From Gemmatimonadota bacterium (GTDB lineage: Bacteria > JBHIER01 > G020348925): a stretch of DNA of 64,000 nucleotides. Position 1 is the stretch's first letter; the number at the start of each line of letters is the position of its first letter. Location: contig CP070758.1 of assembly GCA_020348925.1 (NCBI GenBank), positions 4,569,864 through 4,633,863 on the forward strand, read 5' to 3'. Positions 1 through 64,000 of the stretch are shown in pieces. A program made the translations under genes and the position numbers. The notes beneath the pieces are model-generated. The model searched no databases. It saw only the letters and a program-made list of their open reading frames with translations, and had not been told where the DNA came from.

Positions 1-372
1 GCAGTCTTCACCTATTACGGATCGGCCCACACGGCGGCCGTCAAATACAGCGGTGAATTCAAAGTGGTTTACTTCGCCTTCGGTTACGAAGGGGTGGGAG
101 CCTTCGGGACAGGCAACGCCAGATTGAGATCTTCTCTCATGGACAATATCATCGCCTGGTTTCGGTATGAGCCGCACAAGGGAGATGTCAATGAGGATGG
201 AAACGTCGATATCCTTGATGTGGTCGAGGCCGTAAACATCATTTTAGGGCTGGTGGAACCGACAACCGCTCAATTTTGGGCTGCCGATGTCACACAAGAT
301 GGGAGTATCGACATTCTGGATGTCGTGAACATCGTGAACGTTATTCTCGGGCCAACGGTACCGATACGATAA
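1..372 (+). CDS. Dockerin-bearing secreted protein, C-terminal part
   Basis: The reading frame is open from base 1, so the gene begins outside the window; only the last 123 residues are seen. The final ~65 residues hold two type I dockerin-like calcium-binding repeats, GDVNEDGNVDILDVVEAVN and ADVTQDGSIDILDVVNIVN, each ending in I(I/V)LG. The upstream part (KVVYFAFGYEGVG, then RSSLMDNIIAWF) resembles the end of a glutamine-amidotransferase-like or peptidase-associated domain found in secreted FCB proteins; that assignment is weak. A terminal dockerin normally docks the protein to a cohesin or acts as a C-terminal surface module. No cohesin was noticed in the window. Confidence 0.8.
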   Translation, partial: AVFTYYGSAHTAAVKYSGEFKVVYFAFGYEGVGAFGTGNARLRSSLMDNIIAWFRYEPHKGDVNEDGNVDILDVVEAVNIILGLVEPTTAQFWAADVTQDGSIDILDVVNIVNVILGPTVPIR

Positions 373-569
373 AATCACGACATTCGTTCTGAGCTATGCT
401 CCATAACACAGAAGAGAAATCGTGAAATTCACAAAAAGATTACATTGCTACGGTGCAACTATCGTCCAAATTCACACTCGGAAGAGAAGGCCGCCAGTGA
501 CATTCAATCCATTGATCCTATCGATGAACGTTTTATGATTGAATGCTCACAGTCCTATACGGAGCAGTC

Positions 570-2921
570 ATGGTAAACAATTACCTCATCACTGCTATAC
601 GAAACATCAGAAAACACAAAGTTTTTTCATGCATCAATATTACTGGTCTTGCCGTGGGCATGTCGGTCTGTATGCTTATACTCCTATGGGTTCAGGATGA
701 ATTGAGCTTCGACTCGTTTCATGAACATACGGACGATATTTACAGGGTCATCTCTGAGATTCATACAGCCGATCACATGTCTCACAACGCCAGAACTCCC
801 AATCCCCTCGGTCCGATTCTCAAAGAGGACTTCCCCGAAATTGTCAATTTTGCCCGATTTCAGGGGTTCGACGGTTGGCTCGTTCAATCCGGGGACAAAT
901 CCTTTATCAATGACAATCTGGGAACCGCCGATCCGTCCTTTTTCGAAATCTTCTCTTTTCCCTTTCTTCAGGGCGATCCGAAAACGGCACTCCAGGATCG
1001 CTACTCCATTGTCATCACAGAAGGGATGGCAAAAAAATACTTTGGAGACGAAGATCCTATGGGTAAAGTACTCACCATTCACCATGATTACACCGTCACA
1101 GGAATCATAGAAAACGTTCCCGAGAATTCCCACCTCCATTTTGACTGCATTTTTCCCCTAAAAAATATGGAATATTTTTGGGATGAAAATTTTGATGATT
1201 GGGAGCGAATCAAATATTACACTTACGTTCAAGTGCAACCTAAGAGCTCACACAAAATCGTGAGTCAAAAAATATCCAATGTGATAAGGGAAAATTTTCC
1301 ACAATCTAACACGACCGTTTATCTGCAGCCTTTGAAAGACATTCATCTTCGCTCGGACTTTGAATGGGATCTGGACAATTATGCCCAGGGCAACATAACC
1401 TATCTCTATATTTTCGCACTCACGGCACTCTGTATCCTGTTGATCGCCTGCATCAACTTCATGAATCTATCCACAGCCCGATCGGCCAAGCGGGCACAGG
1501 AAGTTGGGATACGAAAGGTCTCGGGGGCACGCAGATTGGACATCGTTCGCCAGTTCTTCGGCGAATCCATCCTCCTGACCTTCACATCCCTACTCTGCGC
1601 CGTGGGTCTGACCTATCTACTCCTGCCTCTATTCAACGACTTGTCGAGCAAGCAGTTGAGTCTGAGGTGCGTCGTCAACGCCGGTTTTTTGATGGGACTT
1701 GCGGCAATTACGGTTGCAACAGGAGTTGTCTCTGGAAGCTACCCTGCTCTGTATCTCTCCAAGTTTCACCCAGCACGGGTATTCAGAGGCATCTCTCGCT
1801 GGGGCACACATACAGGAACCTCTCTCCGAAAGACTCTGGTCATATTCCAGTTTGCTCTGACCATCATCCTCATTATCGGAACAACCGTCATACAGAATCA
1901 ACTCCACTATCTGAAAAATAAAAACCTGGGTTTTACAAAAGACCACATCATTACCTTCGAATCAAGACACATGAATTATGAAGGGTTTCGAAACGAACTG
2001 CTGCAACATCCGAATATTCTGAGCATGACGCAGTCACACGCTCCAAATCGCCAACCATGGGGCGTTACCGGTTTCTACTGGGAGGGAAAAGATTACGATG
2101 AAGATATCATGCTCTATCCTGTGAATGTTGATTATGATTATGTACACACATTCGATATGAGAATGCTTGAAGGTCGTTTCTTTTCAAGAGAATATTCCAC
2201 CGATGCGACACAGGCGGCCATCGTGAATGAAACAGCAGTGAAGGTGATGAACATGGCTGCACCTGTCGGAAAACGTATTTCCCGCGGAGAGCATCAGGCG
2301 ACGATCATCGGGGTTATCAAAGATTTTCATCAAAGCTCCCTGCACAATGAGATAGAACCGCTTATTCTGCGAATTTCCCAGGGCGGTCCTTACATCTGTG
2401 CCAGAATTCACCCCCGAAATGTTTCGAAAACAATTGCCTCTATCGAAACGATATGGAGAAAATATGTGAAGGATTACCCCTTTACCTATGAGTTTCTCGA
2501 TACATCGATCGAGAGGTACTATAAGAGTGAACAAAAAATGTGTGACATATTTGCATATTCCACCCTGCTGGCTATCTTCATCGCCTGCCTCGGGCTCTTT
2601 GGTCTGGCATCCTTCGTGACAGAACAACGAACAAAGGAGATCGGCATTCGTAAAATACTCGGCGCTTCATTTTCCGGGATTGTTTTCCTGCTGACCCGAG
2701 AATTCATTAAATGGGTGCTCATGGCAAACGCCATCGCTTGGCCGATTGCCTACCTGGCCATGACCAGATGGCTGCAAGGCTTCGCCTTTCGAATCAATCT
2801 TGGAATATGGATTTTCATTTTCTCATCGGCAATGACTATACTGATTGCGTTCAGTACAGTGAGTTATCAATCGCTGAAAGCTGCACTGATGAATCCTGTG
2901 AAGAGCTTAAGATATGAATAA
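570..2921 (+). CDS. FtsX/MacB-type ABC permease, array copy 1
   Basis: Predicted inner-membrane permease subunit of a MacB/LolCE-like ABC transporter, 783 residues, without an ATPase domain. The start is placed at ATG 570 (GGAG just upstream), since paralogs begin at the same MxxNYL; an in-frame ATG at 543 would add nine atypical residues. Layout: TM1 ~18-43, periplasmic MacB_PCD-like domain ~45-265, TM2-4 ~275-398, TM5 ~422-442, second periplasmic domain ~445-660, TM6-8 ~660-768. Each half carries the cytoplasmic coupling motif: QEVGIRKVSGA after TM2 and KEIGIRKILGA after TM6. It ends with NPVKSLRYE, the signature tail of this array. Substrate unknown; MacB relatives move peptides, lipoproteins or drugs. 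Confidence 0.92.
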   Translation: MVNNYLITAIRNIRKHKVFSCINITGLAVGMSVCMLILLWVQDELSFDSFHEHTDDIYRVISEIHTADHMSHNARTPNPLGPILKEDFPEIVNFARFQGFDGWLVQSGDKSFINDNLGTADPSFFEIFSFPFLQGDPKTALQDRYSIVITEGMAKKYFGDEDPMGKVLTIHHDYTVTGIIENVPENSHLHFDCIFPLKNMEYFWDENFDDWERIKYYTYVQVQPKSSHKIVSQKISNVIRENFPQSNTTVYLQPLKDIHLRSDFEWDLDNYAQGNITYLYIFALTALCILLIACINFMNLSTARSAKRAQEVGIRKVSGARRLDIVRQFFGESILLTFTSLLCAVGLTYLLLPLFNDLSSKQLSLRCVVNAGFLMGLAAITVATGVVSGSYPALYLSKFHPARVFRGISRWGTHTGTSLRKTLVIFQFALTIILIIGTTVIQNQLHYLKNKNLGFTKDHIITFESRHMNYEGFRNELLQHPNILSMTQSHAPNRQPWGVTGFYWEGKDYDEDIMLYPVNVDYDYVHTFDMRMLEGRFFSREYSTDATQAAIVNETAVKVMNMAAPVGKRISRGEHQATIIGVIKDFHQSSLHNEIEPLILRISQGGPYICARIHPRNVSKTIASIETIWRKYVKDYPFTYEFLDTSIERYYKSEQKMCDIFAYSTLLAIFIACLGLFGLASFVTEQRTKEIGIRKILGASFSGIVFLLTREFIKWVLMANAIAWPIAYLAMTRWLQGFAFRINLGIWIFIFSSAMTILIAFSTVSYQSLKAALMNPVKSLRYE

Positions 2922-3011
2922 CCTTCGGAACTTACAGAACTCTATGAAGGAGGGTGCAAGAATTCATTCTCCGTTCACCTTTTTCATTTTACCAGCCTGT
3001 TGGGAGAAGTG

Positions 3012-3349
3012 ATGTTTAAAAACATACTGAAGTCGGCTCTTCGAAATATCGCCAAAAATAAGTTGTTTTCGTTTATCAGTGTTGTCGGTCTCTCTCTGGC
3101 TATTGGCTGTTTTACCGTTTTGTTTATCTTTGTCGATTTTTGGAACAGCATGGACTCTTTTCATGAGAATGTTGACGAGATTTTCCTGGTAGAAATAGTG
3201 ATCGATCATATCGCTAGTAACGGTGTTTTCACAGATAGCCAAGGCTGCAAGATCGAACCCGGTTGATACGTTGAGTAGTGAATGATGGTTCGTGAAACAT
3301 AATTTATGGCTTTCCACACCAATCCTGTGAGAGTCTGAGATATGAATGA
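3012..3349 (+). pseudogene. Internally deleted FtsX/MacB-type permease relic
   Basis: A GGGAG site precedes ATG 3012, which opens a normal permease N-terminus (MFKNILKSALRN, then TM1 and DSFHENVDEIF). Homology fades after ~65 residues and the frame stops at 3266. About 55 bases later, at 3321-3349, a copy of the universal permease 3' end reappears: NPV, then LRYE and a stop, with one base missing compared with intact copies. Both ends of a tenth array member therefore survive and roughly 2.1 kb of the middle is gone. The 84-residue ORF could still give a one-TM peptide, but nothing suggests a function. Confidence 0.8.
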
Positions 3350-3438
3350 TAATCAAAGGTTGAACAAAGGAGAACATGGACTGAGGAATCAGATTTTTTC
3401 AGTCATACATCTCCCCTTTTCCTTTGTTTGGAGAAACC

Positions 3439-5757
3439 ATGTTCAATAATTACCTGAAAATTGCCATCCGCAATGTGCTGAAAAATAAAGTTTTTTCCTG
3501 TATCAACAGTACCGGTCTGGCAATCGGGATCGCCTGCTGCCTGTTGATCGCACTCTGGGTGCTCGATGAGTTGAACGTCGATCGATTTCACAAAGATGGA
3601 GATCACATCTATCAAGTACTCGTCCGAAGCGGCGGAGAGAATGTTAGGACAACACCAACACCACTTGGGCCAACACTTCAGGAGGAATGCCCTGAAATTA
3701 CCGACTGGACACGCTATCACTGGCTCTTTGAAAGGGCGATGCTCACGTATGATGATAAATCATACTATGAAGACGGGCTCAGGATTGCAGACCCCTCCTT
3801 TTTCAGTATCTTTACATTTCTCTTCCTCAGAGGCGATCCTCAAACGGCATTGGAAGATCCATATTCGGTCGTTATGACCAAAGCCACGGCAGAAAAGTAT
3901 TTCTCCTACGAAGATCCCATTGGAAAAACCGTGACTCTGAATCATGAACATAAGCTCACCGTCACCGGGGTCATTGAAAACATCCCGCGTAATTCCACGC
4001 TTGCATTCGACATGGTCATTCCCATGGCCTTCCGAATACATTCAGCAGGAAGCTGGTACATGGATTGGAACAATTGCTTCCCCATCACATTCATCAAACT
4101 TCAACCCGAAGCCAATATCGAAGACCTCCATCGTAAAATGGCCGACATCATTCCAACCCACGGCGGAGGAGAACAGGTTGGGCTGACTGTGTTGCCCTTT
4201 GTACAACGACATTTTTCATTCTATTCCGATATCACATACGTCTATATATTTTCAGCAATTGCGTTTCTTATTCTGGTCATTGCCTGCTTCAATTTTATGA
4301 ATCTATCGACCGCTCGATCGACCAATCGCGCCAGAGAAATAGGGATGCGGAAGATTTCAGGAGCCTTTCGAATCCATATCATCGTTCAATTCATGGGTGA
4401 ATCTCTGTTCTTGTCACTTGCGGCACTCATGGGTGCACTGATCTTGGTCGCCTTCCTGCTCCCGTATTTCAACTCGCTGACCGGGAAAGCGCTTGCGTTG
4501 AGCAACGGAGCACTGATTCCTTTCGCTGTTGCTTTTTCCTGTATCACGGGCGTTGCTGCAGGTATCTATCCTGCCTTCGTACTTTCCGGCTTCCAGCCGT
4601 ACAAGGTGCTCAAGGGCGACCTCACATTAGGTGTAAAAAGCTCCACATTAAGAAAATCGCTGGTCGTCATTCAATTTTCACTATCGATCATGTTGATCAT
4701 ATGTATGCTGGTGATTTATAAACAGCTCGACTACATCCGGAACAAAGATATCGGTTATGATAAAGAATGGCTGGTCAAGATTCCGTTACGGGGGGGAAGC
4801 CAACAGTACTATGACGTTCTCAAAAGTGAATTTCTGCATGAGACGAGCATACTCGGCATCACCGGGACTCAGGCGAGCCTGCCGTATCTGTCCTGGCACC
4901 AAGGGGGTTTCCACTGGAAAGGAAAGGATCCCAACGAAAACATATCCATCTCCTGTAATATGATCCAGTACGACTTCGTCGAAACTTTCCAGATCGAACT
5001 GCTTGAGGGCAGAGATTTTTCCCATGAGCATGCTGTGGATGCAACATCGAGCTGCCTGATCAACGAGGAGATGATGAACATCATGGGCCTTGAAACGGCC
5101 GAGAATGCTATACTGAGTCAGACCAATCAGGATTACACCATCATCGGCGTGATGAAAAATTTCCATTTCCATACATTCGGAAACCGTATCGAACCACTCG
5201 TCCTGAGGTTCACTCCCGGAGTCAATTACATGTATATCCGGATTGCTCCTGAAGCCTTTTCTTCAACCCTCGCCTTCATCAGGGACACCTGGAACAGCAC
5301 TGTACCGAATTACCCTTTTGCGTGCAGTTTTCTCAATGATGAATTGAACAGAGGGTATCGAAATATCGAAAGGGCTGGTACACTGCTGAACGGATTTGCT
5401 TTGCTGGCGGTTGTTATTTCATGCCTCGGTCTGTTCGGCCTGGTTTCTTTCACGGTCCAACAACGGACGAAAGAAATAGGCATCCGTAAAGTCTTGGGAG
5501 CTTCTGTAGTGAGAGTCATTACGCTTTTAACAAAAGATTTCATGATGTGGATACTCCTGGCCAATATAACTGCCTGGCCCGCGGCCTGGTACGCCGCGAA
5601 CAAGTGGCTGCAGAATTTCGCCTACCGTATCGATATGAACCTGTGGGTGTTCATTACGGCGGGTGCAATCGCGGTGGCCGTTGCCATGGTAACGGTGAGC
5701 TACCAATCGATCAAGGCGGCCCTGGCCAATCCCGTAAATAGTTTGAGAACCGAATAA
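3439..5757 (+). CDS. FtsX/MacB-type ABC permease, array copy 2
   Basis: A 772-residue two-half permease. ATG 3439 behind GGAGA is preferred over an in-frame TTG at 3424, because MFNNYLKIAIRN aligns with the paralog starts. Coupling motifs are REIGMRKISGA and KEIGIRKVLGA; the tail is NPVNSLRTE, with Thr where most copies have Tyr. The first periplasmic domain (TRYHWLFE, DPSFFSIFTF, HNSTLxFDMV-type sequence) groups it with the copies at 10740 and 15549, a shorter subfamily of ~775 residues. The stop is only 14 bp from the next start, so the two are probably co-transcribed. Substrate and ATPase partner unknown. Confidence 0.92.
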   Translation: MFNNYLKIAIRNVLKNKVFSCINSTGLAIGIACCLLIALWVLDELNVDRFHKDGDHIYQVLVRSGGENVRTTPTPLGPTLQEECPEITDWTRYHWLFERAMLTYDDKSYYEDGLRIADPSFFSIFTFLFLRGDPQTALEDPYSVVMTKATAEKYFSYEDPIGKTVTLNHEHKLTVTGVIENIPRNSTLAFDMVIPMAFRIHSAGSWYMDWNNCFPITFIKLQPEANIEDLHRKMADIIPTHGGGEQVGLTVLPFVQRHFSFYSDITYVYIFSAIAFLILVIACFNFMNLSTARSTNRAREIGMRKISGAFRIHIIVQFMGESLFLSLAALMGALILVAFLLPYFNSLTGKALALSNGALIPFAVAFSCITGVAAGIYPAFVLSGFQPYKVLKGDLTLGVKSSTLRKSLVVIQFSLSIMLIICMLVIYKQLDYIRNKDIGYDKEWLVKIPLRGGSQQYYDVLKSEFLHETSILGITGTQASLPYLSWHQGGFHWKGKDPNENISISCNMIQYDFVETFQIELLEGRDFSHEHAVDATSSCLINEEMMNIMGLETAENAILSQTNQDYTIIGVMKNFHFHTFGNRIEPLVLRFTPGVNYMYIRIAPEAFSSTLAFIRDTWNSTVPNYPFACSFLNDELNRGYRNIERAGTLLNGFALLAVVISCLGLFGLVSFTVQQRTKEIGIRKVLGASVVRVITLLTKDFMMWILLANITAWPAAWYAANKWLQNFAYRIDMNLWVFITAGAIAVAVAMVTVSYQSIKAALANPVNSLRTE

Positions 5758-5771
5758 CCGCAGGAGGAGCT

Positions 5772-8165
5772 ATGATTCGCAATTACCTGAAAATTGCTCT
5801 CCGCAATTTGCTGAAAAATAAAGTTTTTTCGTTTATCAATATTTCAGGACTGGCCATCGGCATGGCGGTATGTATGCTTATTCTGATGTGGGTATCGGAC
5901 GAGTTGAACTACGACTCATTTCACGAAAACGGTGACCGCATTTATCGCGTATGCATCGATGCCTTCCTGGGAACACCTTTGAAAGCCCCCGTCTGCATGG
6001 CGCCCGCAGGACCGGCCATGAAAGAATCATTTCCCGAGGTACTGGACGCCGCCCGGCTCGTTCGACCCCGCCGGGCCTCCGTCCTCCATGAGAACAGGCC
6101 CTCTTCGGAAGACGATGTGGGATACGCCGACGCTTCGTTCTTCAATATATTTACATTTCCCTTTGTCACCGGCGATCCGGCCACGGCCCTCAAAGCAGCC
6201 AATACGGTCGTCATTACTGAGGACGTGGCGAAAAAATATTACGGGAATGGAGATCCTCTGGGTACCACCCTTGAAATCGAGGGAATCGAGTATTCGGTGA
6301 CCGGAGTCGTCAGAAATCCGCCTGCAAATTCCCATCTCAATTTTCGCATGCTTCGCTCTTTTGAGACGTTGTACCAGGAGAACAGGGATGCCCTCGAGAA
6401 TTGGCTGAGCGCCAGTTACTATACCTACCTCCTTCTGGACGAAAATGCCGATATCGCCAGCCTCGAAAATAAATTCCCAGCGCTGATCGATACACACCTC
6501 GGTCCGGTGTTGAAGAGCATAGGAGGATCGGTCGCTCTGTTCCTTCAACCTCTCAACCGGATTCATCTCTATTCCCACTTGGAAGGAGATCTGGGTTCTG
6601 CGGGGGACATCTCGTATGTCTACCTCTTCTGCGGCATCGCCCTCTTTGTCCTCATCGTCGCTTGTATCAACTTCATCAATCTGGTCACGGCACGGTCTTC
6701 CATACGAGCCAGGGAGATTGGTATCCGAAAAAGCCTGGGGGCCGCCAGAGTACGACTTGTGCAGCAGTTCCTGGGGGAGTCGATCCTCTATTCTCTTTTC
6801 GCTTTCGTTCTGGGATTTTTCCTCGTGTTCTTGACCTTGCCGCTCTTCAACACCCTTCTGGATCATGACCTGAGCATCAACGCCGGGAATGCGCCGTGGT
6901 TGATTACAGCTTTCCTCGGACTGACCATTTGTGTCGGCCTCTTCGCCGGAAGTTACCCGGCCCTGTATCTGTCCGGATTCCAACCCGTCAGTGTATTGAA
7001 GAGGCATCTCAACATCAAGATATCAAGCTCGCATTTCCGCCGAGCCCTGGTCGTCCTCCAGTTTGCCATATCCGTTTTTCTGATCATCGGCACATGGACC
7101 GTCGTGCGGCAGGTGTCCTTCATGAAAAACAAAAACCTTGGATTTGACGGGGAACAGGTTCTCATCCTGCAGAATCTTCGGGAATCCGAAGAGCATATAT
7201 CATACGAGACTTTGAAAACGGAGTTCGAAAAGGTACCAGGAATTATCCGAACCGGAGCTTCGAATACGGTGATCGGACAGAGAAGAAGAAAAAGTGTCTT
7301 CATCCCCGAAGGGTTCACCCAGGAACAGTCGCAAACAATGGACTGGCTGATCATCGATGCCGATTACATCCCGGCCATGGGAATGAAAATGGCCATGGGA
7401 CGAAATTTTTCCGCCCAGCTTGTCACGGATACGAGTTCCGCGATTCTTAACGAGGTCGCCGTGCGCAAGTTCGGATGGACTGAGCCCATTGGTAAAACCA
7501 TCAAGCTGCCGGCGATTGATGAGGACGAAGGATACACTTTGAATGTTATTGGTGTTGTCCAAAATTTTCATGTGGCATCTCTCCGCGAGACTATCGAGCC
7601 GCTGATCATGCTCTGCGATCCCCAACAGGTTGACAATCTGGCCGTCAAACTTTCTCCTGAAAATATTTCAGGTACGATCGACCGGCTACGGAACAAATGG
7701 GGTGGATTGATCCCGAATCGACCCTTCGATTTCTTCTTTCTCAATGACACCTTCGATGAAATGTACCGTTCCGAGGAGCGACTGGGTCATCTGATCTTCT
7801 ATTTCAGCCTCCTGGCCATTTTCATCGGGTGCCTGGGCTTGTTCGGTCTGACCGCCTTTATGGTCGATCGACGAGTGAAGGAAATCGGGATTCGAAAGAT
7901 CCTCGGTGCTTCGGCCGTTAATATCGTCGGATTGCTCTCTGGGGAGTTCATGCTCTTAATCTTCATCGCCGCCGGGATTGCCTGGCCGATCTCATACTTC
8001 GGACTGAATCGATGGATGGAATCCTTCGCCTATCGGACACCTCTGGCCTGGTGGGTGTTTCTGTTGTCAGGTCTGCTCGTCCTCATCGTTGCCCTCGCAA
8101 CTGTGAGCGTTCAGGCCGTCATGGCGGCCCTCACCAATCCGGTGAAGAGTCTTCGATATGAGTAA
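5772..8165 (+). CDS. FtsX/MacB-type ABC permease, array copy 3
   Basis: A 797-residue two-half permease with a strong AGGAGG site ahead of ATG 5772. The eight-TM, two-periplasmic-domain layout matches copy 1. Coupling motifs are REIGIRKSLGA and KEIGIRKILGA; the tail is NPVKSLRYE. The array consensus NFMNLSTARS after TM2 reads NFINLVTARS here. Codon choice looks somewhat richer in G+C than in the copies at 10740 and 13164, suggesting different ages or sources for members of the array. It is tightly spaced behind copy 2 (14 bp). As in the other copies there is no nucleotide-binding domain, so an ATPase must come from elsewhere. Confidence 0.92.
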   Translation: MIRNYLKIALRNLLKNKVFSFINISGLAIGMAVCMLILMWVSDELNYDSFHENGDRIYRVCIDAFLGTPLKAPVCMAPAGPAMKESFPEVLDAARLVRPRRASVLHENRPSSEDDVGYADASFFNIFTFPFVTGDPATALKAANTVVITEDVAKKYYGNGDPLGTTLEIEGIEYSVTGVVRNPPANSHLNFRMLRSFETLYQENRDALENWLSASYYTYLLLDENADIASLENKFPALIDTHLGPVLKSIGGSVALFLQPLNRIHLYSHLEGDLGSAGDISYVYLFCGIALFVLIVACINFINLVTARSSIRAREIGIRKSLGAARVRLVQQFLGESILYSLFAFVLGFFLVFLTLPLFNTLLDHDLSINAGNAPWLITAFLGLTICVGLFAGSYPALYLSGFQPVSVLKRHLNIKISSSHFRRALVVLQFAISVFLIIGTWTVVRQVSFMKNKNLGFDGEQVLILQNLRESEEHISYETLKTEFEKVPGIIRTGASNTVIGQRRRKSVFIPEGFTQEQSQTMDWLIIDADYIPAMGMKMAMGRNFSAQLVTDTSSAILNEVAVRKFGWTEPIGKTIKLPAIDEDEGYTLNVIGVVQNFHVASLRETIEPLIMLCDPQQVDNLAVKLSPENISGTIDRLRNKWGGLIPNRPFDFFFLNDTFDEMYRSEERLGHLIFYFSLLAIFIGCLGLFGLTAFMVDRRVKEIGIRKILGASAVNIVGLLSGEFMLLIFIAAGIAWPISYFGLNRWMESFAYRTPLAWWVFLLSGLLVLIVALATVSVQAVMAALTNPVKSLRYE

Positions 8166-8271
8166 AAAGATGAGAATAATGACGAGTTCAGGAATATGGA
8201 GACTGAGACTCAGGAACTTCAAACAAACATTTCATTGCGACCGGAATCTCTAAGCTGGACAAGGGGGAACT

Positions 8272-10674
8272 ATGTTTCACAATCATTTGAGAGTAGCGTT
8301 CCGAATTCTATTAAAGAACAAAGTCTTTTCCTCCATTAATATTTCCGGCCTTGCCATCGGGATAGCCTGTTGTATTTTAATATCCTTGTGGATTCAGGAT
8401 GAGCTGAGCTATGACGGTTTTCATGAACACAAAGAGAACATATTCAGAGTGGTTACGGTTTTTCGCAATGACGGAACCGAAGTGTATGGTGAACAGACAC
8501 CCGCCCCCCTCGCTTTCACTCTCAAGAATACGTTCCCTGAGATAGAGAAATCAACGACCGTTTGTGGCAGCTGGGTTACCGGAAATTTGCGGACGACGAT
8601 TGCTGTCGGAGACAATTCCTTTTATACCGACAACTTGATTCTGACCGATTCCTCCTTTTTTGAGATCTTTTCATTTCCCTTTCTGTATGGTGAGAAGGCG
8701 ACTGCCCTGTCCGATCCAAATACTGTCGTCCTCACCAGTTCTGTGGCGAACAGGTGCTTCGGAGATGTTGATCCCCTGAACAAAACCATTCACATTGACG
8801 GGAATCCTGTGATTGTCTCCGGAATTATCGAGGACATTCCGGATAACTCCCATTTACAATTCGATGTCGTTCTGCCGTTGACTCATGTCAGAAACACCGA
8901 CCGGGGCTTCTTTTTAAACAAATGGGATTCGTACGGATTCTCAACGTATGTTCTTCTGCGGGGCGGCACGCCTGTGAGAGAGCTCGATGCAAAAATCGAC
9001 GATCTGATCATCAAAAACGATCCGTTTTTTGGCGCAACGGCCGGTCACATATTCTTGCAATCTCTGTCCAGGATTCGTTTGTTCAATGTTGACGGAAGCG
9101 CCGGACTGGCCCGTTATGTCTATATATTTGCTACAATAGCGGTGATCGTCCTGCTCATCGCCTGCATCAATTATATGAACCTTTCAACCGCCCGTTCCGA
9201 AAAAAGATCGAAAGAGATAGGTTTGAGGAAAGTCGTCGGGTCAAGGAGGACACTGATAATCAGACAGTTTTTTAGTGAATCATTCTTGTACGCTTTCATT
9301 TCATTTTTGATTTCACTTGGTATCGTTATAATCTTTCTTCCTCATTTCAACGAGTTAACTGGAAAGCGAATTGATTTTACCATCATGAATCCCGGCCTTA
9401 TCGTGGGGGCAATCCTGGCTGCTCTTTTTACAGGAATTGTGTCCGGCTCGTATCCGGCGTTATATCTCTCATCCTTTCTCCCCATAGATATATTCAAAAA
9501 ATCGACGCATTCTGGAATCGGGAAATCTCTTGTGAGAAAATCCCTCGTCGTTCTTCAATTCACATTATCCATCGCTTTAATCATATGCATGATGATCGTC
9601 TCTCATCAGGTTGGGTTTATGAGACATGCCGAAATCGGATTCAGCAAGGAAAACATCATAACGCTTCCAGTCAACGGAAGCATTGAAAACAGACTGGAGT
9701 CATTCAGGCACGAACTGAAAAAAAATCCCAACATTCTTGATGTCGCTTTCAAAAGTTCCAGTTCTCTCCGTTCGGGTGCAACGTCTGGTACAATTTCGTG
9801 GGAAGGGAAGGACCCGGATCTGCAGATAAACTGGTGTCACCCGATGGTCGATCATGACTACTTTCACACATTAAACATGAAAATTGTCGAGGGAAGGGAT
9901 TTCTCAAGGGATAACCAGTCGGATCAGAAACAGGGTTTCATTCTGAACGAAGAAGCGGTTCGACAGAGTGGCCTCCAGCAACCGGTTGGAAAATCTATTT
10001 CCGTGAACGGCAGAACCGGTATCATAATCGGTGTTGTGCAGAACGCCCAACTGAATTCGCTCAGATTCCAGGTGCAACCGGAAGTATATCATCTTTCACA
10101 AACGTTCCGGGAAAAGTTCCAGACTCTTTTCATAAAGCTTGGTTCTGCTGAAAATAATACGAAATTTAGTTCGTTGAGGACATTGCTGACCCACATCGAA
10201 CATGTCTGGAAACAGTTCATGCCGGGGGCCCCCTTCGAATACAGATTTCTGGATGAAACAATCGAGGACCTGTACAGAGCGGAAATGCGTGTGAGTGGTA
10301 TTCTAAATTACTTCACGCTGTTAGCAGTCTTTCTCTCATGCCTTGGACTCTATGGCCTAACATCATTCATGGCAGAACAACGCCGAAAAGAGATTGGTGT
10401 GCGAAAAGTGCTCGGAGCATCAATTCCGGGAATCGTCATCGCATTTTCGAGAGAATTCACGAAATGGGTGTTTCTCGCCAATATCATAGCCTGGCCCCTG
10501 GCGTACTATGTCATGAACAGATGGTTGGAGAATTTTTCATACCGGGTAAAACTCGGAATAGAGACATTTCTTCTGGCGGCGTTTCTGGCGCTCACCGTCG
10601 CCCTGCTAACCGTCAGTTATCAATCGCTAAAAGCGGCTCTGGCCAATCCTGTGGAAAGCCTCAGATATGAATAG
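8272..10674 (+). CDS. FtsX/MacB-type ABC permease, array copy 4
   Basis: An 800-residue permease; ATG 8272 follows AGGGGGAA. N-terminal MFHNHLRVAFRI departs from the common NYLKIALRN pattern, but TM1 and the following DELSYDGFHEH are typical. Coupling motifs are KEIGLRKVVGS and KEIGVRKVLGA; the tail is NPVESLRYE. Both periplasmic domains are diverged from neighbouring copies, while membrane segments and coupling helices are well kept. It lies 106 bp behind copy 3 with no clear terminator between them. The role is inferred only from family membership. Confidence 0.91.
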   Translation: MFHNHLRVAFRILLKNKVFSSINISGLAIGIACCILISLWIQDELSYDGFHEHKENIFRVVTVFRNDGTEVYGEQTPAPLAFTLKNTFPEIEKSTTVCGSWVTGNLRTTIAVGDNSFYTDNLILTDSSFFEIFSFPFLYGEKATALSDPNTVVLTSSVANRCFGDVDPLNKTIHIDGNPVIVSGIIEDIPDNSHLQFDVVLPLTHVRNTDRGFFLNKWDSYGFSTYVLLRGGTPVRELDAKIDDLIIKNDPFFGATAGHIFLQSLSRIRLFNVDGSAGLARYVYIFATIAVIVLLIACINYMNLSTARSEKRSKEIGLRKVVGSRRTLIIRQFFSESFLYAFISFLISLGIVIIFLPHFNELTGKRIDFTIMNPGLIVGAILAALFTGIVSGSYPALYLSSFLPIDIFKKSTHSGIGKSLVRKSLVVLQFTLSIALIICMMIVSHQVGFMRHAEIGFSKENIITLPVNGSIENRLESFRHELKKNPNILDVAFKSSSSLRSGATSGTISWEGKDPDLQINWCHPMVDHDYFHTLNMKIVEGRDFSRDNQSDQKQGFILNEEAVRQSGLQQPVGKSISVNGRTGIIIGVVQNAQLNSLRFQVQPEVYHLSQTFREKFQTLFIKLGSAENNTKFSSLRTLLTHIEHVWKQFMPGAPFEYRFLDETIEDLYRAEMRVSGILNYFTLLAVFLSCLGLYGLTSFMAEQRRKEIGVRKVLGASIPGIVIAFSREFTKWVFLANIIAWPLAYYVMNRWLENFSYRVKLGIETFLLAAFLALTVALLTVSYQSLKAALANPVESLRYE

Positions 10675-10739
10675 CAAAATCCTTAGTAATACATTACTGT
10701 GAAGAGCACTGGTTGTATTTCTGAAATAGGGCATCTTTT

Positions 10740-13076
10740 ATGTTTAAGAATTATATCGTAATCGCTTTGAGAAACATAAAGAGATACAAAGGATATTCAT
10801 GTATAAACATAATCGGACTTGCCACTGGCATGGTCTGTTGTCTGTTCATTGCCCTGTGGATACTCGATGAACTCAGTTACGACCGATTCCATGAAGACAC
10901 CGACCGCCTCTATCAGGTACTGGTACATAGGCTGAATCAAAACCGTCCCGCAACACCTATTCCTCTTGCTCCTGCCCTAAAAAAAGAAGTCCCCGAAATT
11001 GTATATGCTACGCGATATGGATGGCTTTTAGAGGTTCTGCTCAGTCACGGTGATCGAGCATATTATGAAAGCGAAATTCGAGTTGTGGATGCCGATTTTT
11101 TCAAAATCCTTACTTTCCCGTTACTCAAAGGTAATCCGAATTCGGTTTTGAACGACATCAACTCCATCGTCATATCGAAAACCATTGCACAAAAATATTT
11201 TCCAGATGAAGACCCCATTGGGAAAGTGCTAACAATGAACCATCGTCGTGATTTCGTTGTTACTGGCGTCATGAGAGATATACCCCAAAATTCAACACTT
11301 CAGTTTGATATGGTCGTGAGACATGAAATTTGGAATATGAAGGCATACGAACGAAAACTGGACCCAACAGATTGGAGTTGGCACAGCCCCAGTATTGTTG
11401 TGAGGATTCCTGAGAACATGTCCCCGGAGGATATAAACGTTAAAATCAAAGACTTTATTCGAAAACATGACAATGAACAGAATGCTTCCATCTCTTTGAT
11501 GCCGTTTACTAAAAGAAATATTGTTTTTCGGGATACACATAACTACATCACCATTTTCTCAGTCGTGGCAATTTTTCTTCTTATCATTGCCTGCATCAAC
11601 TTCATGAACTTTTCAACAGCACGCTCGTCCAACCGCGCCTGTGAAATCGTTATTCGAAAAGTTTCCGGTGCTCAACGTAACAATATCTTCGTGCAATTTT
11701 TAAGTGAAGCATTTGTGCTGACGATCACAGCTCTTATTGTAGCTTTACTATTGATATCAGTCTTGCTGCCTTTTTTTAACAACCTGGTTGGGAGACAGTT
11801 TACGCTGGATGCATTGAGAAACTGGACCATTCTTCCTGTACTCGGCGGTTTGGCTCTTACTACAGCACTTGTTTCTGGTAGTTATCCGGCTCTTTTTCTG
11901 TCCTCATTGAAACCGACGACTGTTCTCAGGAACACATCGAAGGCAGGCGCTCCAGGCTCTCTCGTCAGAAAAATTCTGGTCGTTTTTCAGTTCTCCACAT
12001 CCATTTTTTTAGTTATCGGAACAGGTACGATTTACAGACAACTTGAATACATGAAAAGTAAGGACGTTGGGTATGTCAAGGATAATCTTCTCACTATTTC
12101 TCTAAAAGGTGAAAGTAGACAATATTATGAGGCATTGAAAATGAGACTATTGTCCGATGAAAGCATAGTCAGTGTCTCCGGAACGTCTGATGATCTTCCC
12201 GAATTTGATTGGAATATAGATATCAGCGACCGGAAGGGAGCGAATCTCGATAGAGAAATGTCTGTGGATTTCAATTATGTCGATTACAATTTTTTTGAGA
12301 CGTTGGGTATTGAAATGATTGATGGGGGAGATTATACGGAAGAAAACATTTCGGGAGGCGATAATATCCTTGTCGTGAATGAAAAATTGGTCGAATTGAT
12401 GGGATTCAATATTGGCGTCGGACATCGCCTCCATTTCGAAGGTGATGAGGGAATAATCGTGGGTGTAATTGAAAACGTTCATTTCCGGCCGTTGACCGAT
12501 TTTATGAGACCAATTGTTTTTCTTCTGCAACCTCAACAGGTGAACTATTTGGTGTTACGGTTACAAGGGAAAAATATATTCTCCTCACTTCGATTCATTA
12601 AAAAAACGTGGGAAGAAATAATGCCGCTGTATCCTTTCGAATACGAGTTTGTCACCGAACGTTTCAACCGTCGCTACACTGGTATTGAAAGAATGGGCCA
12701 TCTTTTCAACGTGTTCACATTTATTGCCATCTTTATCGCGTGTCTCGGTCTCTTCGGTTTGGCCTCTTTTATTTCCGAACAACGATCGAAGGAGATTGGT
12801 ATTCGAAAAGCTTTAGGGGCTTCAGTTTCAGGAATTATGCTCATGCTATCTAGAGAATTCTTACTGTGGGTGCTTATGGCCAATTGCATTGCCTGGCCCA
12901 TCGCCTGGTTAATCATGAACACATGGCTCGACAAATTTGCATATCGAATTACAATGAGTGGCTCCACATTTGTCATGGCTGGGACTCTGGCCCTGATGAT
13001 TGCATTCCTTACGGTGAGTTATCAAACAATGAAGGCAGCCCTGGCCAATCCGGTAAAGAGCTTGAGATACGAATAA
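10740..13076 (+). CDS. FtsX/MacB-type ABC permease, array copy 5
   Basis: A 778-residue permease belonging to the short subfamily with copies 2 and 7: the first periplasmic domain shares TRYGWLLE, NSTLQFDMVV and DPIGKVLTMNH. The ribosome binding site is poor (AGGGC ~11 bases upstream of ATG 10740), unlike the strong sites of most copies, so expression may depend on read-through translation. The first coupling helix reads CEIVIRKVSGA, with Val replacing the Gly of EIGxRK; the second, KEIGIRKALGA, is normal. The tail is NPVKSLRYE. Gene and flanks look more A+T rich than copy 3. Confidence 0.91.
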   Translation: MFKNYIVIALRNIKRYKGYSCINIIGLATGMVCCLFIALWILDELSYDRFHEDTDRLYQVLVHRLNQNRPATPIPLAPALKKEVPEIVYATRYGWLLEVLLSHGDRAYYESEIRVVDADFFKILTFPLLKGNPNSVLNDINSIVISKTIAQKYFPDEDPIGKVLTMNHRRDFVVTGVMRDIPQNSTLQFDMVVRHEIWNMKAYERKLDPTDWSWHSPSIVVRIPENMSPEDINVKIKDFIRKHDNEQNASISLMPFTKRNIVFRDTHNYITIFSVVAIFLLIIACINFMNFSTARSSNRACEIVIRKVSGAQRNNIFVQFLSEAFVLTITALIVALLLISVLLPFFNNLVGRQFTLDALRNWTILPVLGGLALTTALVSGSYPALFLSSLKPTTVLRNTSKAGAPGSLVRKILVVFQFSTSIFLVIGTGTIYRQLEYMKSKDVGYVKDNLLTISLKGESRQYYEALKMRLLSDESIVSVSGTSDDLPEFDWNIDISDRKGANLDREMSVDFNYVDYNFFETLGIEMIDGGDYTEENISGGDNILVVNEKLVELMGFNIGVGHRLHFEGDEGIIVGVIENVHFRPLTDFMRPIVFLLQPQQVNYLVLRLQGKNIFSSLRFIKKTWEEIMPLYPFEYEFVTERFNRRYTGIERMGHLFNVFTFIAIFIACLGLFGLASFISEQRSKEIGIRKALGASVSGIMLMLSREFLLWVLMANCIAWPIAWLIMNTWLDKFAYRITMSGSTFVMAGTLALMIAFLTVSYQTMKAALANPVKSLRYE

Positions 13077-13163
13077 AAATATGAGATGTCAAATGTGTCT
13101 AATCTTCGAGAACCGTTTTACATTTCACGTCCACGTCTGACGTTTCACATAGAGGAGCAAATC

Positions 13164-15512
13164 ATGTTTAAAAACTACCTAAAAATCGCATTGAGGAACA
13201 TGGAACGGCACAAAGGATATTCTTTGATCAACATCTTTGGTCTTGCCGTTGGTATGAGCTGCATGATTCTCATACTGTTATGGATTCAGGATGAACTCAG
13301 TTATGATAGGTTTCATAAGAATGCTAAGGAGATTTATCGACTCGTTCCCCAGGAAAGTGGAATACGATATGCGGTATCTCACGCACCGATTGGTCATACC
13401 TTAAAAGAAGATTATTCTGAAATAGTAAGTGCCTCACGAGTTAGTATTGGTGAGGATCGGTCTCTTTTAAAATATCAGGATAAACGATTCGAGCAAAATG
13501 GGAAAATGGTTGATCCTGATTTTTTGAAGATCTTTTCATTTTCATTTGTCAAAGGTAATCCCGATACCGCTCTAAATGATCCAACTGCGATAGTCCTTTC
13601 AGAGAGTCTTGCAAAAAAGCTTTTCGATAATAAAGAGCCAATCGGAGAAATTATTCACGTTGATGATCATATTGTTTGTAAAGTAACTGGTGTTTTTGAG
13701 AATATCCCACATAACTCTCATTTGCAATTCGATTTTTTACGTCCATTTGTGGAAGGGGAGTGGTCTCAAAATTGGAATGATTGGTCTTATTACACCTACA
13801 TTCAACTTCAAAAAAACAGTTCGATCTTAGAAATGAATCAAAAGATAAATGATTGTTTTAAAAAACATAAATCACCGGCTAAGAACATCGCAGAATACAC
13901 AATCCAACCTTTAAATCGAATCCATCTTTATTCGAACTTCAAGTTTGATGTCGAAGGAAATAGTGATATTCAATATGTGTATATCTTTACAATCATTGCG
14001 ATATTTATTTTGCTGATCGCCTGCATCAATTTCATGAACCTTTCCACAGCTCGTTCTGCTAATCGAGCCAAAGAGATTGGAATCAGAAAAGTTGTTGGCT
14101 CGGCAAGACTCCAAGTAATGAAGCAATTTTTTGGTGAATCAATTCTTATAGCCTTTTTGGCCTTTATCATCGCTATATTTTTAGTAGTGTTTTTACTGCC
14201 CATATTCAATGACTTCTCCGGGAAGCACTTGTCATTCAATTACCTTGAGTATCCTCTTATCCTGAGCTCCATTGCTATCATTATTATAACTGGGATTGTC
14301 GCCGGTAGTTATCCAGCAATACTGCTCTCATCTCATAAACCAATAAATGTGTTAAGAACGACAACGAAATTAGACAGCAAGGGTGAGAATTTTAGAAAGA
14401 TATTGGTCGTCACCCAATTTACACTTTCAATTGGCTTAATAATAAGCACAATGGTCGTGGCAAACCAATTTAATTTTATGAAAAATGCTAAATTGGGCTT
14501 TGACAAAGAAAATTTGCTATATCTACAATTAAGAGGGATTAACAGAGAAAAAATTGAATCGTTGAAAACCGAATTACTTCGCCACCCCAATATCGTAAAT
14601 GCCTCAGTATCAAATTCCCTTCTCAATGAAATGTTGAATGGAACTTCCGGTGCGGAATGGGAAGGTAAGGCGGAAGATAAAAGGGTACAAATGCAGTTTA
14701 TTGCAGTCGACTATGATTACATGGATACGTTCAAAATGCAAATGGCGCAAGGAAGATTTTTTTCGAAAGAATTTGCAACTGATATTAAGGAAGCTGTGAT
14801 ATTAAATCAAGCTGCAATAAAGGCAATGGAACTGGAATCTCCAATTGGAAAACGGTTCAAATGTTTTTGGAAACCCGATGCAAGAATAATTGGAGTGATA
14901 AAAGACTTTCATTACAGACCTCTGCGTGAAGAATTGAAACCTATTATTTTGGGAGTTGTGAGTGATCGCATCAATTACCTTACGATCAGAACAAAGCCGA
15001 TCCAGTCCGGTGTTTCGGATCTGATTCACTTCTTAGAGAACAAGTGGAAAGAATATAATTACGATTATCCTTTTGAATTCCATTTTTTGGACGACACAAT
15101 TGACGAACTTTATGCAGCAGAACAGCGGATGAGCACAATCTATAAATACTTTACTTTTCTTGCAATATGCATTGCTTGTCTTGGACTGTTTGGATTGGCT
15201 TCCTATTCAGCCGAACGACGCACCAAAGAAATCGGTATCCGAAAAGTAATGGGAGCTTCAGTACCGGGAATTATAGGCATGCTAACCAAAGATTTTTTAA
15301 AATGGGTTTTATTTTCCAACATCATCGCCTGGCCCATCGCCTGGTATGCCATGAATACATGGCTGCAGAATTTTGCATATCGAGTGAATATTGGAATCTG
15401 GACATTTATTTTATCTGCGTCATTGGCATTAATCATTGCACTGGTTACGGTGAGTTATCAATCGATGAAAGCAGCTCTGGCCAATCCGGTGGAGAGTTTA
15501 AGCTATGAATAG
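13164..15512 (+). CDS. FtsX/MacB-type ABC permease, array copy 6
   Basis: A 782-residue permease. The start is set at ATG 13164 behind AGAGGAG, giving MFKNYLKIALRN; the frame is open back to an ATG at 13086, but those 26 residues are unlike any paralog. Coupling motifs are KEIGIRKVVGS and KEIGIRKVMGA. The tail is NPVESLSYE (Ser replaces Arg). This is the most A+T-rich member by eye. The last ~80 bases (TVSYQSMKAALANPV) are nearly the same as in neighbouring copies, while the periplasmic domains differ strongly. The next gene starts 36 bp downstream. Confidence 0.92.
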   Translation: MFKNYLKIALRNMERHKGYSLINIFGLAVGMSCMILILLWIQDELSYDRFHKNAKEIYRLVPQESGIRYAVSHAPIGHTLKEDYSEIVSASRVSIGEDRSLLKYQDKRFEQNGKMVDPDFLKIFSFSFVKGNPDTALNDPTAIVLSESLAKKLFDNKEPIGEIIHVDDHIVCKVTGVFENIPHNSHLQFDFLRPFVEGEWSQNWNDWSYYTYIQLQKNSSILEMNQKINDCFKKHKSPAKNIAEYTIQPLNRIHLYSNFKFDVEGNSDIQYVYIFTIIAIFILLIACINFMNLSTARSANRAKEIGIRKVVGSARLQVMKQFFGESILIAFLAFIIAIFLVVFLLPIFNDFSGKHLSFNYLEYPLILSSIAIIIITGIVAGSYPAILLSSHKPINVLRTTTKLDSKGENFRKILVVTQFTLSIGLIISTMVVANQFNFMKNAKLGFDKENLLYLQLRGINREKIESLKTELLRHPNIVNASVSNSLLNEMLNGTSGAEWEGKAEDKRVQMQFIAVDYDYMDTFKMQMAQGRFFSKEFATDIKEAVILNQAAIKAMELESPIGKRFKCFWKPDARIIGVIKDFHYRPLREELKPIILGVVSDRINYLTIRTKPIQSGVSDLIHFLENKWKEYNYDYPFEFHFLDDTIDELYAAEQRMSTIYKYFTFLAICIACLGLFGLASYSAERRTKEIGIRKVMGASVPGIIGMLTKDFLKWVLFSNIIAWPIAWYAMNTWLQNFAYRVNIGIWTFILSASLALIIALVTVSYQSMKAALANPVESLSYE

Positions 15513-15548
15513 ACCAAACTAACAAAACCACGCCAACGGAGAGAGATC

Positions 15549-17870
15549 ATGTTCCATAATTACTTCAAAGTAGCCTTGCGAAATATCCGTAGGAATACAA
15601 AATACTCATTGATCAACTTGACCGGACTGGGTATGGGTATCGCCTGTTCGCTTTTCATTTTTGTCTACGTTCAGGACGAGTTTAGCTACGACCGGTTTCA
15701 TAACGATATCGGAACCGTCTATCAGGTTCTGTCCCACACCGACGTAGGGAACAATGCGGTTACTCCGGTGCCTCTGGGCCCGGTGTTGAAGGACGAATTT
15801 CCCGAAATAGAAAAGATGACCAGGTACCACTGGATGTGGGGGGAAACCGTATTGAGTCATGGCGACAAGACCTTCGTCGAAAACGGGATTCGCCTCGTCG
15901 ATCCCTCCTTTTTCAGCATCTTTGCCTTTCCTTTCCTCAAAGGGGATCCTCAAACAGCATTGGACGACATCCATTCTATTGTCATCAGCGAGGAAACTGC
16001 CCGTAAGTATTTTGCCCATGGGGATCCCATCGGGAAAATACTTACTATGAACCACGAGCATGAGTTCGTCGTTACCGGAGTGATTGAAAATATTCCTCAC
16101 AATTCGACGCTTCAATTCGATATGGTAATCCCCATTGAATTCAACATAACTCACTTCGACAGCTGGTACCAGGACTGGAATAATCTCTTCGTTTACACGT
16201 TTATTCAGTGCAGGAAAACGAGCCGGGTCGATGTGGTCAATGACAAGATTGCCGCAACGGTCACCAGACATGGGGGTCAAGAGAATCTAACCCTCTCGGT
16301 ACTACCCTTTGCGGATCGGCACTTTTTCTTCTTCGCCGAGAAACAGACAGTATACGCCTTCTTGACCATTGCAGTTTTTATTCTCTTCATCGGATGTTTC
16401 AATTTCATGAACCTGGCAACAGCCCGGTCCACCAAGAGGGCCGCGGAAATTGGAATGAGGAAAATCGTAGGAGCGCATCGTAAACAGATCGTATATCAAT
16501 TTCTGGGAGAATCCCTTCTTTTGACATTGATGGCAGGCTGCATCGCCGTCTTGATTTTCATTTTTCTGTTCCCACTCTTTCGAAATATCACCGGCAAAGA
16601 GATTGACATATCGTATGCTTTTGTGCTCTGGTGTTCCTCGGCGGTCACACTCTTCACGGGTTTTGCCGCAGGAAGCTATCCCGCCTTTTTTCTTTCAAAC
16701 TTCAAGGATCTCAATGTCTTGAGAGGCAATTATGCATCAGGCTCCAGAGGACAATGCTTGAGAAAAACTATTGTAACGGTTCAATTCACACTGTCGATTC
16801 TCCTTATGCTGGGCATGTGTGTCGTGTACCAACAGACACAATACATCCTGAACAAAGATATTGGATATAATAGAGACAATATTATCAGTATCCCCATGGG
16901 AGGTGGAAGCGAAAAGTACTTTCAAACCTTTAAAAATGAATTGCTCAAGGATCCTGAAATTTTAGGGGTAACAGGTACGGCAGCGGCCCTGCCTTTTGTG
17001 AACTGGCGGATTCATGGGTTCCAGTGGCAGGGAAAAGACCCCGACGCAAAGATATCCATCAGTTTCAATGCGGTTGATTATGATTTCTTTGAGACGCTGC
17101 AAATCAATATTGTAGATGGCGGGAGTTTCACCAAAGAGTCCTTTTCCGAAAACACATTTTCTCTCATCGTCAATGAAGAAATGGCGAAGCTGATGAGATT
17201 GAATTCGGTCATAGGCGCTTCCCTGACCCGAGGGGAACAGTCAGGAACAGTCATTGGCGTTGTTGAAAATTTTCATTTCAATCCCCTCCGCTATCATATC
17301 GAGCCTCTTGTTCTCCAACTCGATCCCAGAGAAATTGATAATGTCCTGATTCGTGTTCAACCGGAAAACCTCTCCTCCACCCTCTCTTTCATTGAGGATA
17401 CATGGAAAGAAGTTATTCCCCACTACCCCTTTCAATACAGTTTACTCGATGAAGATTATGAGAGAAATCTATTCAGCCTGAAAAGAACTGGATATTTGCT
17501 TGCCGCTTTCTCTATTTTAGCCATTATCATTTCCTGTCTCGGTCTCTTCGGTCTATCGTCCCATGCCGCCGAACAGCGGACAAAGGAGATCGGCATACGT
17601 AAAGTACTCGGTGCCTCAATTTTCAGTATCGTACGGTATATATCGAAAGAATTAGTGATCCTTGTGGTGATCGCAAATTTACTCGTCTGGCCTGTGGCGT
17701 ATTATGTCATGAGCACATGGCTGCGAAACTTCGCATACAGAACCAGTATCGAATGGTGGATCTTTCTGCTGGCCGGAGGGTCGGCTGTATGTATCGCGAT
17801 TTTGACAGTGAGCGTTCAATCGGTGAAGGCGGCAGTGGCGAATCCGGTGAAAAGTCTGAGATATGAGTAA
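15549..17870 (+). CDS. FtsX/MacB-type ABC permease, array copy 7
   Basis: A 773-residue permease of the short subfamily (TRYHWMWGE, DPSFFSIFAF, NSTLQFDMVIP), close to copy 2 in the first periplasmic domain. CGGAGAGAG precedes ATG 15549. Coupling motifs are AEIGMRKIVGA and KEIGIRKVLGA; the tail is NPVKSLRYE. Its stop codon lies 16 bp before the ATG of the beta-propeller gene, so permease, propeller and metallo-beta-lactamase-fold genes look like one transcriptional unit. This is the only array member with close non-permease partners, hence the best place to look for a functional clue. Confidence 0.92.
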   Translation: MFHNYFKVALRNIRRNTKYSLINLTGLGMGIACSLFIFVYVQDEFSYDRFHNDIGTVYQVLSHTDVGNNAVTPVPLGPVLKDEFPEIEKMTRYHWMWGETVLSHGDKTFVENGIRLVDPSFFSIFAFPFLKGDPQTALDDIHSIVISEETARKYFAHGDPIGKILTMNHEHEFVVTGVIENIPHNSTLQFDMVIPIEFNITHFDSWYQDWNNLFVYTFIQCRKTSRVDVVNDKIAATVTRHGGQENLTLSVLPFADRHFFFFAEKQTVYAFLTIAVFILFIGCFNFMNLATARSTKRAAEIGMRKIVGAHRKQIVYQFLGESLLLTLMAGCIAVLIFIFLFPLFRNITGKEIDISYAFVLWCSSAVTLFTGFAAGSYPAFFLSNFKDLNVLRGNYASGSRGQCLRKTIVTVQFTLSILLMLGMCVVYQQTQYILNKDIGYNRDNIISIPMGGGSEKYFQTFKNELLKDPEILGVTGTAAALPFVNWRIHGFQWQGKDPDAKISISFNAVDYDFFETLQINIVDGGSFTKESFSENTFSLIVNEEMAKLMRLNSVIGASLTRGEQSGTVIGVVENFHFNPLRYHIEPLVLQLDPREIDNVLIRVQPENLSSTLSFIEDTWKEVIPHYPFQYSLLDEDYERNLFSLKRTGYLLAAFSILAIIISCLGLFGLSSHAAEQRTKEIGIRKVLGASIFSIVRYISKELVILVVIANLLVWPVAYYVMSTWLRNFAYRTSIEWWIFLLAGGSAVCIAILTVSVQSVKAAVANPVKSLRYE

Positions 17871-17886
17871 ACACCGAGGCATTATC

Positions 17887-18819
17887 ATGAACAGATTTTT
17901 ATCCATTTTATATTTATTGCTTTTAACGCCAGTGACAGTGTGTCCGCAGGCAAAGGAATTTCCAAAACTCACTGGTTTTTATCTTGGCCAAACACCGCCG
18001 GGTAAAACCCCGGTTGCGTTTCCGTTTGATTATATGCTGGAGGGGTATCGACTTCACAGTGCACCGGTCTTCACACCCGACGGCAGAGAGGTCTATTTCT
18101 CTGCAATGGATTTCAGTATTCGATACTCCGAAAAAATATTTGTCATGAAAATGATCGATAGTACCTGGACTCCTCCCCAGATCGCTTCGTTTTCAGGAGA
18201 TTCTTTTGATGGCTCACCTTCAATATCCAGAGATGGTAAATATTTGTTTTTCTCTTCGGCAAGGAAACTGGATGAAGACGGGATGAATGAAACCGGGCAT
18301 AGAAATATCTGGTATGTGACAAGAATGGGCCAAGAGTGGAGTTCACCAAAACCACTCAGTTATAGGACAACAGGATGGGAAAACGGGAGCGATCTTTCAG
18401 AACGGGGAAATCTTTTTTTCGACTCGTCCGACATTTATTCAATAAAATTTCCTCCGGATGAAAAATACACCGCTGAAAAATTAGGGAGTGCCATAAACTC
18501 CAGCGCAACCGAACTACATCCATGTGTTGCATCGGATGAACGTTTCATTGTCTTTTATTCAAGCAGACCAGGTCATTTTGGAGAAAGAGGAGGTGATTTA
18601 TACATCAGTTTTCGAAATAACGACGGAACATGGAAACAGGCAATAAACATTGGGAAACAATTCAACAGGGGACATCTCTCGACCAGTTTTCCTCGCCTCT
18701 CGCCCGACGGGAAATATTTTTTCTTTCTCAAGCTCATAGCTGTCCCCTGGCAGTGCGAGGTGTTCTGGGTCTCGGTGGATGCGCTCACTGATTTGGACAA
18801 ACAGTCAGATAGGAACTGA
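17887..18819 (+). CDS. Secreted PD40/TolB-like beta-propeller protein
   Basis: A 310-residue exported protein. ATG 17887 (CGAGG upstream) starts a signal peptide (MNRFLSILYLLLLTPVTVC); an earlier ATG at 17863 overlaps the permease stop and would give charged residues before it. Three or more WD40-like PD40 blades are visible: PVFTPDGREVYFSA, PSISRDGKYLFFSS and PRLSPDGKYFFFLK. The C-terminus ends in CEVFWVSVDALTDL, a common ending of this family. Such propellers usually mediate protein or ligand contacts in the periplasm; no catalytic residues are evident. The 2 bp gap to the next gene shows tight coupling. Confidence 0.85.
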   Translation: MNRFLSILYLLLLTPVTVCPQAKEFPKLTGFYLGQTPPGKTPVAFPFDYMLEGYRLHSAPVFTPDGREVYFSAMDFSIRYSEKIFVMKMIDSTWTPPQIASFSGDSFDGSPSISRDGKYLFFSSARKLDEDGMNETGHRNIWYVTRMGQEWSSPKPLSYRTTGWENGSDLSERGNLFFDSSDIYSIKFPPDEKYTAEKLGSAINSSATELHPCVASDERFIVFYSSRPGHFGERGGDLYISFRNNDGTWKQAINIGKQFNRGHLSTSFPRLSPDGKYFFFLKLIAVPWQCEVFWVSVDALTDLDKQSDRN

Positions 18820-18821
18820 AC

Positions 18822-19679
18822 ATGAGATTCCTTATTCTACTATTACTTTTATGTAATGTTATTCTATGCGTCCCTTTCGAAATCAGAAGCCAAGAAAAAC
18901 CGATCGATCCCGGAAGCATTTCGTTCACGATTCTTTACAATGATGTGCCCTTGAACGAATCGTTTATCGGCGATCAGGGTTTTTCATGTTTCATTGAGAT
19001 CCCTGACCATGCCTTTTTGTTCGATGCGGGCAGAATCGCTGAGCATCTTGCTCGAAATACAGAGAAATCTGGGATAGATTGTTCCAAGATAGATTTTATT
19101 TTCATTTCTCATCTTCATTCCGATCACATCGGAGGATTACCCGGTATTATTGAGAAATGTGACAGACCCCTATTATATCTTCCGTTTTCATTTCCCAAAA
19201 CGCAAACTGCGAAAGGACGGACGTTTATTGTTGAAAGACTTGATAGAGTAAAACGGTATGTTTCTGATGTTGTCGAGATAAAGGAACCGGTCAAACTGAA
19301 CGAGTATTTCTATTCAACAGGAATGATTGAGGATCGAACATACGAGCAGGCGTTCATCATCACGACAACGAAAGGATTGATGATAGTAACAGGATGTTCC
19401 CATCCGGGAATTGTAGAAATTGTTCGGCGTGCCAAAACATTCATGAAGAGAGAAGTATATTTTGTAATGGGTGGATTTCACCTCGCTGCTACAGATTCCG
19501 AAGAAGTAAAAAGTATTGCCACTGAATTAAGGGGATTAACAAAATTTATAGCTCCGTGTCACTGCACCGGTGAAGCAGCACAAGAAACATTCAGATCTGT
19601 TTTTAGGGAAGATTACATCGAAATAAAAACGGGTCTCACGTTCAAAGTTGTCGCGAAGAACGAAAATGTAATTGATTAA
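18822..19679 (+). CDS. Exported metallo-beta-lactamase-fold hydrolase
   Basis: A 285-residue protein with a signal peptide or membrane anchor (residues ~1-23) and an MBL-fold domain. The metal-binding motif HxHxDH is complete at H97, H99, D101 and H102 (SHLHSDHIGG), and later ligand candidates occur in TGCSHPGI and GGFHLA. The pattern, with TGCSH and a C-terminal PCHCTG, resembles the family annotated as dihydropteroate/MptE-like MBL hydrolases. Most members have unknown substrates and are cytosolic, so the signal peptide is notable. It directly follows the propeller gene, suggesting a shared extracytoplasmic role. Confidence 0.87.
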   Translation: MRFLILLLLLCNVILCVPFEIRSQEKPIDPGSISFTILYNDVPLNESFIGDQGFSCFIEIPDHAFLFDAGRIAEHLARNTEKSGIDCSKIDFIFISHLHSDHIGGLPGIIEKCDRPLLYLPFSFPKTQTAKGRTFIVERLDRVKRYVSDVVEIKEPVKLNEYFYSTGMIEDRTYEQAFIITTTKGLMIVTGCSHPGIVEIVRRAKTFMKREVYFVMGGFHLAATDSEEVKSIATELRGLTKFIAPCHCTGEAAQETFRSVFREDYIEIKTGLTFKVVAKNENVID

Positions 19680-19680
19680 A

Positions 19681-19785
19681 AAGTATTACAAAATAAAAAA
19701 TTACGGCGAAAAAGGAGATCTGAGGGTATTCTGGGTATCTGCAAAAATCATTGACGAAATTAGAACAAAAGAAAACAAGGGATAA
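19681..19785 (+). pseudogene. C-terminal relic of a second PD40 propeller gene
   Basis: Just after the MBL-fold gene, a frame without a start ends in YGEKGDLRVFWVSAKIIDE and stops at 19783. This matches the C-terminal signature of PD40 propeller proteins (GDxYWVSAxIIEEL) and parallels EVFWVSVDALTDL of the intact gene at 17887. Nothing further upstream is left, because the intact MBL gene occupies that sequence. It implies a former second propeller gene, perhaps from a duplicated permease/propeller unit. Confidence 0.5.
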
Positions 19786-20249
19786 TTATCTTGCAGGAGT
19801 ATCACAATGAAATTTTCTGGTTCCACCAACATGTAGGCGGTCGTAACTTGAATACTTTTCAATGAAAAGTACTCTTGATCGCGACAGCCATAGAGATTTC
19901 TATTGATGGCTTTGGGTTCATTATTCATGCTTTCGAGAAAGGGTATATCATTTGTTCGCTTCAGCTTTGATGAAAATACTTTTTTCATTAACGATTATGA
20001 ATCCGATCATTTTCACTCGTTCGAACGGAAATATCTGTATTTATTTTTTTCCGACATAGCACAACTCTCTTTTGATAAAATCTGATTTTATTAAAGATTT
20101 ATTGAATACGAGGAGGCTTGGAGTTCACTTTCAAACCGAAAACTTAAGCACCGGCTCTTTATCGGAAGGACCGTATCAATAATTTTCAATTGGAATTGTA
20201 TCACCTAATGAAAAGGATTCTGTATCGAAAATGACGACAGGAGAAAAGC
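19786..20249 (+). other. Gap with decayed coding traces, no intact gene
   Basis: This A+T-rich stretch has ribosome-binding-site-like sequences without proper genes. GCAGGAG near 19795 precedes an ATG at 19807 that runs only nine codons, and AGGAGG at 20111 is followed by a TTG frame that stops after nine codons. A 60-codon ORF (19903-20085) lacks a binding site and recognisable features. The region most likely holds remains of lost genes plus the leader of the next permease. No convincing promoter was found. Confidence 0.4.
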
Positions 20250-22661
20250 ATGTTTAAAAATTACCTGAAAACGGCTTACCGGAATCTATTTAAGACCAAG
20301 ATATTTTCTCTCATCAACATCCTTGGTCTGGCCATGGGCATGACCATCTGCCTCCTCATTTTGCATTACGTCAATTATGAGAAAAGCTACGATAGATTTC
20401 ATCCTCATCATGAGCGCATTTACCGTCTGAGATATGAACGTACCGACGAACAAGGTCAGAGTGTCCGTTTTGCCTCCTGCTGTCCGCCTGCAGCGCCCCG
20501 AATCCGCGACCGGTATCCGGAAGTGGAAAAGATCGGCCGCCTCTTACGTTATCGTGCCAGCGTGTCACACGGCGACACGAATTTTTTTGAGGAAAGAATG
20601 TATTTTGCGGAACCCGATGTTTTCGAAATCCTGAAATTCAGCTTCATCGAGGGTGACCCAACGCAAAGCCTTCAAGATCCAAACAATGCCTTTGTCTCTC
20701 AGACGACGGCTAAAAAATATTTTGGAGACGAGTATCCCATAGGAAAAACGATCAGTGTCGACAAAAAGGAAGACTATCAAATTGTCGGTCTCTTCGAGGA
20801 TATACCACACAATTCACACCTGAAGTTCGATATTCTCCTTCCCTTCAAAAAACTGGAAACCCTTTTCGGTCCCGAGTATACCGAAGCCTGGGGACATACG
20901 GGTTCGTATACGTATCTCAGAGTGAAGTCCGGCACCGATCCCTCTCTTTTTGAAAAAAAATTACTCGGTTTGGTGGAAGCCGAATGTCCCTGGCTGAAGG
21001 AGTACAAAATGATTATGACGCTGCCGATGCAGCATCTCACGGATATTCATCTCACATCCCATTTCATGCAGGAATATGAGGCCAACGGCAATCGTGAGTC
21101 AGTCAATTTCTTAATGCTCGTTGCTCTATTCATTATCGTCATGGCCTGGGTAAATTATATGAACCTCTCAACCGCACGGGCATTGAACCGTGCAAAAGAG
21201 GTTGGTTTGCGAAAAGTCGTGGGAGCCAACCGGCGGCAGTTGATGATCCAATTCTTCATGGAAACAACGCTTATCAATATGGTGGCCCTGATTATGGCCC
21301 TGGTGTTGGTCACATTGTCCATATCCTTCTTCAGTCACCTCACCAGTATTCCCGTCTCCTTTCGTATCTGGACCCAGAGCTGGTTTTTTCCAGCATTGCT
21401 TCTGATGTTCGTCGTCGGGATATTTTTATCCGGTATCTATCCTGTTGCAGCGATGTCCTCCTTCGAACCGATACGCGTCTTGAAAGGAAAAATCGGAAAC
21501 GCAACCAAAGGATTGAGTTTGCGGAAGGGTTTGGTCGTGTTTCAGTTTGTCATGGCCCTGATTTTGATTACGGGCACACTCACTGTGTATCGTCAAATTT
21601 CGTTCATGAGAAGCCAGGATCTGGGATTTTCAATGGATCAAACCCTAGTGGTAAAAGCTCCCAGGGTCAGAAACGATTCCTATGCCGAGACGTTTCTTTC
21701 ATTCAAAGAGACATTGCTGCAAAATACACGTCTATCCAAAATCAGTCATGTGACTGAGGTCCCGGGAAGGCAGATCTATTGGGATGCCGGTGGAATTCAT
21801 CGAGCAGGTACGGACATCAGTCAGAGTAAGAACTACCAGATCGTCGGCGTGGATTATGACTTTGCAGATGTATTCGATCTCCAATTCAGCAGCGGAAGAA
21901 ACTTCTCAAAAGAATTTTCCACTGATTCCGATGCACTCATTCTCAACGAAACGGCTGTGAAATGGATGGGGTTTGAAAATGCGGAAAGTGCTTTAGGGCA
22001 GCAGGTCGATTACTGGGGGGATATCTACACAATTATAGGCGTACTGAAAGATTACCATCAACAATCCCCAAAGGAAGCCTTCGAACCGACCATTTTCCGG
22101 TTTATGCCGACCGGCAGAGACGTTCGAGGGCTCTTTGCCATAAAACTGAAAACGCAAAACATGAGGGAAATCATACGCCTCGTCCAGTCACAATACGATG
22201 CCTTCTTCCCAGGCAATCCGTTTGACTATTTTTTCCTGGACGAGTATTATGATCAGCAATATCATTCAGATGAATTATTTGGACAAGTATTCACTCTGTT
22301 TTCTTTCTTGGCGGTATTTATTACGGCTCTGGGAATATTCGGATTATCCTCTTTCAGTGTTGCCCAAAGGACAAAAGAGGTGGGAATCCGAAAAGTGGTG
22401 GGAGCCAGTGTTCTTCGAATATTTTTGTTGCTAACGAGAGATTACCTTCTTTTATTGAGTCTATCATTTCTGATCTCGTTTCCGATAGTATTCTTTGGAT
22501 TAAGATACTGGCTTCATGGATTTGCATTTCGAATGAGTCTCAACGGCTGGCTCTTTCTTAGTCCATTCCTTCTTACCGCCTGTATCACTCTCTTCACAGT
22601 AAGTTACCAGTCAATATATGCAGCCTTAGCGAATCCTGTGGAGAGCCTAAAATATGAATAG
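20250..22661 (+). CDS. FtsX/MacB-type ABC permease, array copy 8
   Basis: An 803-residue permease, the longest of the array, behind ACAGGAG. Coupling motifs are KEVGLRKVVGA and KEVGIRKVVGA, with Val for Ile in both halves; the TM2 motif reads WVNYMNLSTARAL instead of the usual CINFMNLSTARS. TM6 has TALGIFGLSSFSVAQR where most copies have ACLGLFGL. The tail is NPVESLKYE. It is therefore a more distant branch than copies 1-7. The 570-base gap before it, with relics, marks a break in the array, and it may be transcribed separately. Confidence 0.91.
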   Translation: MFKNYLKTAYRNLFKTKIFSLINILGLAMGMTICLLILHYVNYEKSYDRFHPHHERIYRLRYERTDEQGQSVRFASCCPPAAPRIRDRYPEVEKIGRLLRYRASVSHGDTNFFEERMYFAEPDVFEILKFSFIEGDPTQSLQDPNNAFVSQTTAKKYFGDEYPIGKTISVDKKEDYQIVGLFEDIPHNSHLKFDILLPFKKLETLFGPEYTEAWGHTGSYTYLRVKSGTDPSLFEKKLLGLVEAECPWLKEYKMIMTLPMQHLTDIHLTSHFMQEYEANGNRESVNFLMLVALFIIVMAWVNYMNLSTARALNRAKEVGLRKVVGANRRQLMIQFFMETTLINMVALIMALVLVTLSISFFSHLTSIPVSFRIWTQSWFFPALLLMFVVGIFLSGIYPVAAMSSFEPIRVLKGKIGNATKGLSLRKGLVVFQFVMALILITGTLTVYRQISFMRSQDLGFSMDQTLVVKAPRVRNDSYAETFLSFKETLLQNTRLSKISHVTEVPGRQIYWDAGGIHRAGTDISQSKNYQIVGVDYDFADVFDLQFSSGRNFSKEFSTDSDALILNETAVKWMGFENAESALGQQVDYWGDIYTIIGVLKDYHQQSPKEAFEPTIFRFMPTGRDVRGLFAIKLKTQNMREIIRLVQSQYDAFFPGNPFDYFFLDEYYDQQYHSDELFGQVFTLFSFLAVFITALGIFGLSSFSVAQRTKEVGIRKVVGASVLRIFLLLTRDYLLLLSLSFLISFPIVFFGLRYWLHGFAFRMSLNGWLFLSPFLLTACITLFTVSYQSIYAALANPVESLKYE

Positions 22662-22730
22662 CACAAGAGACGAATGATGTCGCATAAATTTTCACCGATG
22701 TTGTTGTGAACTTTAAGGAGTGGCGAGAGC

Positions 22731-25130
22731 ATGTTAAAAAATTACTTTACGGTTGCGTTTAGAAACATGAAAAGGCACAAGGGTTATTCCTTCATCAATA
22801 TTGCCGGCCTTTCCATAGGAATCGCCTGCTGTGTTTTCATTTTGCTCTTTGTTCGATTGGAATTGAGTTATGATAGCTATCATCCTGATGTTGATCGCAT
22901 CTTCAGGGTCGGTCTCATGAAAGAGACTGAGAAGGGTAGAACAGCAGAGGAATCGAACTTGATCCCCATGGGCCCTGCCTTAAAGGAAAACTATCCTCAG
23001 GTAGAATACGCCGGGCGTGTGTGTATCGCTTTCAGTCAACCGACCGTCCAATACCAAAACAAAATATTTAAAGAAAAGAGCATATTTAAAGCGGATTCCG
23101 AACTCTTCAGTATTTTTCATATCCCTTTTCTCCAGGGGGATCCACGTACCGCCCTCGACCACATCAATACCGCAGTCCTTACCGAGTCTTTTGCGAAAAA
23201 GTACTTCGGTCAGGAAGATCCCATGGGGAAAATGATCCGGATCAATTCAAGCGATTTTATGGTCACAGGAATTGCCGAAAATCCTCCGCACAACACTCAT
23301 CTGCAGTTAGACCTTTTCCTATCATATACGATCGCTGATGAGCCTGAGTGGATGAGCGGCTGGCATGCTTTGGCTACGCCGGCTTTCACTTACATCAAGG
23401 TGAAGCCTGGAATTCATCCTGATGAATTTGAGGATCTGATACGCCATGTACCGCAGACCTATATCGGGGAACAGCTGGAAGAGATGGGAGCCGAATATAC
23501 GAATTTCCTCCAGCCGGTCAGAGATATTCACCTCTATTCTCTTTCTGCGCAAGGAAAGAGACCGGCTCGCAGCCTCATATATACATATATCTTCTCCGTA
23601 GTGGGTGTGCTTATACTTCTGATCGCCGGTATGAATTTCATGAATCTCTCGACCGCGCGGTCCGCCAACCGCTCATCTGAAGTGGGGATCCGTAAAGTTG
23701 TGGGCGCACATCGAGGTCAGCTTGTCGGTCAATTTCTCGGGGAATCCCTTGTTACATCATTCACGTCGCTCGCGATAGCCGTCACGGGTGTGGGTCTGTT
23801 GTTACCCTTTTTTAACAATTTCGCAGGGACACAGTTTACCTCCTCCGCACTTTTAGAACCAATGATCATAACTATCCTCCTCTTCTTAGCTCTGTTTATA
23901 GGAATTGTAGCTGGCATATACCCTGCATTCTTTCTGTCGGCATTTCGACCGATATCGATTCTTCAAGGCTCTCTGAGAGCCGGCTCTCGAGCTTTGATGA
24001 TGCGGAAAATCCTGGTAGTCGGCCAGTTTGCCATATCGATCATACTCATCATCGCTACGCTTATTGTTTACCACCAGCTTGACTATATGAAAAATCAGCC
24101 CCTCGGCTTTGAGAAGGAACGAAAGCTTGTACTTCCTCTCAGTAGCTGGGATATTATTGAAGACAACTACGATCACGTCAAAGACCAGTTTCTGCAACAT
24201 CCTTCCATAACTGCCGCCACGGCCACATCCGGCGTTCCGGGTAAAAGTATCAACCGTCTCTGGATGTATCCTTCCGAAGAAGAATCTGAAAATGGACAAA
24301 CTCCGATGATTCTTCGCTGCGATCAAGATTTCATCTCTGTCTACGGTATCGAAATGGTAGCCGGGAGACCGTTTCGCAAGGAGATGGAGACAGATAGACT
24401 CAGCGGAAACTTCATCATAAATGAGGCGGCCGTCACCTCCTTTGGCTGGAACTCGCCTGAAGAAGCGGTTGACAGACAAATTATGGTCGGCAGTCGGCGC
24501 ACTCCCTTTCAAGTTCTTGGGGTTGTGAAAAATTTCCACTGGTACGGCTTGCAGAACGCTATCGAGCCTGTGGTTCTTCGGTTCGTGTCTATGTTTCGGT
24601 ACATCACGCTCAACGTCAATACTGACAATCTTCCGGAGACACTCGCGTTTATTGAAAAGAAATATGGGGAACTGTTCCCGAATCAAGTCTTTGAATATTT
24701 CTTTGTCGATAGGGATTTTGACAAGCAGTACAGCTTTGAAGAGCGTCTGGGTCGAATTTTTCGCCTATTTAGTTTCCTGGGAATTTTCATTGCCTGCCTG
24801 GGCCTTTTTGGAATGACAGCCTTCATAGCGCAGCAGCGGAAAAAAGAGATCGGTATTCGTAAGGTGTTTGGGGCTCAGGTTCCGGGGATACTCCTCCTGT
24901 TAGGCACAGAATTCTTGAAATGGGTATGCGTTGCCAATATCATAGCCTGGCCATTCGCCTATTACGCCGGACAAAAATGGCTCAACAATTTTGCATACCG
25001 TATCTCTCTAAGCGTGTCGACCTTCATCTCAGCAGGGGTACTCGCGATATGTATTGCTCTGTTGACTGTAAGCTATCAATCGATAAAAAGTGCTCTGGCC
25101 AATCCCGTAGAGAGTTTGAGGTATGAATAA
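22731..25130 (+). CDS. FtsX/MacB-type ABC permease, array copy 9
   Basis: A 799-residue permease with a strong AAGGAG ahead of ATG 22731. N-terminal MLKNYFTVAFRN is followed by a TM1 with a segment rich in Cys and Val. Coupling motifs are SEVGIRKVVGA and KEIGIRKVFGA; the tail is NPVESLRYE. The TM2 segment reads IAGMNFMNLSTARS. It ends the array: the next gene is small and unrelated. Its layout is that of copy 1, and again no ATPase gene is adjacent. Confidence 0.92.
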   Translation: MLKNYFTVAFRNMKRHKGYSFINIAGLSIGIACCVFILLFVRLELSYDSYHPDVDRIFRVGLMKETEKGRTAEESNLIPMGPALKENYPQVEYAGRVCIAFSQPTVQYQNKIFKEKSIFKADSELFSIFHIPFLQGDPRTALDHINTAVLTESFAKKYFGQEDPMGKMIRINSSDFMVTGIAENPPHNTHLQLDLFLSYTIADEPEWMSGWHALATPAFTYIKVKPGIHPDEFEDLIRHVPQTYIGEQLEEMGAEYTNFLQPVRDIHLYSLSAQGKRPARSLIYTYIFSVVGVLILLIAGMNFMNLSTARSANRSSEVGIRKVVGAHRGQLVGQFLGESLVTSFTSLAIAVTGVGLLLPFFNNFAGTQFTSSALLEPMIITILLFLALFIGIVAGIYPAFFLSAFRPISILQGSLRAGSRALMMRKILVVGQFAISIILIIATLIVYHQLDYMKNQPLGFEKERKLVLPLSSWDIIEDNYDHVKDQFLQHPSITAATATSGVPGKSINRLWMYPSEEESENGQTPMILRCDQDFISVYGIEMVAGRPFRKEMETDRLSGNFIINEAAVTSFGWNSPEEAVDRQIMVGSRRTPFQVLGVVKNFHWYGLQNAIEPVVLRFVSMFRYITLNVNTDNLPETLAFIEKKYGELFPNQVFEYFFVDRDFDKQYSFEERLGRIFRLFSFLGIFIACLGLFGMTAFIAQQRKKEIGIRKVFGAQVPGILLLLGTEFLKWVCVANIIAWPFAYYAGQKWLNNFAYRISLSVSTFISAGVLAICIALLTVSYQSIKSALANPVESLRYE

Positions 25131-25233
25131 AAATTGCCGTGAGGCTGTTGTGAAAAAAGCTCTATCTTCTTACAGAACAATCAAACTCAGGGCAAATATA
25201 TTAGAAAAGAATCAAATATAAAAGGAGATGAAA

Positions 25234-25512
25234 ATGAGAGAGGTTGTCATCCAAATTCCAACCTACGAGATTGAGCAGAACATCGAGATTGATGTCAGTA
25301 TCAACGGCAAAAAGAGAGCCATGAAGTACCGCGTTGAGATCATAGAATGGGACAATTACAAGGAAGAGGTTCAGGACAAAGTCTCCATCCTGCGACGGGT
25401 TATTAAAGAGCACGATAAAGATTGGGAATTGATCCAGATTGGCGCTCCCTCCGAGAACGACATTCCAATCATGTTCCGGAAAAGAAGTGCAGTCATCGAG
25501 GACGCGTGGTAG
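25234..25512 (+). CDS. Small acidic/basic hypothetical protein
   Basis: A 92-residue protein not recognised as a known family. AAAAGGAG lies 8 bases before ATG 25234, which decides against the in-frame ATG at 25228 (it overlaps the site). It is charged, with no signal peptide or TM segment, and reads like a compact cytoplasmic beta/alpha protein: VVIQIPTYEIEQNIEIDVS, then a helix-prone DNYKEEVQDKVSILRRVIKE. It stands alone, 103 bp after the last permease, before a region of palindromes and a convergent gene. Confidence 0.7.
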   Translation: MREVVIQIPTYEIEQNIEIDVSINGKKRAMKYRVEIIEWDNYKEEVQDKVSILRRVIKEHDKDWELIQIGAPSENDIPIMFRKRSAVIEDAW

Positions 25513-25613
25513 GAACGACATCAGCGATCCAAAGTTGATCCCTGAACTCAATCACATAACTATCTCGGATCATAACCGACCTTGTTCCCTTTCATCTACA
25601 GAATGATTCCAGC

Positions 25614-25660
25614 CCTGCCTATCATGTTGAGGTAGCGATAGGCAGGTTTCCATACCTGCC
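25614..25660. repeat. Two overlapping, mutually exclusive hairpins
   Basis: CCTGCCTATC at 25614-25623 is the perfect reverse complement of GATAGGCAGG at 25637-25646. The GGCAGGT half of the latter (25641-25647) can instead pair with ACCTGCC at 25654-25660. Only one of the two stems can form at a time. No U-run follows, so this is not a classic terminator; a REP-like element between convergent genes is the simplest reading. Confidence 0.6.
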
Positions 25661-25681
25661 GCTTTTACCAACCCTTGAGCC

Positions 25682-25700
25682 GGCGGGAATGAATCCCGCC
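25682..25700. repeat. REP-like hairpin GGCGGGA/TCCCGCC
   Basis: A perfect 7-bp stem with a 5-base loop (GGCGGGA, ATGAA, TCCCGCC), 21 bases after the previous hairpin pair. Similar short palindromes are widespread as REP elements. It lies 60 bp from the stop codon of the minus-strand hydrolase and could protect the ends of both convergent transcripts. Confidence 0.6.
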
Positions 25701-25759
25701 CTAACCAATCTTCGTGATTTAGAACAGGTATCTATATCCGCCGTTCTTATTTTCAGAAT

Positions 25760-27520
25760 TTATTCACGCACCATATCCATAATCTCAGCCCCCAGGTCCA
25801 TGGCAACCGGCGGATCGTAATTTGAGAGAACAATGACCGTATACCTGGTGTCGAAGTTCATCTCAATAACACCATTGATCCCCGGGGCACCTCCGGCGAA
25901 TCCCACTCCTCCCGACCGCGGACCAGGCTCCGCTTCGTTATTGAAATTATTGAAAAGCATATTAGTATACTTGTTCCTGAGCAACCGATCACTGCGGAGG
26001 GCAATGTCGAATAGCAGCAAATCCTCTGCCGTCGAATAGCCTCCACCGGCGGACGTCCCCTTGACAGAATGCATGAAGATGTTCTCCCGCTGATACCCTT
26101 CCTCAGGTCCGTAAGGGCTCATGTTCGTGTACCCGATGGCGAGATTCTCAACCGGATCATCCATTTCATAGGAATCGGTGTCCTTCATACCAATCGGTTC
26201 AAAAATGTGGTCCCGCACATAATCATAATAATTCTGCCTTGAAACCTTTTCAATAATTGCTCCGAGGACCACATAACCCGTGTTACTGTATTGCTCACCT
26301 GTTCCCGGCTCGAAATCGAGGGGTGTGTTCTCGATGAATTCCATGTAATCATCAATGGTCCTCAGATCTTTCCAGGTCGCCAGATACGTTTCGTCCTCCC
26401 AGTAATGTCCCCACCCGGATCGATGCTGGAGCAAATGCCGAATCGTGACTTTATCGGCCACTTCCTCGGGGAAATCAGAAAGATATTCACCAATAGAATC
26501 GTCCAAAGCGAGTTTTCCCATTTCAAGTAACTGCAGGATGGCGACGCTCGTGAACAACTTGTTTATCGAACCGATGTTGAATTTGGTGTCTTTTCTGTTC
26601 GGCACCTTGAATCGCTTGCTGGCAAAGCCGTAAGCTTTATGAAACGTGGGAGTACCATCTTTGGCAATGAGTACCACACCTGAGAATTTATCCTCTGCCG
26701 TCTGTTTCTCAAGAAAAATATCCAGCTCATCAGTACTGGAGAACTGTACATGCTTTTTCGGTATGATGAAGATTTCATCATCCACAGGCTCATTGAACGT
26801 TACCGCGGTTGTTTTGATATCAAATCGTTGCGATCCCTGCTGACTGTGAATGAGAAAGGGAATCATTATGCCATCGACTTCTCGGTAATCATCGTACACG
26901 TCTTCAACCTGAATTTCGCCCTGAGGTGTGTAAGCAGTCCGAATCTGCTTCTTCATCAGGTATGACTTCGAATCAAGATAGACAAATTGTTCAGCCCCGC
27001 TGGCCAGCCTCACTTTAAGCTCATAGGTTTCTGTATCCTCGATATCCTCCATCCCCACAATTTCAACACTGTGACCTTTTCGTTCATAATCGACCAAAAT
27101 ACCATCAAAATCGGCCACCGATTCCCGTTGATGGTCGGCGGCAAAATCGGGACGCTGCCTCGGGTTTCGCTGCCCCATTTGGATCCAGGCGTTCCTCTCA
27201 TTCACAGCCCTGACCATAATGTCTCCATGCGGCATAATCTGCTCCGAACGATAAAGCTGAGGTCTTTTTTTGTAAATAGTAATGGGTATCTCTTGCGGTC
27301 CCATGGAGACACGCTGCTCGATTCTTTGAGTCTGAATCGCTTTGAGGGTTTCATATCCTCCTAAAGCCTCAATATGCTTCTCAATAATCTCATCGACAGA
27401 TTGGTTTACCGATGTCTGCGCTTGTACGTTTGAAGAAATGAGGCTTAGGACAACCGGATAAAAAAATATAGAGAAAGAACCACAAATGAATATTGAAAAA
27501 AATCTCTTGAACAACTCCAT
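25760..27520 (-). CDS. Exported serine hydrolase (class C beta-lactamase fold) with LolA-like N-domain
   Basis: A 586-residue exported protein. The start is put at 27520 because AAGGAG lies just upstream and a signal peptide follows (MELFKRFF to cleavage near VQAQT, ~36 residues); the frame extends to 27649 without supporting features. Residues ~40-255 resemble a LolA/outer-membrane-lipoprotein-sorting-like beta domain. Residues ~270-586 form a class C beta-lactamase/DD-peptidase-type domain with S-x-x-K at ~317 (GSINKLF) and Y-x-N at ~410 (YSNTGY). The third motif appears as GFAGGAPG. Likely an esterase or peptidase acting in the periplasm. The substrate cannot be told. Confidence 0.85.
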   Translation of the reverse strand: MELFKRFFSIFICGSFSIFFYPVVLSLISSNVQAQTSVNQSVDEIIEKHIEALGGYETLKAIQTQRIEQRVSMGPQEIPITIYKKRPQLYRSEQIMPHGDIMVRAVNERNAWIQMGQRNPRQRPDFAADHQRESVADFDGILVDYERKGHSVEIVGMEDIEDTETYELKVRLASGAEQFVYLDSKSYLMKKQIRTAYTPQGEIQVEDVYDDYREVDGIMIPFLIHSQQGSQRFDIKTTAVTFNEPVDDEIFIIPKKHVQFSSTDELDIFLEKQTAEDKFSGVVLIAKDGTPTFHKAYGFASKRFKVPNRKDTKFNIGSINKLFTSVAILQLLEMGKLALDDSIGEYLSDFPEEVADKVTIRHLLQHRSGWGHYWEDETYLATWKDLRTIDDYMEFIENTPLDFEPGTGEQYSNTGYVVLGAIIEKVSRQNYYDYVRDHIFEPIGMKDTDSYEMDDPVENLAIGYTNMSPYGPEEGYQRENIFMHSVKGTSAGGGYSTAEDLLLFDIALRSDRLLRNKYTNMLFNNFNNEAEPGPRSGGVGFAGGAPGINGVIEMNFDTRYTVIVLSNYDPPVAMDLGAEIMDMVRE

Positions 27521-27745
27521 TGTTTCTCCTTCTTCCGTATATATTTCATCATGAAAAGCAAACCTTCCGTGTTCCCAGTCTCGGGTTTTAAACATAGAAC
27601 GAACCAAGGATATTGAAGTTCCGGTGAGTCTGCAATGTTGATCATTCAAATCTCATACAAAGAAACTGAGAAATTGGACATTTATGAGTGAAGGAACGGT
27701 CAATTTGACGTGCTAAGGTTTTAAGAATATAAGTTTTTAAAAACG

Positions 27746-29043
27746 TCACACCTGCTGTGACCAGCAGAAGGCGCGGACGCCGATGAAGAAGCAGAAAATA
27801 CCCACAGCCACCAGTATGCCGCAGGGCAGGATCATCTCCGCCAGGGAAAAATGGCGCCAGATCGCGCCTTCCATGGCCAGTATGGCCCATTTGACAGGGC
27901 TGAAATGGCCTACGGTCCGCATCCACGAAGGCATAAAGAAAAGCGGTACCATACCGCCGCCCAGCATGGCCATGATAAGCAGCACGGCCCAGGAGATACC
28001 TCCAGCAGCCTGTTCCGTCCTCCCGAGGACGGACAAAAACATCATGATCCCCACAAATGCAAAGGAGCTTGACACAACGGCCAGAAATAAAATCGCAAAA
28101 GAGTCGGGTCGTATACCGAAGACAGCTATGCCGAAAACAAAGAGACCTATCGAGACTGTAAGTGTCGTAGTGAAACAGGCCAATGCCTTTCCTGCAAGAA
28201 TATGGGCTCGGTCGATGGGGGCCATCTGAAGTCGGACCAATGTACCTCTGGCACGTTCAGTCACCAAAGAAAGCCCGAAGGCGGCCGTGACACCGATGAG
28301 CCCCCAGATGATACCCTGGGAAAAGAGATTTCGTACGAGCTTGAGGGTCCCTCCCTGATGACGGCGACATCAGTCTGTTCGATGGCGATCGGTTCCAACC
28401 CCCGGAAGCCACCCTCCTCACTCACACCCTCGCCCCCACCCATCCCGTTCTCGTCACCTTCAATCAAATTCTCCCAGGCACCGAATATCTGTTCGAGATT
28501 TTCCCTGACACTGGGGGACATGTCAGACGATTCATTCAGTGACGTCCTGGCCCTCTCAATATTATCGCACTGAGCAGCGGAATTGGAGAATATGCGCTGC
28601 ATCCGCTCGGCGCCATACTTCATAAGAATCCCCTGCAGCATGGCCGCCTCGGCTTGGCGGGCAGGATCAACGCCCAGCTCGACTGTCGGGGGATCACCCC
28701 AGAACACCCGCTCGTAGGCCTCACCGAAGCCTTTTTTCAGCACGACAAAAGCAACGCGCTTGCCGCGACGGACGAGCTCTGCGGCTTACTCGCGGTTCGC
28801 CTCTTCGATGTGGACTTCGGATGCCGCATCAAGGGCAGCAACGAACATCCGTGATCCCTCGGTATTATCCTCGTCCACGACCAATATGGGAATGGCGCTG
28901 CGAGTACCACCCCCTCCCCCACCGAAGATGGCACCGAAAAAGACGGCGATGATGAGGGGGAAAAAGAGCGTGAAGAAGAAGCCGGCTTTATCCCTCAAGA
29001 GCAGCCGGAGATCCTTCACGGCCATGGCGATAATTTCTCTCAT
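27746..29043 (-). pseudogene. Broken ABC-2 type permease
   Basis: Restored, this would be a ~432-residue ABC-2 (NatB/DrrB-like) permease: MREIIAMAVKDLRLLLRDK start, TM1, a large extracytoplasmic domain, then five TMs ending near FFIGVRAFC. Two lesions interrupt it. An in-frame TAA sits at 28788-28786 between ANRE and AAELVRRGKR (a likely former CAA Gln). One C is missing in a C-run near 28318-28320, shifting SFPQGIIWG out of frame. The start overlaps the end of the ATPase gene by tight spacing (TGAGCATG). Sequencing error could explain the frameshift, less easily the stop. Confidence 0.8.
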
Positions 29044-29045
29044 GC

Positions 29046-29906
29046 TCAATCCCTGAGATGTCGACCCGTCAGATTTAAAAAGACCCCTTCGAGGTCAGGA
29101 GTGTCCAAGCGAAACCGAAGAAGATCCCCTTCTCCCTGAAGCCGGGTCAGCTCTGCTATGGGTTCATCCGTTTCGATACGAATTTCACCACCTGTCCGCT
29201 CGGCAATGACGACGCTCTTCCCACCGTGGGTATTGATGAGCCCTTGGACGGTGTCGAGGGCCAACAGCTTCCCGTGGTCGATGATACCCACCCGGTCGCA
29301 CAGTCTTTGTGCTTCTTCCATGTAGTGGGTGGTGTAAACGATCGTACGGCCTTCCACCCGCATCACTTCTATCTTCTCAAAGATGGCGTTGCGCGATTGG
29401 GGATCAACACCGACCGTGGGCTCATCCAGAAGAAGAAGCGGCGGATCGTGGATGAGAGCAATCGCCAAATTCAACCGTCTTTTCATTCCCCCGGAATAGG
29501 TTTTGGCTCTGTCGCGACATCGTTCCCTGAGATCGACGAAGTCCAGGCACCACGCAATACGATCTTTCAGTCTTTTTCCTGTAAGTCCCTGGATCTTGCC
29601 GAAAAATGTCAGGTTTTCCTCTCCCGAAAGTTCCTCATAAATCGCCAGTGTCTACGGGGCCACACCGATCTGTGCTCGCACCTCGGCTCGAATCGGTCGA
29701 CCTGATCCATTCAGTTCGATACTCCCAGCATCAGGTTCCATAAGCCCCACAGCCATATTGACTGTCGTCGTTTTCCCGGCTCCGTTTGGTCCCAAGAGGC
29801 CGAAGACTTCACCCCTTTTGATATCGAGAGTGAGATCGTCGACGGCCACTATTGAGCCAAAGGATTTTTTTACGTTTTGAAATCGTAGCATGTTCTTCAG
29901 TTTCAT
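29046..29906 (-). pseudogene. ABC transporter ATPase with a premature stop
   Basis: A 286-codon ATPase frame of the ABC-2/CcmA-NatA family. Walker A is GPNGAGKTT, the signature-region sequence is TYSGGMKRRLNLA, and Walker B is LLLLDEPTVGVD followed by a downstream switch His (YTTHYMEEA). One in-frame TAG at 29654-29652 interrupts GVAP-TLAIYEELSG, where relatives have Gln, so a CAG to TAG change is likely. The rest of the frame is intact, suggesting recent damage. A second start at 29891 is possible. Partner of the adjacent broken permease. Confidence 0.82.
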
Positions 29907-29927
29907 TGGTGAGACACATTAATTGGA

Positions 29928-29954
29928 CACAGATCTGCACAGATACACACAGAT
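29928..29954. repeat. CACAGAT direct repeat, 10-bp period
   Basis: CACAGAT occurs at 29928, 29938 and 29948, exactly ten bases apart, about one helical turn. It lies just upstream of the broken ATPase start, so it could be a protein-binding array, but the same motif family also occurs as scattered junk in many genomes. Confidence 0.5.
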
Positions 29955-30007
29955 CTACTTTCGAAAGTTTTCGAACACCTTTCCGCTTGACCTCGGGTTA
30001 CGACCCT

Positions 30008-30032
30008 CGTTCCCAAACTCTGTTTGGGAACG
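30008..30032. repeat. Perfect 11-bp hairpin with 3-base loop
   Basis: CGTTCCCAAAC and GTTTGGGAACG flank the loop TCT. There is no T-run on either side, so terminator function is doubtful; it fits a REP or MITE-like palindrome. Confidence 0.65.
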
Positions 30033-30216
30033 AAAATGCCTAATGAAACTCCGTTTCCTTTCCAATGTCCACTCCCAGACCGTAATTTGGTTGAAGGATC
30101 TAAACTGGATTATTCATACAATCAACGCAAAAACAACGTAACCGAAATATATTTTAAAAGTTAAAACGAACACTGGTGTTGAACTTTTTCCCACGGCATC
30201 TTCAACAAATAAAGAC

Positions 30217-30304
30217 CATGTCATTCCGGGTTTATCCCGGAATCTCCTGAATTTTGAATCCATTGCACCAATCGAGGAGATTCCGGCACTCAGGCCGGAA
30301 TGAC
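30217..30304. repeat. 88-bp MITE/REP-like palindromic element
   Basis: The outer arms GTCATTCCGG (30220-30229) and CCGGAATGAC (30295-30304) are reverse complements, as are GGAATCTCCT near 30239 and AGGAGATTCC near 30277. Each arm also forms a small hairpin, so the whole is a cruciform-like paired element. This TCATTCCGG-type repeat is common between genes in many bacteria. Confidence 0.65.
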
Positions 30305-30564
30305 AGTTCATGAATAAAGCAGGCTAAAAGGAGATTCCTCTACGATTACATGAATACATCACTTTATCTTTGTGGGCAAATCCCTTTGTATAATCGATAA
30401 AGAAACCCGCAGCCGGTTCTATCTTCATTATGAACGACCGGTTTTCCATCAGGATCGGTTGTGGTTAAGGCTTAATATCTGTGAGTCGAAAGATAGTCAG
30501 TAACTCTTTTTCTAATTTCGTCCTCCATTTCAAGTTCTTTTCTTTTTAGATTTCCATTTGGAAA

Positions 30565-30975
30565 TCATGCTCCGTCCAGGCGAGCCTTAATCTGACGTAC
30601 AGGTTCGAAGTCGGCAATAATTTGCCACAAGGCTATTCGCCCATCCTTTACAATGGCCTTCCAGGCGGCCGGTATTTCCCAATGACCGTCAGAGACTGGC
30701 TTCCCCTTCAGAGTATACGTTCCGCTGGCCCTACCGAAAATACCGATGACGTCACCTCTTTGAATCATATCTGTAACCGATACCATATAATCGGGAAACA
30801 CATCCAGAAACTTTTGCCACTCTTCATGAATTTTTTCCTTACCTCTTAATCTTCTGCCGAGTGTATCAACAAATATGTGATCATCGGTCATGAGATCGGT
30901 AAGTTTTCCCATGTTATGTGTATTAATAGCATCGATGAAATTCAATGTAATTTCAATTTCCATTGTGTTGCTCAT
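30565..30975 (-). CDS. SnoaL/NTF2-like polyketide-cyclase-fold protein
   Basis: A 136-residue protein of the NTF2-like superfamily: an N-terminal helix with FIDAINTHNMGKLTDLMTDD, then HIFVDTLGRRLRGKEKIHE, and a beta sheet ending with GRIALWQIIADFEPVRQI. Such proteins bind small hydrophobic ligands or act as isomerases or dehydratases, but the function cannot be set from sequence. ATG 30975 is chosen because it follows the stop of the upstream AAA-ATPase relic by two bases; GTG 30990 and ATG 30963 are alternatives. No signal peptide. Confidence 0.75.
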   Translation of the reverse strand: MSNTMEIEITLNFIDAINTHNMGKLTDLMTDDHIFVDTLGRRLRGKEKIHEEWQKFLDVFPDYMVSVTDMIQRGDVIGIFGRASGTYTLKGKPVSDGHWEIPAAWKAIVKDGRIALWQIIADFEPVRQIKARLDGA

Positions 30976-30977
30976 CG

Positions 30978-31548
30978 TTAAGCTAACCACTCTTCCGGCG
31001 GTATCAATAAAAATGCTTCCGAAGGAATTCCCTGGGATCCAACCAACAATTTTCTTTTTACTGAGAATTCTCCGGCAAAGGTTTCGATGCCAGGTACGGT
31101 CGTTCTCCTTCGTCCACTTTTTACTTCCACCGCCACTAAAACATCACCCCGACGTAACACGAAATCCACTTCTTTTTTTCGACTCGACCAATAAGAGAGC
31201 TCTACTTGAGTACCTTTGAGACCATTAGCTAAAGCCGCCCCGATTGCCGACTCCACTAATCGACCCCAAAACTCGGAGTCCTCTTTTGCCTTTTCGAAGC
31301 TATGTTGAGACTGGGCCGTTAGAAGTGCAGTATTTAAAACCAAAAGTTTGGGGCTTGAGGCACGCTGGCGGATTTTCTAACCGGCGTATTTCTGCAACCC
31401 GGCCAACATTCCCGCCGACTCAAGGAGTTTCAAAAAATGGACCAGGGTCGTTCTTTCCTGTCTGTCTCGGGCCCAATACAACCCGGATGAACCGCCTCGG
31501 TTCATGTAATCGACGATGCAGTGATTTGTATATCGGTCTTTTAAACAT
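30978..31548 (-). pseudogene. Relic of a DUF4143-type AAA ATPase
   Basis: ATG 31548 opens MFKRPIYKSLHRRL and reaches the P-loop start GPRQTGK, then homology jumps to the distal part: LKLLESAGMLAGLQKYAG, an in-frame TAG, IRQRASSPKLLVLNTALL, and the nuclease-like C-domain (EVDFVLRRGDVLVAVEVKSG). Intact members are ~380-400 residues, so about half is missing between the P-loop and DUF4143, with at least one stop and frame changes. The family is often found near toxin-like or mobile regions. Clearly non-functional here. Confidence 0.8.
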
Positions 31549-31570
31549 AAGGTTACAAGAGCATTAACAA

Positions 31571-31613
31571 TTTACTCAATACAGTGAGTAAATTTACTCA
31601 ATACCCTGAGTAA
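31571..31613. promoter_or_regulatory. Tandem palindromic operator-like repeats
   Basis: Two adjacent copies of TTTACTCAATACnnTGAGTAA occupy 31571-31592 and 31593-31613. Each has inverted half-sites TTACTCA/TGAGTAA and the two follow directly. They sit 22 bases upstream of the start of the AAA-ATPase relic and between it and the HIT gene stop, where an operator would be. A repressor for the lost ATPase gene is a reasonable inference; terminator function is unlikely. Confidence 0.55.
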
Positions 31614-31672
31614 TATCAATCAAAATCTTTCTTCCTTCTCTACCCTGTAACTGCAACTGTGCAGTCACTTTT

Positions 31673-32101
31673 TTAACGCTTTAACATCGCGCGGATTTTT
31701 TCCGCGACGGAATCCAAATCCGATCTCGTTGACTCAGGGGTGCGTCCTCTCGCAAACTTGAAGCCGAAGCCATCACCCTGAACACGGGGAATGATGTGAA
31801 GATGGACATGAAATATCTCCTGCCCGGCTGCCGCACCATCGGCCAAATGATAATTGATGCCTTCGCACTTGAACTCACTTTCATGCAATGCTTGGGCAAT
31901 CAGCATGCCAATTCGAAACAGATACCCCCCTGTTTCCTCGGGAAGATCCCTCATGTAAGCCGCATGCTGTGCCGGTATAACCAGCACATGTCCTGGATTG
32001 GCGGGAAAAAGGTCCAGGAAAGCACAACTCACGTCATCCCTGTACACGATGCTCGCCTCAGCCTGACCATTGAGAATATCACAAAATACGCAATTGCTCA
32101 T
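31673..32101 (-). CDS. HIT family nucleotide-binding hydrolase
   Basis: A 142-residue histidine-triad protein. The catalytic HVHLHIIP is at residues ~98-105 and the N-terminal CVFCDIL carries the usual paired cysteines of this branch, which often bind zinc. Members hydrolyse adenosine 5'-phosphoramidate-type or dinucleoside polyphosphate substrates in the cytoplasm. AAGGAG lies 11 bases before ATG 32101. It is transcribed divergently from the eIF2B-like gene through a shared promoter region. Confidence 0.92.
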   Translation of the reverse strand: MSNCVFCDILNGQAEASIVYRDDVSCAFLDLFPANPGHVLVIPAQHAAYMRDLPEETGGYLFRIGMLIAQALHESEFKCEGINYHLADGAAAGQEIFHVHLHIIPRVQGDGFGFKFARGRTPESTRSDLDSVAEKIRAMLKR

Positions 32102-32177
32102 AGGTGCTTACTCCTTTTTCACTTCACTTCAAATTCCATAGATAGAACTGGACACGTATGGATCAGATCCGACGGAA

Positions 32178-32206
32178 AACATATGTTTTGAAATTACTAT
32201 TGACAA
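32178..32206 (-). promoter_or_regulatory. Predicted sigma70-type promoter of the HIT gene
   Basis: On the minus strand TTGTCA (32206-32201), a 17-base spacer and TATGTT (32183-32178) form a good promoter. Its -35 overlaps the -35 of the plus-strand promoter, since TTGACAA reads TTGTCAA on the other strand. Confidence 0.5.
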
Positions 32207-32229
32207 CACTCAATTTCATATCGTATCTT
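32200..32229 (+). promoter_or_regulatory. Predicted sigma70-type promoter of the eIF2B-like gene
   Basis: A perfect TTGACA (32200-32205), 18-base spacer and TATCTT (32224-32229). The expected transcript would start about 47 bases before the TTG start codon. It is back to back with the HIT promoter. Confidence 0.55.
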
Positions 32230-32282
32230 ACCCTCATGGACAGCCCATGTGATGCGATCGATTCCAATAAGGAGTTCTTGTT

Positions 32283-33182
32283 TTGAACAAACTGGAAAAG
32301 ATCGGAAATGACCATGTTTCAGGCGCAATGGATATTACGATACGTTGTGCCGAATATCTTCGAGAGCGTGCGCAACGGTTTTCGGGGGAGGAACCTGACC
32401 AATTCGTCCTCCATCTGACCACCATCGGAGATCAATTGAAGGAAGCGCAACCAGCAATGGCCCCAGTCCATCATGCAGTCCAATCCATACTTACTCCAGT
32501 AAAGAAGAGTTTCAAGGATGGACTCGATGTTCAGCACCTCAAGGAGGCTACTGATAGTGCAGCCCAAAATTTCATAGATAAAATGAAGTTATCATTAAAA
32601 CACCTTGCAGAATTTGGGTTTACACTTATAGAGAGCGGGCAAAAAATCATGACCTACAGCTCCAGTCGCGCTGTTTCTGAGATATTGAAAAAAGCGAAAA
32701 AAGAGGGGAAAACTTTTCGTGTGATTGTTCCCGAATCCCGGCCCATGTTGGAAGGACGCATATTGGCCCAGGATTTGGGGTCGAGTGGCATTCAATGTAC
32801 AATGATTATTGACGGAGCCATTTCGATATTTTTAGACGCCGCGGATATCGTGCTCGTTGGAGCGGACAGAGTGTCCGAGACCTATGCCGTTAACAAGGTC
32901 GGAACCTTTGCTCTGGCCCGCATGGCCTTTGACATGCACCTTCCTGTTTACTGCGCCTGCGAGACGAGCAAATTTCTGCATTCGGATCTGCTTCCCTTCA
33001 TCCAGAACGAGATGCCGTCTGAAGAAGTATGGGAAAAATCTCCTGAGAATGTGATCATAAAGAATCTGTATTTCGAGAAAATCCTTCTTGATTCCTTTAC
33101 CGGATTTATTACTGAAAGAGGAATACTCGGAGCAGAGAAGGTTAGAAACCTAATATCGAATAGTCCATTTTCAGAGGATTAA
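32283..33182 (+). CDS. eIF-2B alpha/beta/delta-like protein (sugar-phosphate isomerase family)
   Basis: A 299-residue member of the eIF2B/MtnA/ribose-1,5-bisphosphate isomerase superfamily. Supporting motifs are IMTYSSSRAVSEIL (~122), FRVIVPESRPMLEGRILAQ, the DxADIVLVGADRV region (~185) and NKVGTFALA. In bacteria the family isomerises phosphorylated sugars (methylthioribose-1-P or ribose-1,5-bisphosphate); which applies here is not decidable. The start is TTG 32283: AAGGAG ends 8 bases upstream and no ATG fits. It is monocistronic by context. Confidence 0.82.
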   Translation: MNKLEKIGNDHVSGAMDITIRCAEYLRERAQRFSGEEPDQFVLHLTTIGDQLKEAQPAMAPVHHAVQSILTPVKKSFKDGLDVQHLKEATDSAAQNFIDKMKLSLKHLAEFGFTLIESGQKIMTYSSSRAVSEILKKAKKEGKTFRVIVPESRPMLEGRILAQDLGSSGIQCTMIIDGAISIFLDAADIVLVGADRVSETYAVNKVGTFALARMAFDMHLPVYCACETSKFLHSDLLPFIQNEMPSEEVWEKSPENVIIKNLYFEKILLDSFTGFITERGILGAEKVRNLISNSPFSED

Positions 33183-33336
33183 GCGTGGAGATTTTCAGAG
33201 ATAATATTCAGTGCCAGATTTTGAACGATGGTATTCGATGTCCCCAAATATAACAGAAATCAAGGTTCGCATTGTCCAATACTGAAGCTGTATTGAGCAG
33301 TGTACCTCTATTCACTAATGTCTTCTCTGAACACAT

Positions 33337-34167
33337 TTAATCCTTCACACAACGTACCGAATGGCCTGCGGACTTGGGGTGACTGCTCCAACTTATACTT
33401 GGCGCAATTCGTGTAAGAACACAATATTTAACATCTGTAGGTTCCCAGCCTCCTTGAGTGATAGTCCAATATTTATCCAAGTCCGGAGATAGATTAAAAA
33501 TGCCAAAATCGGATGTCCGTTGCCCTGCACCCTGAGCCCTAAAACCTATATCGGCAAGTCTACTTCCCGCAACTGTCTCGCCGCCTAAATAACTGATGAG
33601 TATGTTCCATTCAGCTTCGGAAGGAATATGCCATCCTGTTGGTGCTAACTTCCCAGTATTGACTGCATACCAATTGTACAATCCGCCGAGAGTATCTCTA
33701 TTTGAGGAGTTATTATTGTACCAGCAATAAGCGGGAGTGACACGACTGCACCATTCCGAATTATCTGTTACGTTAGGAATTGGCTCTCCATCACTGAATT
33801 TTGTTGTTTTTAGATTCTCCGCCATCCATATCTGGTCACCGATTGTTACGACTTTGTATACATTCCCATCTATGTCAGTTACGGTTGTGCCAGAACATCC
33901 ATCACTGCCCAAAATGATGTTCACAATCTTCAGTGCGTCCAAAATGTTGATGACTCCTTCTCCATCACAACTCCCTTCAGAGCCATTGCAGTCAGCTCTC
34001 CATAAGCCTTGCTCATCCAAAATGACAATTCCCAATATATGATTGGCGATACTTAATATGTCCAATACATTGATAGAACCATCATTATTCACATCACCCT
34101 TTACACCTTCGTGTGGCTGGGCGAAAAGAGTGATGGGAAGGAAGACAAGAAGTGCGTTTGCTATCAC
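33337..34167 (-). CDS. Secreted dockerin plus FISUMP-domain protein
   Basis: A 276-residue exported protein. A hydrophobic leader (IANALLVFLPITLFAQ) is followed by two dockerin-like calcium repeats (GDVNNDGSINVLDILSIAN, ~25-46; DGEGVINILDALKIVN, ~68-83). A FISUMP domain fills ~96-275 (VTDIDGNVYKVVTIGDQIW, GGLYNWYAVNTGKLAPTGWH, SAGHSVRCVKD). The start is uncertain: GTG 34167 has no binding site, while GGAGG at 34200-34196 faces a different frame that stops after nine codons, so a small frameshift in the leader is possible. Here the dockerin is N-terminal, unlike the gene at the window start. Confidence 0.82.
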   Translation of the reverse strand: MIANALLVFLPITLFAQPHEGVKGDVNNDGSINVLDILSIANHILGIVILDEQGLWRADCNGSEGSCDGEGVINILDALKIVNIILGSDGCSGTTVTDIDGNVYKVVTIGDQIWMAENLKTTKFSDGEPIPNVTDNSEWCSRVTPAYCWYNNNSSNRDTLGGLYNWYAVNTGKLAPTGWHIPSEAEWNILISYLGGETVAGSRLADIGFRAQGAGQRTSDFGIFNLSPDLDKYWTITQGGWEPTDVKYCVLTRIAPSISWSSHPKSAGHSVRCVKD

Positions 34168-34544
34168 TTGTGCACAGGTTTTCGTAGGACCACAACCTCC
34201 AATTAATTGATTTTAATCGTATTATTAAGGTTGAACTTTGAATTGTAATGTTTCTATGATGAATTACCTGAAAAATGCAGCCAAATTATTATGTGGAAAG
34301 TGTTGTTTGCTGATACAAATCAACTTGACCGTCACAGGTGAGATTTTTACTACTCAAAAGAACTTGAGAAAATTTGAGCCTTTTTGCTCTGGACATCACT
34401 CCCCATTCAGAATGTATTTTTTAAAAAACTTGTTCAAGATTAGTTTATGACACTGTTGATTTTTGTTTCAGCTTTTCTAATTTCTTATGACCTCATAACG
34501 GTTTTCTTGAATGTACAACCACTATGCTTTTGCCGAAACAACCT
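34168..34544. other. A+T-rich gap, no gene seen
   Basis: This interval separates two minus-strand genes. It contains only the GGAGG at 34196-34200 belonging to the dockerin gene leader and a 70-codon plus-strand ORF (34238-34450) lacking a binding site and any recognisable feature. No hairpin terminator was found. Confidence 0.4.
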
Positions 34545-35234
34545 CTACGGAAGATTGAAGGTCGCTCCGGCTAGGACTGACATTGCCTGAAGATCGTCTT
34601 TGCGGCCCTTATCCTCATCCTGGGTCTTTATCAAAGCAAACCGACCTTCAAGGAAGAATTCGAACGGCACAACGGGCGGATTCACCTTTACACCGAAGAG
34701 CCCATGGATATCGAATCTCCCGTTATCCTCGAAGAATTGAACCGTATCTTCAAAATCCTCAGGCGGCTCAGTACCTGCCGAAACATTCTCGGAAAGCTCG
34801 GTGTTCAAAAGATGCGATCCAATCCCACCACCCATATAGAATGCCACGGGCGACGCTGGGAGCGAGTAAATATTGAATTTCCCGTCGAGACTGATGTAAA
34901 GGTCACGGAAATCAATCGTATGAGTGTAATCCGGTGTGGGATCACCGGGCGGATATTTAAAAACGTAGAATTCATCCTTGCTGAAATAATCGATGTTCAA
35001 ATAGACATCGACAACGGGAAGCGTTCCAACCTTGACATGTCCACCGTACTGAATTGAGGAACCCACGTCACCGCTCTCAATGGTCTGTTCAAAGATCGTA
35101 TACCGAAAGACGTCCCCTCGATAGTTCCCCAAACCACCGTGAATACCGAAACCGAGACCTGTAATGGCCTGGCTCGAAGCTCCTGTCAGAAAGACAATAA
35201 TCACTGCGATGAAAGACGCTTTCAAGTACTGCAT
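34545..35234 (-). CDS. Putative small outer-membrane beta-barrel protein
   Basis: A 229-residue protein with a clear signal peptide (MQYLKASFIAVIIVFLTG, cleavage near SQA). The mature part alternates short amphipathic strands with turns, starting GLGFGIHGGLGNYRGD and ending in a strand with SVLAGATFNLP; several strands end in aromatic residues. That fits an 8-stranded OmpX/OmpW-like barrel, although no named family was recognised. AGGAGGG lies upstream of ATG 35234. Likely localised in the outer membrane. Confidence 0.7.
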   Translation of the reverse strand: MQYLKASFIAVIIVFLTGASSQAITGLGFGIHGGLGNYRGDVFRYTIFEQTIESGDVGSSIQYGGHVKVGTLPVVDVYLNIDYFSKDEFYVFKYPPGDPTPDYTHTIDFRDLYISLDGKFNIYSLPASPVAFYMGGGIGSHLLNTELSENVSAGTEPPEDFEDTVQFFEDNGRFDIHGLFGVKVNPPVVPFEFFLEGRFALIKTQDEDKGRKDDLQAMSVLAGATFNLP

Positions 35235-35371
35235 GGAACCCTCCTTCCGTTCATTTGAGTGTCATACAAACGACGCATAGGCTTCGACTAAATTAAATAC
35301 CCACTTTAAATTCACTGGTGTATTATATGCCGCGTTTTCTCCCAAGTCAAGAACTTTTTTGAAATAAGCGA

Positions 35372-37537
35372 TCAGGCACTCTCCAATTCGCTCAATCGTT
35401 CCACACTCAGAACGCCCTGAACCCTTTTTACTTTTTTCATGACCCGTCGCAGTTGCTGGAGATTTGCCACTTCGAGCACAAAAATGGTCGACGCACGGCT
35501 GTTGACGGTACTGGCTTTCGCACTCTGAATGTTCGTATCGGTATCAGCAATCGCCTCAGAAAGATCTCCGAGAAGCCCCTTCCTGTCCTCAGCCACAACA
35601 TTGATTCCAGTCAAAAAGGACTGGTCCTTATCAACATGCCACTGGACAGGGACCCGGCGATCCGCCTCACTCATCAATTGAAGACGATTCGGGCAATCAA
35701 TACGATGAATCGATATCCCCCGTCCTCTCGTTACATACCCGAGAATATGATCGCCCGGCAGGGGATGACAGCACTTGGCCAACCGAATCATGAGATTATC
35801 GACGCCTTCGACTTGGACCCCAGTTGGGCTGCGGCGGGCACGTTCAATCACCTTTCCGACAAGCGACTCTTTGGCCCTTTGCTCTTTCGGAGGAAGCAGT
35901 TTGTGAACGACCTGCAGGACGGAAAGATCACCAGTGCCCAGAGCTGCATACAGACTGCTCAGATCGAAAAACCCGAAATCTTGAGCCACACCTAAGAGAT
36001 CGTCCTTGGGTATCTTCTTGATGCGGTGCTTTTTCAGTTCCCGCTCCACGATCTCCTCACCCAGTTTGACACTCTGCTCGCGGAACTGAACCTTGATCCA
36101 TGCCCGAATTTTACCTCTGGCCCGCGGAGTCTGCACAAGATTGAGCCAATCCTGGTTCGGCTTCTGCGAGGGAGAGGTGATGATCTCAACGGTCACACCG
36201 CTTTGCAACGGCGTGCTCAAGGGGACGAACCTGCCGTTGACCCGTGCTCCTGAGCAGTGATAACCGACTTCACTGTGCACCGCAAAGGCAAAATCTATGG
36301 GCGTTGAGCCCCTCGGTAATCGGATAAGATCCCCCTGAGGCGTGAAGACAAAAACTTCCCTTTGAAACAAATCTATCTTCAAAGACTCGAGGAACTCCTT
36401 AGGATCAGGCGTTTCGACCTGCCAATCAACCAGTTGGCGCACCCAGCGCATGTGCTGGTCCAGCTCGTCCTCCTTCTTCTTCCCCTCTTTGTACCTCCAG
36501 TGGGCGGCGATGCCCTCTTCGGCGATACGATGCATCTCCTCGGTACGAATCTGGATTTCCACCATCTTCCCTCGAGGTCCGATAACGGTGGTGTGCAGGG
36601 ATTGATACATGTTCGACTTCGGCGTGGCAATGTAGTCGTCGAACCGGTCTTGCACCGGCGTATAGAGAGTGTGAACCACGCCCAGAGCATGATAACAGTC
36701 TTGCACGGTGGGGACGATGACCCGAATTGCCAGGAGATCTTGAATCTCTTCAAAGGGGACATTGCGCTGGGTTATCTTCAGGTGAATACTTTGGAAATGC
36801 TTGGCCCGACCGTATATCCTGGCCTTTATTTCCGGCTTTTTGAATTCTCTCGTCAACGGTTTCTCCACCTCTTGTATGTACTGTTCGCGCTCCTCGCGAG
36901 TATCACTCACCTTGGCCTCCAACTCTCCGTATGCTTCGGGATCAATATATTTCAGGCTGAGATCCTCTAACTCCCACTTGATCCGCCACATCCCGAACCG
37001 ATGGGCGAGGGGCGCGTAAACGTCCATGGTTTCCTGCGCAATTCGCCTCGCCTTCTCGGCACCGAGATGCTCCAACGTCCTCATGTTGTGAAGCCGGTCG
37101 GCAAACTTTATCAGAATGACACGTATGTCCTGAGCCATGGAGAGCAACATTTTGCGGAAATTTTCCGCCTGCTGCTCCTCTCGGCTCTGAAATTTTAACT
37201 CCCCAATCTTTGTCACACCATCAACAAGCTCGGCAATCTCTTCCCCAAACTCCTCCCGAACGTGCTCGACAGTGATCTTCGTGTCCTCAACCACATCGTG
37301 GAGGAGACCGGCGGCGATCGTAACCGAATCGAGATGGAGTCCGGCCAAAATACGGGCGACCTCAATGCAATGTTCCATATATCGGTGGCCCGATTTCCGA
37401 GATTGATCCTTGTGGGCCATCTCCGAGAAACGATAGGCGTGAGTGATGAAATCGAGATCAGCAATGCGCGAGCTCGATTTCACCTCATTCAATAAGGCAC
37501 TCAGCTCCGATCTGCACCGAATTTCAGTTTTCATCAT
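35372..37537 (-). CDS. RelA/SpoT family (p)ppGpp synthetase/hydrolase
   Basis: A 721-residue long RSH enzyme for the stringent-response alarmone. The hydrolase HD domain has H56 and the HDVVED motif with H80-D81, so hydrolysis is likely active. The synthetase domain has YHALGVVHTLY, PKSNMYQSLHT and VEIQIRTEEMH. TGS (~390-450, VFVFTPQGDLIRLPRG), a conserved-cysteine region (CCHPLPGD) and a C-terminal ACT domain (~645-720) follow. At ~296-299 the synthetase motif reads RFDD, between the RxKD of bifunctional enzymes and the ExDD of RelA. It starts 44 bp after the B12-binding subunit gene and is probably in the same operon. Confidence 0.93.
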   Translation of the reverse strand: MMKTEIRCRSELSALLNEVKSSSRIADLDFITHAYRFSEMAHKDQSRKSGHRYMEHCIEVARILAGLHLDSVTIAAGLLHDVVEDTKITVEHVREEFGEEIAELVDGVTKIGELKFQSREEQQAENFRKMLLSMAQDIRVILIKFADRLHNMRTLEHLGAEKARRIAQETMDVYAPLAHRFGMWRIKWELEDLSLKYIDPEAYGELEAKVSDTREEREQYIQEVEKPLTREFKKPEIKARIYGRAKHFQSIHLKITQRNVPFEEIQDLLAIRVIVPTVQDCYHALGVVHTLYTPVQDRFDDYIATPKSNMYQSLHTTVIGPRGKMVEIQIRTEEMHRIAEEGIAAHWRYKEGKKKEDELDQHMRWVRQLVDWQVETPDPKEFLESLKIDLFQREVFVFTPQGDLIRLPRGSTPIDFAFAVHSEVGYHCSGARVNGRFVPLSTPLQSGVTVEIITSPSQKPNQDWLNLVQTPRARGKIRAWIKVQFREQSVKLGEEIVERELKKHRIKKIPKDDLLGVAQDFGFFDLSSLYAALGTGDLSVLQVVHKLLPPKEQRAKESLVGKVIERARRSPTGVQVEGVDNLMIRLAKCCHPLPGDHILGYVTRGRGISIHRIDCPNRLQLMSEADRRVPVQWHVDKDQSFLTGINVVAEDRKGLLGDLSEAIADTDTNIQSAKASTVNSRASTIFVLEVANLQQLRRVMKKVKRVQGVLSVERLSELESA

Positions 37538-37581
37538 AGCGTAGACTGTTGATGATACGAGAAAAGAATGACATCAATCTC

Positions 37582-37977
37582 TCAGTGGGCCACCGAACTT
37601 CGGATATACTCGATAATTTCAGTCGTGGGCGTACCCGGTCCGAAGAGCTTTCCGACTCCCATCCGTTCCAACGCATCCATATCTTTTTGGGGGATGATCC
37701 CCCCTCCCGTCAAGAGAACATTGTCCAGTCCCTTCTCGTTCAGCAACGACATGACCCGAGGGAAAACCGTCATATGCGCTCCGGAGAGGATACTCAGCCC
37801 TATAACATCCACGTCTTCCTGGAGGGCCGCTTCCACCACCATCTCCGGGGTTTGATGCAATCCCGTATAGATGACCTCCATGCCGGCGTCGCGCAACGCC
37901 GCTGCGATCACTTTCGCCCCGCGATCGTGTCCATCCAACCCCGGTTTGGCAACTAAAACCCTGATCTTTTGCGCCAT
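37582..37977 (-). CDS. Methylmalonyl-CoA mutase, B12-binding subunit
   Basis: A 131-residue stand-alone cobalamin-binding domain. The cobalt-ligand motif D-x-H-x-x-G is D15, H17, G20 (LDGHDRGAK), with the later SILSGAH and TGGGIIP motifs of this fold. It completes the mutase whose catalytic subunit lies upstream. Archaeal and some bacterial mutases are split this way. GGAGGGA precedes ATG 37977. It is followed within 45 bp by the RelA/SpoT gene. Confidence 0.93.
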
Positions 37978-38183
37978 TCTATCCCTCCTTGATACCCTAT
38001 GTTGACATTTTCACGAGGACCATTCGCAACAGACATGTCACGGTATTCAAAGACTTGTAGTGATAAGCTCAAAATGCATTCTGACATATGATGTTAACCT
38101 TACACTTTGCATTTTACATTTCCCACTGTGACCTTTCATCACCGAGCGGTATTCACATCTTGGTGTTCCGAGATGAAGCGTGC

Positions 38184-39842
38184 TTAGAATATTGGTGGCT
38201 CGCGGTAGAGGCCGAAGACACCTCGCAGGACGTCGCATATCTCACCAAGCGTCGCGTACGCCCGTGTCGCGTTCAAAATGCAAGGTATAACATTGTCTGT
38301 GCTCTCGGCTGCTCTGCGGAGTTCTTCCAATGTAGCCTTGACCGCCCCATTGTCCCGTTCTGATTTTAATTTCTTGACACGCTTCACCTGCTCCTCTTCG
38401 ATCTCGGAATCGATCGAAAGGATGGGGATATCGATGCTCTCATCACCCTCTACGAAATCGTTCACGCCAACAATGATCTGTTTGCTTTCCTCGATATTCT
38501 TTTGATATCGATAGGCAGCGTTGGCGATCTCCCTCTGAAAAAAGCCTTTCTCAATAGCTTTGACCACACCGCCCAAGGCTTCGATCTTCTCGAAATACTC
38601 CTCTGCCTGCGCTTCGAGTTTGTTCGTGAGCGATTCCACAAAGTAGGAGCCGGCGAGCGGATCGATGGTATTGGCCGCACCGCTTTCATAGGCGATGATC
38701 TGTTGCGTCCGCAAGGCAATTTTTGCGGCCTTGGCCGAAGGGAGAGCATGGGTCTCGTCCATGGAATTGGTGTGCAACGATTGGGTTCCGCCCAATACGG
38801 CGGCCAGAGCTTCAAAGGCCGTCCTAACAATGTTGTTCTCGGGCTGTTGGGCCGTCAGCGAACACCCGGCTGTCTGCGTGTGGAACCGCATCAAGAGGGA
38901 TCGCGGATCCTTCGCCTTATATTTCTCCTTCATGCGTTTCGCCCAAATCCTTCTGGCAGCCCGATACTTGGCGATCTCCTCGAAAAAATCGAGATGCGAA
39001 TTGAAGAAGAACGACAGCCGCGGGGCAAAGACATCGACATCCATGCCCGCCGCCATGCCCGCTTCGACATAAGCAAACCCGTCGGCCAAAGTGAAGGCCA
39101 ATTCCTGGGCGGCCGTCGAGCCCGCTTCCCGAATATGGTACCCGCTGATTGAGATCGTATTCCACTTCGGGACATGATCGGCAGCATAGGCCATAATATC
39201 CGTAATGATTCGCATGGATGGTTGCGGCGGGAAGATCCACGACTTTTGAGCAATGTATTCCTTCAGGATATCATTCTGAATCGTACCTCTGAGCTCCCTT
39301 GAGGGGACCCCCTGCTTTTCACCCACACAGATATAAAATGCCCAGAGCATGGCTGCGGGTCCGTTGATCGTCATCGAGGTGCTGACCTTATCCAGGGGGA
39401 TACCATCAAACAACACTTCCATATCAGCCAGGGATGAGATGGCCACACCGCACCGGCCCACCTCCCCCTGCGAGCGCGGATGATCGGAATCGTAGCCCAT
39501 AATCGTTGGCATATCGAAGGCGACGGACAGGCCGGTCTGTCCGTGATTCAACAAATAGTGATAGCGTTCGTTGGACTCTTTGGCGCTGGCAAAACCTGAG
39601 AACTGGCGCATGGTCCATAACTGACCTCGATACATTGTATCATATACTCCCCGAGTGTAGGGAAATTTCCCCGGTTGCCCGAGATCACGGTCGTAGTCCA
39701 ATTCCCCGACATCCTTTGGAGTGTAAATATCTTTGACCGGCTCTCCAGAAATCGTATTGAATTGGCGCTCCTTTCTTTTCGACTCGATCTTCAGTCTCAT
39801 ACCCTTCGGTTTGCATGATGCTCCGACACTCTTCGACATCAT
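38184..39842 (-). CDS. Methylmalonyl-CoA mutase, large (catalytic) subunit
   Basis: A 552-residue acyl-CoA mutase TIM-barrel subunit without the B12 domain. It interconverts methylmalonyl-CoA and succinyl-CoA in propionate metabolism. Family motifs include [19 protein letters not shown] with the Tyr-Thr-Arg substrate loop, [38 protein letters not shown] and [17 protein letters not shown] 39842 overlaps the meaB stop (ATGA), preceded by GGGAGA; a start at 39860 would lie inside meaB. A 206-base gap separates it from the small subunit. Confidence 0.93.
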
Positions 39843-40843
39843 TGTTCTCCCTTCATGCACTCACTGTGATTGTAGAATCCTACCATGTGTAAAATTTCTT
39901 CTGCCGCTGAATGGGGTGTTCCGTTTCCTGTGGTAATTTCATCGACGCGCTTCTTCAAAAATTCTTCGATCCTCGGATCGTTCCAAACTCTGGAATGGAG
40001 CTTTTCTTGAACGATTCCAACGGTGGCGGCCCGAACCCGTTTTCGACGCTTCTCCGCCAATTTTTCCTTTGAGGCAAGGTACCGGTAGTGTTGATCGATG
40101 ATGCGTCGCAAGGCATCAACACCGTCACCCTCATGAGCAACCGTTTTCAATACCGGAACGGTCCATCCCTCTTGATCAGAGGTCATATCCAGAATGACCT
40201 CAATCTCGCGAACAGCGTTGTCCGCTCCCTCCCGGTCGGCCTTGTTGACGACAAAAATATCCGCAATTTCCATGAGCCCGGCCTTCATGGCCTGGACGCT
40301 GTCTCCGGACTCGGGTACCAGGACAACGACCGTCGTGTCAGCCGCTTCAACAATATCCAGTTCGGATTGGCCCACGCCCACCGTTTCAAAAAGAATCACA
40401 TCCTTCCCAAAGGCATCGAACACATCCGCCACATCACTCGTCGTTTTGGCCAATCCCCCCAGGTTCCCTCGAGTGGCCATGCTTCGAATAAAGACTCCGT
40501 CATCCATGCCAATATCCGTCATTCGGACCCGATCCCCGAGGAGCGCTCCTCCTGAAAAGGGGCTCGTCGGATCAACGGCAATGATGCCCACGGTGACCCC
40601 TTCACCCCTGAGGGTCACCGTGAGCCTGTCGACCAAAGTACTTTTTCCTACTCCCGGGGGACCCGTCACCCCTATTCGATATGCGCGCCCTGTGTGAGGG
40701 AAGATTTCCCTGACAATATCCGAGCTTTCCACCGAATCATCCTCAATTATTGAAATAAGACGAGCGGCGGCCAAACGGTCACCCTCGAGTAATTTTGAGA
40801 CCAACTCTTTTGATTTACCACTCTTAAGATTGCGCGAATCCAT
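39839..40843 (-). CDS. meaB: MeaB/ArgK-type GTPase chaperone of the mutase
   Basis: A 334-residue G3E GTPase that protects and reloads B12-dependent methylmalonyl-CoA mutase. Walker [10 protein letters not shown] is at 61-69; [18 protein letters not shown] (~95) and NKADREGAD (guanine recognition) are intact. Translationally coupled to the mutase gene by a 4-base overlap, as in many genomes, which firmly supports the assignment. Confidence 0.95.
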
Positions 40844-40867
40844 CAGGACATGTTCTACAGTTTCAGA

Positions 40868-41033
40868 TTAAAAGAAACGATATTTTCCTCTGTGCTCTTC
40901 CAGTGTCCGCTGGTATTCAATAGATCTCCTGAGCAATCGAGCATTGAAATTAGACACCATTAAGAACCACATCTCCTTTTCCCATTTTCTTTCTGAGATC
41001 TTTGAACCGGACGTGAATTCTGTGGCCCTTCAT
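40868..41033 (-). other. Two overlapping mini-ORFs, possible frameshifted small gene
   Basis: ORF a (41033-40950) encodes MKGHRIHVRFKDLRKKMGKG... (27 residues). ORF b (40960-40868) encodes MVSNFNARLLRRSIEYQRTL... (30 residues), with AAAAGGAG 12 bases upstream. They overlap by 11 bases in different frames and read naturally as one ~55-residue basic protein if a single base changed. The pair ends 24 bases before meaB, so it could also be a leader. Not recognised as a family. Confidence 0.3.
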
Positions 41034-41107
41034 AGAATCTAAGATAGACGGCCGTACTGAATGACGCAACCGAAAAAGTAACCTTTCGTATCAGGACCTC
41101 TTCGATG

Positions 41108-43711
41108 TTAACGTCTTTTCCAGGTAAGGGTCACAATACCTCCAGCAGAGGATGCCCCTTTCAACAGCAGTGTGCCTCGGTGTGACCGGTACGTGAGACG
41201 ATTGTCTCCTCTTCCGAAGAGATAATAGTAATCAAAGCCCTCGGGTTCTTGGCGGACAACGGCGAACGTGATTGTTGTATCCGCCACCGAATAGGCGCCC
41301 GATTCAACGATTGAGAACGTCCTGCCGGTCTTATCCTGAAATCCCGGATTTGAAAGAGTAAACGTACTGTCGCTGTTCAAGCTCAGTGTGGCTGACATAA
41401 ATGTCGTATCTATGTCCTCGGAATCCGATCCCTCGAATAGATACGCCCCCACCGATGGGGAACGCAAGCGCCGCAGAGCATCGGTCGCCTCCCCAGCCGA
41501 TGGACCCCTTGGATTGAGCCGCAGTACCTGCTGGTACGCCGTACAAGCTTCCTCGGTGAACCCCTGCCCTTCAAGGAGTGCAGCCAACAGAATCCATGCA
41601 TTATGCATCGTGGGCAACACCGATATACTGTTCTGAAGAAGTTGAATCGCGGAGAGAGGTCGACCCCTTTTCAACGTCTCGAGTCCAGAATAGTAGAGGA
41701 AGGATGCGTAGCTGAATTGTTCCCCAAACTGTCTCATAGTCTCCATATTATTCGTTGCATACTTTGGATCGAAAACGGGTTGATAATCAACCGGCTCGTC
41801 GACCTTGGGTTCTGCCCCTTCAAGCACTTTGTACACTCGAAAACAATCGTTCTGATACCGCAGGCTGAAGCGGGCCAGTTTTTCAGGATAAAAATGGGCT
41901 TTGTGCGTGAAGCAATTTGAGTTGAGGGACAATCGATCCGCAAGAAACCTCGTTCCGACGATGGAGTCATCGAGGAAATATCTCGATGAATAGATGAAAT
42001 AATTGACACCGTACTTCTCACAGTAGCTGAAGAATGCTCTTTCGGAGTTATACAGGGTGTGAGCGAATTCAATGATTTTTCTGCGCATGTTTGCATCTTC
42101 GAAAAAAGTATGGAGAACCGTTGAGCGATCGGCATACGCCAAAATCTGGGCCGACGTGTGCCAATAGCTGAGGAACACACTTTCGGGTTCCGTGTTACTC
42201 TCGATCCAACGAATCACATCGTTCAGATTGAACACATTTTCTAAGAAAATTTCTTCTCGCACGGGTTGAATACCAAGTGTCGACATCACTCGAAGAGGAT
42301 CCCAGCCGATCACGACCTGATACACCTGATGGACACCTATCAATCCTACCATCGCATAGACAAAGATCTTTTTTTGAAATCGAGTCAGCAAAAGATCGAT
42401 GGATCGACCCATAAACACAGTGAGAAAAAATATGAAGAAGACGTGCAGTCTGGAAAAGAATATATAACTGATAAATGTCGCAGCAAGACTATAGAGGAGG
42501 AACTGTTCCCCCACAGACGTTCTTCCGCGAATAACATCCCGAATGGAGCGGGCCACACCATAGACTCCGGTGACAAGAGGCAATGTGAAATAGGCCAAGA
42601 AATTGTACAAGGAGGGATGGGTGTACCCCGGCACCCAATAGAGTCGAGCCTCAGGAGGCAGGCGAGACGGATCCTGAGGATGCCGAAACAGAAAAAGAAT
42701 CTGGTAGAGGGCCGTATAATAGACGTGTCCAAAGCGGCTCGTTTGAGGGAGAAGCACATAGAGACCGACAGACGTACCGAAGACAAAAGCTGTTTTCAGA
42801 ATGGTTCTCCCGATGGGTCTGACAAACTGGTCGATGACACCCACAAGGATCATGCTGTACATGAGTATCATGGGCGTCGAGGTGAGAAACAGATCGGCTC
42901 TCAGATGAGGGACACTCAAGCCGCTGACAAAGGCAAAGGCAAACAGTACCAAAACCGGTACTCTCAGTATGCGCGTCTCTTTCTTCAAAAGAAACTGAAG
43001 GAGAACAAAAAGTACAAAGATGAGAAAGTAGAACCGACACAACTTCCAGGAGGCGAGAGCAATAAAGAGGCACAAACCTGAGATTATTGCGGAAGTGAGC
43101 CGAGTTTGAAAGCTACTTTTCGCATCAATTGATTTCACGAAAAAGGAGGTGTGGAAGAAGAGAAAGGGAAGGGAGAAGTGTTCGCGGGCAAATTCCGTTC
43201 CAATGTTCCTCAGAATGGAAGGGAGGGAGACCGTATACAGGAGTGTTGCGAACAAACCCGCCGCACGTGTTCGTGTGAATTGTCTTGATAAATGGAAGAC
43301 CGCAAAGATTGAAAGGCTGGAGAAGAGAATGACGAAATAGCTTACAAAACGATGGAAGGGTATCTCTTGAAATGGGAAAACTCGGTAAAGATACCCAACA
43401 ACATATTCCTCCATAATGCTGTCATGAGTCACCTCGAGTCCTTCGGGATGCTGAGCCTGACGGTCGGGGGACGGGATCGGCTTTTCCTCGGCAATCATCT
43501 TCGCGTAACGATAGTGAGAGGCCGACTCCTTGGCAAAAGGAATGGCCGACAGATCCTCGAAGGTTGGAATCATTTTCGAAAAGAGAGAGAAACGCATTCC
43601 GATCCCGAGAACGAAGATGGCCACCACAACAATGAGTGTAATTTTTTTGTATTCTCGTTTGCCCATGGGTACGTGAGAGCGCGGAGCTCCCGCTGTTCTA
43701 CTCTGGCTCAA
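41108..43711 (-). CDS. STT3-like GT-C membrane protein with TPR and C-terminal beta domain
   Basis: An 867-residue membrane protein. The first TM (KKITLIVVVAIFVLGIGMRF) is followed by a loop with HYRYAKMIAE, like the substrate loop of STT3/PglB oligosaccharyltransferases, then about eleven TMs to ~470, a soluble region, a TPR-like stretch (~690-765, AWILLAALLEGQG) and a beta-rich tail. The family uses lipid-linked sugars; glycosyl transfer to protein or polymer is an inference. The DxD-like catalytic pair is not obvious. The start is uncertain: TTG 43711 (used) or ATG 43666, neither with a good binding site. Confidence 0.75.
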   Translation of the reverse strand: MSQSRTAGAPRSHVPMGKREYKKITLIVVVAIFVLGIGMRFSLFSKMIPTFEDLSAIPFAKESASHYRYAKMIAEEKPIPSPDRQAQHPEGLEVTHDSIMEEYVVGYLYRVFPFQEIPFHRFVSYFVILFSSLSIFAVFHLSRQFTRTRAAGLFATLLYTVSLPSILRNIGTEFAREHFSLPFLFFHTSFFVKSIDAKSSFQTRLTSAIISGLCLFIALASWKLCRFYFLIFVLFVLLQFLLKKETRILRVPVLVLFAFAFVSGLSVPHLRADLFLTSTPMILMYSMILVGVIDQFVRPIGRTILKTAFVFGTSVGLYVLLPQTSRFGHVYYTALYQILFLFRHPQDPSRLPPEARLYWVPGYTHPSLYNFLAYFTLPLVTGVYGVARSIRDVIRGRTSVGEQFLLYSLAATFISYIFFSRLHVFFIFFLTVFMGRSIDLLLTRFQKKIFVYAMVGLIGVHQVYQVVIGWDPLRVMSTLGIQPVREEIFLENVFNLNDVIRWIESNTEPESVFLSYWHTSAQILAYADRSTVLHTFFEDANMRRKIIEFAHTLYNSERAFFSYCEKYGVNYFIYSSRYFLDDSIVGTRFLADRLSLNSNCFTHKAHFYPEKLARFSLRYQNDCFRVYKVLEGAEPKVDEPVDYQPVFDPKYATNNMETMRQFGEQFSYASFLYYSGLETLKRGRPLSAIQLLQNSISVLPTMHNAWILLAALLEGQGFTEEACTAYQQVLRLNPRGPSAGEATDALRRLRSPSVGAYLFEGSDSEDIDTTFMSATLSLNSDSTFTLSNPGFQDKTGRTFSIVESGAYSVADTTITFAVVRQEPEGFDYYYLFGRGDNRLTYRSHRGTLLLKGASSAGGIVTLTWKRR

Positions 43712-43815
43712 TGTAAAGATGAAGCATTCTCCTCACCAACAGTGACGTGGTGTCGCTGAGAATCATCTGCGTTTAGCGACGTCTATCACACATGCATACA
43801 TGGAACCCACGTGTC

Positions 43816-44904
43816 TCAATTGCCTCGATTCCGGCGGTCACTCCTTAAAATTTTTTTCTGAGGATATTTCTCGAGTATTTCACGAACAGCAGAGAAAACT
43901 TCAGTCACATGAATACCCTCCATGCAATTGAAAAAAGGACAGGCATCCTCAACACATCGCTTGCAGTGAGGAATCCTTGGCATAATAACCGCATGTCCCT
44001 CACCGTAAGGACCCCATCGACGAGGCCCACAATGGACGATAGGCGGGAAAAGTGCAATGACAGGAGTGGCTATGGCAGCAGCAATGTGCATTGGGCCCGT
44101 ACTGTTACTCACGAAGAGATGGGATCGTTGGATGAGAGCGATATATTCCTTCATGGTAAGCTGGCAGGCTTCGAGAAGAGGTTTCTCTCTCATACGGCGA
44201 CTCACTTCCGCAACAAGCGCAGTTTCATCTCTATTGCCTGTTATAATGACTTGAAGACCCAATTCATTCACAATTCGATCGCCAAGTTCAGCAAATTTAT
44301 ATGCCGGCCAATCCCTGGCAGATCCGCCACTCCCCGGATGAAGAATGACGAATCTTTCCGATGCATTCATGCCATTCCTCCGAAGTTTTGATTCAATCTT
44401 GTGGATCGCATCCGGATGAACACGAATGTTGAATCGGACATTTTCAACGACACCTCCCAAGGGATCTAACATATTGAGGTTGTATTCCACCTCGTGTTTC
44501 GAGGCGAATCGGCGATGTTCGTAAATCTTGTCAGTAAATAAAAGTTGATACCAGCGATAGCCCGATCCGATTCTCCTGGGAATTCCTGCGAGAAAGAGAG
44601 CCAAGGCCAGTCTGAAAGTGGGATGGAGGAGAATCGCCAAATGATACCTGCGACTCCGTAGTAATGCGACCAATTGTAGAAAACCCGAGAAGCTTTTATG
44701 TTGTCCTTTTTCATCATCGATCACTATTTCACTCACGTGGGGATGACCCGAGACAAGTTCTCTCGTTAATGGACTCAGCAACATATCCACTGAAGAACTT
44801 GGGAAATTCCTTTTTAACGCCGAAACGACAGGGAGGGATAGCGTCACATCACCTATCTTATCGGTCCGCACAATCAGGATCCGTCTGTCGCTCTCACCGT
44901 GCAT
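43816..44904 (-). CDS. Glycosyltransferase family 9 (heptosyltransferase-like)
   Basis: A 362-residue GT-B enzyme of the ADP-heptose:LPS heptosyltransferase family. Motifs: RILIVRTDKIGDVTLSLPV at the N-terminus, FVILHPGSGGSARDWP and SNSTGPMHIAAAIATPVIAL. It most likely adds heptose or another sugar to a lipopolysaccharide core in the cytoplasm. ATG 44904 follows AGGGGA; the frame extends to 44943 without support. A C-terminal Cys cluster (PHCKRCVEDACPFFNC) might bind metal. Confidence 0.9.
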   Translation of the reverse strand: MHGESDRRILIVRTDKIGDVTLSLPVVSALKRNFPSSSVDMLLSPLTRELVSGHPHVSEIVIDDEKGQHKSFSGFLQLVALLRSRRYHLAILLHPTFRLALALFLAGIPRRIGSGYRWYQLLFTDKIYEHRRFASKHEVEYNLNMLDPLGGVVENVRFNIRVHPDAIHKIESKLRRNGMNASERFVILHPGSGGSARDWPAYKFAELGDRIVNELGLQVIITGNRDETALVAEVSRRMREKPLLEACQLTMKEYIALIQRSHLFVSNSTGPMHIAAAIATPVIALFPPIVHCGPRRWGPYGEGHAVIMPRIPHCKRCVEDACPFFNCMEGIHVTEVFSAVREILEKYPQKKILRSDRRNRGN

Positions 44905-45173
44905 GTTCCCCTGCCTCTCTCTCCAACCAGGTCGCACATACAAAACATGTTACTCTGTGACATATCAGAAAACCGTGATATTTTTTCGTTCAAGAGCATT
45001 CCCACATAACGAGGGCATCAATCTCTCTCAAAGTATAAACAGATATTCTGGTCATCACCTGAGAAAACGCAGTTCTTTTGAAAGAGGTTATTCCCTTATC
45101 ATTATGGGTCATAAAGATACGATAGTCAGACCGTTTTGCCAAGCTCATATCTCTCTGTTTCGGTGGAAACTGA

Positions 45174-46328
45174 TCACTCTGCTAAAACATGTGATCTCCC
45201 CCCATCCAACCTCTCACCGTTTCGAATGTGGAGATATAATTCTTCCAAGGCTGCAATCATGTGATGGAGATTGAACTTTTTTTCAACCCTCCTTCTCGCC
45301 GCTCTCCCCAGAGCCTTCCTTTTCTCTTCATCCCCGAGTAAGCAGACAAGAGCTTCAGACAAGGCCCTGGCATCCCCGGGTGGGACGAGAGAAACGCACG
45401 TACCATCCTCAACCACATCGAGAACACCACCTGCTCTCGTAGCCACACATGCTTTCTTCATAGCCATGGCTTCGATCAACACATTTGGAAACGCCTCCGT
45501 ATAGGAGGTCAGGGCGAAGAGGTCAAGCGCCGACAGAAGGGTCGGAATATCCTCACGGTGCCCGGTGAAGACGACGGTCTCTCCTAACCCAAGCTCAACG
45601 GCGAGTCTTTTGATTTTCTCCTCATACCAGGACTCATCGGAGCTCGAGCCCCCGACAATAAGAAACTTACTACAGGGGAACTGCTTCCTTACGTTCGAAG
45701 CAGCTTTCAAGAATTCCATATGCCCTTTCGCCGGAGTGATACGGCCCACGATGCCAACGAGGAGCTCCTCCTCCTGAACGGATAATTCATTCCTCACACG
45801 GTCCCGATTCTGGGACTCGGGATCGAAAACATTCAGATCGACCCCGTTGTTGAGTGTGACAACTCTCTTCGGATCGATCGGATAGGCTTCAATGATACGG
45901 TGGTGAAGATATTCCGACTTGGCGATCAAACAGTCCACATGCATGTATAACCAGCTGTGCAACGGATCGTTTTTCCGCTTTCCAGGCCCGACACCTTTCG
46001 ATAGAATGACGCTCCCACCACCAGTACATTCAGTTGCCGGGATGAGGTGCCAGAGATCTTTCGAATAATGGCAGTGCAGAATATCAAACTTCCTCCTCCT
46101 CAGGAAACGACCCAGTTGGAACGTCAGGGGAGGCTGAAAATATGAATCCAGAGCAATTGCCATGCATTCAAGACCCCTTCCTCGTGACGCCTTGAAGATC
46201 GGGCTTCCGGGAAAACACAGGACGACAACTTCGTGCCCCCGCCCTTCCAATTGAACCGCCAAGTGTACGACCTGCATCTCCATACCACCCCAGGCACGGG
46301 AGGAACACATCTGAAAAATTTTCAGCAT
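45174..46328 (-). CDS. Glycosyltransferase family 4
   Basis: A 384-residue retaining GT-B enzyme. N-terminal SSRAWGGMEMQVVHLAVQL is the typical acceptor-binding GG loop; the C-terminal nucleotide-sugar site has VGIVGRITPAKGH and TEAFPNVLIEAMAMKKA with the Ex7E pair. GAGAGGA lies just before ATG 46328. Probably transfers a hexose onto a lipid-linked precursor; donor unknown. A 269-base interval separates it from the downstream GT9 gene. Confidence 0.9.
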   Translation of the reverse strand: MLKIFQMCSSRAWGGMEMQVVHLAVQLEGRGHEVVVLCFPGSPIFKASRGRGLECMAIALDSYFQPPLTFQLGRFLRRRKFDILHCHYSKDLWHLIPATECTGGGSVILSKGVGPGKRKNDPLHSWLYMHVDCLIAKSEYLHHRIIEAYPIDPKRVVTLNNGVDLNVFDPESQNRDRVRNELSVQEEELLVGIVGRITPAKGHMEFLKAASNVRKQFPCSKFLIVGGSSSDESWYEEKIKRLAVELGLGETVVFTGHREDIPTLLSALDLFALTSYTEAFPNVLIEAMAMKKACVATRAGGVLDVVEDGTCVSLVPPGDARALSEALVCLLGDEEKRKALGRAARRRVEKKFNLHHMIAALEELYLHIRNGERLDGGRSHVLAE

Positions 46329-46887
46329 GCGTATCCTCTCACGATGTGTCTCCCAATGGCACTTCTGTCAGGCTCTCTTTTCCTGTGACGAATCTCGACG
46401 AGAGTACCCTCTATGAACGAAATTCCGGACGTCCCATTATTCCGTGAAACTGGCATACAGTGTATTTTCGAAGACAATTCTTTTCACCAAAGAAGCAGGA
46501 AACACCTTTCACATCTCACGACCCATTCCGGAGGGAAAATCGAAATCCAACACGCCACGCCCTCAAGAACGACACGAGAGTAAGTCCCTTCAAAAAACAG
46601 GACGTGACTGAACGTGTTGCCAATGCACCCTTCGGTTTTTCCTGTGCTCGCATCGACCAATCTTATCTATAATAAGTATAATTAAAAACTTAGTAAGGAG
46701 CAAGTATGATTATTTTAAAATGACGAAGGACCATCATCTTCCTCTTTTCCAGACTCCGAAGACTGCTGGTCTGCCTTCACATTGACGGAACCCGAAATAA
46801 CAAACCATCATTTCTTTTAATCTTGACTTTACTGCTCGCTGTGTGTAATTTAAAAATAGTTGAAAATCATAGTGATAGGAGCATTTG
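46329..46887. other. Divergent intergenic region of the glycan locus
   Basis: This 559-base region lies between a minus-strand and a plus-strand glycosyltransferase. It holds a TATAAT at 46677-46682 with a weak -35, an AAGGAG at 46695 ahead of a five-codon ORF (MIILK, 46706-46723), and the promoter of the next gene. A 70-codon ORF at 46460 has no coding features. Confidence 0.45.
46823..46851 (+). promoter_or_regulatory. Predicted promoter of the plus-strand glycan genes
   Basis: TTGACT, a 17-base spacer and TAATTT. The predicted start of transcription is about 30 bases before ATG 46888 and the four or five glycan genes behind it. Confidence 0.55.
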
Positions 46888-47844
46888 ATGACGATTAGTG
46901 GTTTTTCATTTATCAGAAACGGTATAAAACTCTATTATCCCGTTGTCGAATCCATCAGATCCATTCTCCCAATCTGTGACGAATTTGTTGTTGCAGTCGG
47001 CGCAGGAGATGATGACGACACGACCCGCGAAAAAATTGCATCCATAGATGATCCCAAGATCAAAATAATCGACACGGTATGGGACAGCAAGTATTTTGTT
47101 AAGGGTATTATCAATGCGATCCAGACTGATGTCGCAAAAGGAGCTTGTACAGGAGATTGGCTCTTTTATCTGCAGGCAGATGAAGTTATCCACGAAAAAT
47201 ATTTAGCCGTAATACAACATCGGTGTGAAGAATTATTGAGCAATGAGAACGTTGAGGGATTTCTTTTCAAGTACAGGCATTTTTGGGGAGATTATTGGCA
47301 TTATCACGACTGCCATGGCTGGTATCCGTATGAAATCCGTATTATTCGAAACAGGTCATATATTCATTCCTGGCAAAGTGCGCAATCCTTCCGTCGATTC
47401 GATTATTACGATAATCCTCGTCAAAAGAATGGTACCCATAAATTGAAGGTTGCACGCATGAATGCGGAAATCTACCATTACGGATGGGTACGACCGCCTT
47501 CTATAATGCAACAAAAAAAACGGGCATTACACTCTGTACATTGGGGATTCAAAAGGGCTCAGGAGCATTACGATCAACTGAGCCATGAATTCGATTACGG
47601 TCCTCTGAATCGACTGCCCGTTTTTACAGGGACGCACCCCAAGGTCATGGAGGAACGATTGAAGGAAATTGACTGGCAGGATCGTTTACAGTTTTCGGGA
47701 AAGCCAAATCCCCGGCGGGAAAAACACAAGCACGAGAGACTCAAATACCGTTTTCTTACATTTCTTGAGAAAACGATCCATGCCGGTCAACCGATAGGAG
47801 GATTCAACAATTATATCCTTCTGAAAAATGTACAGGATTTATGA
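46888..47844 (+). CDS. Glycosyltransferase family 2-like protein
   Basis: A 318-residue protein with GT-A features: FIRNGIKLYYPVVESIRSIL at the N-terminus, a nucleotide-binding stretch (FVVAVGAGDDDDT) and QADEVIHEKY around ~95 in place of the usual DxD loop. It probably transfers a sugar within surface-glycan synthesis. AGGAG lies 8 bases before ATG 46888; a TTG at 46885 is adjacent. It overlaps the following glycosyltransferase by four bases (ATGA), showing translational coupling. Confidence 0.82.
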   Translation: MTISGFSFIRNGIKLYYPVVESIRSILPICDEFVVAVGAGDDDDTTREKIASIDDPKIKIIDTVWDSKYFVKGIINAIQTDVAKGACTGDWLFYLQADEVIHEKYLAVIQHRCEELLSNENVEGFLFKYRHFWGDYWHYHDCHGWYPYEIRIIRNRSYIHSWQSAQSFRRFDYYDNPRQKNGTHKLKVARMNAEIYHYGWVRPPSIMQQKKRALHSVHWGFKRAQEHYDQLSHEFDYGPLNRLPVFTGTHPKVMEERLKEIDWQDRLQFSGKPNPRREKHKHERLKYRFLTFLEKTIHAGQPIGGFNNYILLKNVQDL

Positions 47845-49064
47845 AGAAGGTACTCATTCTTGCATATCATTTCCCTCCGGAAGGTGGACCCGCTGTCCAG
47901 CGAGTCCTCAAATTCGTTAAGTATTTACCCCGGTACGACTATTGCCCTCTTGTGCTATCAGCAAAGCATCCCTTAAAAACAATCGATCCGACTTTAGTAG
48001 ACGATATTCCGGCTCAGACCAGCCTCTTCCAAGCCAAGGATTGGGGCGCGTACGTCCCTCATGATATCAAAAAATTCATCAAAAGAATGTACATCCCCGA
48101 CAATCAGGCCATGTGGAAATACACCGCGGTCAAAAAAGGAATTGAAATCATTTCACGGGAAAGCGTCCCACTATTATTTTCTTCTTCTCCACCGCATTCT
48201 GTCCAGGTCATTGCCAAAGAAATTGCTCAAAGAACGGGCGTACCATGGATAGCCGATTTCCGGGATGAATGGACGTTCGATCCCAACTTCCACAGTTCTT
48301 CCTTTAAAAAAACACAGGCAGAAATGGAACGTGAAGTTCTCCATGAGTGCAGTGCCATTACGACCGTTCAAAATAATGCACGGGAAAATTTTTGCAAAAC
48401 CACGGACAGAAAAAAAATATTCGTCATAAGGAATGGATTTGATCCTGACGATTTTGGAGCAATTGAGCATAGGACGCAAATGAACCCGGAGAGATTAATC
48501 CTGGCATACAGCGGACGTTTTACGGTGAAGAGTTCACCCGAATCATTTTTTCAAGCACTCGATTCCGTGTGCAATCACGATCACACAATAAAACAACTCA
48601 TTGGAATCCGCATTATTGGGAAGTCGGGCAACAAGGAATGGATAAAGAAATACCCGATTTTGCACGAAATTGCTGAATTCATCCCCTATCAACCGCATAA
48701 GAAATGTCTTTCCATGCTGAATCAAGCGGACGCTCTCTTGCTCTTGGCCAATAATTTGAAACACGCTGATGTTTTGCCTGCGAAAATGTATGAATATTTT
48801 TATTTAAAGAAACCTATCTTTGCAGTGACATCGTATCCGGGAGAATTGACTTCGCTGTTGAAGGAGTATGGAAATGCATATATCGGTTATGATACAAATA
48901 TTAAAACAATAGAGGACAGTATTCTCAAGTTACTTTCTGATTGGCAAAATGACACCATGCGAGAATCGGTCACAGGTAATTTTGTGAACCGGTTTCACCG
49001 AGAAAGATTAACGCAATACTTAGCGGCATTATTCGATAGGGTGATCGATAGCAGCCACAATTAA
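47841..49064 (+). CDS. Glycosyltransferase family 4-like protein
   Basis: A 407-residue GT-B protein. YHFPPEGGPAVQRVLKFVKY at the N-terminus is typical of a branch of exopolysaccharide glycosyltransferases. The C-domain has LAYSGRFTVKSSPESFFQAL and LPAKMYEYFYLKKPIFAV, where the Ex7E region is replaced by the KxYEY motif. Coupled by a 4-base overlap to the preceding gene. Donor and acceptor unknown. Confidence 0.87.
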   Translation: MKKVLILAYHFPPEGGPAVQRVLKFVKYLPRYDYCPLVLSAKHPLKTIDPTLVDDIPAQTSLFQAKDWGAYVPHDIKKFIKRMYIPDNQAMWKYTAVKKGIEIISRESVPLLFSSSPPHSVQVIAKEIAQRTGVPWIADFRDEWTFDPNFHSSSFKKTQAEMEREVLHECSAITTVQNNARENFCKTTDRKKIFVIRNGFDPDDFGAIEHRTQMNPERLILAYSGRFTVKSSPESFFQALDSVCNHDHTIKQLIGIRIIGKSGNKEWIKKYPILHEIAEFIPYQPHKKCLSMLNQADALLLLANNLKHADVLPAKMYEYFYLKKPIFAVTSYPGELTSLLKEYGNAYIGYDTNIKTIEDSILKLLSDWQNDTMRESVTGNFVNRFHRERLTQYLAALFDRVIDSSHN

Positions 49065-49182
49065 AATTGTTTCGCCTGGTGGCCTGTGTCTTGTTATGGC
49101 TCATAATACCAAGATGTCAGCCGCCCTTAGAATAAAAAAGTGAAACAAGTGAAACCGCATTTCTCCGTGGATCAAATCGAAA

Positions 49183-49935
49183 ATGGAAACAGACATAACC
49201 AAATCGGACGGCTGTCAACATCTCTACGATCAACAGAAATTTTTCACTCTGTCGGAGCTCAAGAAACAGAATTATCGCCATTTCCTGAACGAAATTTTGA
49301 GAAACAGACACCTTTTCAAAATGTTGCCGGCAAATATCAGTCACGCCATTGATGTCGGGTGTGGCACTGGTTACCTGGCATATTTTTTAGCGCGAAAAGG
49401 AAAAAGGGTAACTGCTGTCGATATGTCTTCAAAAAAATTACAATCGTTTCGAGACATTGCCCTGCAATATAATATCACACAGGTTCATTCGGATCTTTTC
49501 CAATTGCGTTATACGCATTCCTTCGATGTCCTTATTTGTCAGGAAGTTTTGGAACATCTTGAACATTACGAAAAAGCTGTGAGTCTCATGAAGTCATTCT
49601 TAAGGCCTCGCGGATTTGCCTTATTTTGTGTACCCTACGAGGAAAACTTAACTGCGAAGATGCGGACCTGTCCCTTGTGTCATGCATCTTACCACAAAAA
49701 CGGTCATCTCCACAGTTTCAACAGACAAATACTGTCTGATGTTCTTGAAAGGCAAGACCTGACAATCCTGAGGACCAAACTTATTGTGAGTAAGCGAGTC
49801 ACGAAATGGTTCGCTAAGATAAAGTATCCGGCATGGATGGGGTTCTTCGGTGTGTTACTTTTTGACAACGTCATGAATCATCTCTGCCCCCGAAAAGCGG
49901 CATACCTTGCCGTTCTCTGCCGGAAGAATTCGTGA
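49183..49935 (+). CDS. Class I SAM-dependent methyltransferase
   Basis: A 250-residue Rossmann methyltransferase. Motif I is AIDVGCGTGYLAYFLARKG, followed by the acidic VTAVDMSS loop and CQEVLEHLEHY (motif IV). A C-terminal CPLCHASYHKNGHLHSF insert, probably zinc-binding, is shared with methyltransferases of sugar clusters. It likely O-methylates a sugar or a lipid-linked glycan. The ribosome site before ATG 49183 is weak. Confidence 0.85.
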   Translation: METDITKSDGCQHLYDQQKFFTLSELKKQNYRHFLNEILRNRHLFKMLPANISHAIDVGCGTGYLAYFLARKGKRVTAVDMSSKKLQSFRDIALQYNITQVHSDLFQLRYTHSFDVLICQEVLEHLEHYEKAVSLMKSFLRPRGFALFCVPYEENLTAKMRTCPLCHASYHKNGHLHSFNRQILSDVLERQDLTILRTKLIVSKRVTKWFAKIKYPAWMGFFGVLLFDNVMNHLCPRKAAYLAVLCRKNS

Positions 49936-49944
49936 GAACAGAGC

Positions 49945-51165
49945 GTGTCCGTGAAAAAGAGAGAAACAGAGTATCCTCGCCGAGAAGGCACGATTTCGAA
50001 GGGAACAGATAATAGTATTGTAAATATTGCTTATGTCCATACAGGATTGTGGCCATCCAATTCTCCCTCCATGACGTTCTCCGCAATGACTGCTGCGGCT
50101 TTTTCATCGGTAGGAATCCCGTGCCTCTTTTTCATCAAGAAAAATTCGAAGGAGTCACCGGACCAAATTTTTCTGAATCTTTTTGGTTCACAAAAACCCG
50201 ATTTGCTCACCATTCATTCCATCTCTCGGTTTCCACATCTCAGGTGGAATCGAATGCATTATATGAGAGTGTATCGCATCCTGAAGCGGAATCTGAAAAA
50301 GCGATCTCTCTTAGCAGTGATTTCACGGAATACAACTTTCTTGCCATACCTGGCAAAGCTCACCAGAAAGTATAATATCAAAACATATTTTGAAGCTCAT
50401 GATTTCTATGCAGACTTGACCGTTCGAGACGACGTGAGCGTTCGCAAAAAACACCGGTACTCCCAAATCGAAAAAAAGTACATTCCCCTCATATCAGGTA
50501 TCATTTGCCTTCAAAACAGCCAAAAGACATGGTACCAGAGAACGTTTCCTCAACAGACCGTTTTTGTGGCACGAACTGGAATTGATACCATCCATCGGTA
50601 TCCGTTTCACAATCGTCGCTCCATCTGTTATATTGGATCTTTCGATCCGCATAAAGGATTAGATACCCTTCTTGAGGCGTTGAAGTATTCTCAGACGAAG
50701 CCCCATCTCTTCATTATCGGGGGAAAAAATGAAGTGGAAATTGTCGCACTTCAAAAACTAATTTCTGCGTTATACGATCATTCGAGGGTAACACTTACGG
50801 GCTGGGTGAACAAAGATCACTTAAATACCTACCTGAAACAAACAGCCATTGGTATCCTCCCCCTGAAAGATACTTTTTTTAATCGCTTCATCACATCCCC
50901 CTTAAAACTTTTCGATTATTACAGTTATGGTATACCTGTTGTGGCTTCCGATCTCCCCACGACCCGTGAGCTTATCCAGGAAAATGAAACCGGACTCTTC
51001 TTTCAATGCGATAATTCAAAGGATTTGGCTCAAAAAATTGATTATCTTATTTCCAACAGGAAAATTATGGAGAACATGAATCGGCATATTTATCATTTTG
51101 CGGAGAATTTTCTTTGGAAACATCGAGCGCAGTCCATTATCGATACGATAACACATATAAAGTAA
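49945..51165 (+). CDS. Glycosyltransferase, GT4-like
   Basis: A 406-residue protein with a GT-B C-domain: CYIGSFDPHKGLDTLLEALK, RVTLTGWVNKDHLNTYLKQ and SPLKLFDYYSYGIPVVASD. The N-domain is less conserved. The start is GTG 49945, nine bases after the methyltransferase stop; the first ~25 residues are charged and variable. Same operon as the preceding genes. The donor sugar cannot be predicted. Confidence 0.83.
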   Translation: MSVKKRETEYPRREGTISKGTDNSIVNIAYVHTGLWPSNSPSMTFSAMTAAAFSSVGIPCLFFIKKNSKESPDQIFLNLFGSQKPDLLTIHSISRFPHLRWNRMHYMRVYRILKRNLKKRSLLAVISRNTTFLPYLAKLTRKYNIKTYFEAHDFYADLTVRDDVSVRKKHRYSQIEKKYIPLISGIICLQNSQKTWYQRTFPQQTVFVARTGIDTIHRYPFHNRRSICYIGSFDPHKGLDTLLEALKYSQTKPHLFIIGGKNEVEIVALQKLISALYDHSRVTLTGWVNKDHLNTYLKQTAIGILPLKDTFFNRFITSPLKLFDYYSYGIPVVASDLPTTRELIQENETGLFFQCDNSKDLAQKIDYLISNRKIMENMNRHIYHFAENFLWKHRAQSIIDTITHIK

Positions 51166-51254
51166 ATCGTTTGACTCTTTCCCGATCGAACGATATTGTT
51201 CTCAAGAAAGATACATGGGTTCTGTGAGCAATACTGAGATACTGAGAACGTGTT

Positions 51255-52364
51255 ATGAATAAAATATTTACTATTCTGTTTTCAAACACCATACCCGGAA
51301 AAATATGGGGTGGTGGTGAAAAATGGATTCTCATGGCAGCACACGGCTTACGGGAGAAAGGGCATCGGATTCTCATAGCCGGGCGAAAAGATTCCGTCTT
51401 CCTGGAAAGAGCACGAACTGCAACTTTTGAGACGTACGAATTCAACATTCATGCATCTTTCAACCCACTGAAGTCATTGAGCATGGTCCGATTTTTAAAA
51501 CAGCAGAGCATCGACGTTATTATACTCAATTTTAAAAAGGATATCCGGGTGGCGGGTTTAGCAGCACGATATGCAAAAGTCCCTGTCATTCTCGCGAGAA
51601 ATGGTGTCCAGCTTTTTTCGAATAAGTGGCTTGACAAAACAACCGTTTCCCTTCTCGATGGAATCATCACAAACACGCAGACAATCAAGCATATCTATGA
51701 TTCGTTCGCTTGGATGCCCGAAAATTTTGTGAAAGTCATTTATAACGGGGTTCGAATCCCTGGAAAGGGAGACATAATCAATATAAAGAAATTACACAAA
51801 ATACCGGAGGATCATTTTGTTTTCGGATCCGCTGGTCGCTTATCCCCTCAAAAGGGATTTGATCTGCTGATACGGGCCATGAGTCTCCTGAAAAAAAAGA
51901 ATGTCCCAATCACCGTTTTGATTGCCGGGGATGGAAAACATAAGCTTACTCTCGAGCACTTAAACAGGAGCCACAACACACAAGACAGAGTTCGCTTCAT
52001 CGGTTTTGTCGAAGATACGGATACATTTATTCGATCTGTTGATGCGGTGGTTCTCCCATCACGAGCCGAAGGGATGCCAAATTTTATCCTGGAGGCTATG
52101 GCCCTTGGTCAAATAGCCCTGGCCACCAGAGTCAACGGCATTCAGGAACTGCTCAAGCACGATGAAAATGGTTTTGTCACTCCCCCTCAGGACGTTGAAG
52201 CGTTGGCTCATTCCATGGAGTACGTCATTCAACAGCGACAGAGATTTCCAATCGTGCAAAAAAACGCTCTTGAAACTGTCAGGACTCAATACTCTGTCGA
52301 AAGAATGGTCTCGAACTTAGAACAATATTTGCTTCAGAAGTACAACACCGCTCACGAATCATAG
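51255..52364 (+). CDS. Glycosyltransferase family 4
   Basis: A 369-residue GT4. N-terminal GKIWGGGEKWILMAAHGL, C-terminal FGSAGRLSPQKGFDLLIRAM and SRAEGMPNFILEAMALGQI with the Ex7E pair. It resembles the GT4 on the minus strand at 45174 in the WGG(G/M)E loop, which suggests related acceptors. It ends the plus-strand run; the next genes are convergent. Confidence 0.9.
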   Translation: MNKIFTILFSNTIPGKIWGGGEKWILMAAHGLREKGHRILIAGRKDSVFLERARTATFETYEFNIHASFNPLKSLSMVRFLKQQSIDVIILNFKKDIRVAGLAARYAKVPVILARNGVQLFSNKWLDKTTVSLLDGIITNTQTIKHIYDSFAWMPENFVKVIYNGVRIPGKGDIINIKKLHKIPEDHFVFGSAGRLSPQKGFDLLIRAMSLLKKKNVPITVLIAGDGKHKLTLEHLNRSHNTQDRVRFIGFVEDTDTFIRSVDAVVLPSRAEGMPNFILEAMALGQIALATRVNGIQELLKHDENGFVTPPQDVEALAHSMEYVIQQRQRFPIVQKNALETVRTQYSVERMVSNLEQYLLQKYNTAHES

Positions 52365-52531
52365 CGTGACACGTTTCTCTGCCACAATATTGAGAGCATG
52401 ACGGTTGTGATTTCCTGCCAGGACCTGTGAATCGAATAATAAAAGCATCTGGCTGCATGTTAAAAGGGATTTTGTTGCGAAATTATTACCGTTCCATGAC
52501 ACAAACAGTATTCATTATTCAAATGACGTTC

Positions 52532-53647
52532 TTACGATTCATTGGTTTCACGTCTCTCTTTCTCATACAATTCTTCAATTTTCCATTTGAGCCTCATACT
52601 GGCTTGGCCATCGAGCTTGTGAAAATAGTATTCCCTCTTTTTTTCGGCGGACCTTCTCATCTCCTCGGTAGGTTTTAAAGCTCTTTCGATTCCTTCCCGA
52701 ATATCATGAGGTGATTGGATATGAACAAAGGCGTCCTGAAGAAATTCCCGATTATCCTCTGTTAAAAGAGGTTGCCCGTCACTATGCTGCAAACGATCAC
52801 AGGGCAAATCATAGATAATTCCTATTTTATTCAGAGCTAAAAAATCGAAAACAGTACTCGATGCTTCACTAATCAGGGTATCGGCGACTGCCATGAAGGG
52901 GACAATATTGTACTCGGTCACAGGTACAAGCACACTGTGTGTATACTTGGAGACTCTTTTTTGGAAGATTCGATGCTGCCGATGAGGAGCATACTTTCCC
53001 ATCCAACTGTAATGATGCAACTTGATGATTAAATTGTAATCGTTCTGTGTCGCCTCGAAAAGAGCGTCCTTTACATCGTACATACATGTCGGTTTGTATG
53101 TCGGTGCAAAAAGTACCGTGGGCTTTTTCGGATTGAGTCCCCACGTTCTGAGAAATGACACTCTGTCTTGAAATTTGCCTTGGAAATAATAATCGAGTTT
53201 CGGCAACCCTACCACATAAGCTTCGCTTTTTCCCAAAACCCCTGATTCTTTCAGTTTGTCCATCCGATATTTCCCCTCAACAAAAATGTGATAGCGATCC
53301 CCAGAATATTTCGCCAAATTCCGGTATAGGATGTTTTTTATACCTGTTCCGTGATTGAGAAAACAGAGCATTGCGTTGCCGTATTGTCTGGCCTGTCGGA
53401 TGGTGTCACCGGTAATGACGATGTCAAATCCGTTCTTATCCGTAGTGAAGCGATAACCCTGCTGTATCCATTCATCTATGATTGGAGGACGATACGGAAC
53501 GTTGAACAGAAAACGGCGTATTCTTTCCTCCTCAAGTGAAAACCAAACATCATAATTATCATCTTTGAGGAATAACTCAATAACGGAATCAAAGGCCGCT
53601 TTATGATATACAAATCCTATTCTAAACAGAAGTTTTATCTTGGCCAT
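52532..53647 (-). CDS. CDP-glycerol glycerophosphotransferase-like (TagB/TagF family)
   Basis: A 371-residue GT-B-like protein resembling enzymes that add glycerol-phosphate units in teichoic acid and capsule synthesis. Supporting motifs: NHGTGIKNILYRN, VGLPKLDYYF, PTVLFAPTYKPTCMYD, LIIKLHHYS and DTLISEASSTVFDFLALNK. It follows the cytidylyltransferase gene by 15 bp on the same strand, which fits a CDP-polyol donor pathway. The polyol may be glycerol or another alcohol. Last gene of the operon starting at 59273. Confidence 0.85.
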   Translation of the reverse strand: MAKIKLLFRIGFVYHKAAFDSVIELFLKDDNYDVWFSLEEERIRRFLFNVPYRPPIIDEWIQQGYRFTTDKNGFDIVITGDTIRQARQYGNAMLCFLNHGTGIKNILYRNLAKYSGDRYHIFVEGKYRMDKLKESGVLGKSEAYVVGLPKLDYYFQGKFQDRVSFLRTWGLNPKKPTVLFAPTYKPTCMYDVKDALFEATQNDYNLIIKLHHYSWMGKYAPHRQHRIFQKRVSKYTHSVLVPVTEYNIVPFMAVADTLISEASSTVFDFLALNKIGIIYDLPCDRLQHSDGQPLLTEDNREFLQDAFVHIQSPHDIREGIERALKPTEEMRRSAEKKREYYFHKLDGQASMRLKWKIEELYEKERRETNES

Positions 53648-53662
53648 GACGTTGGGGAACCC

Positions 53663-54379
53663 TTAAACGAATTTTTCCTTGAAAGCGAGAGCATCTTGAT
53701 AGGAGGCCGGGGTATCGATGTCAATCCAAAAGCAATGTTCTGGAATGATCACGGGAGCAACATGGTTCTCATCGATCAGGACTTCGACCGCTTCTGAAAC
53801 AGATTCCTTTCCCAAAGGAATTTGTCTCGCAGCGGCACGAAAGAAAGAGTGATTGAGGCGAAAAATTCCACAATCAATCCCATTATAATCGTCCAATTTC
53901 TTCCCTATCGAGAGAATGCGACTCTTTCGAAATAGCACTTTCGTCGCATCTTCAAGATCGTATACGATGTTCAACCTCGGATCGACCAATAACAAGTTTT
54001 TATCACTTGTTGCCGTGTAAATTTCCTCTAATGCTTTCGGGGAAACAAGGTGGTCGGACATCGAAAGTACGAATTGTTCATCTTCTTTTATCCTCGCCCG
54101 TGCTGCATACACTGACAGACCATTTCCCCTGCGCCATTCCCTGTTTTCTACAAAGGTCACATGAAATCCGAAATAGTTATGTTCCCCAAGGTATTCCCGT
54201 ATGAGCCTTGCCCGAAACCCTATCACAAGGACGAAATCAGAAATACCAATGGAACCGAAGTTTTTCAGTATCTGTGATAGAATCGTCTCTTCACCAAAGG
54301 GAAGGAGCGTTTTTGGCAACCGAAATGTTTTCTCCCAGAGTCGTGTTCCTCGCCCCGCCGCAATAAGGACTGCCTTCAT
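53663..54379 (-). CDS. Sugar/polyol-phosphate cytidylyltransferase-like NTP transferase
   Basis: A 238-residue nucleotidyltransferase. LIAAGRGTRLWEKTFRLPKT (residues ~5-24) binds the NTP; RRGNGLSVYAAR, FVLSMSDHLV (~105) and CFWIDIDTPASY (~220) resemble inositol-1-phosphate or phosphocholine cytidylyltransferases (IPCT/LicC type), not glucose-1-P enzymes. It would make a CDP-activated alcohol for the adjacent transferase. AGGAG precedes ATG 54379. Confidence 0.82.
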   Translation of the reverse strand: MKAVLIAAGRGTRLWEKTFRLPKTLLPFGEETILSQILKNFGSIGISDFVLVIGFRARLIREYLGEHNYFGFHVTFVENREWRRGNGLSVYAARARIKEDEQFVLSMSDHLVSPKALEEIYTATSDKNLLLVDPRLNIVYDLEDATKVLFRKSRILSIGKKLDDYNGIDCGIFRLNHSFFRAAARQIPLGKESVSEAVEVLIDENHVAPVIIPEHCFWIDIDTPASYQDALAFKEKFV

Positions 54380-54419
54380 GAAACTCCTGTTTTGAAAAAT
54401 ATTTTTTTAAGGGAAGGAA

Positions 54420-56276
54420 TCAAAGATCTCGAAACTGCATGTCGTAAAGCTTTTTGTAGAGCCCCCCCTGCTCTAACAATTCCTCGTGCCTACCCTGTTG
54501 AACGATTCGACCATTATCAATGACAATGATTCGATCAGCGTGTCGAATGGTCGAAAGGCGATGGGCGATCACGAAAACCGTCCGGTTTTCCATCAAATTT
54601 TCAATGGCCTGCTGAACGAGAAACTCCGATTCGGTGTCCAACGCGGAAGTCGCTTCATCAAAGATAAGAATATCAGGATCTTTAAGAATAGCCCGAGCGA
54701 TAGCCAGCCGTTGTCGTTCCCCGCCAGATATCCTGACCCCCCTGTCTCCGATAGTCGTCTCGTATTTTTGAGGTAAAATATCAATAAAGGCATGGGCGTT
54801 GGCCGCCTTCGCGGCCTGGATAATGCGGTCGTCTGAGATACCTTTTATACCATAGGCGATATTGTTCCTGACCGTGTCATTAAAGAGAACGGTTTCTTGA
54901 GTCACGATACCCATTAATCGCCGAAGATCATCAATCCTGACCATTCGCACATCAATCCCGTCGATTTCTATTCGCCCCTCCGTCGGATCATAAAACCGAG
55001 CCAACAGGTCCATCAAGGTTGATTTTCCACCTCCGCTGGGACCGGCCAAGGCTGTAATTTCGCTTCGCCGTACCTCAAGATTGATATGTTCCAATACCAT
55101 ATCGCTCCCATTGTAGCTAAACGAGACATCCTCAAAACGAATAGAATCTTGAAATTTCGGAAGGTCTATTGTTTTTGGGGCCTCACGGATCTTTGGCTGT
55201 ATATCCATAACCTGAAAGATCCGTTTCGCCGCTGCTATTCCAATCTGGACATTACCGTAGCTTCTCACCAGGTCCTTCACCGGTTGTATAATCGAAAAGA
55301 GCACTACTAAGAAAGCAATGAAATATTCCGGTTCGAGAGCGCCCCCTGTGAGAACCTGTCGTCCGCCATACCAAAGAATCAAGACGCACACGATCGTAAT
55401 CACAGCCTCATTCACAGGGCCGAATAACTTTCGTATACGAGTCAACCGAAGCATGGTTTTAAAATACTCTCTGATCTTTTTGGTAAACTTATCAATTTCA
55501 AAGCGCTCCATGGCAAAGGCTTTCACGACGCGTATACCGGAAATTGTTTCCTGAAGCAGAGAAGTGATATCGGCCATCTTCTCCTGAGTCACCGTGCTCT
55601 GTCGTCGGATCCGTTTTCCGAACTTACTCATAATCCAAAACGTGATCGGAAAAATGATTGCGGCAAAAAGGGTCAAACGCCAGCTGAAGTAAAAGAGGAT
55701 TACGGTGTAACAGAAGATCAATAACGGATCCTTGATCATTCCCACGAATCCACCGGTCACACCACTGTTCACGAGGCTCACATCATAGGTGACCCGTGAT
55801 ATGAGCTGACCTGTTCGTTCCCCGTGAAAATAGCTCAGAGAAAGAGTGTGGAAATGTCGATAGAGATCATTTCGCAATCCCATGATGAGCCTCTGCTCCA
55901 CATAGGCCATGAGGTACCCCTGTAAATAGAGAAAAATGCTTTTCAACAGGGACACGACGATCACCAAAAGACACAGCCGTCTCAAGCTCTCTACTCGCGT
56001 CTCCCCCATCATGAGTCGGGCCGCCATGGACTTCATTTTTGAGGAGACACCAGAGAGAAATGAGAGGGGGTGGACCGGTTCCTGATCGTCCCCCCTCACG
56101 CTGATATCATCCTGAACGATGAAACCCTGGGGAGAAAAAACCGTTTTCAGAAAAGGCCCCACCAGCAGAACAAGGAGCCCGCTGAACAGAGTGAAGCATA
56201 CGGTACACAGAATCGATCCGGTCAGACTCTTCCAACTGGGGGTTACGTAACTGAACAGCCGTCTGTATATTTTCAA
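54420..56276 (-). CDS. MsbA-like ABC exporter (fused membrane and ATPase domains)
   Basis: A 618-residue type IV ABC exporter half. Six TMs lie within ~1-310; Walker [10 protein letters not shown] (~413), signature [13 protein letters not shown] (~518), Walker [13 protein letters not shown] (~532) and the switch His in VIAHRLST are intact. The start is set at TTG 56276 (TTGA overlap with the preceding gene's stop, GAAGGA upstream), since the ATG at 56372 lies deep within that gene. It probably flips lipid A, or the lipid-linked glycan made here, across the inner membrane. Confidence 0.9.
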
Positions 56277-57232
56277 TTGATTTTTCCTTCGACACGAGAA
56301 CGCTCCAGTCGCTCCCGGAACCATGCCGCCGTTTTCATGAGCCCATTCCTCAAGTCTGTCTCCGGTTTCCAATGCAACAATTGTTCCGCCCTGGTAATAT
56401 CGGGTCTCCGAACCTTGGGATCATCGATCGGCAGAGATTGGTACAACAAGGGACTGCGACTCCCGGTAATCTCAAGGATGAGCCGAGCCAAATCATTGAT
56501 CGTCATTTCGTCCGGGTTGCCGATGTTCACCGGCTCCTGATTATCGGACATCAACAATCGAAAAAGTCCTTCGACCGTATCAGCGATATAACAGAAACTT
56601 CGCGTTTGGCCTCCGTCTCCATGCACTGTCAACGGTTCTCCTCTCAGGGCTTGAACCATGAACGTTGGAACCGCTCTGCCATCTCCGAACCGCATGCGGG
56701 GTCCATAGGTATTAAAAATTCGAGCAATCCGGGTATTCAAACCGTGAACCCGGTGATAGGCCATCGTCATCGCCTCGGCATATCGTTTCGCCTCATCGTA
56801 TACGCCTCTGGGACCCACAGGATTCACGTTGCCCCAATATGCTTCGCTCTGCGGGCTGACCAGAGGATCGCCGTAAACTTCCGATGTTGAGGCCAGAAAG
56901 AATGTCGCCCGTTTCTTCAAGGCAAGTCCTAAGGCGTTATGCGTTCCGAGCGCGCCCACTTTCAATGTCGGAATGGGTAACCGAAGATAATCTTCCGGAC
57001 TGGCTGGAGATGCAAAATGAAGCACGTAATCAACCGGACCTTCCAAATCGATATGTCGCGTCACATCATAAGGGATAAATTCGAACCGTTTTGTTTGAAG
57101 GTGAGCGACGTTGTCATTTTCCCCTGTGGATAAATTGTCCATGCACACCACCGAATGGCCTTCCTGCAACAAGCGTTCACACAAATATGACCCGATAAAG
57201 CCTGCCCCACCTGTGACTAATGATCTCGGCAC
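56273..57232 (-). CDS. UDP-glucuronate decarboxylase-like NAD-dependent epimerase
   Basis: A 319-residue extended SDR. NAD motif GGAGFIGS (8-15), [25 protein letters not shown] and the YxxxK pair in [11 protein letters not shown] (~Y145, K149). This pattern matches UDP-xylose synthase, which forms UDP-xylose from UDP-glucuronate. It supplies a nucleotide sugar to the surrounding transferases. Separated from apbE by 9 bp and overlapping the exporter start by 4 bases. Confidence 0.9.
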
Positions 57233-57241
57233 GATGTGACC

Positions 57242-58273
57242 TCACTTGTTAAATGTGATGTTCTCCCCGAGCCCACCTGAAACAGCGTGTTCAATCTGGC
57301 CGCCCTCCTCGAAAAGGAGAAGTCCTTCGACCCCAGGGAGACCCTCTATAAATGCCAATCCTTTTTCCGGACCAAGGACGAACACGGCTGTAGCCAGAAT
57401 ATCAGCATCCATGGCCCTTTTGGTAACAATGGTGGCACTCATGCAATTTCGGGCCGGCCATCCTGTTTTTGGATCGAGAATGTGATGATAACGACGGCCA
57501 TCCCGCATGAAGTATCGTTCATAATCTCCGGAAGTGGCCACACTTCCGGAATCAATTTCAATAACGGCTATCATTCTCTGCATATCTCTGGGATGTTGAA
57601 CACCAATGCGCCAGAGCTTCCCATCAGGTTTCGAACCCAGCAGTCCAATATCACCTCCGGCATCCACCAAACTTGAAGCGACACCATTCTCTTTTAATAC
57701 CTGCAAGGCTCGGTCGACGGCATACCCCTTGGCAACTCCGCCCAGATCGATAGCCATACCGGAGTCCGAGAGGCCGACGTGCCTTCCGTTACTCATCATT
57801 ATTTTACCGTAATCGACATGTTCGAGTTGTTCTTCTGTTCTGGCCTGCTCAGGAAGCGTCGGCTCGGCACTGGTGAAATCCCACAGTTGTGAAACCGCTC
57901 CCACGGTGACATCAAAAGCACCCTTCGATATTTCGGAAAAATGGATCGATCGCTGGAGAACAGCAATGACATCTTTTGAAACCATCACGGCATCTCTCCC
58001 GGCGTTGCGGTTTATACTCGACACCTCACTCTCCGCAAGATAGCGTGAAAAGACATGATCGAGACGCTCAATTTCCTCGAAGGCCAATTCAAGAGTGGCC
58101 CGTGATTTCCCTTCATCCTTGTCAAAGATCTCGATGCGGACCAATGTATCCATGAGCACCTTGGTCCGTTCTGTTGACCCCACCTCATGCGTTCTCAGAA
58201 ATCTGTATCGCCATATGGAGATGGCCGCAAATATGACACAAAAGAGTACAAAACTGACTGGAAGGCGCTTCAT
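57242..58273 (-). CDS. apbE: ApbE-like FAD:protein FMN transferase
   Basis: A 343-residue flavin transferase anchored by one N-terminal TM (~5-22), with the domain outside the inner membrane. It links FMN to Thr/Ser residues of redox proteins. Motifs: DLGGVAKGYAVDRAL, VDAGGDIGLLG, ATSGDYERYF and HHILDPKTGWPA with the metal-site Asp/Thr residues. No flavinylation target gene is nearby, and its place in a glycan operon is unusual. Confidence 0.92.
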   Translation of the reverse strand: MKRLPVSFVLFCVIFAAISIWRYRFLRTHEVGSTERTKVLMDTLVRIEIFDKDEGKSRATLELAFEEIERLDHVFSRYLAESEVSSINRNAGRDAVMVSKDVIAVLQRSIHFSEISKGAFDVTVGAVSQLWDFTSAEPTLPEQARTEEQLEHVDYGKIMMSNGRHVGLSDSGMAIDLGGVAKGYAVDRALQVLKENGVASSLVDAGGDIGLLGSKPDGKLWRIGVQHPRDMQRMIAVIEIDSGSVATSGDYERYFMRDGRRYHHILDPKTGWPARNCMSATIVTKRAMDADILATAVFVLGPEKGLAFIEGLPGVEGLLLFEEGGQIEHAVSGGLGENITFNK

Positions 58274-58301
58274 GCCGTGCTCTTGCTCGTCGGGCGAATC
58301 A

Positions 58302-59273
58302 TTATCTTCTCCTATGAACCGAGAGAGAAACCAAATTCATTAAAGCCGACTTGGCCGGGGAGTCATCAAGGCCTTTCACAAGAGCGGCAGCACGCTGGGC
58401 ATACTCCTTTGCTTTGGAAGCGGCGTATTCCAGACCTCCGTGGGTTCGAATAAAGGAGCGCACATGCTCCCAGCCTCTGGTGTCTATTTCCTTCTCGATG
58501 AGCGCCTTTATCTTTCGCGCCTCCGATTGAGAAGCCGTCTCGAGGGCACGGATGAGCGGCAGGGTAAGATGCTTTCCCCTCAAGTCACTTCCTGAAGGCT
58601 TCCCCGTCTCTTTCTCCGTTCCCTCGAAATCCAGAATATCATCAGTAATCTGAAAAGCCAATCCAAGATTTTCCCCAAACTCCGCCATGGTCCGCCGCAA
58701 GTGAGTATCACCCTCGGCCAAGATGGGTCCCATCTCGCAGCCGGCCGCGAAGAGCGAGGCCGTCTTATCGGCGATGACCTTGAAATAGATCTCCTCCGCT
58801 GTTTCCAGGCCTTCACTCTGCTGAATCTGGTGGATCTCTCCACTGCTCAGTCGCACGGTGGCTCTGGCTAAAATATCGAGGATCAGCTGAGATCGAATAC
58901 CGACAAAAAGGGAAAAGGCATGGGACAACAGGTAGTCCCCCATGAGAATGGATGCTCGGCTTGACCATATTGAATGAACGGAGAGTTCACCGCGACGCAT
59001 TTCGGATTCGTCAACGACGTCATCGTGTATCAAGGTCGCCACGTGGATCAATTCAAGGCCGGCCGCAGCCCTCATTGCCTCATCCGGGACATTTCCGCAT
59101 ACTTTCGTCGAAAGGAGAACAAGGATCGGGCGCAGAAATTTCCCCTTCAGAGCGACAATGTATTGAGCCATTTCGCTCACCAGGGCTACTTCGGAGGCGA
59201 GGGTCTCCTTCAGAACCCGCTTCGTGCCCTCGAGCTCCTCTCGGATTGGGAATATGATATCTTTCATCTCCAT
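58302..59273 (-). CDS. Trans-polyprenyl diphosphate synthase
   Basis: A 323-residue all-E prenyl elongase. First Asp-rich motif in LIHDDVVDESEMRRG (DDVVD), second in QITDDILDFEG (DDILD). It condenses isopentenyl-PP to octa- or similar long prenyl diphosphates, for quinones or lipid carriers; chain length cannot be read with confidence. First gene of the minus-strand operon reaching 52532. M1 (59273) or M3 may be the start, with GATGGAG overlapping. Confidence 0.92.
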   Translation of the reverse strand: MEMKDIIFPIREELEGTKRVLKETLASEVALVSEMAQYIVALKGKFLRPILVLLSTKVCGNVPDEAMRAAAGLELIHVATLIHDDVVDESEMRRGELSVHSIWSSRASILMGDYLLSHAFSLFVGIRSQLILDILARATVRLSSGEIHQIQQSEGLETAEEIYFKVIADKTASLFAAGCEMGPILAEGDTHLRRTMAEFGENLGLAFQITDDILDFEGTEKETGKPSGSDLRGKHLTLPLIRALETASQSEARKIKALIEKEIDTRGWEHVRSFIRTHGGLEYAASKAKEYAQRAAALVKGLDDSPAKSALMNLVSLSVHRRR

Positions 59274-59953
59274 CGATCACGCGTACAAACACTGAAAACG
59301 AATCTTAAGTATATGAAATTTTGAACCCTTTGTCAAATGAAAAGCGGACCTGCCGAAAACAACCGACCCTCTCCAAACCAGTAATGCATAGTGGAGCATT
59401 ATCCAAAGGACGCTGAAGTTGAGTCATTGTTGCTGTAAGTCAGGGCGAAGTGAACACGCGATGCCGTCTCGACCATGCACCATCTCAGCGAAGTACGTAT
59501 GAAACAGAAACCGAACCTCTTTTGAACATTCCTTGTGAAACGGAGGTAGAAATAGTATGTGTGCACCATTCCAGATTCCAGCGATATGGTGACAGCATGG
59601 TCAAACTGTTGCAGCCGACGTTGACCAAGCGGGACCCATAGGTGCTGCTCAAGAGAATGCAGGAACCTCTGCCGCACTTCGTACATCGGACAACACCGTC
59701 ACTTTGTGCATTCTGACCATCTCGCCAACGAACCATAGCAATATGCCCTTAAATTCTTACGAAAAACAAAAATATTGAAGGTGCGGTGTCACCTTTGAGG
59801 ACCGTCAATGGACCGCAGCTTTCCGAAGGGTTCAAAACTTCGGGAGGTTTTGTGTCAAAAACTTTTTCAACGGCTCCTGAAAAATGCATTGACACACTCA
59901 GCTGAACTCGCTATTTTTGGACACGGTTATCCGTTGAAAAAGGATCGTTCATT
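59274..59953. other. Divergent intergenic region with doubtful ORFs
   Basis: No supportable gene in 680 bases. A 95-codon minus-strand ORF (59686-59399) is unlike any family known to me and lacks a binding site. A short stem CCGAAG/CTTCGG lies at 59823-59843. A good plus-strand promoter sits at its end. Confidence 0.4.
59889..59917 (+). promoter_or_regulatory. Predicted sigma70-type promoter
   Basis: A consensus TTGACA, 17-base spacer and TATTTT. It is placed to drive the glycosyltransferase at 59954, giving a leader of about 30 bases. Confidence 0.6.
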
Positions 59954-60907
59954 GTGAACATACTTATAGCATACAAGCATAAAATACCGGTCGAAAAATA
60001 CGGAGGGACCCAAAGGATCATTTGGTGGTTGGGCAAAGCGTTGGTGAACCTGGGTCACAAAGTGACGTATCTCGTTAAAAAGGGATCACACTGCCCTTTC
60101 GCAGACGTCATTCCTTTTGATATGAAAAAACCTTTGAAAGCCCAAATTCCTGAATATATTGACCTTGTCCATTTTCACTATAAAGTAAATGCTCCCAACA
60201 TCGATATCCCTTTCGTGGCGACCATTCACGGAAACGCCGGACCAGGATCGATTTTTCATGAAAACTCCATTTTTCTCTCACACAGACACGCCTCCAATCA
60301 CAATTCGGATGTGTATGTCTACAACGGCATTGATACGGAAGATTATGGCAACGTCTTGCTTGACAATAAAAGGGAACATCTCCTTTTTCTTGGAAAAATT
60401 TCACGAAAAAGTAAAAACCTCAAAGGATGCATTAAAATCGCACAAAAGGCAAACATGAAGCTGGCGATAGTAGGGGGACATGGCCTCTCTTTTGACAGAC
60501 GAATACAGTACAAAGGGTATTTGGGCGGCGAAAAAAAGAAGAGAGTGATCCAACAATCGCTGGCCCTCCTCTTTCCGATACTCTGGGAGGAGCCTTTCGG
60601 GCTCGCCATAATTGAGAGTCTCTATTTCGGAAGTCCCGTTCTTGGAACACCGTACGGTTCTCTGCCTGAACTCATTCACAGCGAAGTCGGTTTTCTCTCA
60701 AACAGGGTCGCCGAACTCGTCAAAGTCCTGAAAAATCTTGACCAATTCGACCGCAAAAAGTGTCACGAATATGTCTGCGACTCTTTCAGCGCAACCGTCA
60801 TGGCTCAGAATTATGTGAAGCTCTATGAAAGGGTCGGTTCCGGCGAAAAACTGCACAGTAAAAAACCAGTGAAACGCGATATTCGTGTTGCATACGAAAT
60901 GAAATAG
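59954..60907 (+). CDS. Glycosyltransferase family 4
   Basis: A 317-residue GT4, short for the family (usually 350-400) with a reduced N-domain. EKYGGTQRIIWWLGKALV and VHFHYKVN are N-domain motifs; LLFLGKISRKSKNLKG and WEEPFGLAIIESLYFGSPV hold the donor site with Ex7E. ATG 59954 (the GTG before it is out of frame). It is followed 105 bp later by the asparagine-synthetase-like gene. Confidence 0.88.
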   Translation: MNILIAYKHKIPVEKYGGTQRIIWWLGKALVNLGHKVTYLVKKGSHCPFADVIPFDMKKPLKAQIPEYIDLVHFHYKVNAPNIDIPFVATIHGNAGPGSIFHENSIFLSHRHASNHNSDVYVYNGIDTEDYGNVLLDNKREHLLFLGKISRKSKNLKGCIKIAQKANMKLAIVGGHGLSFDRRIQYKGYLGGEKKKRVIQQSLALLFPILWEEPFGLAIIESLYFGSPVLGTPYGSLPELIHSEVGFLSNRVAELVKVLKNLDQFDRKKCHEYVCDSFSATVMAQNYVKLYERVGSGEKLHSKKPVKRDIRVAYEMK

Positions 60908-61012
60908 GAACGGCCTCACAACACGGTATATGCATCTCGATGCGCATCTTGGGGTAGCGTCTGTCACACAAGACGCTGTTTCTCATCATCTTTTCAAAGA
61001 GATGTCAAGGCA

Positions 61013-62521
61013 ATGATTTTAAAAAGTGATCTCCCGGACGCTACGTTTATCATTTCCTCAGGCCCTAATGCTTTGAGCACGTCTGGACTCCCGTCGGTCT
61101 TTTTGGGATACAAGGCTCTCTCTGCAGACGGCGTCGCAAAAGAGGGCATCTGGGCAGAGTGGACCTGGAACGGCAAAGAGTTTCAACTTACGAATGACAG
61201 GTATGGTTTTTATCCCCTCTTTTACTTTCGTACAAAAAATTCTTTCGGCACATCCACCTCGCTCTATCACTTGTTAAAACACGTCACCCCACCCAAGCTG
61301 AATGACGGGGCGATAGCGGTTTTTCTGAGGCTGGGCTTCTTTCTCAAGAATGATACTCCTTTTGAATCCATCCACGCCGTGCCGCCCGGATGTACGATCA
61401 CCTGGCATGATGACACGCTGAACATTCAAACCGATGATTACCCCTTCGTACCTGCCCCAAACGCATTATCGAAAAAGGCGGCTCTGAGAGCATACGGGGA
61501 ACTATTTCAAGCCGGAATAGCGCGGATGCTGCCGAGTGCCTCCGACAAAGTGGGACTTCCTCTGAGCGGCGGTCGAGATTCACGGCATATTTTATTTGCT
61601 CTGCTGCGCTCAGGATATAAACCTGCTGAATGTCTTACCATGATGTATTTTCCACCGAGGCCGAATGACGACGCACGGGTCGCAGGCAAAATCGCCCAGG
61701 CGCTCGGACTGAAGCACACCCTTTTGAAACCCCCAAAATATCTGTTGAGCTACGAGATACGGAAGAATATCATCACCCACTTTACGACTGACGAGCACAC
61801 CTGGTTATTGCCCCTGGCCGATTATGTGGAACAAGAGAATTTCACGCTGTTGTATGACGGAATAGGTGGGGGTGTCTTATCCGATGGCCGTTTTCTCAGC
61901 GAACATCGTCTGAAACTCTATGATTCGGGCAACTTCAATGCGTTGGCCCAGTCACTTCTGGGAGAGGAGAAACGGCTTTCGCACATTCTCTCAAAACAAC
62001 TCCACCAAAGGTGGAACCGTGAATTGGCTGTAAATCATGTGGCATGTGAGCTCGCCAAATATGCCAACACCAACAATCCCATCGGGCAGTTCTTTTTTTG
62101 GAATAGAACGAGAAGGGAAATCGCACTCAGCCCTTGGAGTATTTTGGGAAGATGCGTTCACGTGCTGGCCCCGTTTCTGAATCACGATGTGTACGATTTG
62201 CTGACAACACTGCCTCTCAGCTATTTTCTCGATCACTCATTTCATACCGATACCATCAATTATCACTATCCAAAATATTCCAGCTTGCCGTACGCATCTC
62301 ATAAGCTTTACAATAACAGACTCCGCTGGAACGAATACGCTCTGTTACTGCGGGACCTTCGTTCGTTCTTTCTGACGCAGGAATCGGAGCACTCCTATGT
62401 TCGCCGCTCATATCTTATTTTAAGATTGCTGCAATCGCTCATCGACATCAAGTGCAGATCACGATTGCCTCGGAGTCTCGCTTACCCGATATATCTAAAG
62501 CAGTTAGAAAATCTCATCTGA
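61013..62521 (+). CDS. Asparagine-synthetase-like amidotransferase lacking the glutaminase Cys
   Basis: A 502-residue protein. The C-domain has the ATP pyrophosphatase loop LPLSGGRDSRH (~182-192) and further synthetase motifs (DGIGGGVLSDG, ~290). The N-terminal ~140 residues keep the class II glutaminase fold (FQLTNDRYGFYPLFYF) but start MILKSDLP, with no Cys2, so glutamine cannot be used in the usual way. It may use free ammonia or another amine, like beta-lactam synthetase relatives, perhaps to amidate a uronic acid in the surface glycan. AAGG precedes ATG 61013. Confidence 0.85.
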   Translation: MILKSDLPDATFIISSGPNALSTSGLPSVFLGYKALSADGVAKEGIWAEWTWNGKEFQLTNDRYGFYPLFYFRTKNSFGTSTSLYHLLKHVTPPKLNDGAIAVFLRLGFFLKNDTPFESIHAVPPGCTITWHDDTLNIQTDDYPFVPAPNALSKKAALRAYGELFQAGIARMLPSASDKVGLPLSGGRDSRHILFALLRSGYKPAECLTMMYFPPRPNDDARVAGKIAQALGLKHTLLKPPKYLLSYEIRKNIITHFTTDEHTWLLPLADYVEQENFTLLYDGIGGGVLSDGRFLSEHRLKLYDSGNFNALAQSLLGEEKRLSHILSKQLHQRWNRELAVNHVACELAKYANTNNPIGQFFFWNRTRREIALSPWSILGRCVHVLAPFLNHDVYDLLTTLPLSYFLDHSFHTDTINYHYPKYSSLPYASHKLYNNRLRWNEYALLLRDLRSFFLTQESEHSYVRRSYLILRLLQSLIDIKCRSRLPRSLAYPIYLKQLENLI

Positions 62522-62528
62522 ATATTAT

Positions 62529-62750
62529 ATGGATATGATTCTTTTGAATCCTACAGGCATCGTATTTAAAAAAGGGCATCGCATTCGGGGTACAATCAGC
62601 AGCAGCGATTTCCCCATTTTCAATCGAAACCTGAACACAGGCCTGAATCCGTATACATCCGTCGACATGGCACAAGCCACGCAGACCATATACCATGACA
62701 GCGACTCTCCCTCACATATCGTGCTGCCTGTGATCCCAAGGGATGAGTAG
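62529..62750 (+). pseudogene. C-terminal relic of a CocE/NonD-type hydrolase
   Basis: A 73-codon frame that matches the last part of X-Pro dipeptidyl-peptidase/CocE family proteins: GIVFKKGHRIRGTISSSDF, then FNRNLNTG, TQTIYHDSD and SHIVLPVIP. Intact members are ~550-650 residues; the catalytic alpha/beta-hydrolase part is missing because the synthetase gene ends seven bases upstream. No ribosome binding site precedes the ATG. Confidence 0.75.
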
Positions 62751-62814
62751 TTGAAGCCGGGCTTTCAATCGGGCGCAACAGGGAGCGTCCGATTTCAAAC
62801 AGGAGGTAGGATAC

Positions 62815-63041
62815 ATGTGCGACATCATAGCAAGGAGAGCTGTATGATGCGCGGCAGAACGAAGCCCTGTCGCGAGTGCAGGCAGGGAACTCCTGAAAAG
62901 GCCATACATTGCACTCTCGCCGTGACGTTTTCGAAACCAAGGGATCGCTTCGCCGAGTGTCCCCTGAGCTCGTCGAAGGCTCGCACAAGCGGCCCTGAAC
63001 GATCCTTCTTACTGAAAAATGGGATACACTTCACACTGTAA
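62815..63041 (+). CDS. Two coupled mini-ORFs with strong ribosome binding sites
   Basis: AGGAGG (62801-62806) lies 8 bases before ATG 62815, which encodes only MCDIIARRAV and stops at 62847. The next ORF starts at ATG 62844 (4-base overlap) with its own AAGGAG (62832-62837) and runs 65 codons to 63041, including CRECRQG and a CTGAGCTCGTCGAAGG repeat-like stretch. Coupling and sites look real; the peptides match nothing I know. Leader, relic or chance. Confidence 0.35.
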
Positions 63042-63047
63042 AAACAC

Positions 63048-63836
63048 GTGCTTCAATATATCGAACTTATCTTGATCGGACTTGGAGTCGGGACCTACGC
63101 CTCCTTGGTGGGCGTCGGCGGTGGCATTGCACTCGTGCCGATTTTACTGCTCCTGTATCGACACACGCCCCAGAGTGCAACCGGGATCTCCCTGGCCGTC
63201 ATCATCTTTAATGCGGCCTCCGCTTCAATTACCTACGGCCGAAAAAAACGAATAGACTACCGGACCGGTCTCTATTTCGCCAGCGGCTCAATCCCGGGAG
63301 CAATCCTGGGAGCATCTGTGGTGGTGTACATACCGCAGCATATTTTCAGCAGTGTCTTCGGCCTAATTCTGATCTCTTTAGCCCTGTTCATACTCCTCGA
63401 ACCTGAGAAGAGGTTGGAGAAAGAACCTCCGAACGGCAACAACGAACGTGAAAATGAACGTCTCCTTGTCCGACACCGGGGTCTGGGAATTCCCTGCGGG
63501 CTTTTCATTGGATTCATAGCCTCATTGTTGGGCATCGGCGGTGGTATTATCTACGTGCCCGTTCTCATATATCTCCTCAACTTTACCGTACAGAGGGCTG
63601 TTGCCACGTCTCTCTTCATCATTGCCATTATGGCCCTTGGAGGAGCGGCAACACATCTTCTCAATGGTGTCTATGTCGGATATGTTCATGTCATCGGGCT
63701 CCTTGCCCTGGGGATTATTATTGGGGCTCAATGTGGGGCGAAGCTGTCGGATATCCTCAAAGCTCGGCTGATTATCCGGCTCTTTGCCCTGGCTTTGCTC
63801 GCTGCGGGTGTGAAATTGATCACGGAAATAGTGTAA
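63048..63836 (+). CDS. TauE/SafE family sulfite/organic-acid exporter
   Basis: A 262-residue membrane protein of about eight TMs. The family repeat occurs twice: SLVGVGGGIALVPILLLL (~20-37) and SLLGIGGGIIYVPVLIYL (~160-177). Related proteins transport sulfite, sulfoacetate or other anions; the substrate is undefined here. The start is GTG 63048; no ATG fits, and the frame begins six bases after the stop of the mini-ORF. Confidence 0.85.
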   Translation: MLQYIELILIGLGVGTYASLVGVGGGIALVPILLLLYRHTPQSATGISLAVIIFNAASASITYGRKKRIDYRTGLYFASGSIPGAILGASVVVYIPQHIFSSVFGLILISLALFILLEPEKRLEKEPPNGNNERENERLLVRHRGLGIPCGLFIGFIASLLGIGGGIIYVPVLIYLLNFTVQRAVATSLFIIAIMALGGAATHLLNGVYVGYVHVIGLLALGIIIGAQCGAKLSDILKARLIIRLFALALLAAGVKLITEIV

Positions 63837-63869
63837 TGCCGATCCTTTTCCATAACCAAGGGACGCACA

Positions 63870-64000
63870 GTGGCTCCTTATCGTAAAACCCTTTTTCTGT
63901 TCTTTTTCATCTCCGGAATGTGCGGCTTGATCTACGAAGTCGTCTGGATGCGGATGTTGACCGTCGTTTTCGGCAACACGGTTTTTGCCACGTCAACGGT
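63870..64000 (+). CDS. Spermidine-synthase-like membrane protein, N-terminal part
   Basis: A frame from GTG 63870 (AAGGGA upstream) runs off the window end. The 43 visible residues, VAPYRKTLFLFFFISGMCG then LIYEVVWMRMLTVVFGNTVF, match the first TM region of long fused MFS-type spermidine synthase-like proteins. The catalytic domain lies outside the window. Confidence 0.75.
   Translation, partial: MAPYRKTLFLFFFISGMCGLIYEVVWMRMLTVVFGNTVFATST

Follow-up and report, generated by a model that had tools for sequence, protein, structure and literature searches.

Nine ADOP-like permeases in a Gemmatimonadota tandem array may share ATPases encoded elsewhere in the genome

Gene content of the permease array

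The window analysed here, a stretch of 64,000 nucleotides from a Gemmatimonadota genome, carries nine intact genes for duplicated MacB/FtsX (type VII) permeases of 773-808 aa and one internally deleted copy, all on the plus strand (543-25130). P1 (543..2921, 792 aa) contains two MacB_PCD and two FtsX domains; the ATG at 570 is its likely true start, and its closest relative, at 44% identity, comes from KSB1 (L076). P2 (3424..5757, 777 aa) is listed with a TTG start but the ATG at 3439 is likelier. It is followed by P3 (5772..8165, 797 aa), P4 (8272..10674, 800 aa), P5 (10740..13076, 778 aa), P6 (13086..15512, 808 aa), for which the ATG at 13164 better fits the family start, and P7 (15549..17870, 773 aa). 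The array closes with P8 (20250..22661, 803 aa) and P9 (22731..25130, 799 aa). Both PF12704 (MacB_PCD) and PF02687 (FtsX) exceeded their cut-offs in all eight array ORFs scanned with Pfam, and P9 aligned from end to end and matched both profiles in genome-wide scans.

The preliminary description had reported nine intact paralogs and one deleted paralog in the same direction with small gaps. This was confirmed, with gaps of 9-106 nt save two of 502 nt and 2379 nt. The 502-nt gap, between P1 and P2, contains the remnant of the tenth permease (plus strand, about 3012..3282). What survives of it is 60 aa of the N-terminus (about 3012-3191) and, in a different reading frame, 25 aa of the C-terminus (about 3208-3282), the interior being gone; tblastn gave E values down to 2e-12, and a 114-aa frame scored 56 bits against the permease profile. 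The 2379-nt gap, between P7 and P8, was ruled out as the site of the deleted copy, being occupied by two plus-strand genes unrelated to the permeases. One encodes a PD40/WD40-like beta-propeller protein (17863..18819, PF07676), its start overlapping the end of P7 by 8 nt, and the other a metallo-beta-lactamase-fold protein (18822..19679, PF00753) with an N-terminal signal-like segment. The search for relatives of these two genes at other permease loci gave none.

A C10-peptidase gene, whose product has a Por secretion tail, ends shortly before the array begins (window 1-372; L060:7876-11991). Further downstream, the minus strand carries a degraded ABC-2-type transporter (27746-29898), with broken permease frames and an ATPase gene containing an internal TAG, and encodes an 867-aa protein with a Dpy19-like match and TPR (41108-43711).

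Relationship to known permeases

The array permeases belong to the known, broad ADOP-like ("duplicated orphan permease") family, and the family is not new. Their best full-length profile matches were to TIGR03434 (E 1e-74 to 1e-94), which rules out chance as the source of the array, and they share with ADOP a length of ~800 aa, the internally duplicated FtsX/MacB architecture, the many paralogs and the lack of an adjoining ATPase, which only one of 11 paralogs possesses. However, their scores of 248-318 bits do not reach the curated cut-off of 622.3 bits, so they are not members of TIGR03434 as curated. That family was described in Acidobacteria and owes its name to the absence of adjacent ATPases.

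Several known systems are comparable. The darobactin exporter DarB/DarD (NF038008, NF038007) likewise combines a duplicated-type permease with a separate LolD-like ATPase; an HlyD protein is also present in the module described below, and three ATPases of this genome match DarD best. By contrast, the permeases here are unlinked to an ATPase, and both components miss the curated cut-offs (permeases 109-174 of 700 bits for NF038008; ATPases 262-274 of 375 bits for NF038007). Escherichia coli YbbAP (PDB 9ge6, 9ge7) was the best full-length structural match (E 6e-19) and also pairs a permease of ~800 aa with a separate ATPase, but identity is 11%, the TM-score is 0.49 and YbbAP is one system that has a dedicated ATPase. 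MacB and LolCDE share the FtsX and MacB_PCD domains, coupling helices and periplasmic domains. They differ in that MacB combines a single 4-TM unit with a fused ATPase (PMC5985334), whilst LolC and LolE are separate chains of ~400 aa.

ATPases encoded in the genome

No MacB-class ATPase was found within ~12 kb upstream of the array or in the rest of the window, in agreement with the earlier statement that none lies nearby. Only two ABC ATPases are encoded in the window: the broken one of the ABC-2-like transporter (29046-29898) and another that forms part of a fused exporter ORF (54420-56372). The former, 4 kb downstream of the array, was rejected as a partner: it carries the internal TAG, lies on the opposite strand and scores low on the DarD profile. 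It adjoins broken ABC-2-like permease frames, seen in the sequence.

We also searched the whole genome for orphan ATPases and counted them against permeases, as had been proposed. The genome is one contig (C1) of 5.04 Mb, 96% complete by the tool's estimate, so a further ATPase could be missed, and it encodes 11 ADOP-like permeases, nine in the array and two elsewhere. Ten of the 11 have no adjoining MacB-class ATPase, among them the non-array permease at C1:4716779-4719187; the other non-array permease (C1:626799-629213) has a DarD-type ATPase 81 nt upstream. DarD (NF038007) was the best match for exactly three of the MacB-class ATPases classified, at E 1e-78 to 1e-82 on its profile, with the next ATPases at 1e-68 and weaker. 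All other classified MacB-class ATPases were LolD-, MacB- or FtsE-like, each beside its own permeases of ~300-480 aa.

Two of the three DarD-type ATPases are orphans with no permease adjoining. The ATPase at C1:1483136-1483825 is 72% identical to the one paired with the permease at C1:626799-629213, and that at C1:1502922-1503584 is 53% identical to it. All three are indistinguishable as partners of any given permease. The second orphan gene (L068:4923-5585) is flanked by an M28 and an M14 peptidase gene, both encoding dockerin domains. A dedicated ATPase for each permease was thus not found elsewhere: 11 permeases stand against three matching ATPases, one of them already paired.

Across the genomes compared, permeases at E 1e-40 numbered from one to at least 22 per genome and DarD-type ATPases at E 1e-72 only from 0 to 5. 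Four genomes were scanned more loosely by coupling motif, where one permease yields one or two hits; MacB-class ATPases against motif hits were 6/83 in Roseivirga, 6/36 in Fulvivirga, 6/29 in Persicitalea and 6/91 in Spirosoma. With about six ATPases for 29-91 hits each, a private ATPase per permease is excluded in these four genomes.

A conserved regulator, adaptor and ATPase module

The orphan ATPase at C1:1483136-1483825 is encoded directly downstream of an HlyD adaptor gene (1481607-1482857), beside which lie divergent genes for a sigma-54 response regulator and a histidine kinase (1478527-1481245). The proteins of this module were searched against 40 stretches around DarD-type ATPases of other genomes, a non-random sample of the highest-scoring ones. 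Of 32 other genomes, themselves a non-random sample picked for holding a close relative of the permeases, 26 had one such combination of sigma-54 regulator, HlyD and DarD-type ATPase. In 23 of these 26 genomes, ADOP-like permeases lay downstream on the same strand at ~1 kb or less from the ATPase, usually several in a row and in one case after a second ATPase. In the other three, Fulvivirga (L170), Roseivirga (L173) and Persicitalea (L177), no permease adjoins the module, as is also the case in this genome, yet each of the three encodes at least 22 permeases. Near relatives of P8 sit inside ATPase-headed Bacteroidota arrays. Bacteroidota MacB-type systems with permeases of ~400 aa (L190-L193, L195) also occur near a sigma-54 regulator and kinase.

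In this genome a distance of ~3.09 Mb on the contig separates the module from the array, or ~1.95 Mb the other way if it is circular, and there is therefore no genetic link between them. The region upstream of the array yielded no sigma-54-like site, leaving co-regulation of the two loci unsupported. One good-looking sigma-54 site lies upstream of HlyD in the module (L064:13534). Across genomes the motif exceeded threshold in seven of 28 modules against 7% of control segments, a modest enrichment, and a sigma-54 promoter link of the modules as a group is suggestive at best. A 2025 survey found COG0577 permeases in Bacteroidia to be enriched for sigma-54 promoters (PMC12316311). Our literature search, which covered few subscription journals, returned no paper on this module with orphan permeases.

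Taken together, gene content and neighbourhoods suggest that the array permeases probably rely in trans on DarD-type ATPases from other loci, one or a few being shared among them, and work by MacB-type action. The orphan ATPase of the sigma-54/HlyD module is the leading candidate. A shared ATPase with interchangeable permeases, as the preliminary description proposed, has the strongest support of the readings considered: the genome contains orphan DarD-type ATPases, and one is tied to permease arrays by genome comparison, from which we infer the sharing itself. Loose borrowing from the cell's LolD/MacB/FtsE-type ATPases, rather than DarD-type ones in particular, is unlikely. Those ATPases are relatives of the paired DarD-type one, at 37-45% identity, and similar coupling helices occur throughout the type VII superfamily. 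However, they adjoin permeases of their own, and the module with the DarD-type ATPase is the one that adjoins ADOP-like permeases in other genomes.

Coupling helices, structure and paralog history

Two EIGxRK coupling helices per permease, as previously described, were present in all nine array members, the first reading EIVIRK in P5. These helices (57% and 62% identity) and the C-terminal tail (78%) are the most conserved parts of the permeases, and the periplasmic domains are the least conserved large parts (34% and 29%). Among 298 permeases from many phyla, residues R317, E320, K325, G328, E699, R703, K704 and G707 were each at least 99% conserved. MacB carries its major coupling helix between TM2 and TM3, plus a minor one, at the C-terminus, that contacts the ATPase (PMC5985334). 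By analogy, the conserved C-terminal tail of the array permeases may be the counterpart of this minor helix.

The AlphaFold model of P1 (mean pLDDT 78, pTM 0.73, 11 aligned sequences) has eight long membrane helices in two 4-helix halves, each unit having the four TMs and the coupling helix between TM2 and TM3 that define type VII topology (PMC5985334). In a Foldseek search with this model, E. coli YbbAP ranked top and aligned full-length, followed by MacB, LolE and a Porphyromonas permease domain; sequence search found the same Porphyromonas domain and MacB.

This conservation bears on whether the orphan permeases need no ATPase at all, acting for instance as sensors or scaffolds in the envelope. 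Such a role would fit the ten of 11 permeases that lack an adjoining MacB-class ATPase, and the name of TIGR03434 reflects the same absence. It is nevertheless very unlikely, as the key coupling-helix residues are held almost invariant despite only 31-50% identity among the 11 permeases of this genome, and relaxed constraint at the ATPase interface was not seen.

Across the nine array genes, codon positions 1/2/3 were 51/66/33% identical, and fourfold sites at conserved residues were just 30% identical, indicating strong purifying selection on the proteins. Judged by these substitution patterns, the permeases are old paralogs kept by selection. The least probable explanation, a decaying cluster of redundant and mostly unexpressed copies, has the one deleted copy in its favour but conflicts with nine of ten genes being intact at saturated synonymous divergence under strong constraint at codon positions 1 and 2.

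A recent local tandem duplication of the whole array was unsupported, as its members fall in several clades interleaved with other phyla. The tree groups P2, P5 and P7; P4 and P6; and P3 with the two non-array copies, including the ATPase-paired one; P1, P8 and P9 are separate, and some node supports are low. No clear conserved pattern was found when the gene order of array members was compared with other phyla.

The array is not unusual, since long arrays and high copy numbers occur in many phyla; the rarity implied by the preliminary description was wrong. The scan of our genome collection returned at least 594 permease relatives. Equally long arrays, with nine permeases in 22 kb, occur in a Flavobacteriaceae genome (L102) and in Mucilaginibacter (L092), and the ADOP-like family reaches tens of copies, with long arrays, in Bacteroidota, KSB1, Aminicenantes and other phyla. 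Dyadobacter genomes have been described with 28 and 33 copies (PMC11573002).

Discussion

Each array permease is a single chain of two 4-TM halves with two periplasmic domains and two coupling helices. If these permeases do draw on shared DarD-type ATPases, ATP hydrolysis in the cytoplasm would be converted into movement of the periplasmic domains by MacB-type mechanotransmission. The HlyD protein of the module suggests a tripartite exporter, and several TolC-family genes are present elsewhere in the genome; together with HlyD and a TolC-type duct, the movement would then export envelope substrates or extract them, and specificity would differ from permease to permease. The shared ATPase would mostly be supplied by the conserved module, which in this genome is a locus separate from the array. 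Physical sharing, tripartite assembly and cargo are all inferred here from gene content and comparison. Substrate diversification, also put forward in the preliminary description, is compatible with the contrast between variable periplasmic domains and conserved coupling helices, although such a contrast is non-specific evidence.

A wider reading, which we offer tentatively, is that, in many phyla, a conserved, regulated module acts in trans as the motor for a large and exchangeable repertoire of ADOP-like permeases; the sensor would set total pump activity and the permeases specificity. ATPase sharing is known among ABC importers, for example with MsmK (PMC4519317), and type VII sharing would extend it beyond sugar importers.

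Duplicated orphan permeases form a large family of unexplained function, and the genomes of many environmental bacteria carry tens of copies each. With a candidate shared ATPase, adaptor and regulator now named, the question is narrowed to a few testable genes. If true, the proposed role of the module would give these long-unexplained orphan permeases their partner.

Follow-up and report, generated by a model that had tools for sequence, protein, structure and literature searches.

The known users of CDP-inositol are membrane CDP-alcohol phosphotransferases. In di-myo-inositol phosphate synthesis (IPCT/DIPPS; structures 2xme, 4mnd, and 4jd0), an inositol-1-phosphate cytidylyltransferase (IPCT) domain linked to inositol-1-phosphate synthase (MIPS) is followed by such a phosphotransferase (PF01066), often fused to it. 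CDP-inositol serves as the donor for CDP-alcohol phosphotransferases in both solute and lipid synthesis (PMC9246714), and an alternative inositol-lipid cluster of Bacteroidetes, with MIPS and an NTP transferase as the proposed makers of CDP-inositol, has a CDP-alcohol phosphatidyltransferase and a HAD hydrolase, its function being likewise proposed. In Caulobacter, the IPCT-like cytidylyltransferase CpgD, whose best structural match is IPCT 4jd0, acts on phosphoglycerate to make CDP-glycerate, an activated headgroup for the diderm envelope lipid ceramide diphosphoglycerate, with no MIPS step described in the parts of the source covered (PMC12275187).

The wall teichoic acid transferases TagB, TagF, and TarL and the TagF-like capsule polymerases of Gram-negative bacteria (Cps3D, 8qoy) share a fold (PF04464) and CDP-polyol donor chemistry; in the Gram-negative polymerases, the TagF domain is fused to a GT-A or GT-B domain. 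Teichoic-acid-like polymers and capsules are already known in Gram-negative bacteria and would not by themselves be a novelty; the paper on these capsules does not mention inositol (PMC5974469). In the open-licence PMC literature, where absence is weak evidence, we found no CDP-inositol user of the TagB/TagF family, nothing on CDP-inositol together with glycerophosphotransferase or on inositol with Cloacimonadota, and nothing useful on phosphoinositol in lipopolysaccharide (LPS).

Here, we describe a gene pair in a 64,000-nucleotide stretch of a Gemmatimonadota genome (the window). It shares the IPCT-type cytidylyltransferase and the MIPS linkage of di-myo-inositol phosphate synthesis, but the downstream enzyme is a GT-B protein of the TagF fold. 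Compared with TagB, TagF, TarL, and Cps3D, this transferase has a single domain, an IPCT partner instead of TagD or TarI, and a donor predicted to be CDP-inositol. We propose, with a probability of roughly 0.6 based on sequence comparisons, that the two enzymes perform activation and transfer, respectively, in a pathway for phosphoinositol decoration.

Results

The locus in the window

Along the minus strand, genes for polyprenyl diphosphate synthase, ApbE, UDP-xylose synthase, an MsbA-type exporter, the IPCT-type cytidylyltransferase, and the TagF-type transferase follow one another (Table 1). The exporter gene ends 40 bp upstream of the cytidylyltransferase gene, and the transferase gene follows after a further 15 bp; the annotated start of the exporter overlaps the UDP-xylose synthase gene, and the real start is probably slightly downstream. 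The single-contig genome (5.04 Mb) contains no other PF04464 gene, five GT9 genes, and LpxC, which makes a lipid-A-making diderm a fair inference. These results bear out the sequence-only reading of this DNA, which had placed a cytidylyltransferase beside a TagB/TagF-like transferase, an MsbA-type exporter, and UDP-xylose synthase in an apparently diderm cell. UDP-xylose synthase (human UXS1 match, E 4e-100) was ruled out as an essential partner because it is not conserved with the pair: it was found in none of the other 36 loci described below, the single weak match (L053) being a dTDP-glucose dehydratase.

Table 1. Features of the window and the evidence for their assignment
Feature	Position	Strand	Evidence
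Array of permease-like genes	543-25130	+	Pfam (first gene)
GT9 (heptosyltransferase-family) gene in the glycan region	43816-44943	-	PF01075, 99.1 bits
Glycosyltransferase-like protein	46885-47844	+	by eye; no Pfam match at 1e-6
Single-domain TagB/TagF-type phosphotransferase, 371 aa; putative CDP-inositol:acceptor inositolphosphotransferase	52532-53647	-	PF04464 (Pfam), 51.8 bits (cut-off 22.1); AF2 fold
IPCT-type nucleotidyltransferase, 238 aa	53663-54379	-	NTP_transferase PF00483 (Pfam); IPCT-DIPPS model; PDB profile
MsbA-type ABC exporter	54420-56372	-	best model TIGR02203 (MsbA lipid A exporter), 522.5 bits, below cut-off 602
UDP-glucuronate decarboxylase (UDP-xylose synthase)	56273-57232	-	PDB search: 2b69, 4gll, 4m55, 4lk3 at ~336-338 bits
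ApbE	57242-58273	-	
Polyprenyl diphosphate synthase	58302-59273	-	
Asparagine-synthase-like protein	61013-62521	+	PF00733, weak

Elsewhere in the window, the glycosyltransferase-like protein is common to loci L031, L045, and L051, where it is encoded near the pair, and the asparagine-synthase-like gene lies amid glycosyltransferase genes. The permease-like array comprises nine consecutive or nearly consecutive genes for proteins of ~770-810 aa that resemble MacB/FtsX-type ABC permease paralogues and look like a large tandem expansion; the first gene, scanned as the representative, matches MacB_PCD and FtsX, and no intervening ATPase gene was recognised by eye.

The cytidylyltransferase is of the IPCT type

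The best NCBIfam model for the cytidylyltransferase is IPCT-DIPPS, at 124 bits against a cut-off of 580 that was set for a fused two-domain protein. Models for RmlA, GalU, and GlmU score far below it, and a sugar-1-phosphate uridylyl- or thymidylyltransferase is therefore not favoured. With a profile built from three sequences, the top three matches in the PDB are IPCT structures (2xme, 92.3 bits; 4mnd, 89.9; 4jd0, 88.7), followed by glucose-1-phosphate cytidylyltransferase (45.5 bits) and LicC (1jyk). The enzyme had earlier been described as IPCT/LicC-like; the first half of that label stands, with structures at 89-92 bits, whereas identity with LicC (phosphocholine) is ruled out at 36 bits.

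Residues R13, K23, and D109 are invariant in 26/26 transferase-linked IPCTs and match, by eye and at a constant offset of 3, the active-site residues R16, K26, and D112 of Thermotoga maritima IPCT as named in the part of PMC12275187 considered. The same active-site R/K/D set is present in CpgD, so these residues give no proof of substrate. The window protein has no second domain in Pfam, and thus no fused CDP-alcohol phosphotransferase, and the four PF01066 genes of the genome all lie elsewhere.

In a tree of 37 sequences, with IPCT domains that have a CDP-alcohol phosphotransferase fused behind them as references (five of nine checked by Pfam), 24 of the 26 transferase-linked IPCTs fall into one supported clade (98/99). 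The other two (L050 and L054) group with the fused types, where the tree is poorly resolved, and are also IPCT-like by NCBIfam (118 and 127 bits). Because these two are paired with the same transferase, it may be the activity that matters and not one gene lineage.

The transferase has the TagF fold

A profile of the transferase matched 8qoy in the PDB, and an AF2 model based on a 30-row alignment (pLDDT 88.5, pTM 0.88) had TagF (3l7l) as its best match both in Foldseek (E 2e-11) and in VIA-align 2 (Z 25.1, rmsd 3.6 Å, 331 aligned residues, 13% identity). The top five VIA-align 2 rows are all TagF (Z 24.6-25.1), followed by TarL with CDP-ribitol (23.7), Cps3D (23.3), and UDP-GlcNAc 2-epimerases (up to 22.8); since these epimerases score near TagF, the fold alone does not settle the function. 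The candidate catalytic histidines H99 (in HGTG) and H211 (in KLH) are invariant in 30/30 homologues, as read from the alignment; in TagF, the catalytic residues are H444 and H584 according to the part of PMC5974469 considered. The protein consists of one Pfam domain and lacks the fused GT-A or GT-B domain of the Gram-negative polymerases, as well as any TPR or polymerase region.

Taken with the cytidylyltransferase results, this supports the earlier proposal that a TagB/TagF-type transferase of a diderm cell is supplied by a CDP-polyol pathway and narrows the polyol, which is most likely myo-inositol rather than glycerol, ribitol, or choline.

The pair recurs across phyla

A scan of genome contigs with the transferase alignment (two short peptide patterns) yielded 34 loci, which is a lower bound; the same kind of scan with the IPCT sequence as query found none. 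One genome (G030) has the module twice (L022 and L023), bringing the total to 36. Locus titles include Gemmatimonadetes, Delongbacteria, Eisenbacteria, Zixibacteria, Calditrichota, Krumholzibacteriota, Cloacimonadota, KSB1, Tariuqbacter, Neomarinimicrobiota, and one Caldisericaceae, and some read merely "bacterium". The FCB group of NCBI takes in several of the carrier phyla (Gemmatimonadota, Cloacimonadota, Zixiibacteriota, and Fidelibacterota), and transferase identity across FCB-type phyla is mostly 57-69%.

Seven of the 36 loci are cut by a contig end or hold only a partial transferase. Among the 29 uncut loci, an IPCT gene lies within 1.7 kb of the transferase gene in 25; L060 has nucleotidyltransferases, none of them IPCT-like, and no nucleotidyltransferase was found near the transferase in L047, L055, and L057. 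In L047, MIPS adjoins the transferase in place of IPCT. Gene order varies between phyla: some have the IPCT gene first, like the window, and others the transferase gene. Recurrence in both orders and in many phyla shows that the pairing is not due to chance, and the change of order argues that the genes are linked by function and not by frozen synteny.

A second, distant PF04464 paralogue sits beside the pair in L042 (11816-12868), L053 (6814-7863), L051 (11800-12861), and L052 (13252-14313), with the L042 and L051 copies identified by Pfam scan; in L042 and L053, it lies between IPCT and MsbA. Another gene family occurs near the pair (L042:14818-15822, L053:9757-10671, L056:2714-3730) and adjoins MsbA in L042 and L053; its L053 member is a DUF3108 protein.

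MIPS is linked to the transferase

MIPS adjoins the transferase in 8/36 loci (L044, L047, L048, L049, L050, L051, L052, and L063), as identified by Pfam in L049 and L050 (PF07994, E 4e-99 and 7e-105) and by BLAST clustering in the other six; L097, found later, is a ninth such locus. The two genes are 3, 19, and 31 bp apart in L048, L049, and L052, respectively, and overlap by 4 bp in L051. GT9, MIPS, transferase, and IPCT genes are all together in L050 and L051. At the genome level, MIPS is present in 31 of 35 carriers; the exceptions are the genomes of L062 (a cut contig) and of L055, L057, and L060, in which the transferase shares 53, 49, and 42% identity, respectively, with that of the window. 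Among 386 relatives, MIPS is present in 10 of 12 carriers compared to 147 of 374 non-carriers (Fisher p 0.0045, a value that ignores shared ancestry).

The window's own genome has one MIPS gene (C1:721609), away from the pair and adjoined by a gene for a CDP-alcohol phosphotransferase that resembles archaetidylinositol phosphate and phosphatidylinositol phosphate synthases and scores below their cut-offs. This neighbour alone could explain the presence of MIPS, which counts against a link between MIPS and the pair in this genome. The two genes overlap (G000:C1:720398-722136; L021:6399-8137), suggesting that the bacterium may have the CDP-diacylglycerol route to phosphatidylinositol phosphate lipids as well.

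Divergent relatives differ in loop residues and neighbours

Signature columns were picked by comparing 27 IPCT/MIPS-type transferases with 3 divergent sequences, and eight further sequences were then examined at these columns. F96, N98, and L107, which flank H99, are present in 32/32 IPCT/MIPS-type transferases and 0/6 divergent ones; other picked columns separate the groups less cleanly, with G102, I103, and S264 common to L095 and L096. The G061 transferase (L066) has the F96/N98/L107 signature in a MIPS-positive genome, yet the 4 kb of sequence covered there showed no IPCT, which counts against the proposed pathway.

The six divergent relatives lack an IPCT, and five of them adjoin genes for other CDP-donor enzymes. 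L055 and L057 lie beside a PsrA-like dehydrogenase, LicD, and a PEP mutase with a cytidylyltransferase-like N-terminal part (scanned in L055). Similar genes serve in phosphonate cytidylylation for cell-surface tailoring, in which the donor is a CDP-activated phosphonate and LicD-type genes are neighbours (PMC6697681); the genomes of L055 and L057 have no MIPS match. L060 is beside LicD, a PsrA-like dehydrogenase, and non-IPCT nucleotidyltransferases; L096 is beside a glycerol-3-phosphate cytidylyltransferase (171.4 bits, cut-off 165.4), two LicD-like genes, and one non-IPCT nucleotidyltransferase, to which the nucleotidyltransferase beside L067 is 29% identical. No CDP-donor gene of these kinds was recognised at L095.

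L067 comes from a MIPS-positive genome and has neither an IPCT-like neighbour nor the signature, which suggests that the signature tracks IPCT better than MIPS. As the six divergent transferases differ overall, however, the signature may be just a clade marker. The idea that phosphonates are used by carriers lacking MIPS fits L055 and L057 alone and fails for G115 and G385: PEP mutase exceeds its cut-off in 3 of 44 genomes (G085, G087, and the MIPS carrier G081, home of L050) and is absent from G090, G091, G115, and G385.

Envelope genes surround many copies

MsbA-like genes are present in 15 loci of the cluster table, including the window, and adjoin the pair or lie one gene away from it in the window, L041, L042, L053, L058, and L059. 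Of 32 loci, 14 contain GT9 genes, 18 in all, where genome density predicts 0.45; general clustering of glycan genes would also raise the observed number. LpxC is encoded by 34 of 36 genomes. On this genomic evidence, the core of LPS or lipooligosaccharide (LOS) is favoured as the acceptor. Both copies in G030 (L022, L023) are without visible glycan genes, and L044, L048, and L049 are likewise standalone operons; for G030 and some Cloacimonadota, an LPS-core acceptor is not favoured and a membrane lipid is possible.

Discussion

In the pathway that we propose, MIPS, encoded elsewhere in the window's own genome and in the same operon in Cloacimonadota, would convert glucose-6-phosphate to inositol-1-phosphate, from which the IPCT-type enzyme would form CDP-inositol with CTP. 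If the transferase behaves like TagF, it would lie at the cytoplasmic membrane's inner face; there, an acceptor hydroxyl would attack CDP-inositol to give phosphodiester-linked inositol and CMP. The acceptor would most likely be a lipid-linked envelope glycan, with the LPS/LOS core before flipping by MsbA as our best guess. Enzyme families, fold, pairing, and MIPS linkage are supported by sequence; from them we infer CDP-inositol as the in vivo donor, the nature of the acceptor, and a single transfer. Substrate switching among COG1213 cytidylyltransferases, as in the use of phosphoglycerate by CpgD, counts against the assignment of inositol-1-phosphate.

The same enzymes could instead act on a lipid, with CDP-inositol yielding an inositol phospholipid or a phosphoinositol sphingolipid, as in the CDP-alcohol phosphotransferase route. 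CDP-inositol lipid routes have been proposed in Bacteroidetes, in the part of PMC9246714 considered, and the standalone operons (L044, L048, L049, L022, and L023) suggest an acceptor found in every cell. Nonetheless, MsbA and GT9 genes frequently adjoin the pair and the window's genome already has a PIP-synthase-like gene, so we regard a lipid acceptor as unlikely. We give somewhat less credence to a cytidylyltransferase acting on another polyol or amino-alcohol phosphate (glycerol, glycerate, choline, or ribitol), with a conventional teichoic-acid-like or phosphocholine decoration as the product. The flexibility of the family and the glycerol-3-phosphate cytidylyltransferase and LicD genes at the divergent sister locus L096 fit such a route; against it, IPCT structures outscore LicC by more than 50 bits, MIPS adjoins and co-occurs with the transferase, and the glycerol-type locus has different transferase loop residues.

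The literal teichoic-acid-like interpretation, in which the transferase polymerises and the product is a poly(glycosyl-inositol phosphate) capsule or O-chain, is improbable to us as well: the TagF fold and the several glycosyltransferases within the window would agree with it, but the enzyme is a single domain without a fused glycosyltransferase, TPR, or polymerase region, copies occur alone, and inspection of the listed open reading frames by eye revealed no KpsM/KpsT-type or Wzx/Wzy export gene. A soluble osmolyte such as di-inositol phosphate or glycerophosphoinositol is very improbable, even though IPCT is known from the di-inositol phosphate pathway, given that the window protein lacks a fused CDP-alcohol phosphotransferase, envelope genes adjoin the pair, and TagF-type enzymes work at membranes.

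Extending phosphoinositol decoration beyond the window, we tentatively suggest, at less than even odds, that many FCB-type phyla carry an LPS/LOS core with phosphodiester-linked myo-inositol, made from CDP-inositol by a previously unrecognised family of TagF-fold inositolphosphotransferases. If true, this would be a third cellular use of CDP-inositol, after solutes and inositol lipids, and the teichoic-acid transferase superfamily would gain inositol among its donors. Divergent members near genes for glycerol-3-phosphate or phosphonate cytidylylation could serve as a natural series from which to learn what determines donor specificity. The FCB-type phyla concerned have few or no genetically studied members. 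For Gemmatimonadota, Cloacimonadota, Calditrichota, Zixibacteria, and further phyla with poorly known envelopes, the proposal would predict a surface feature that contains phosphoinositol.
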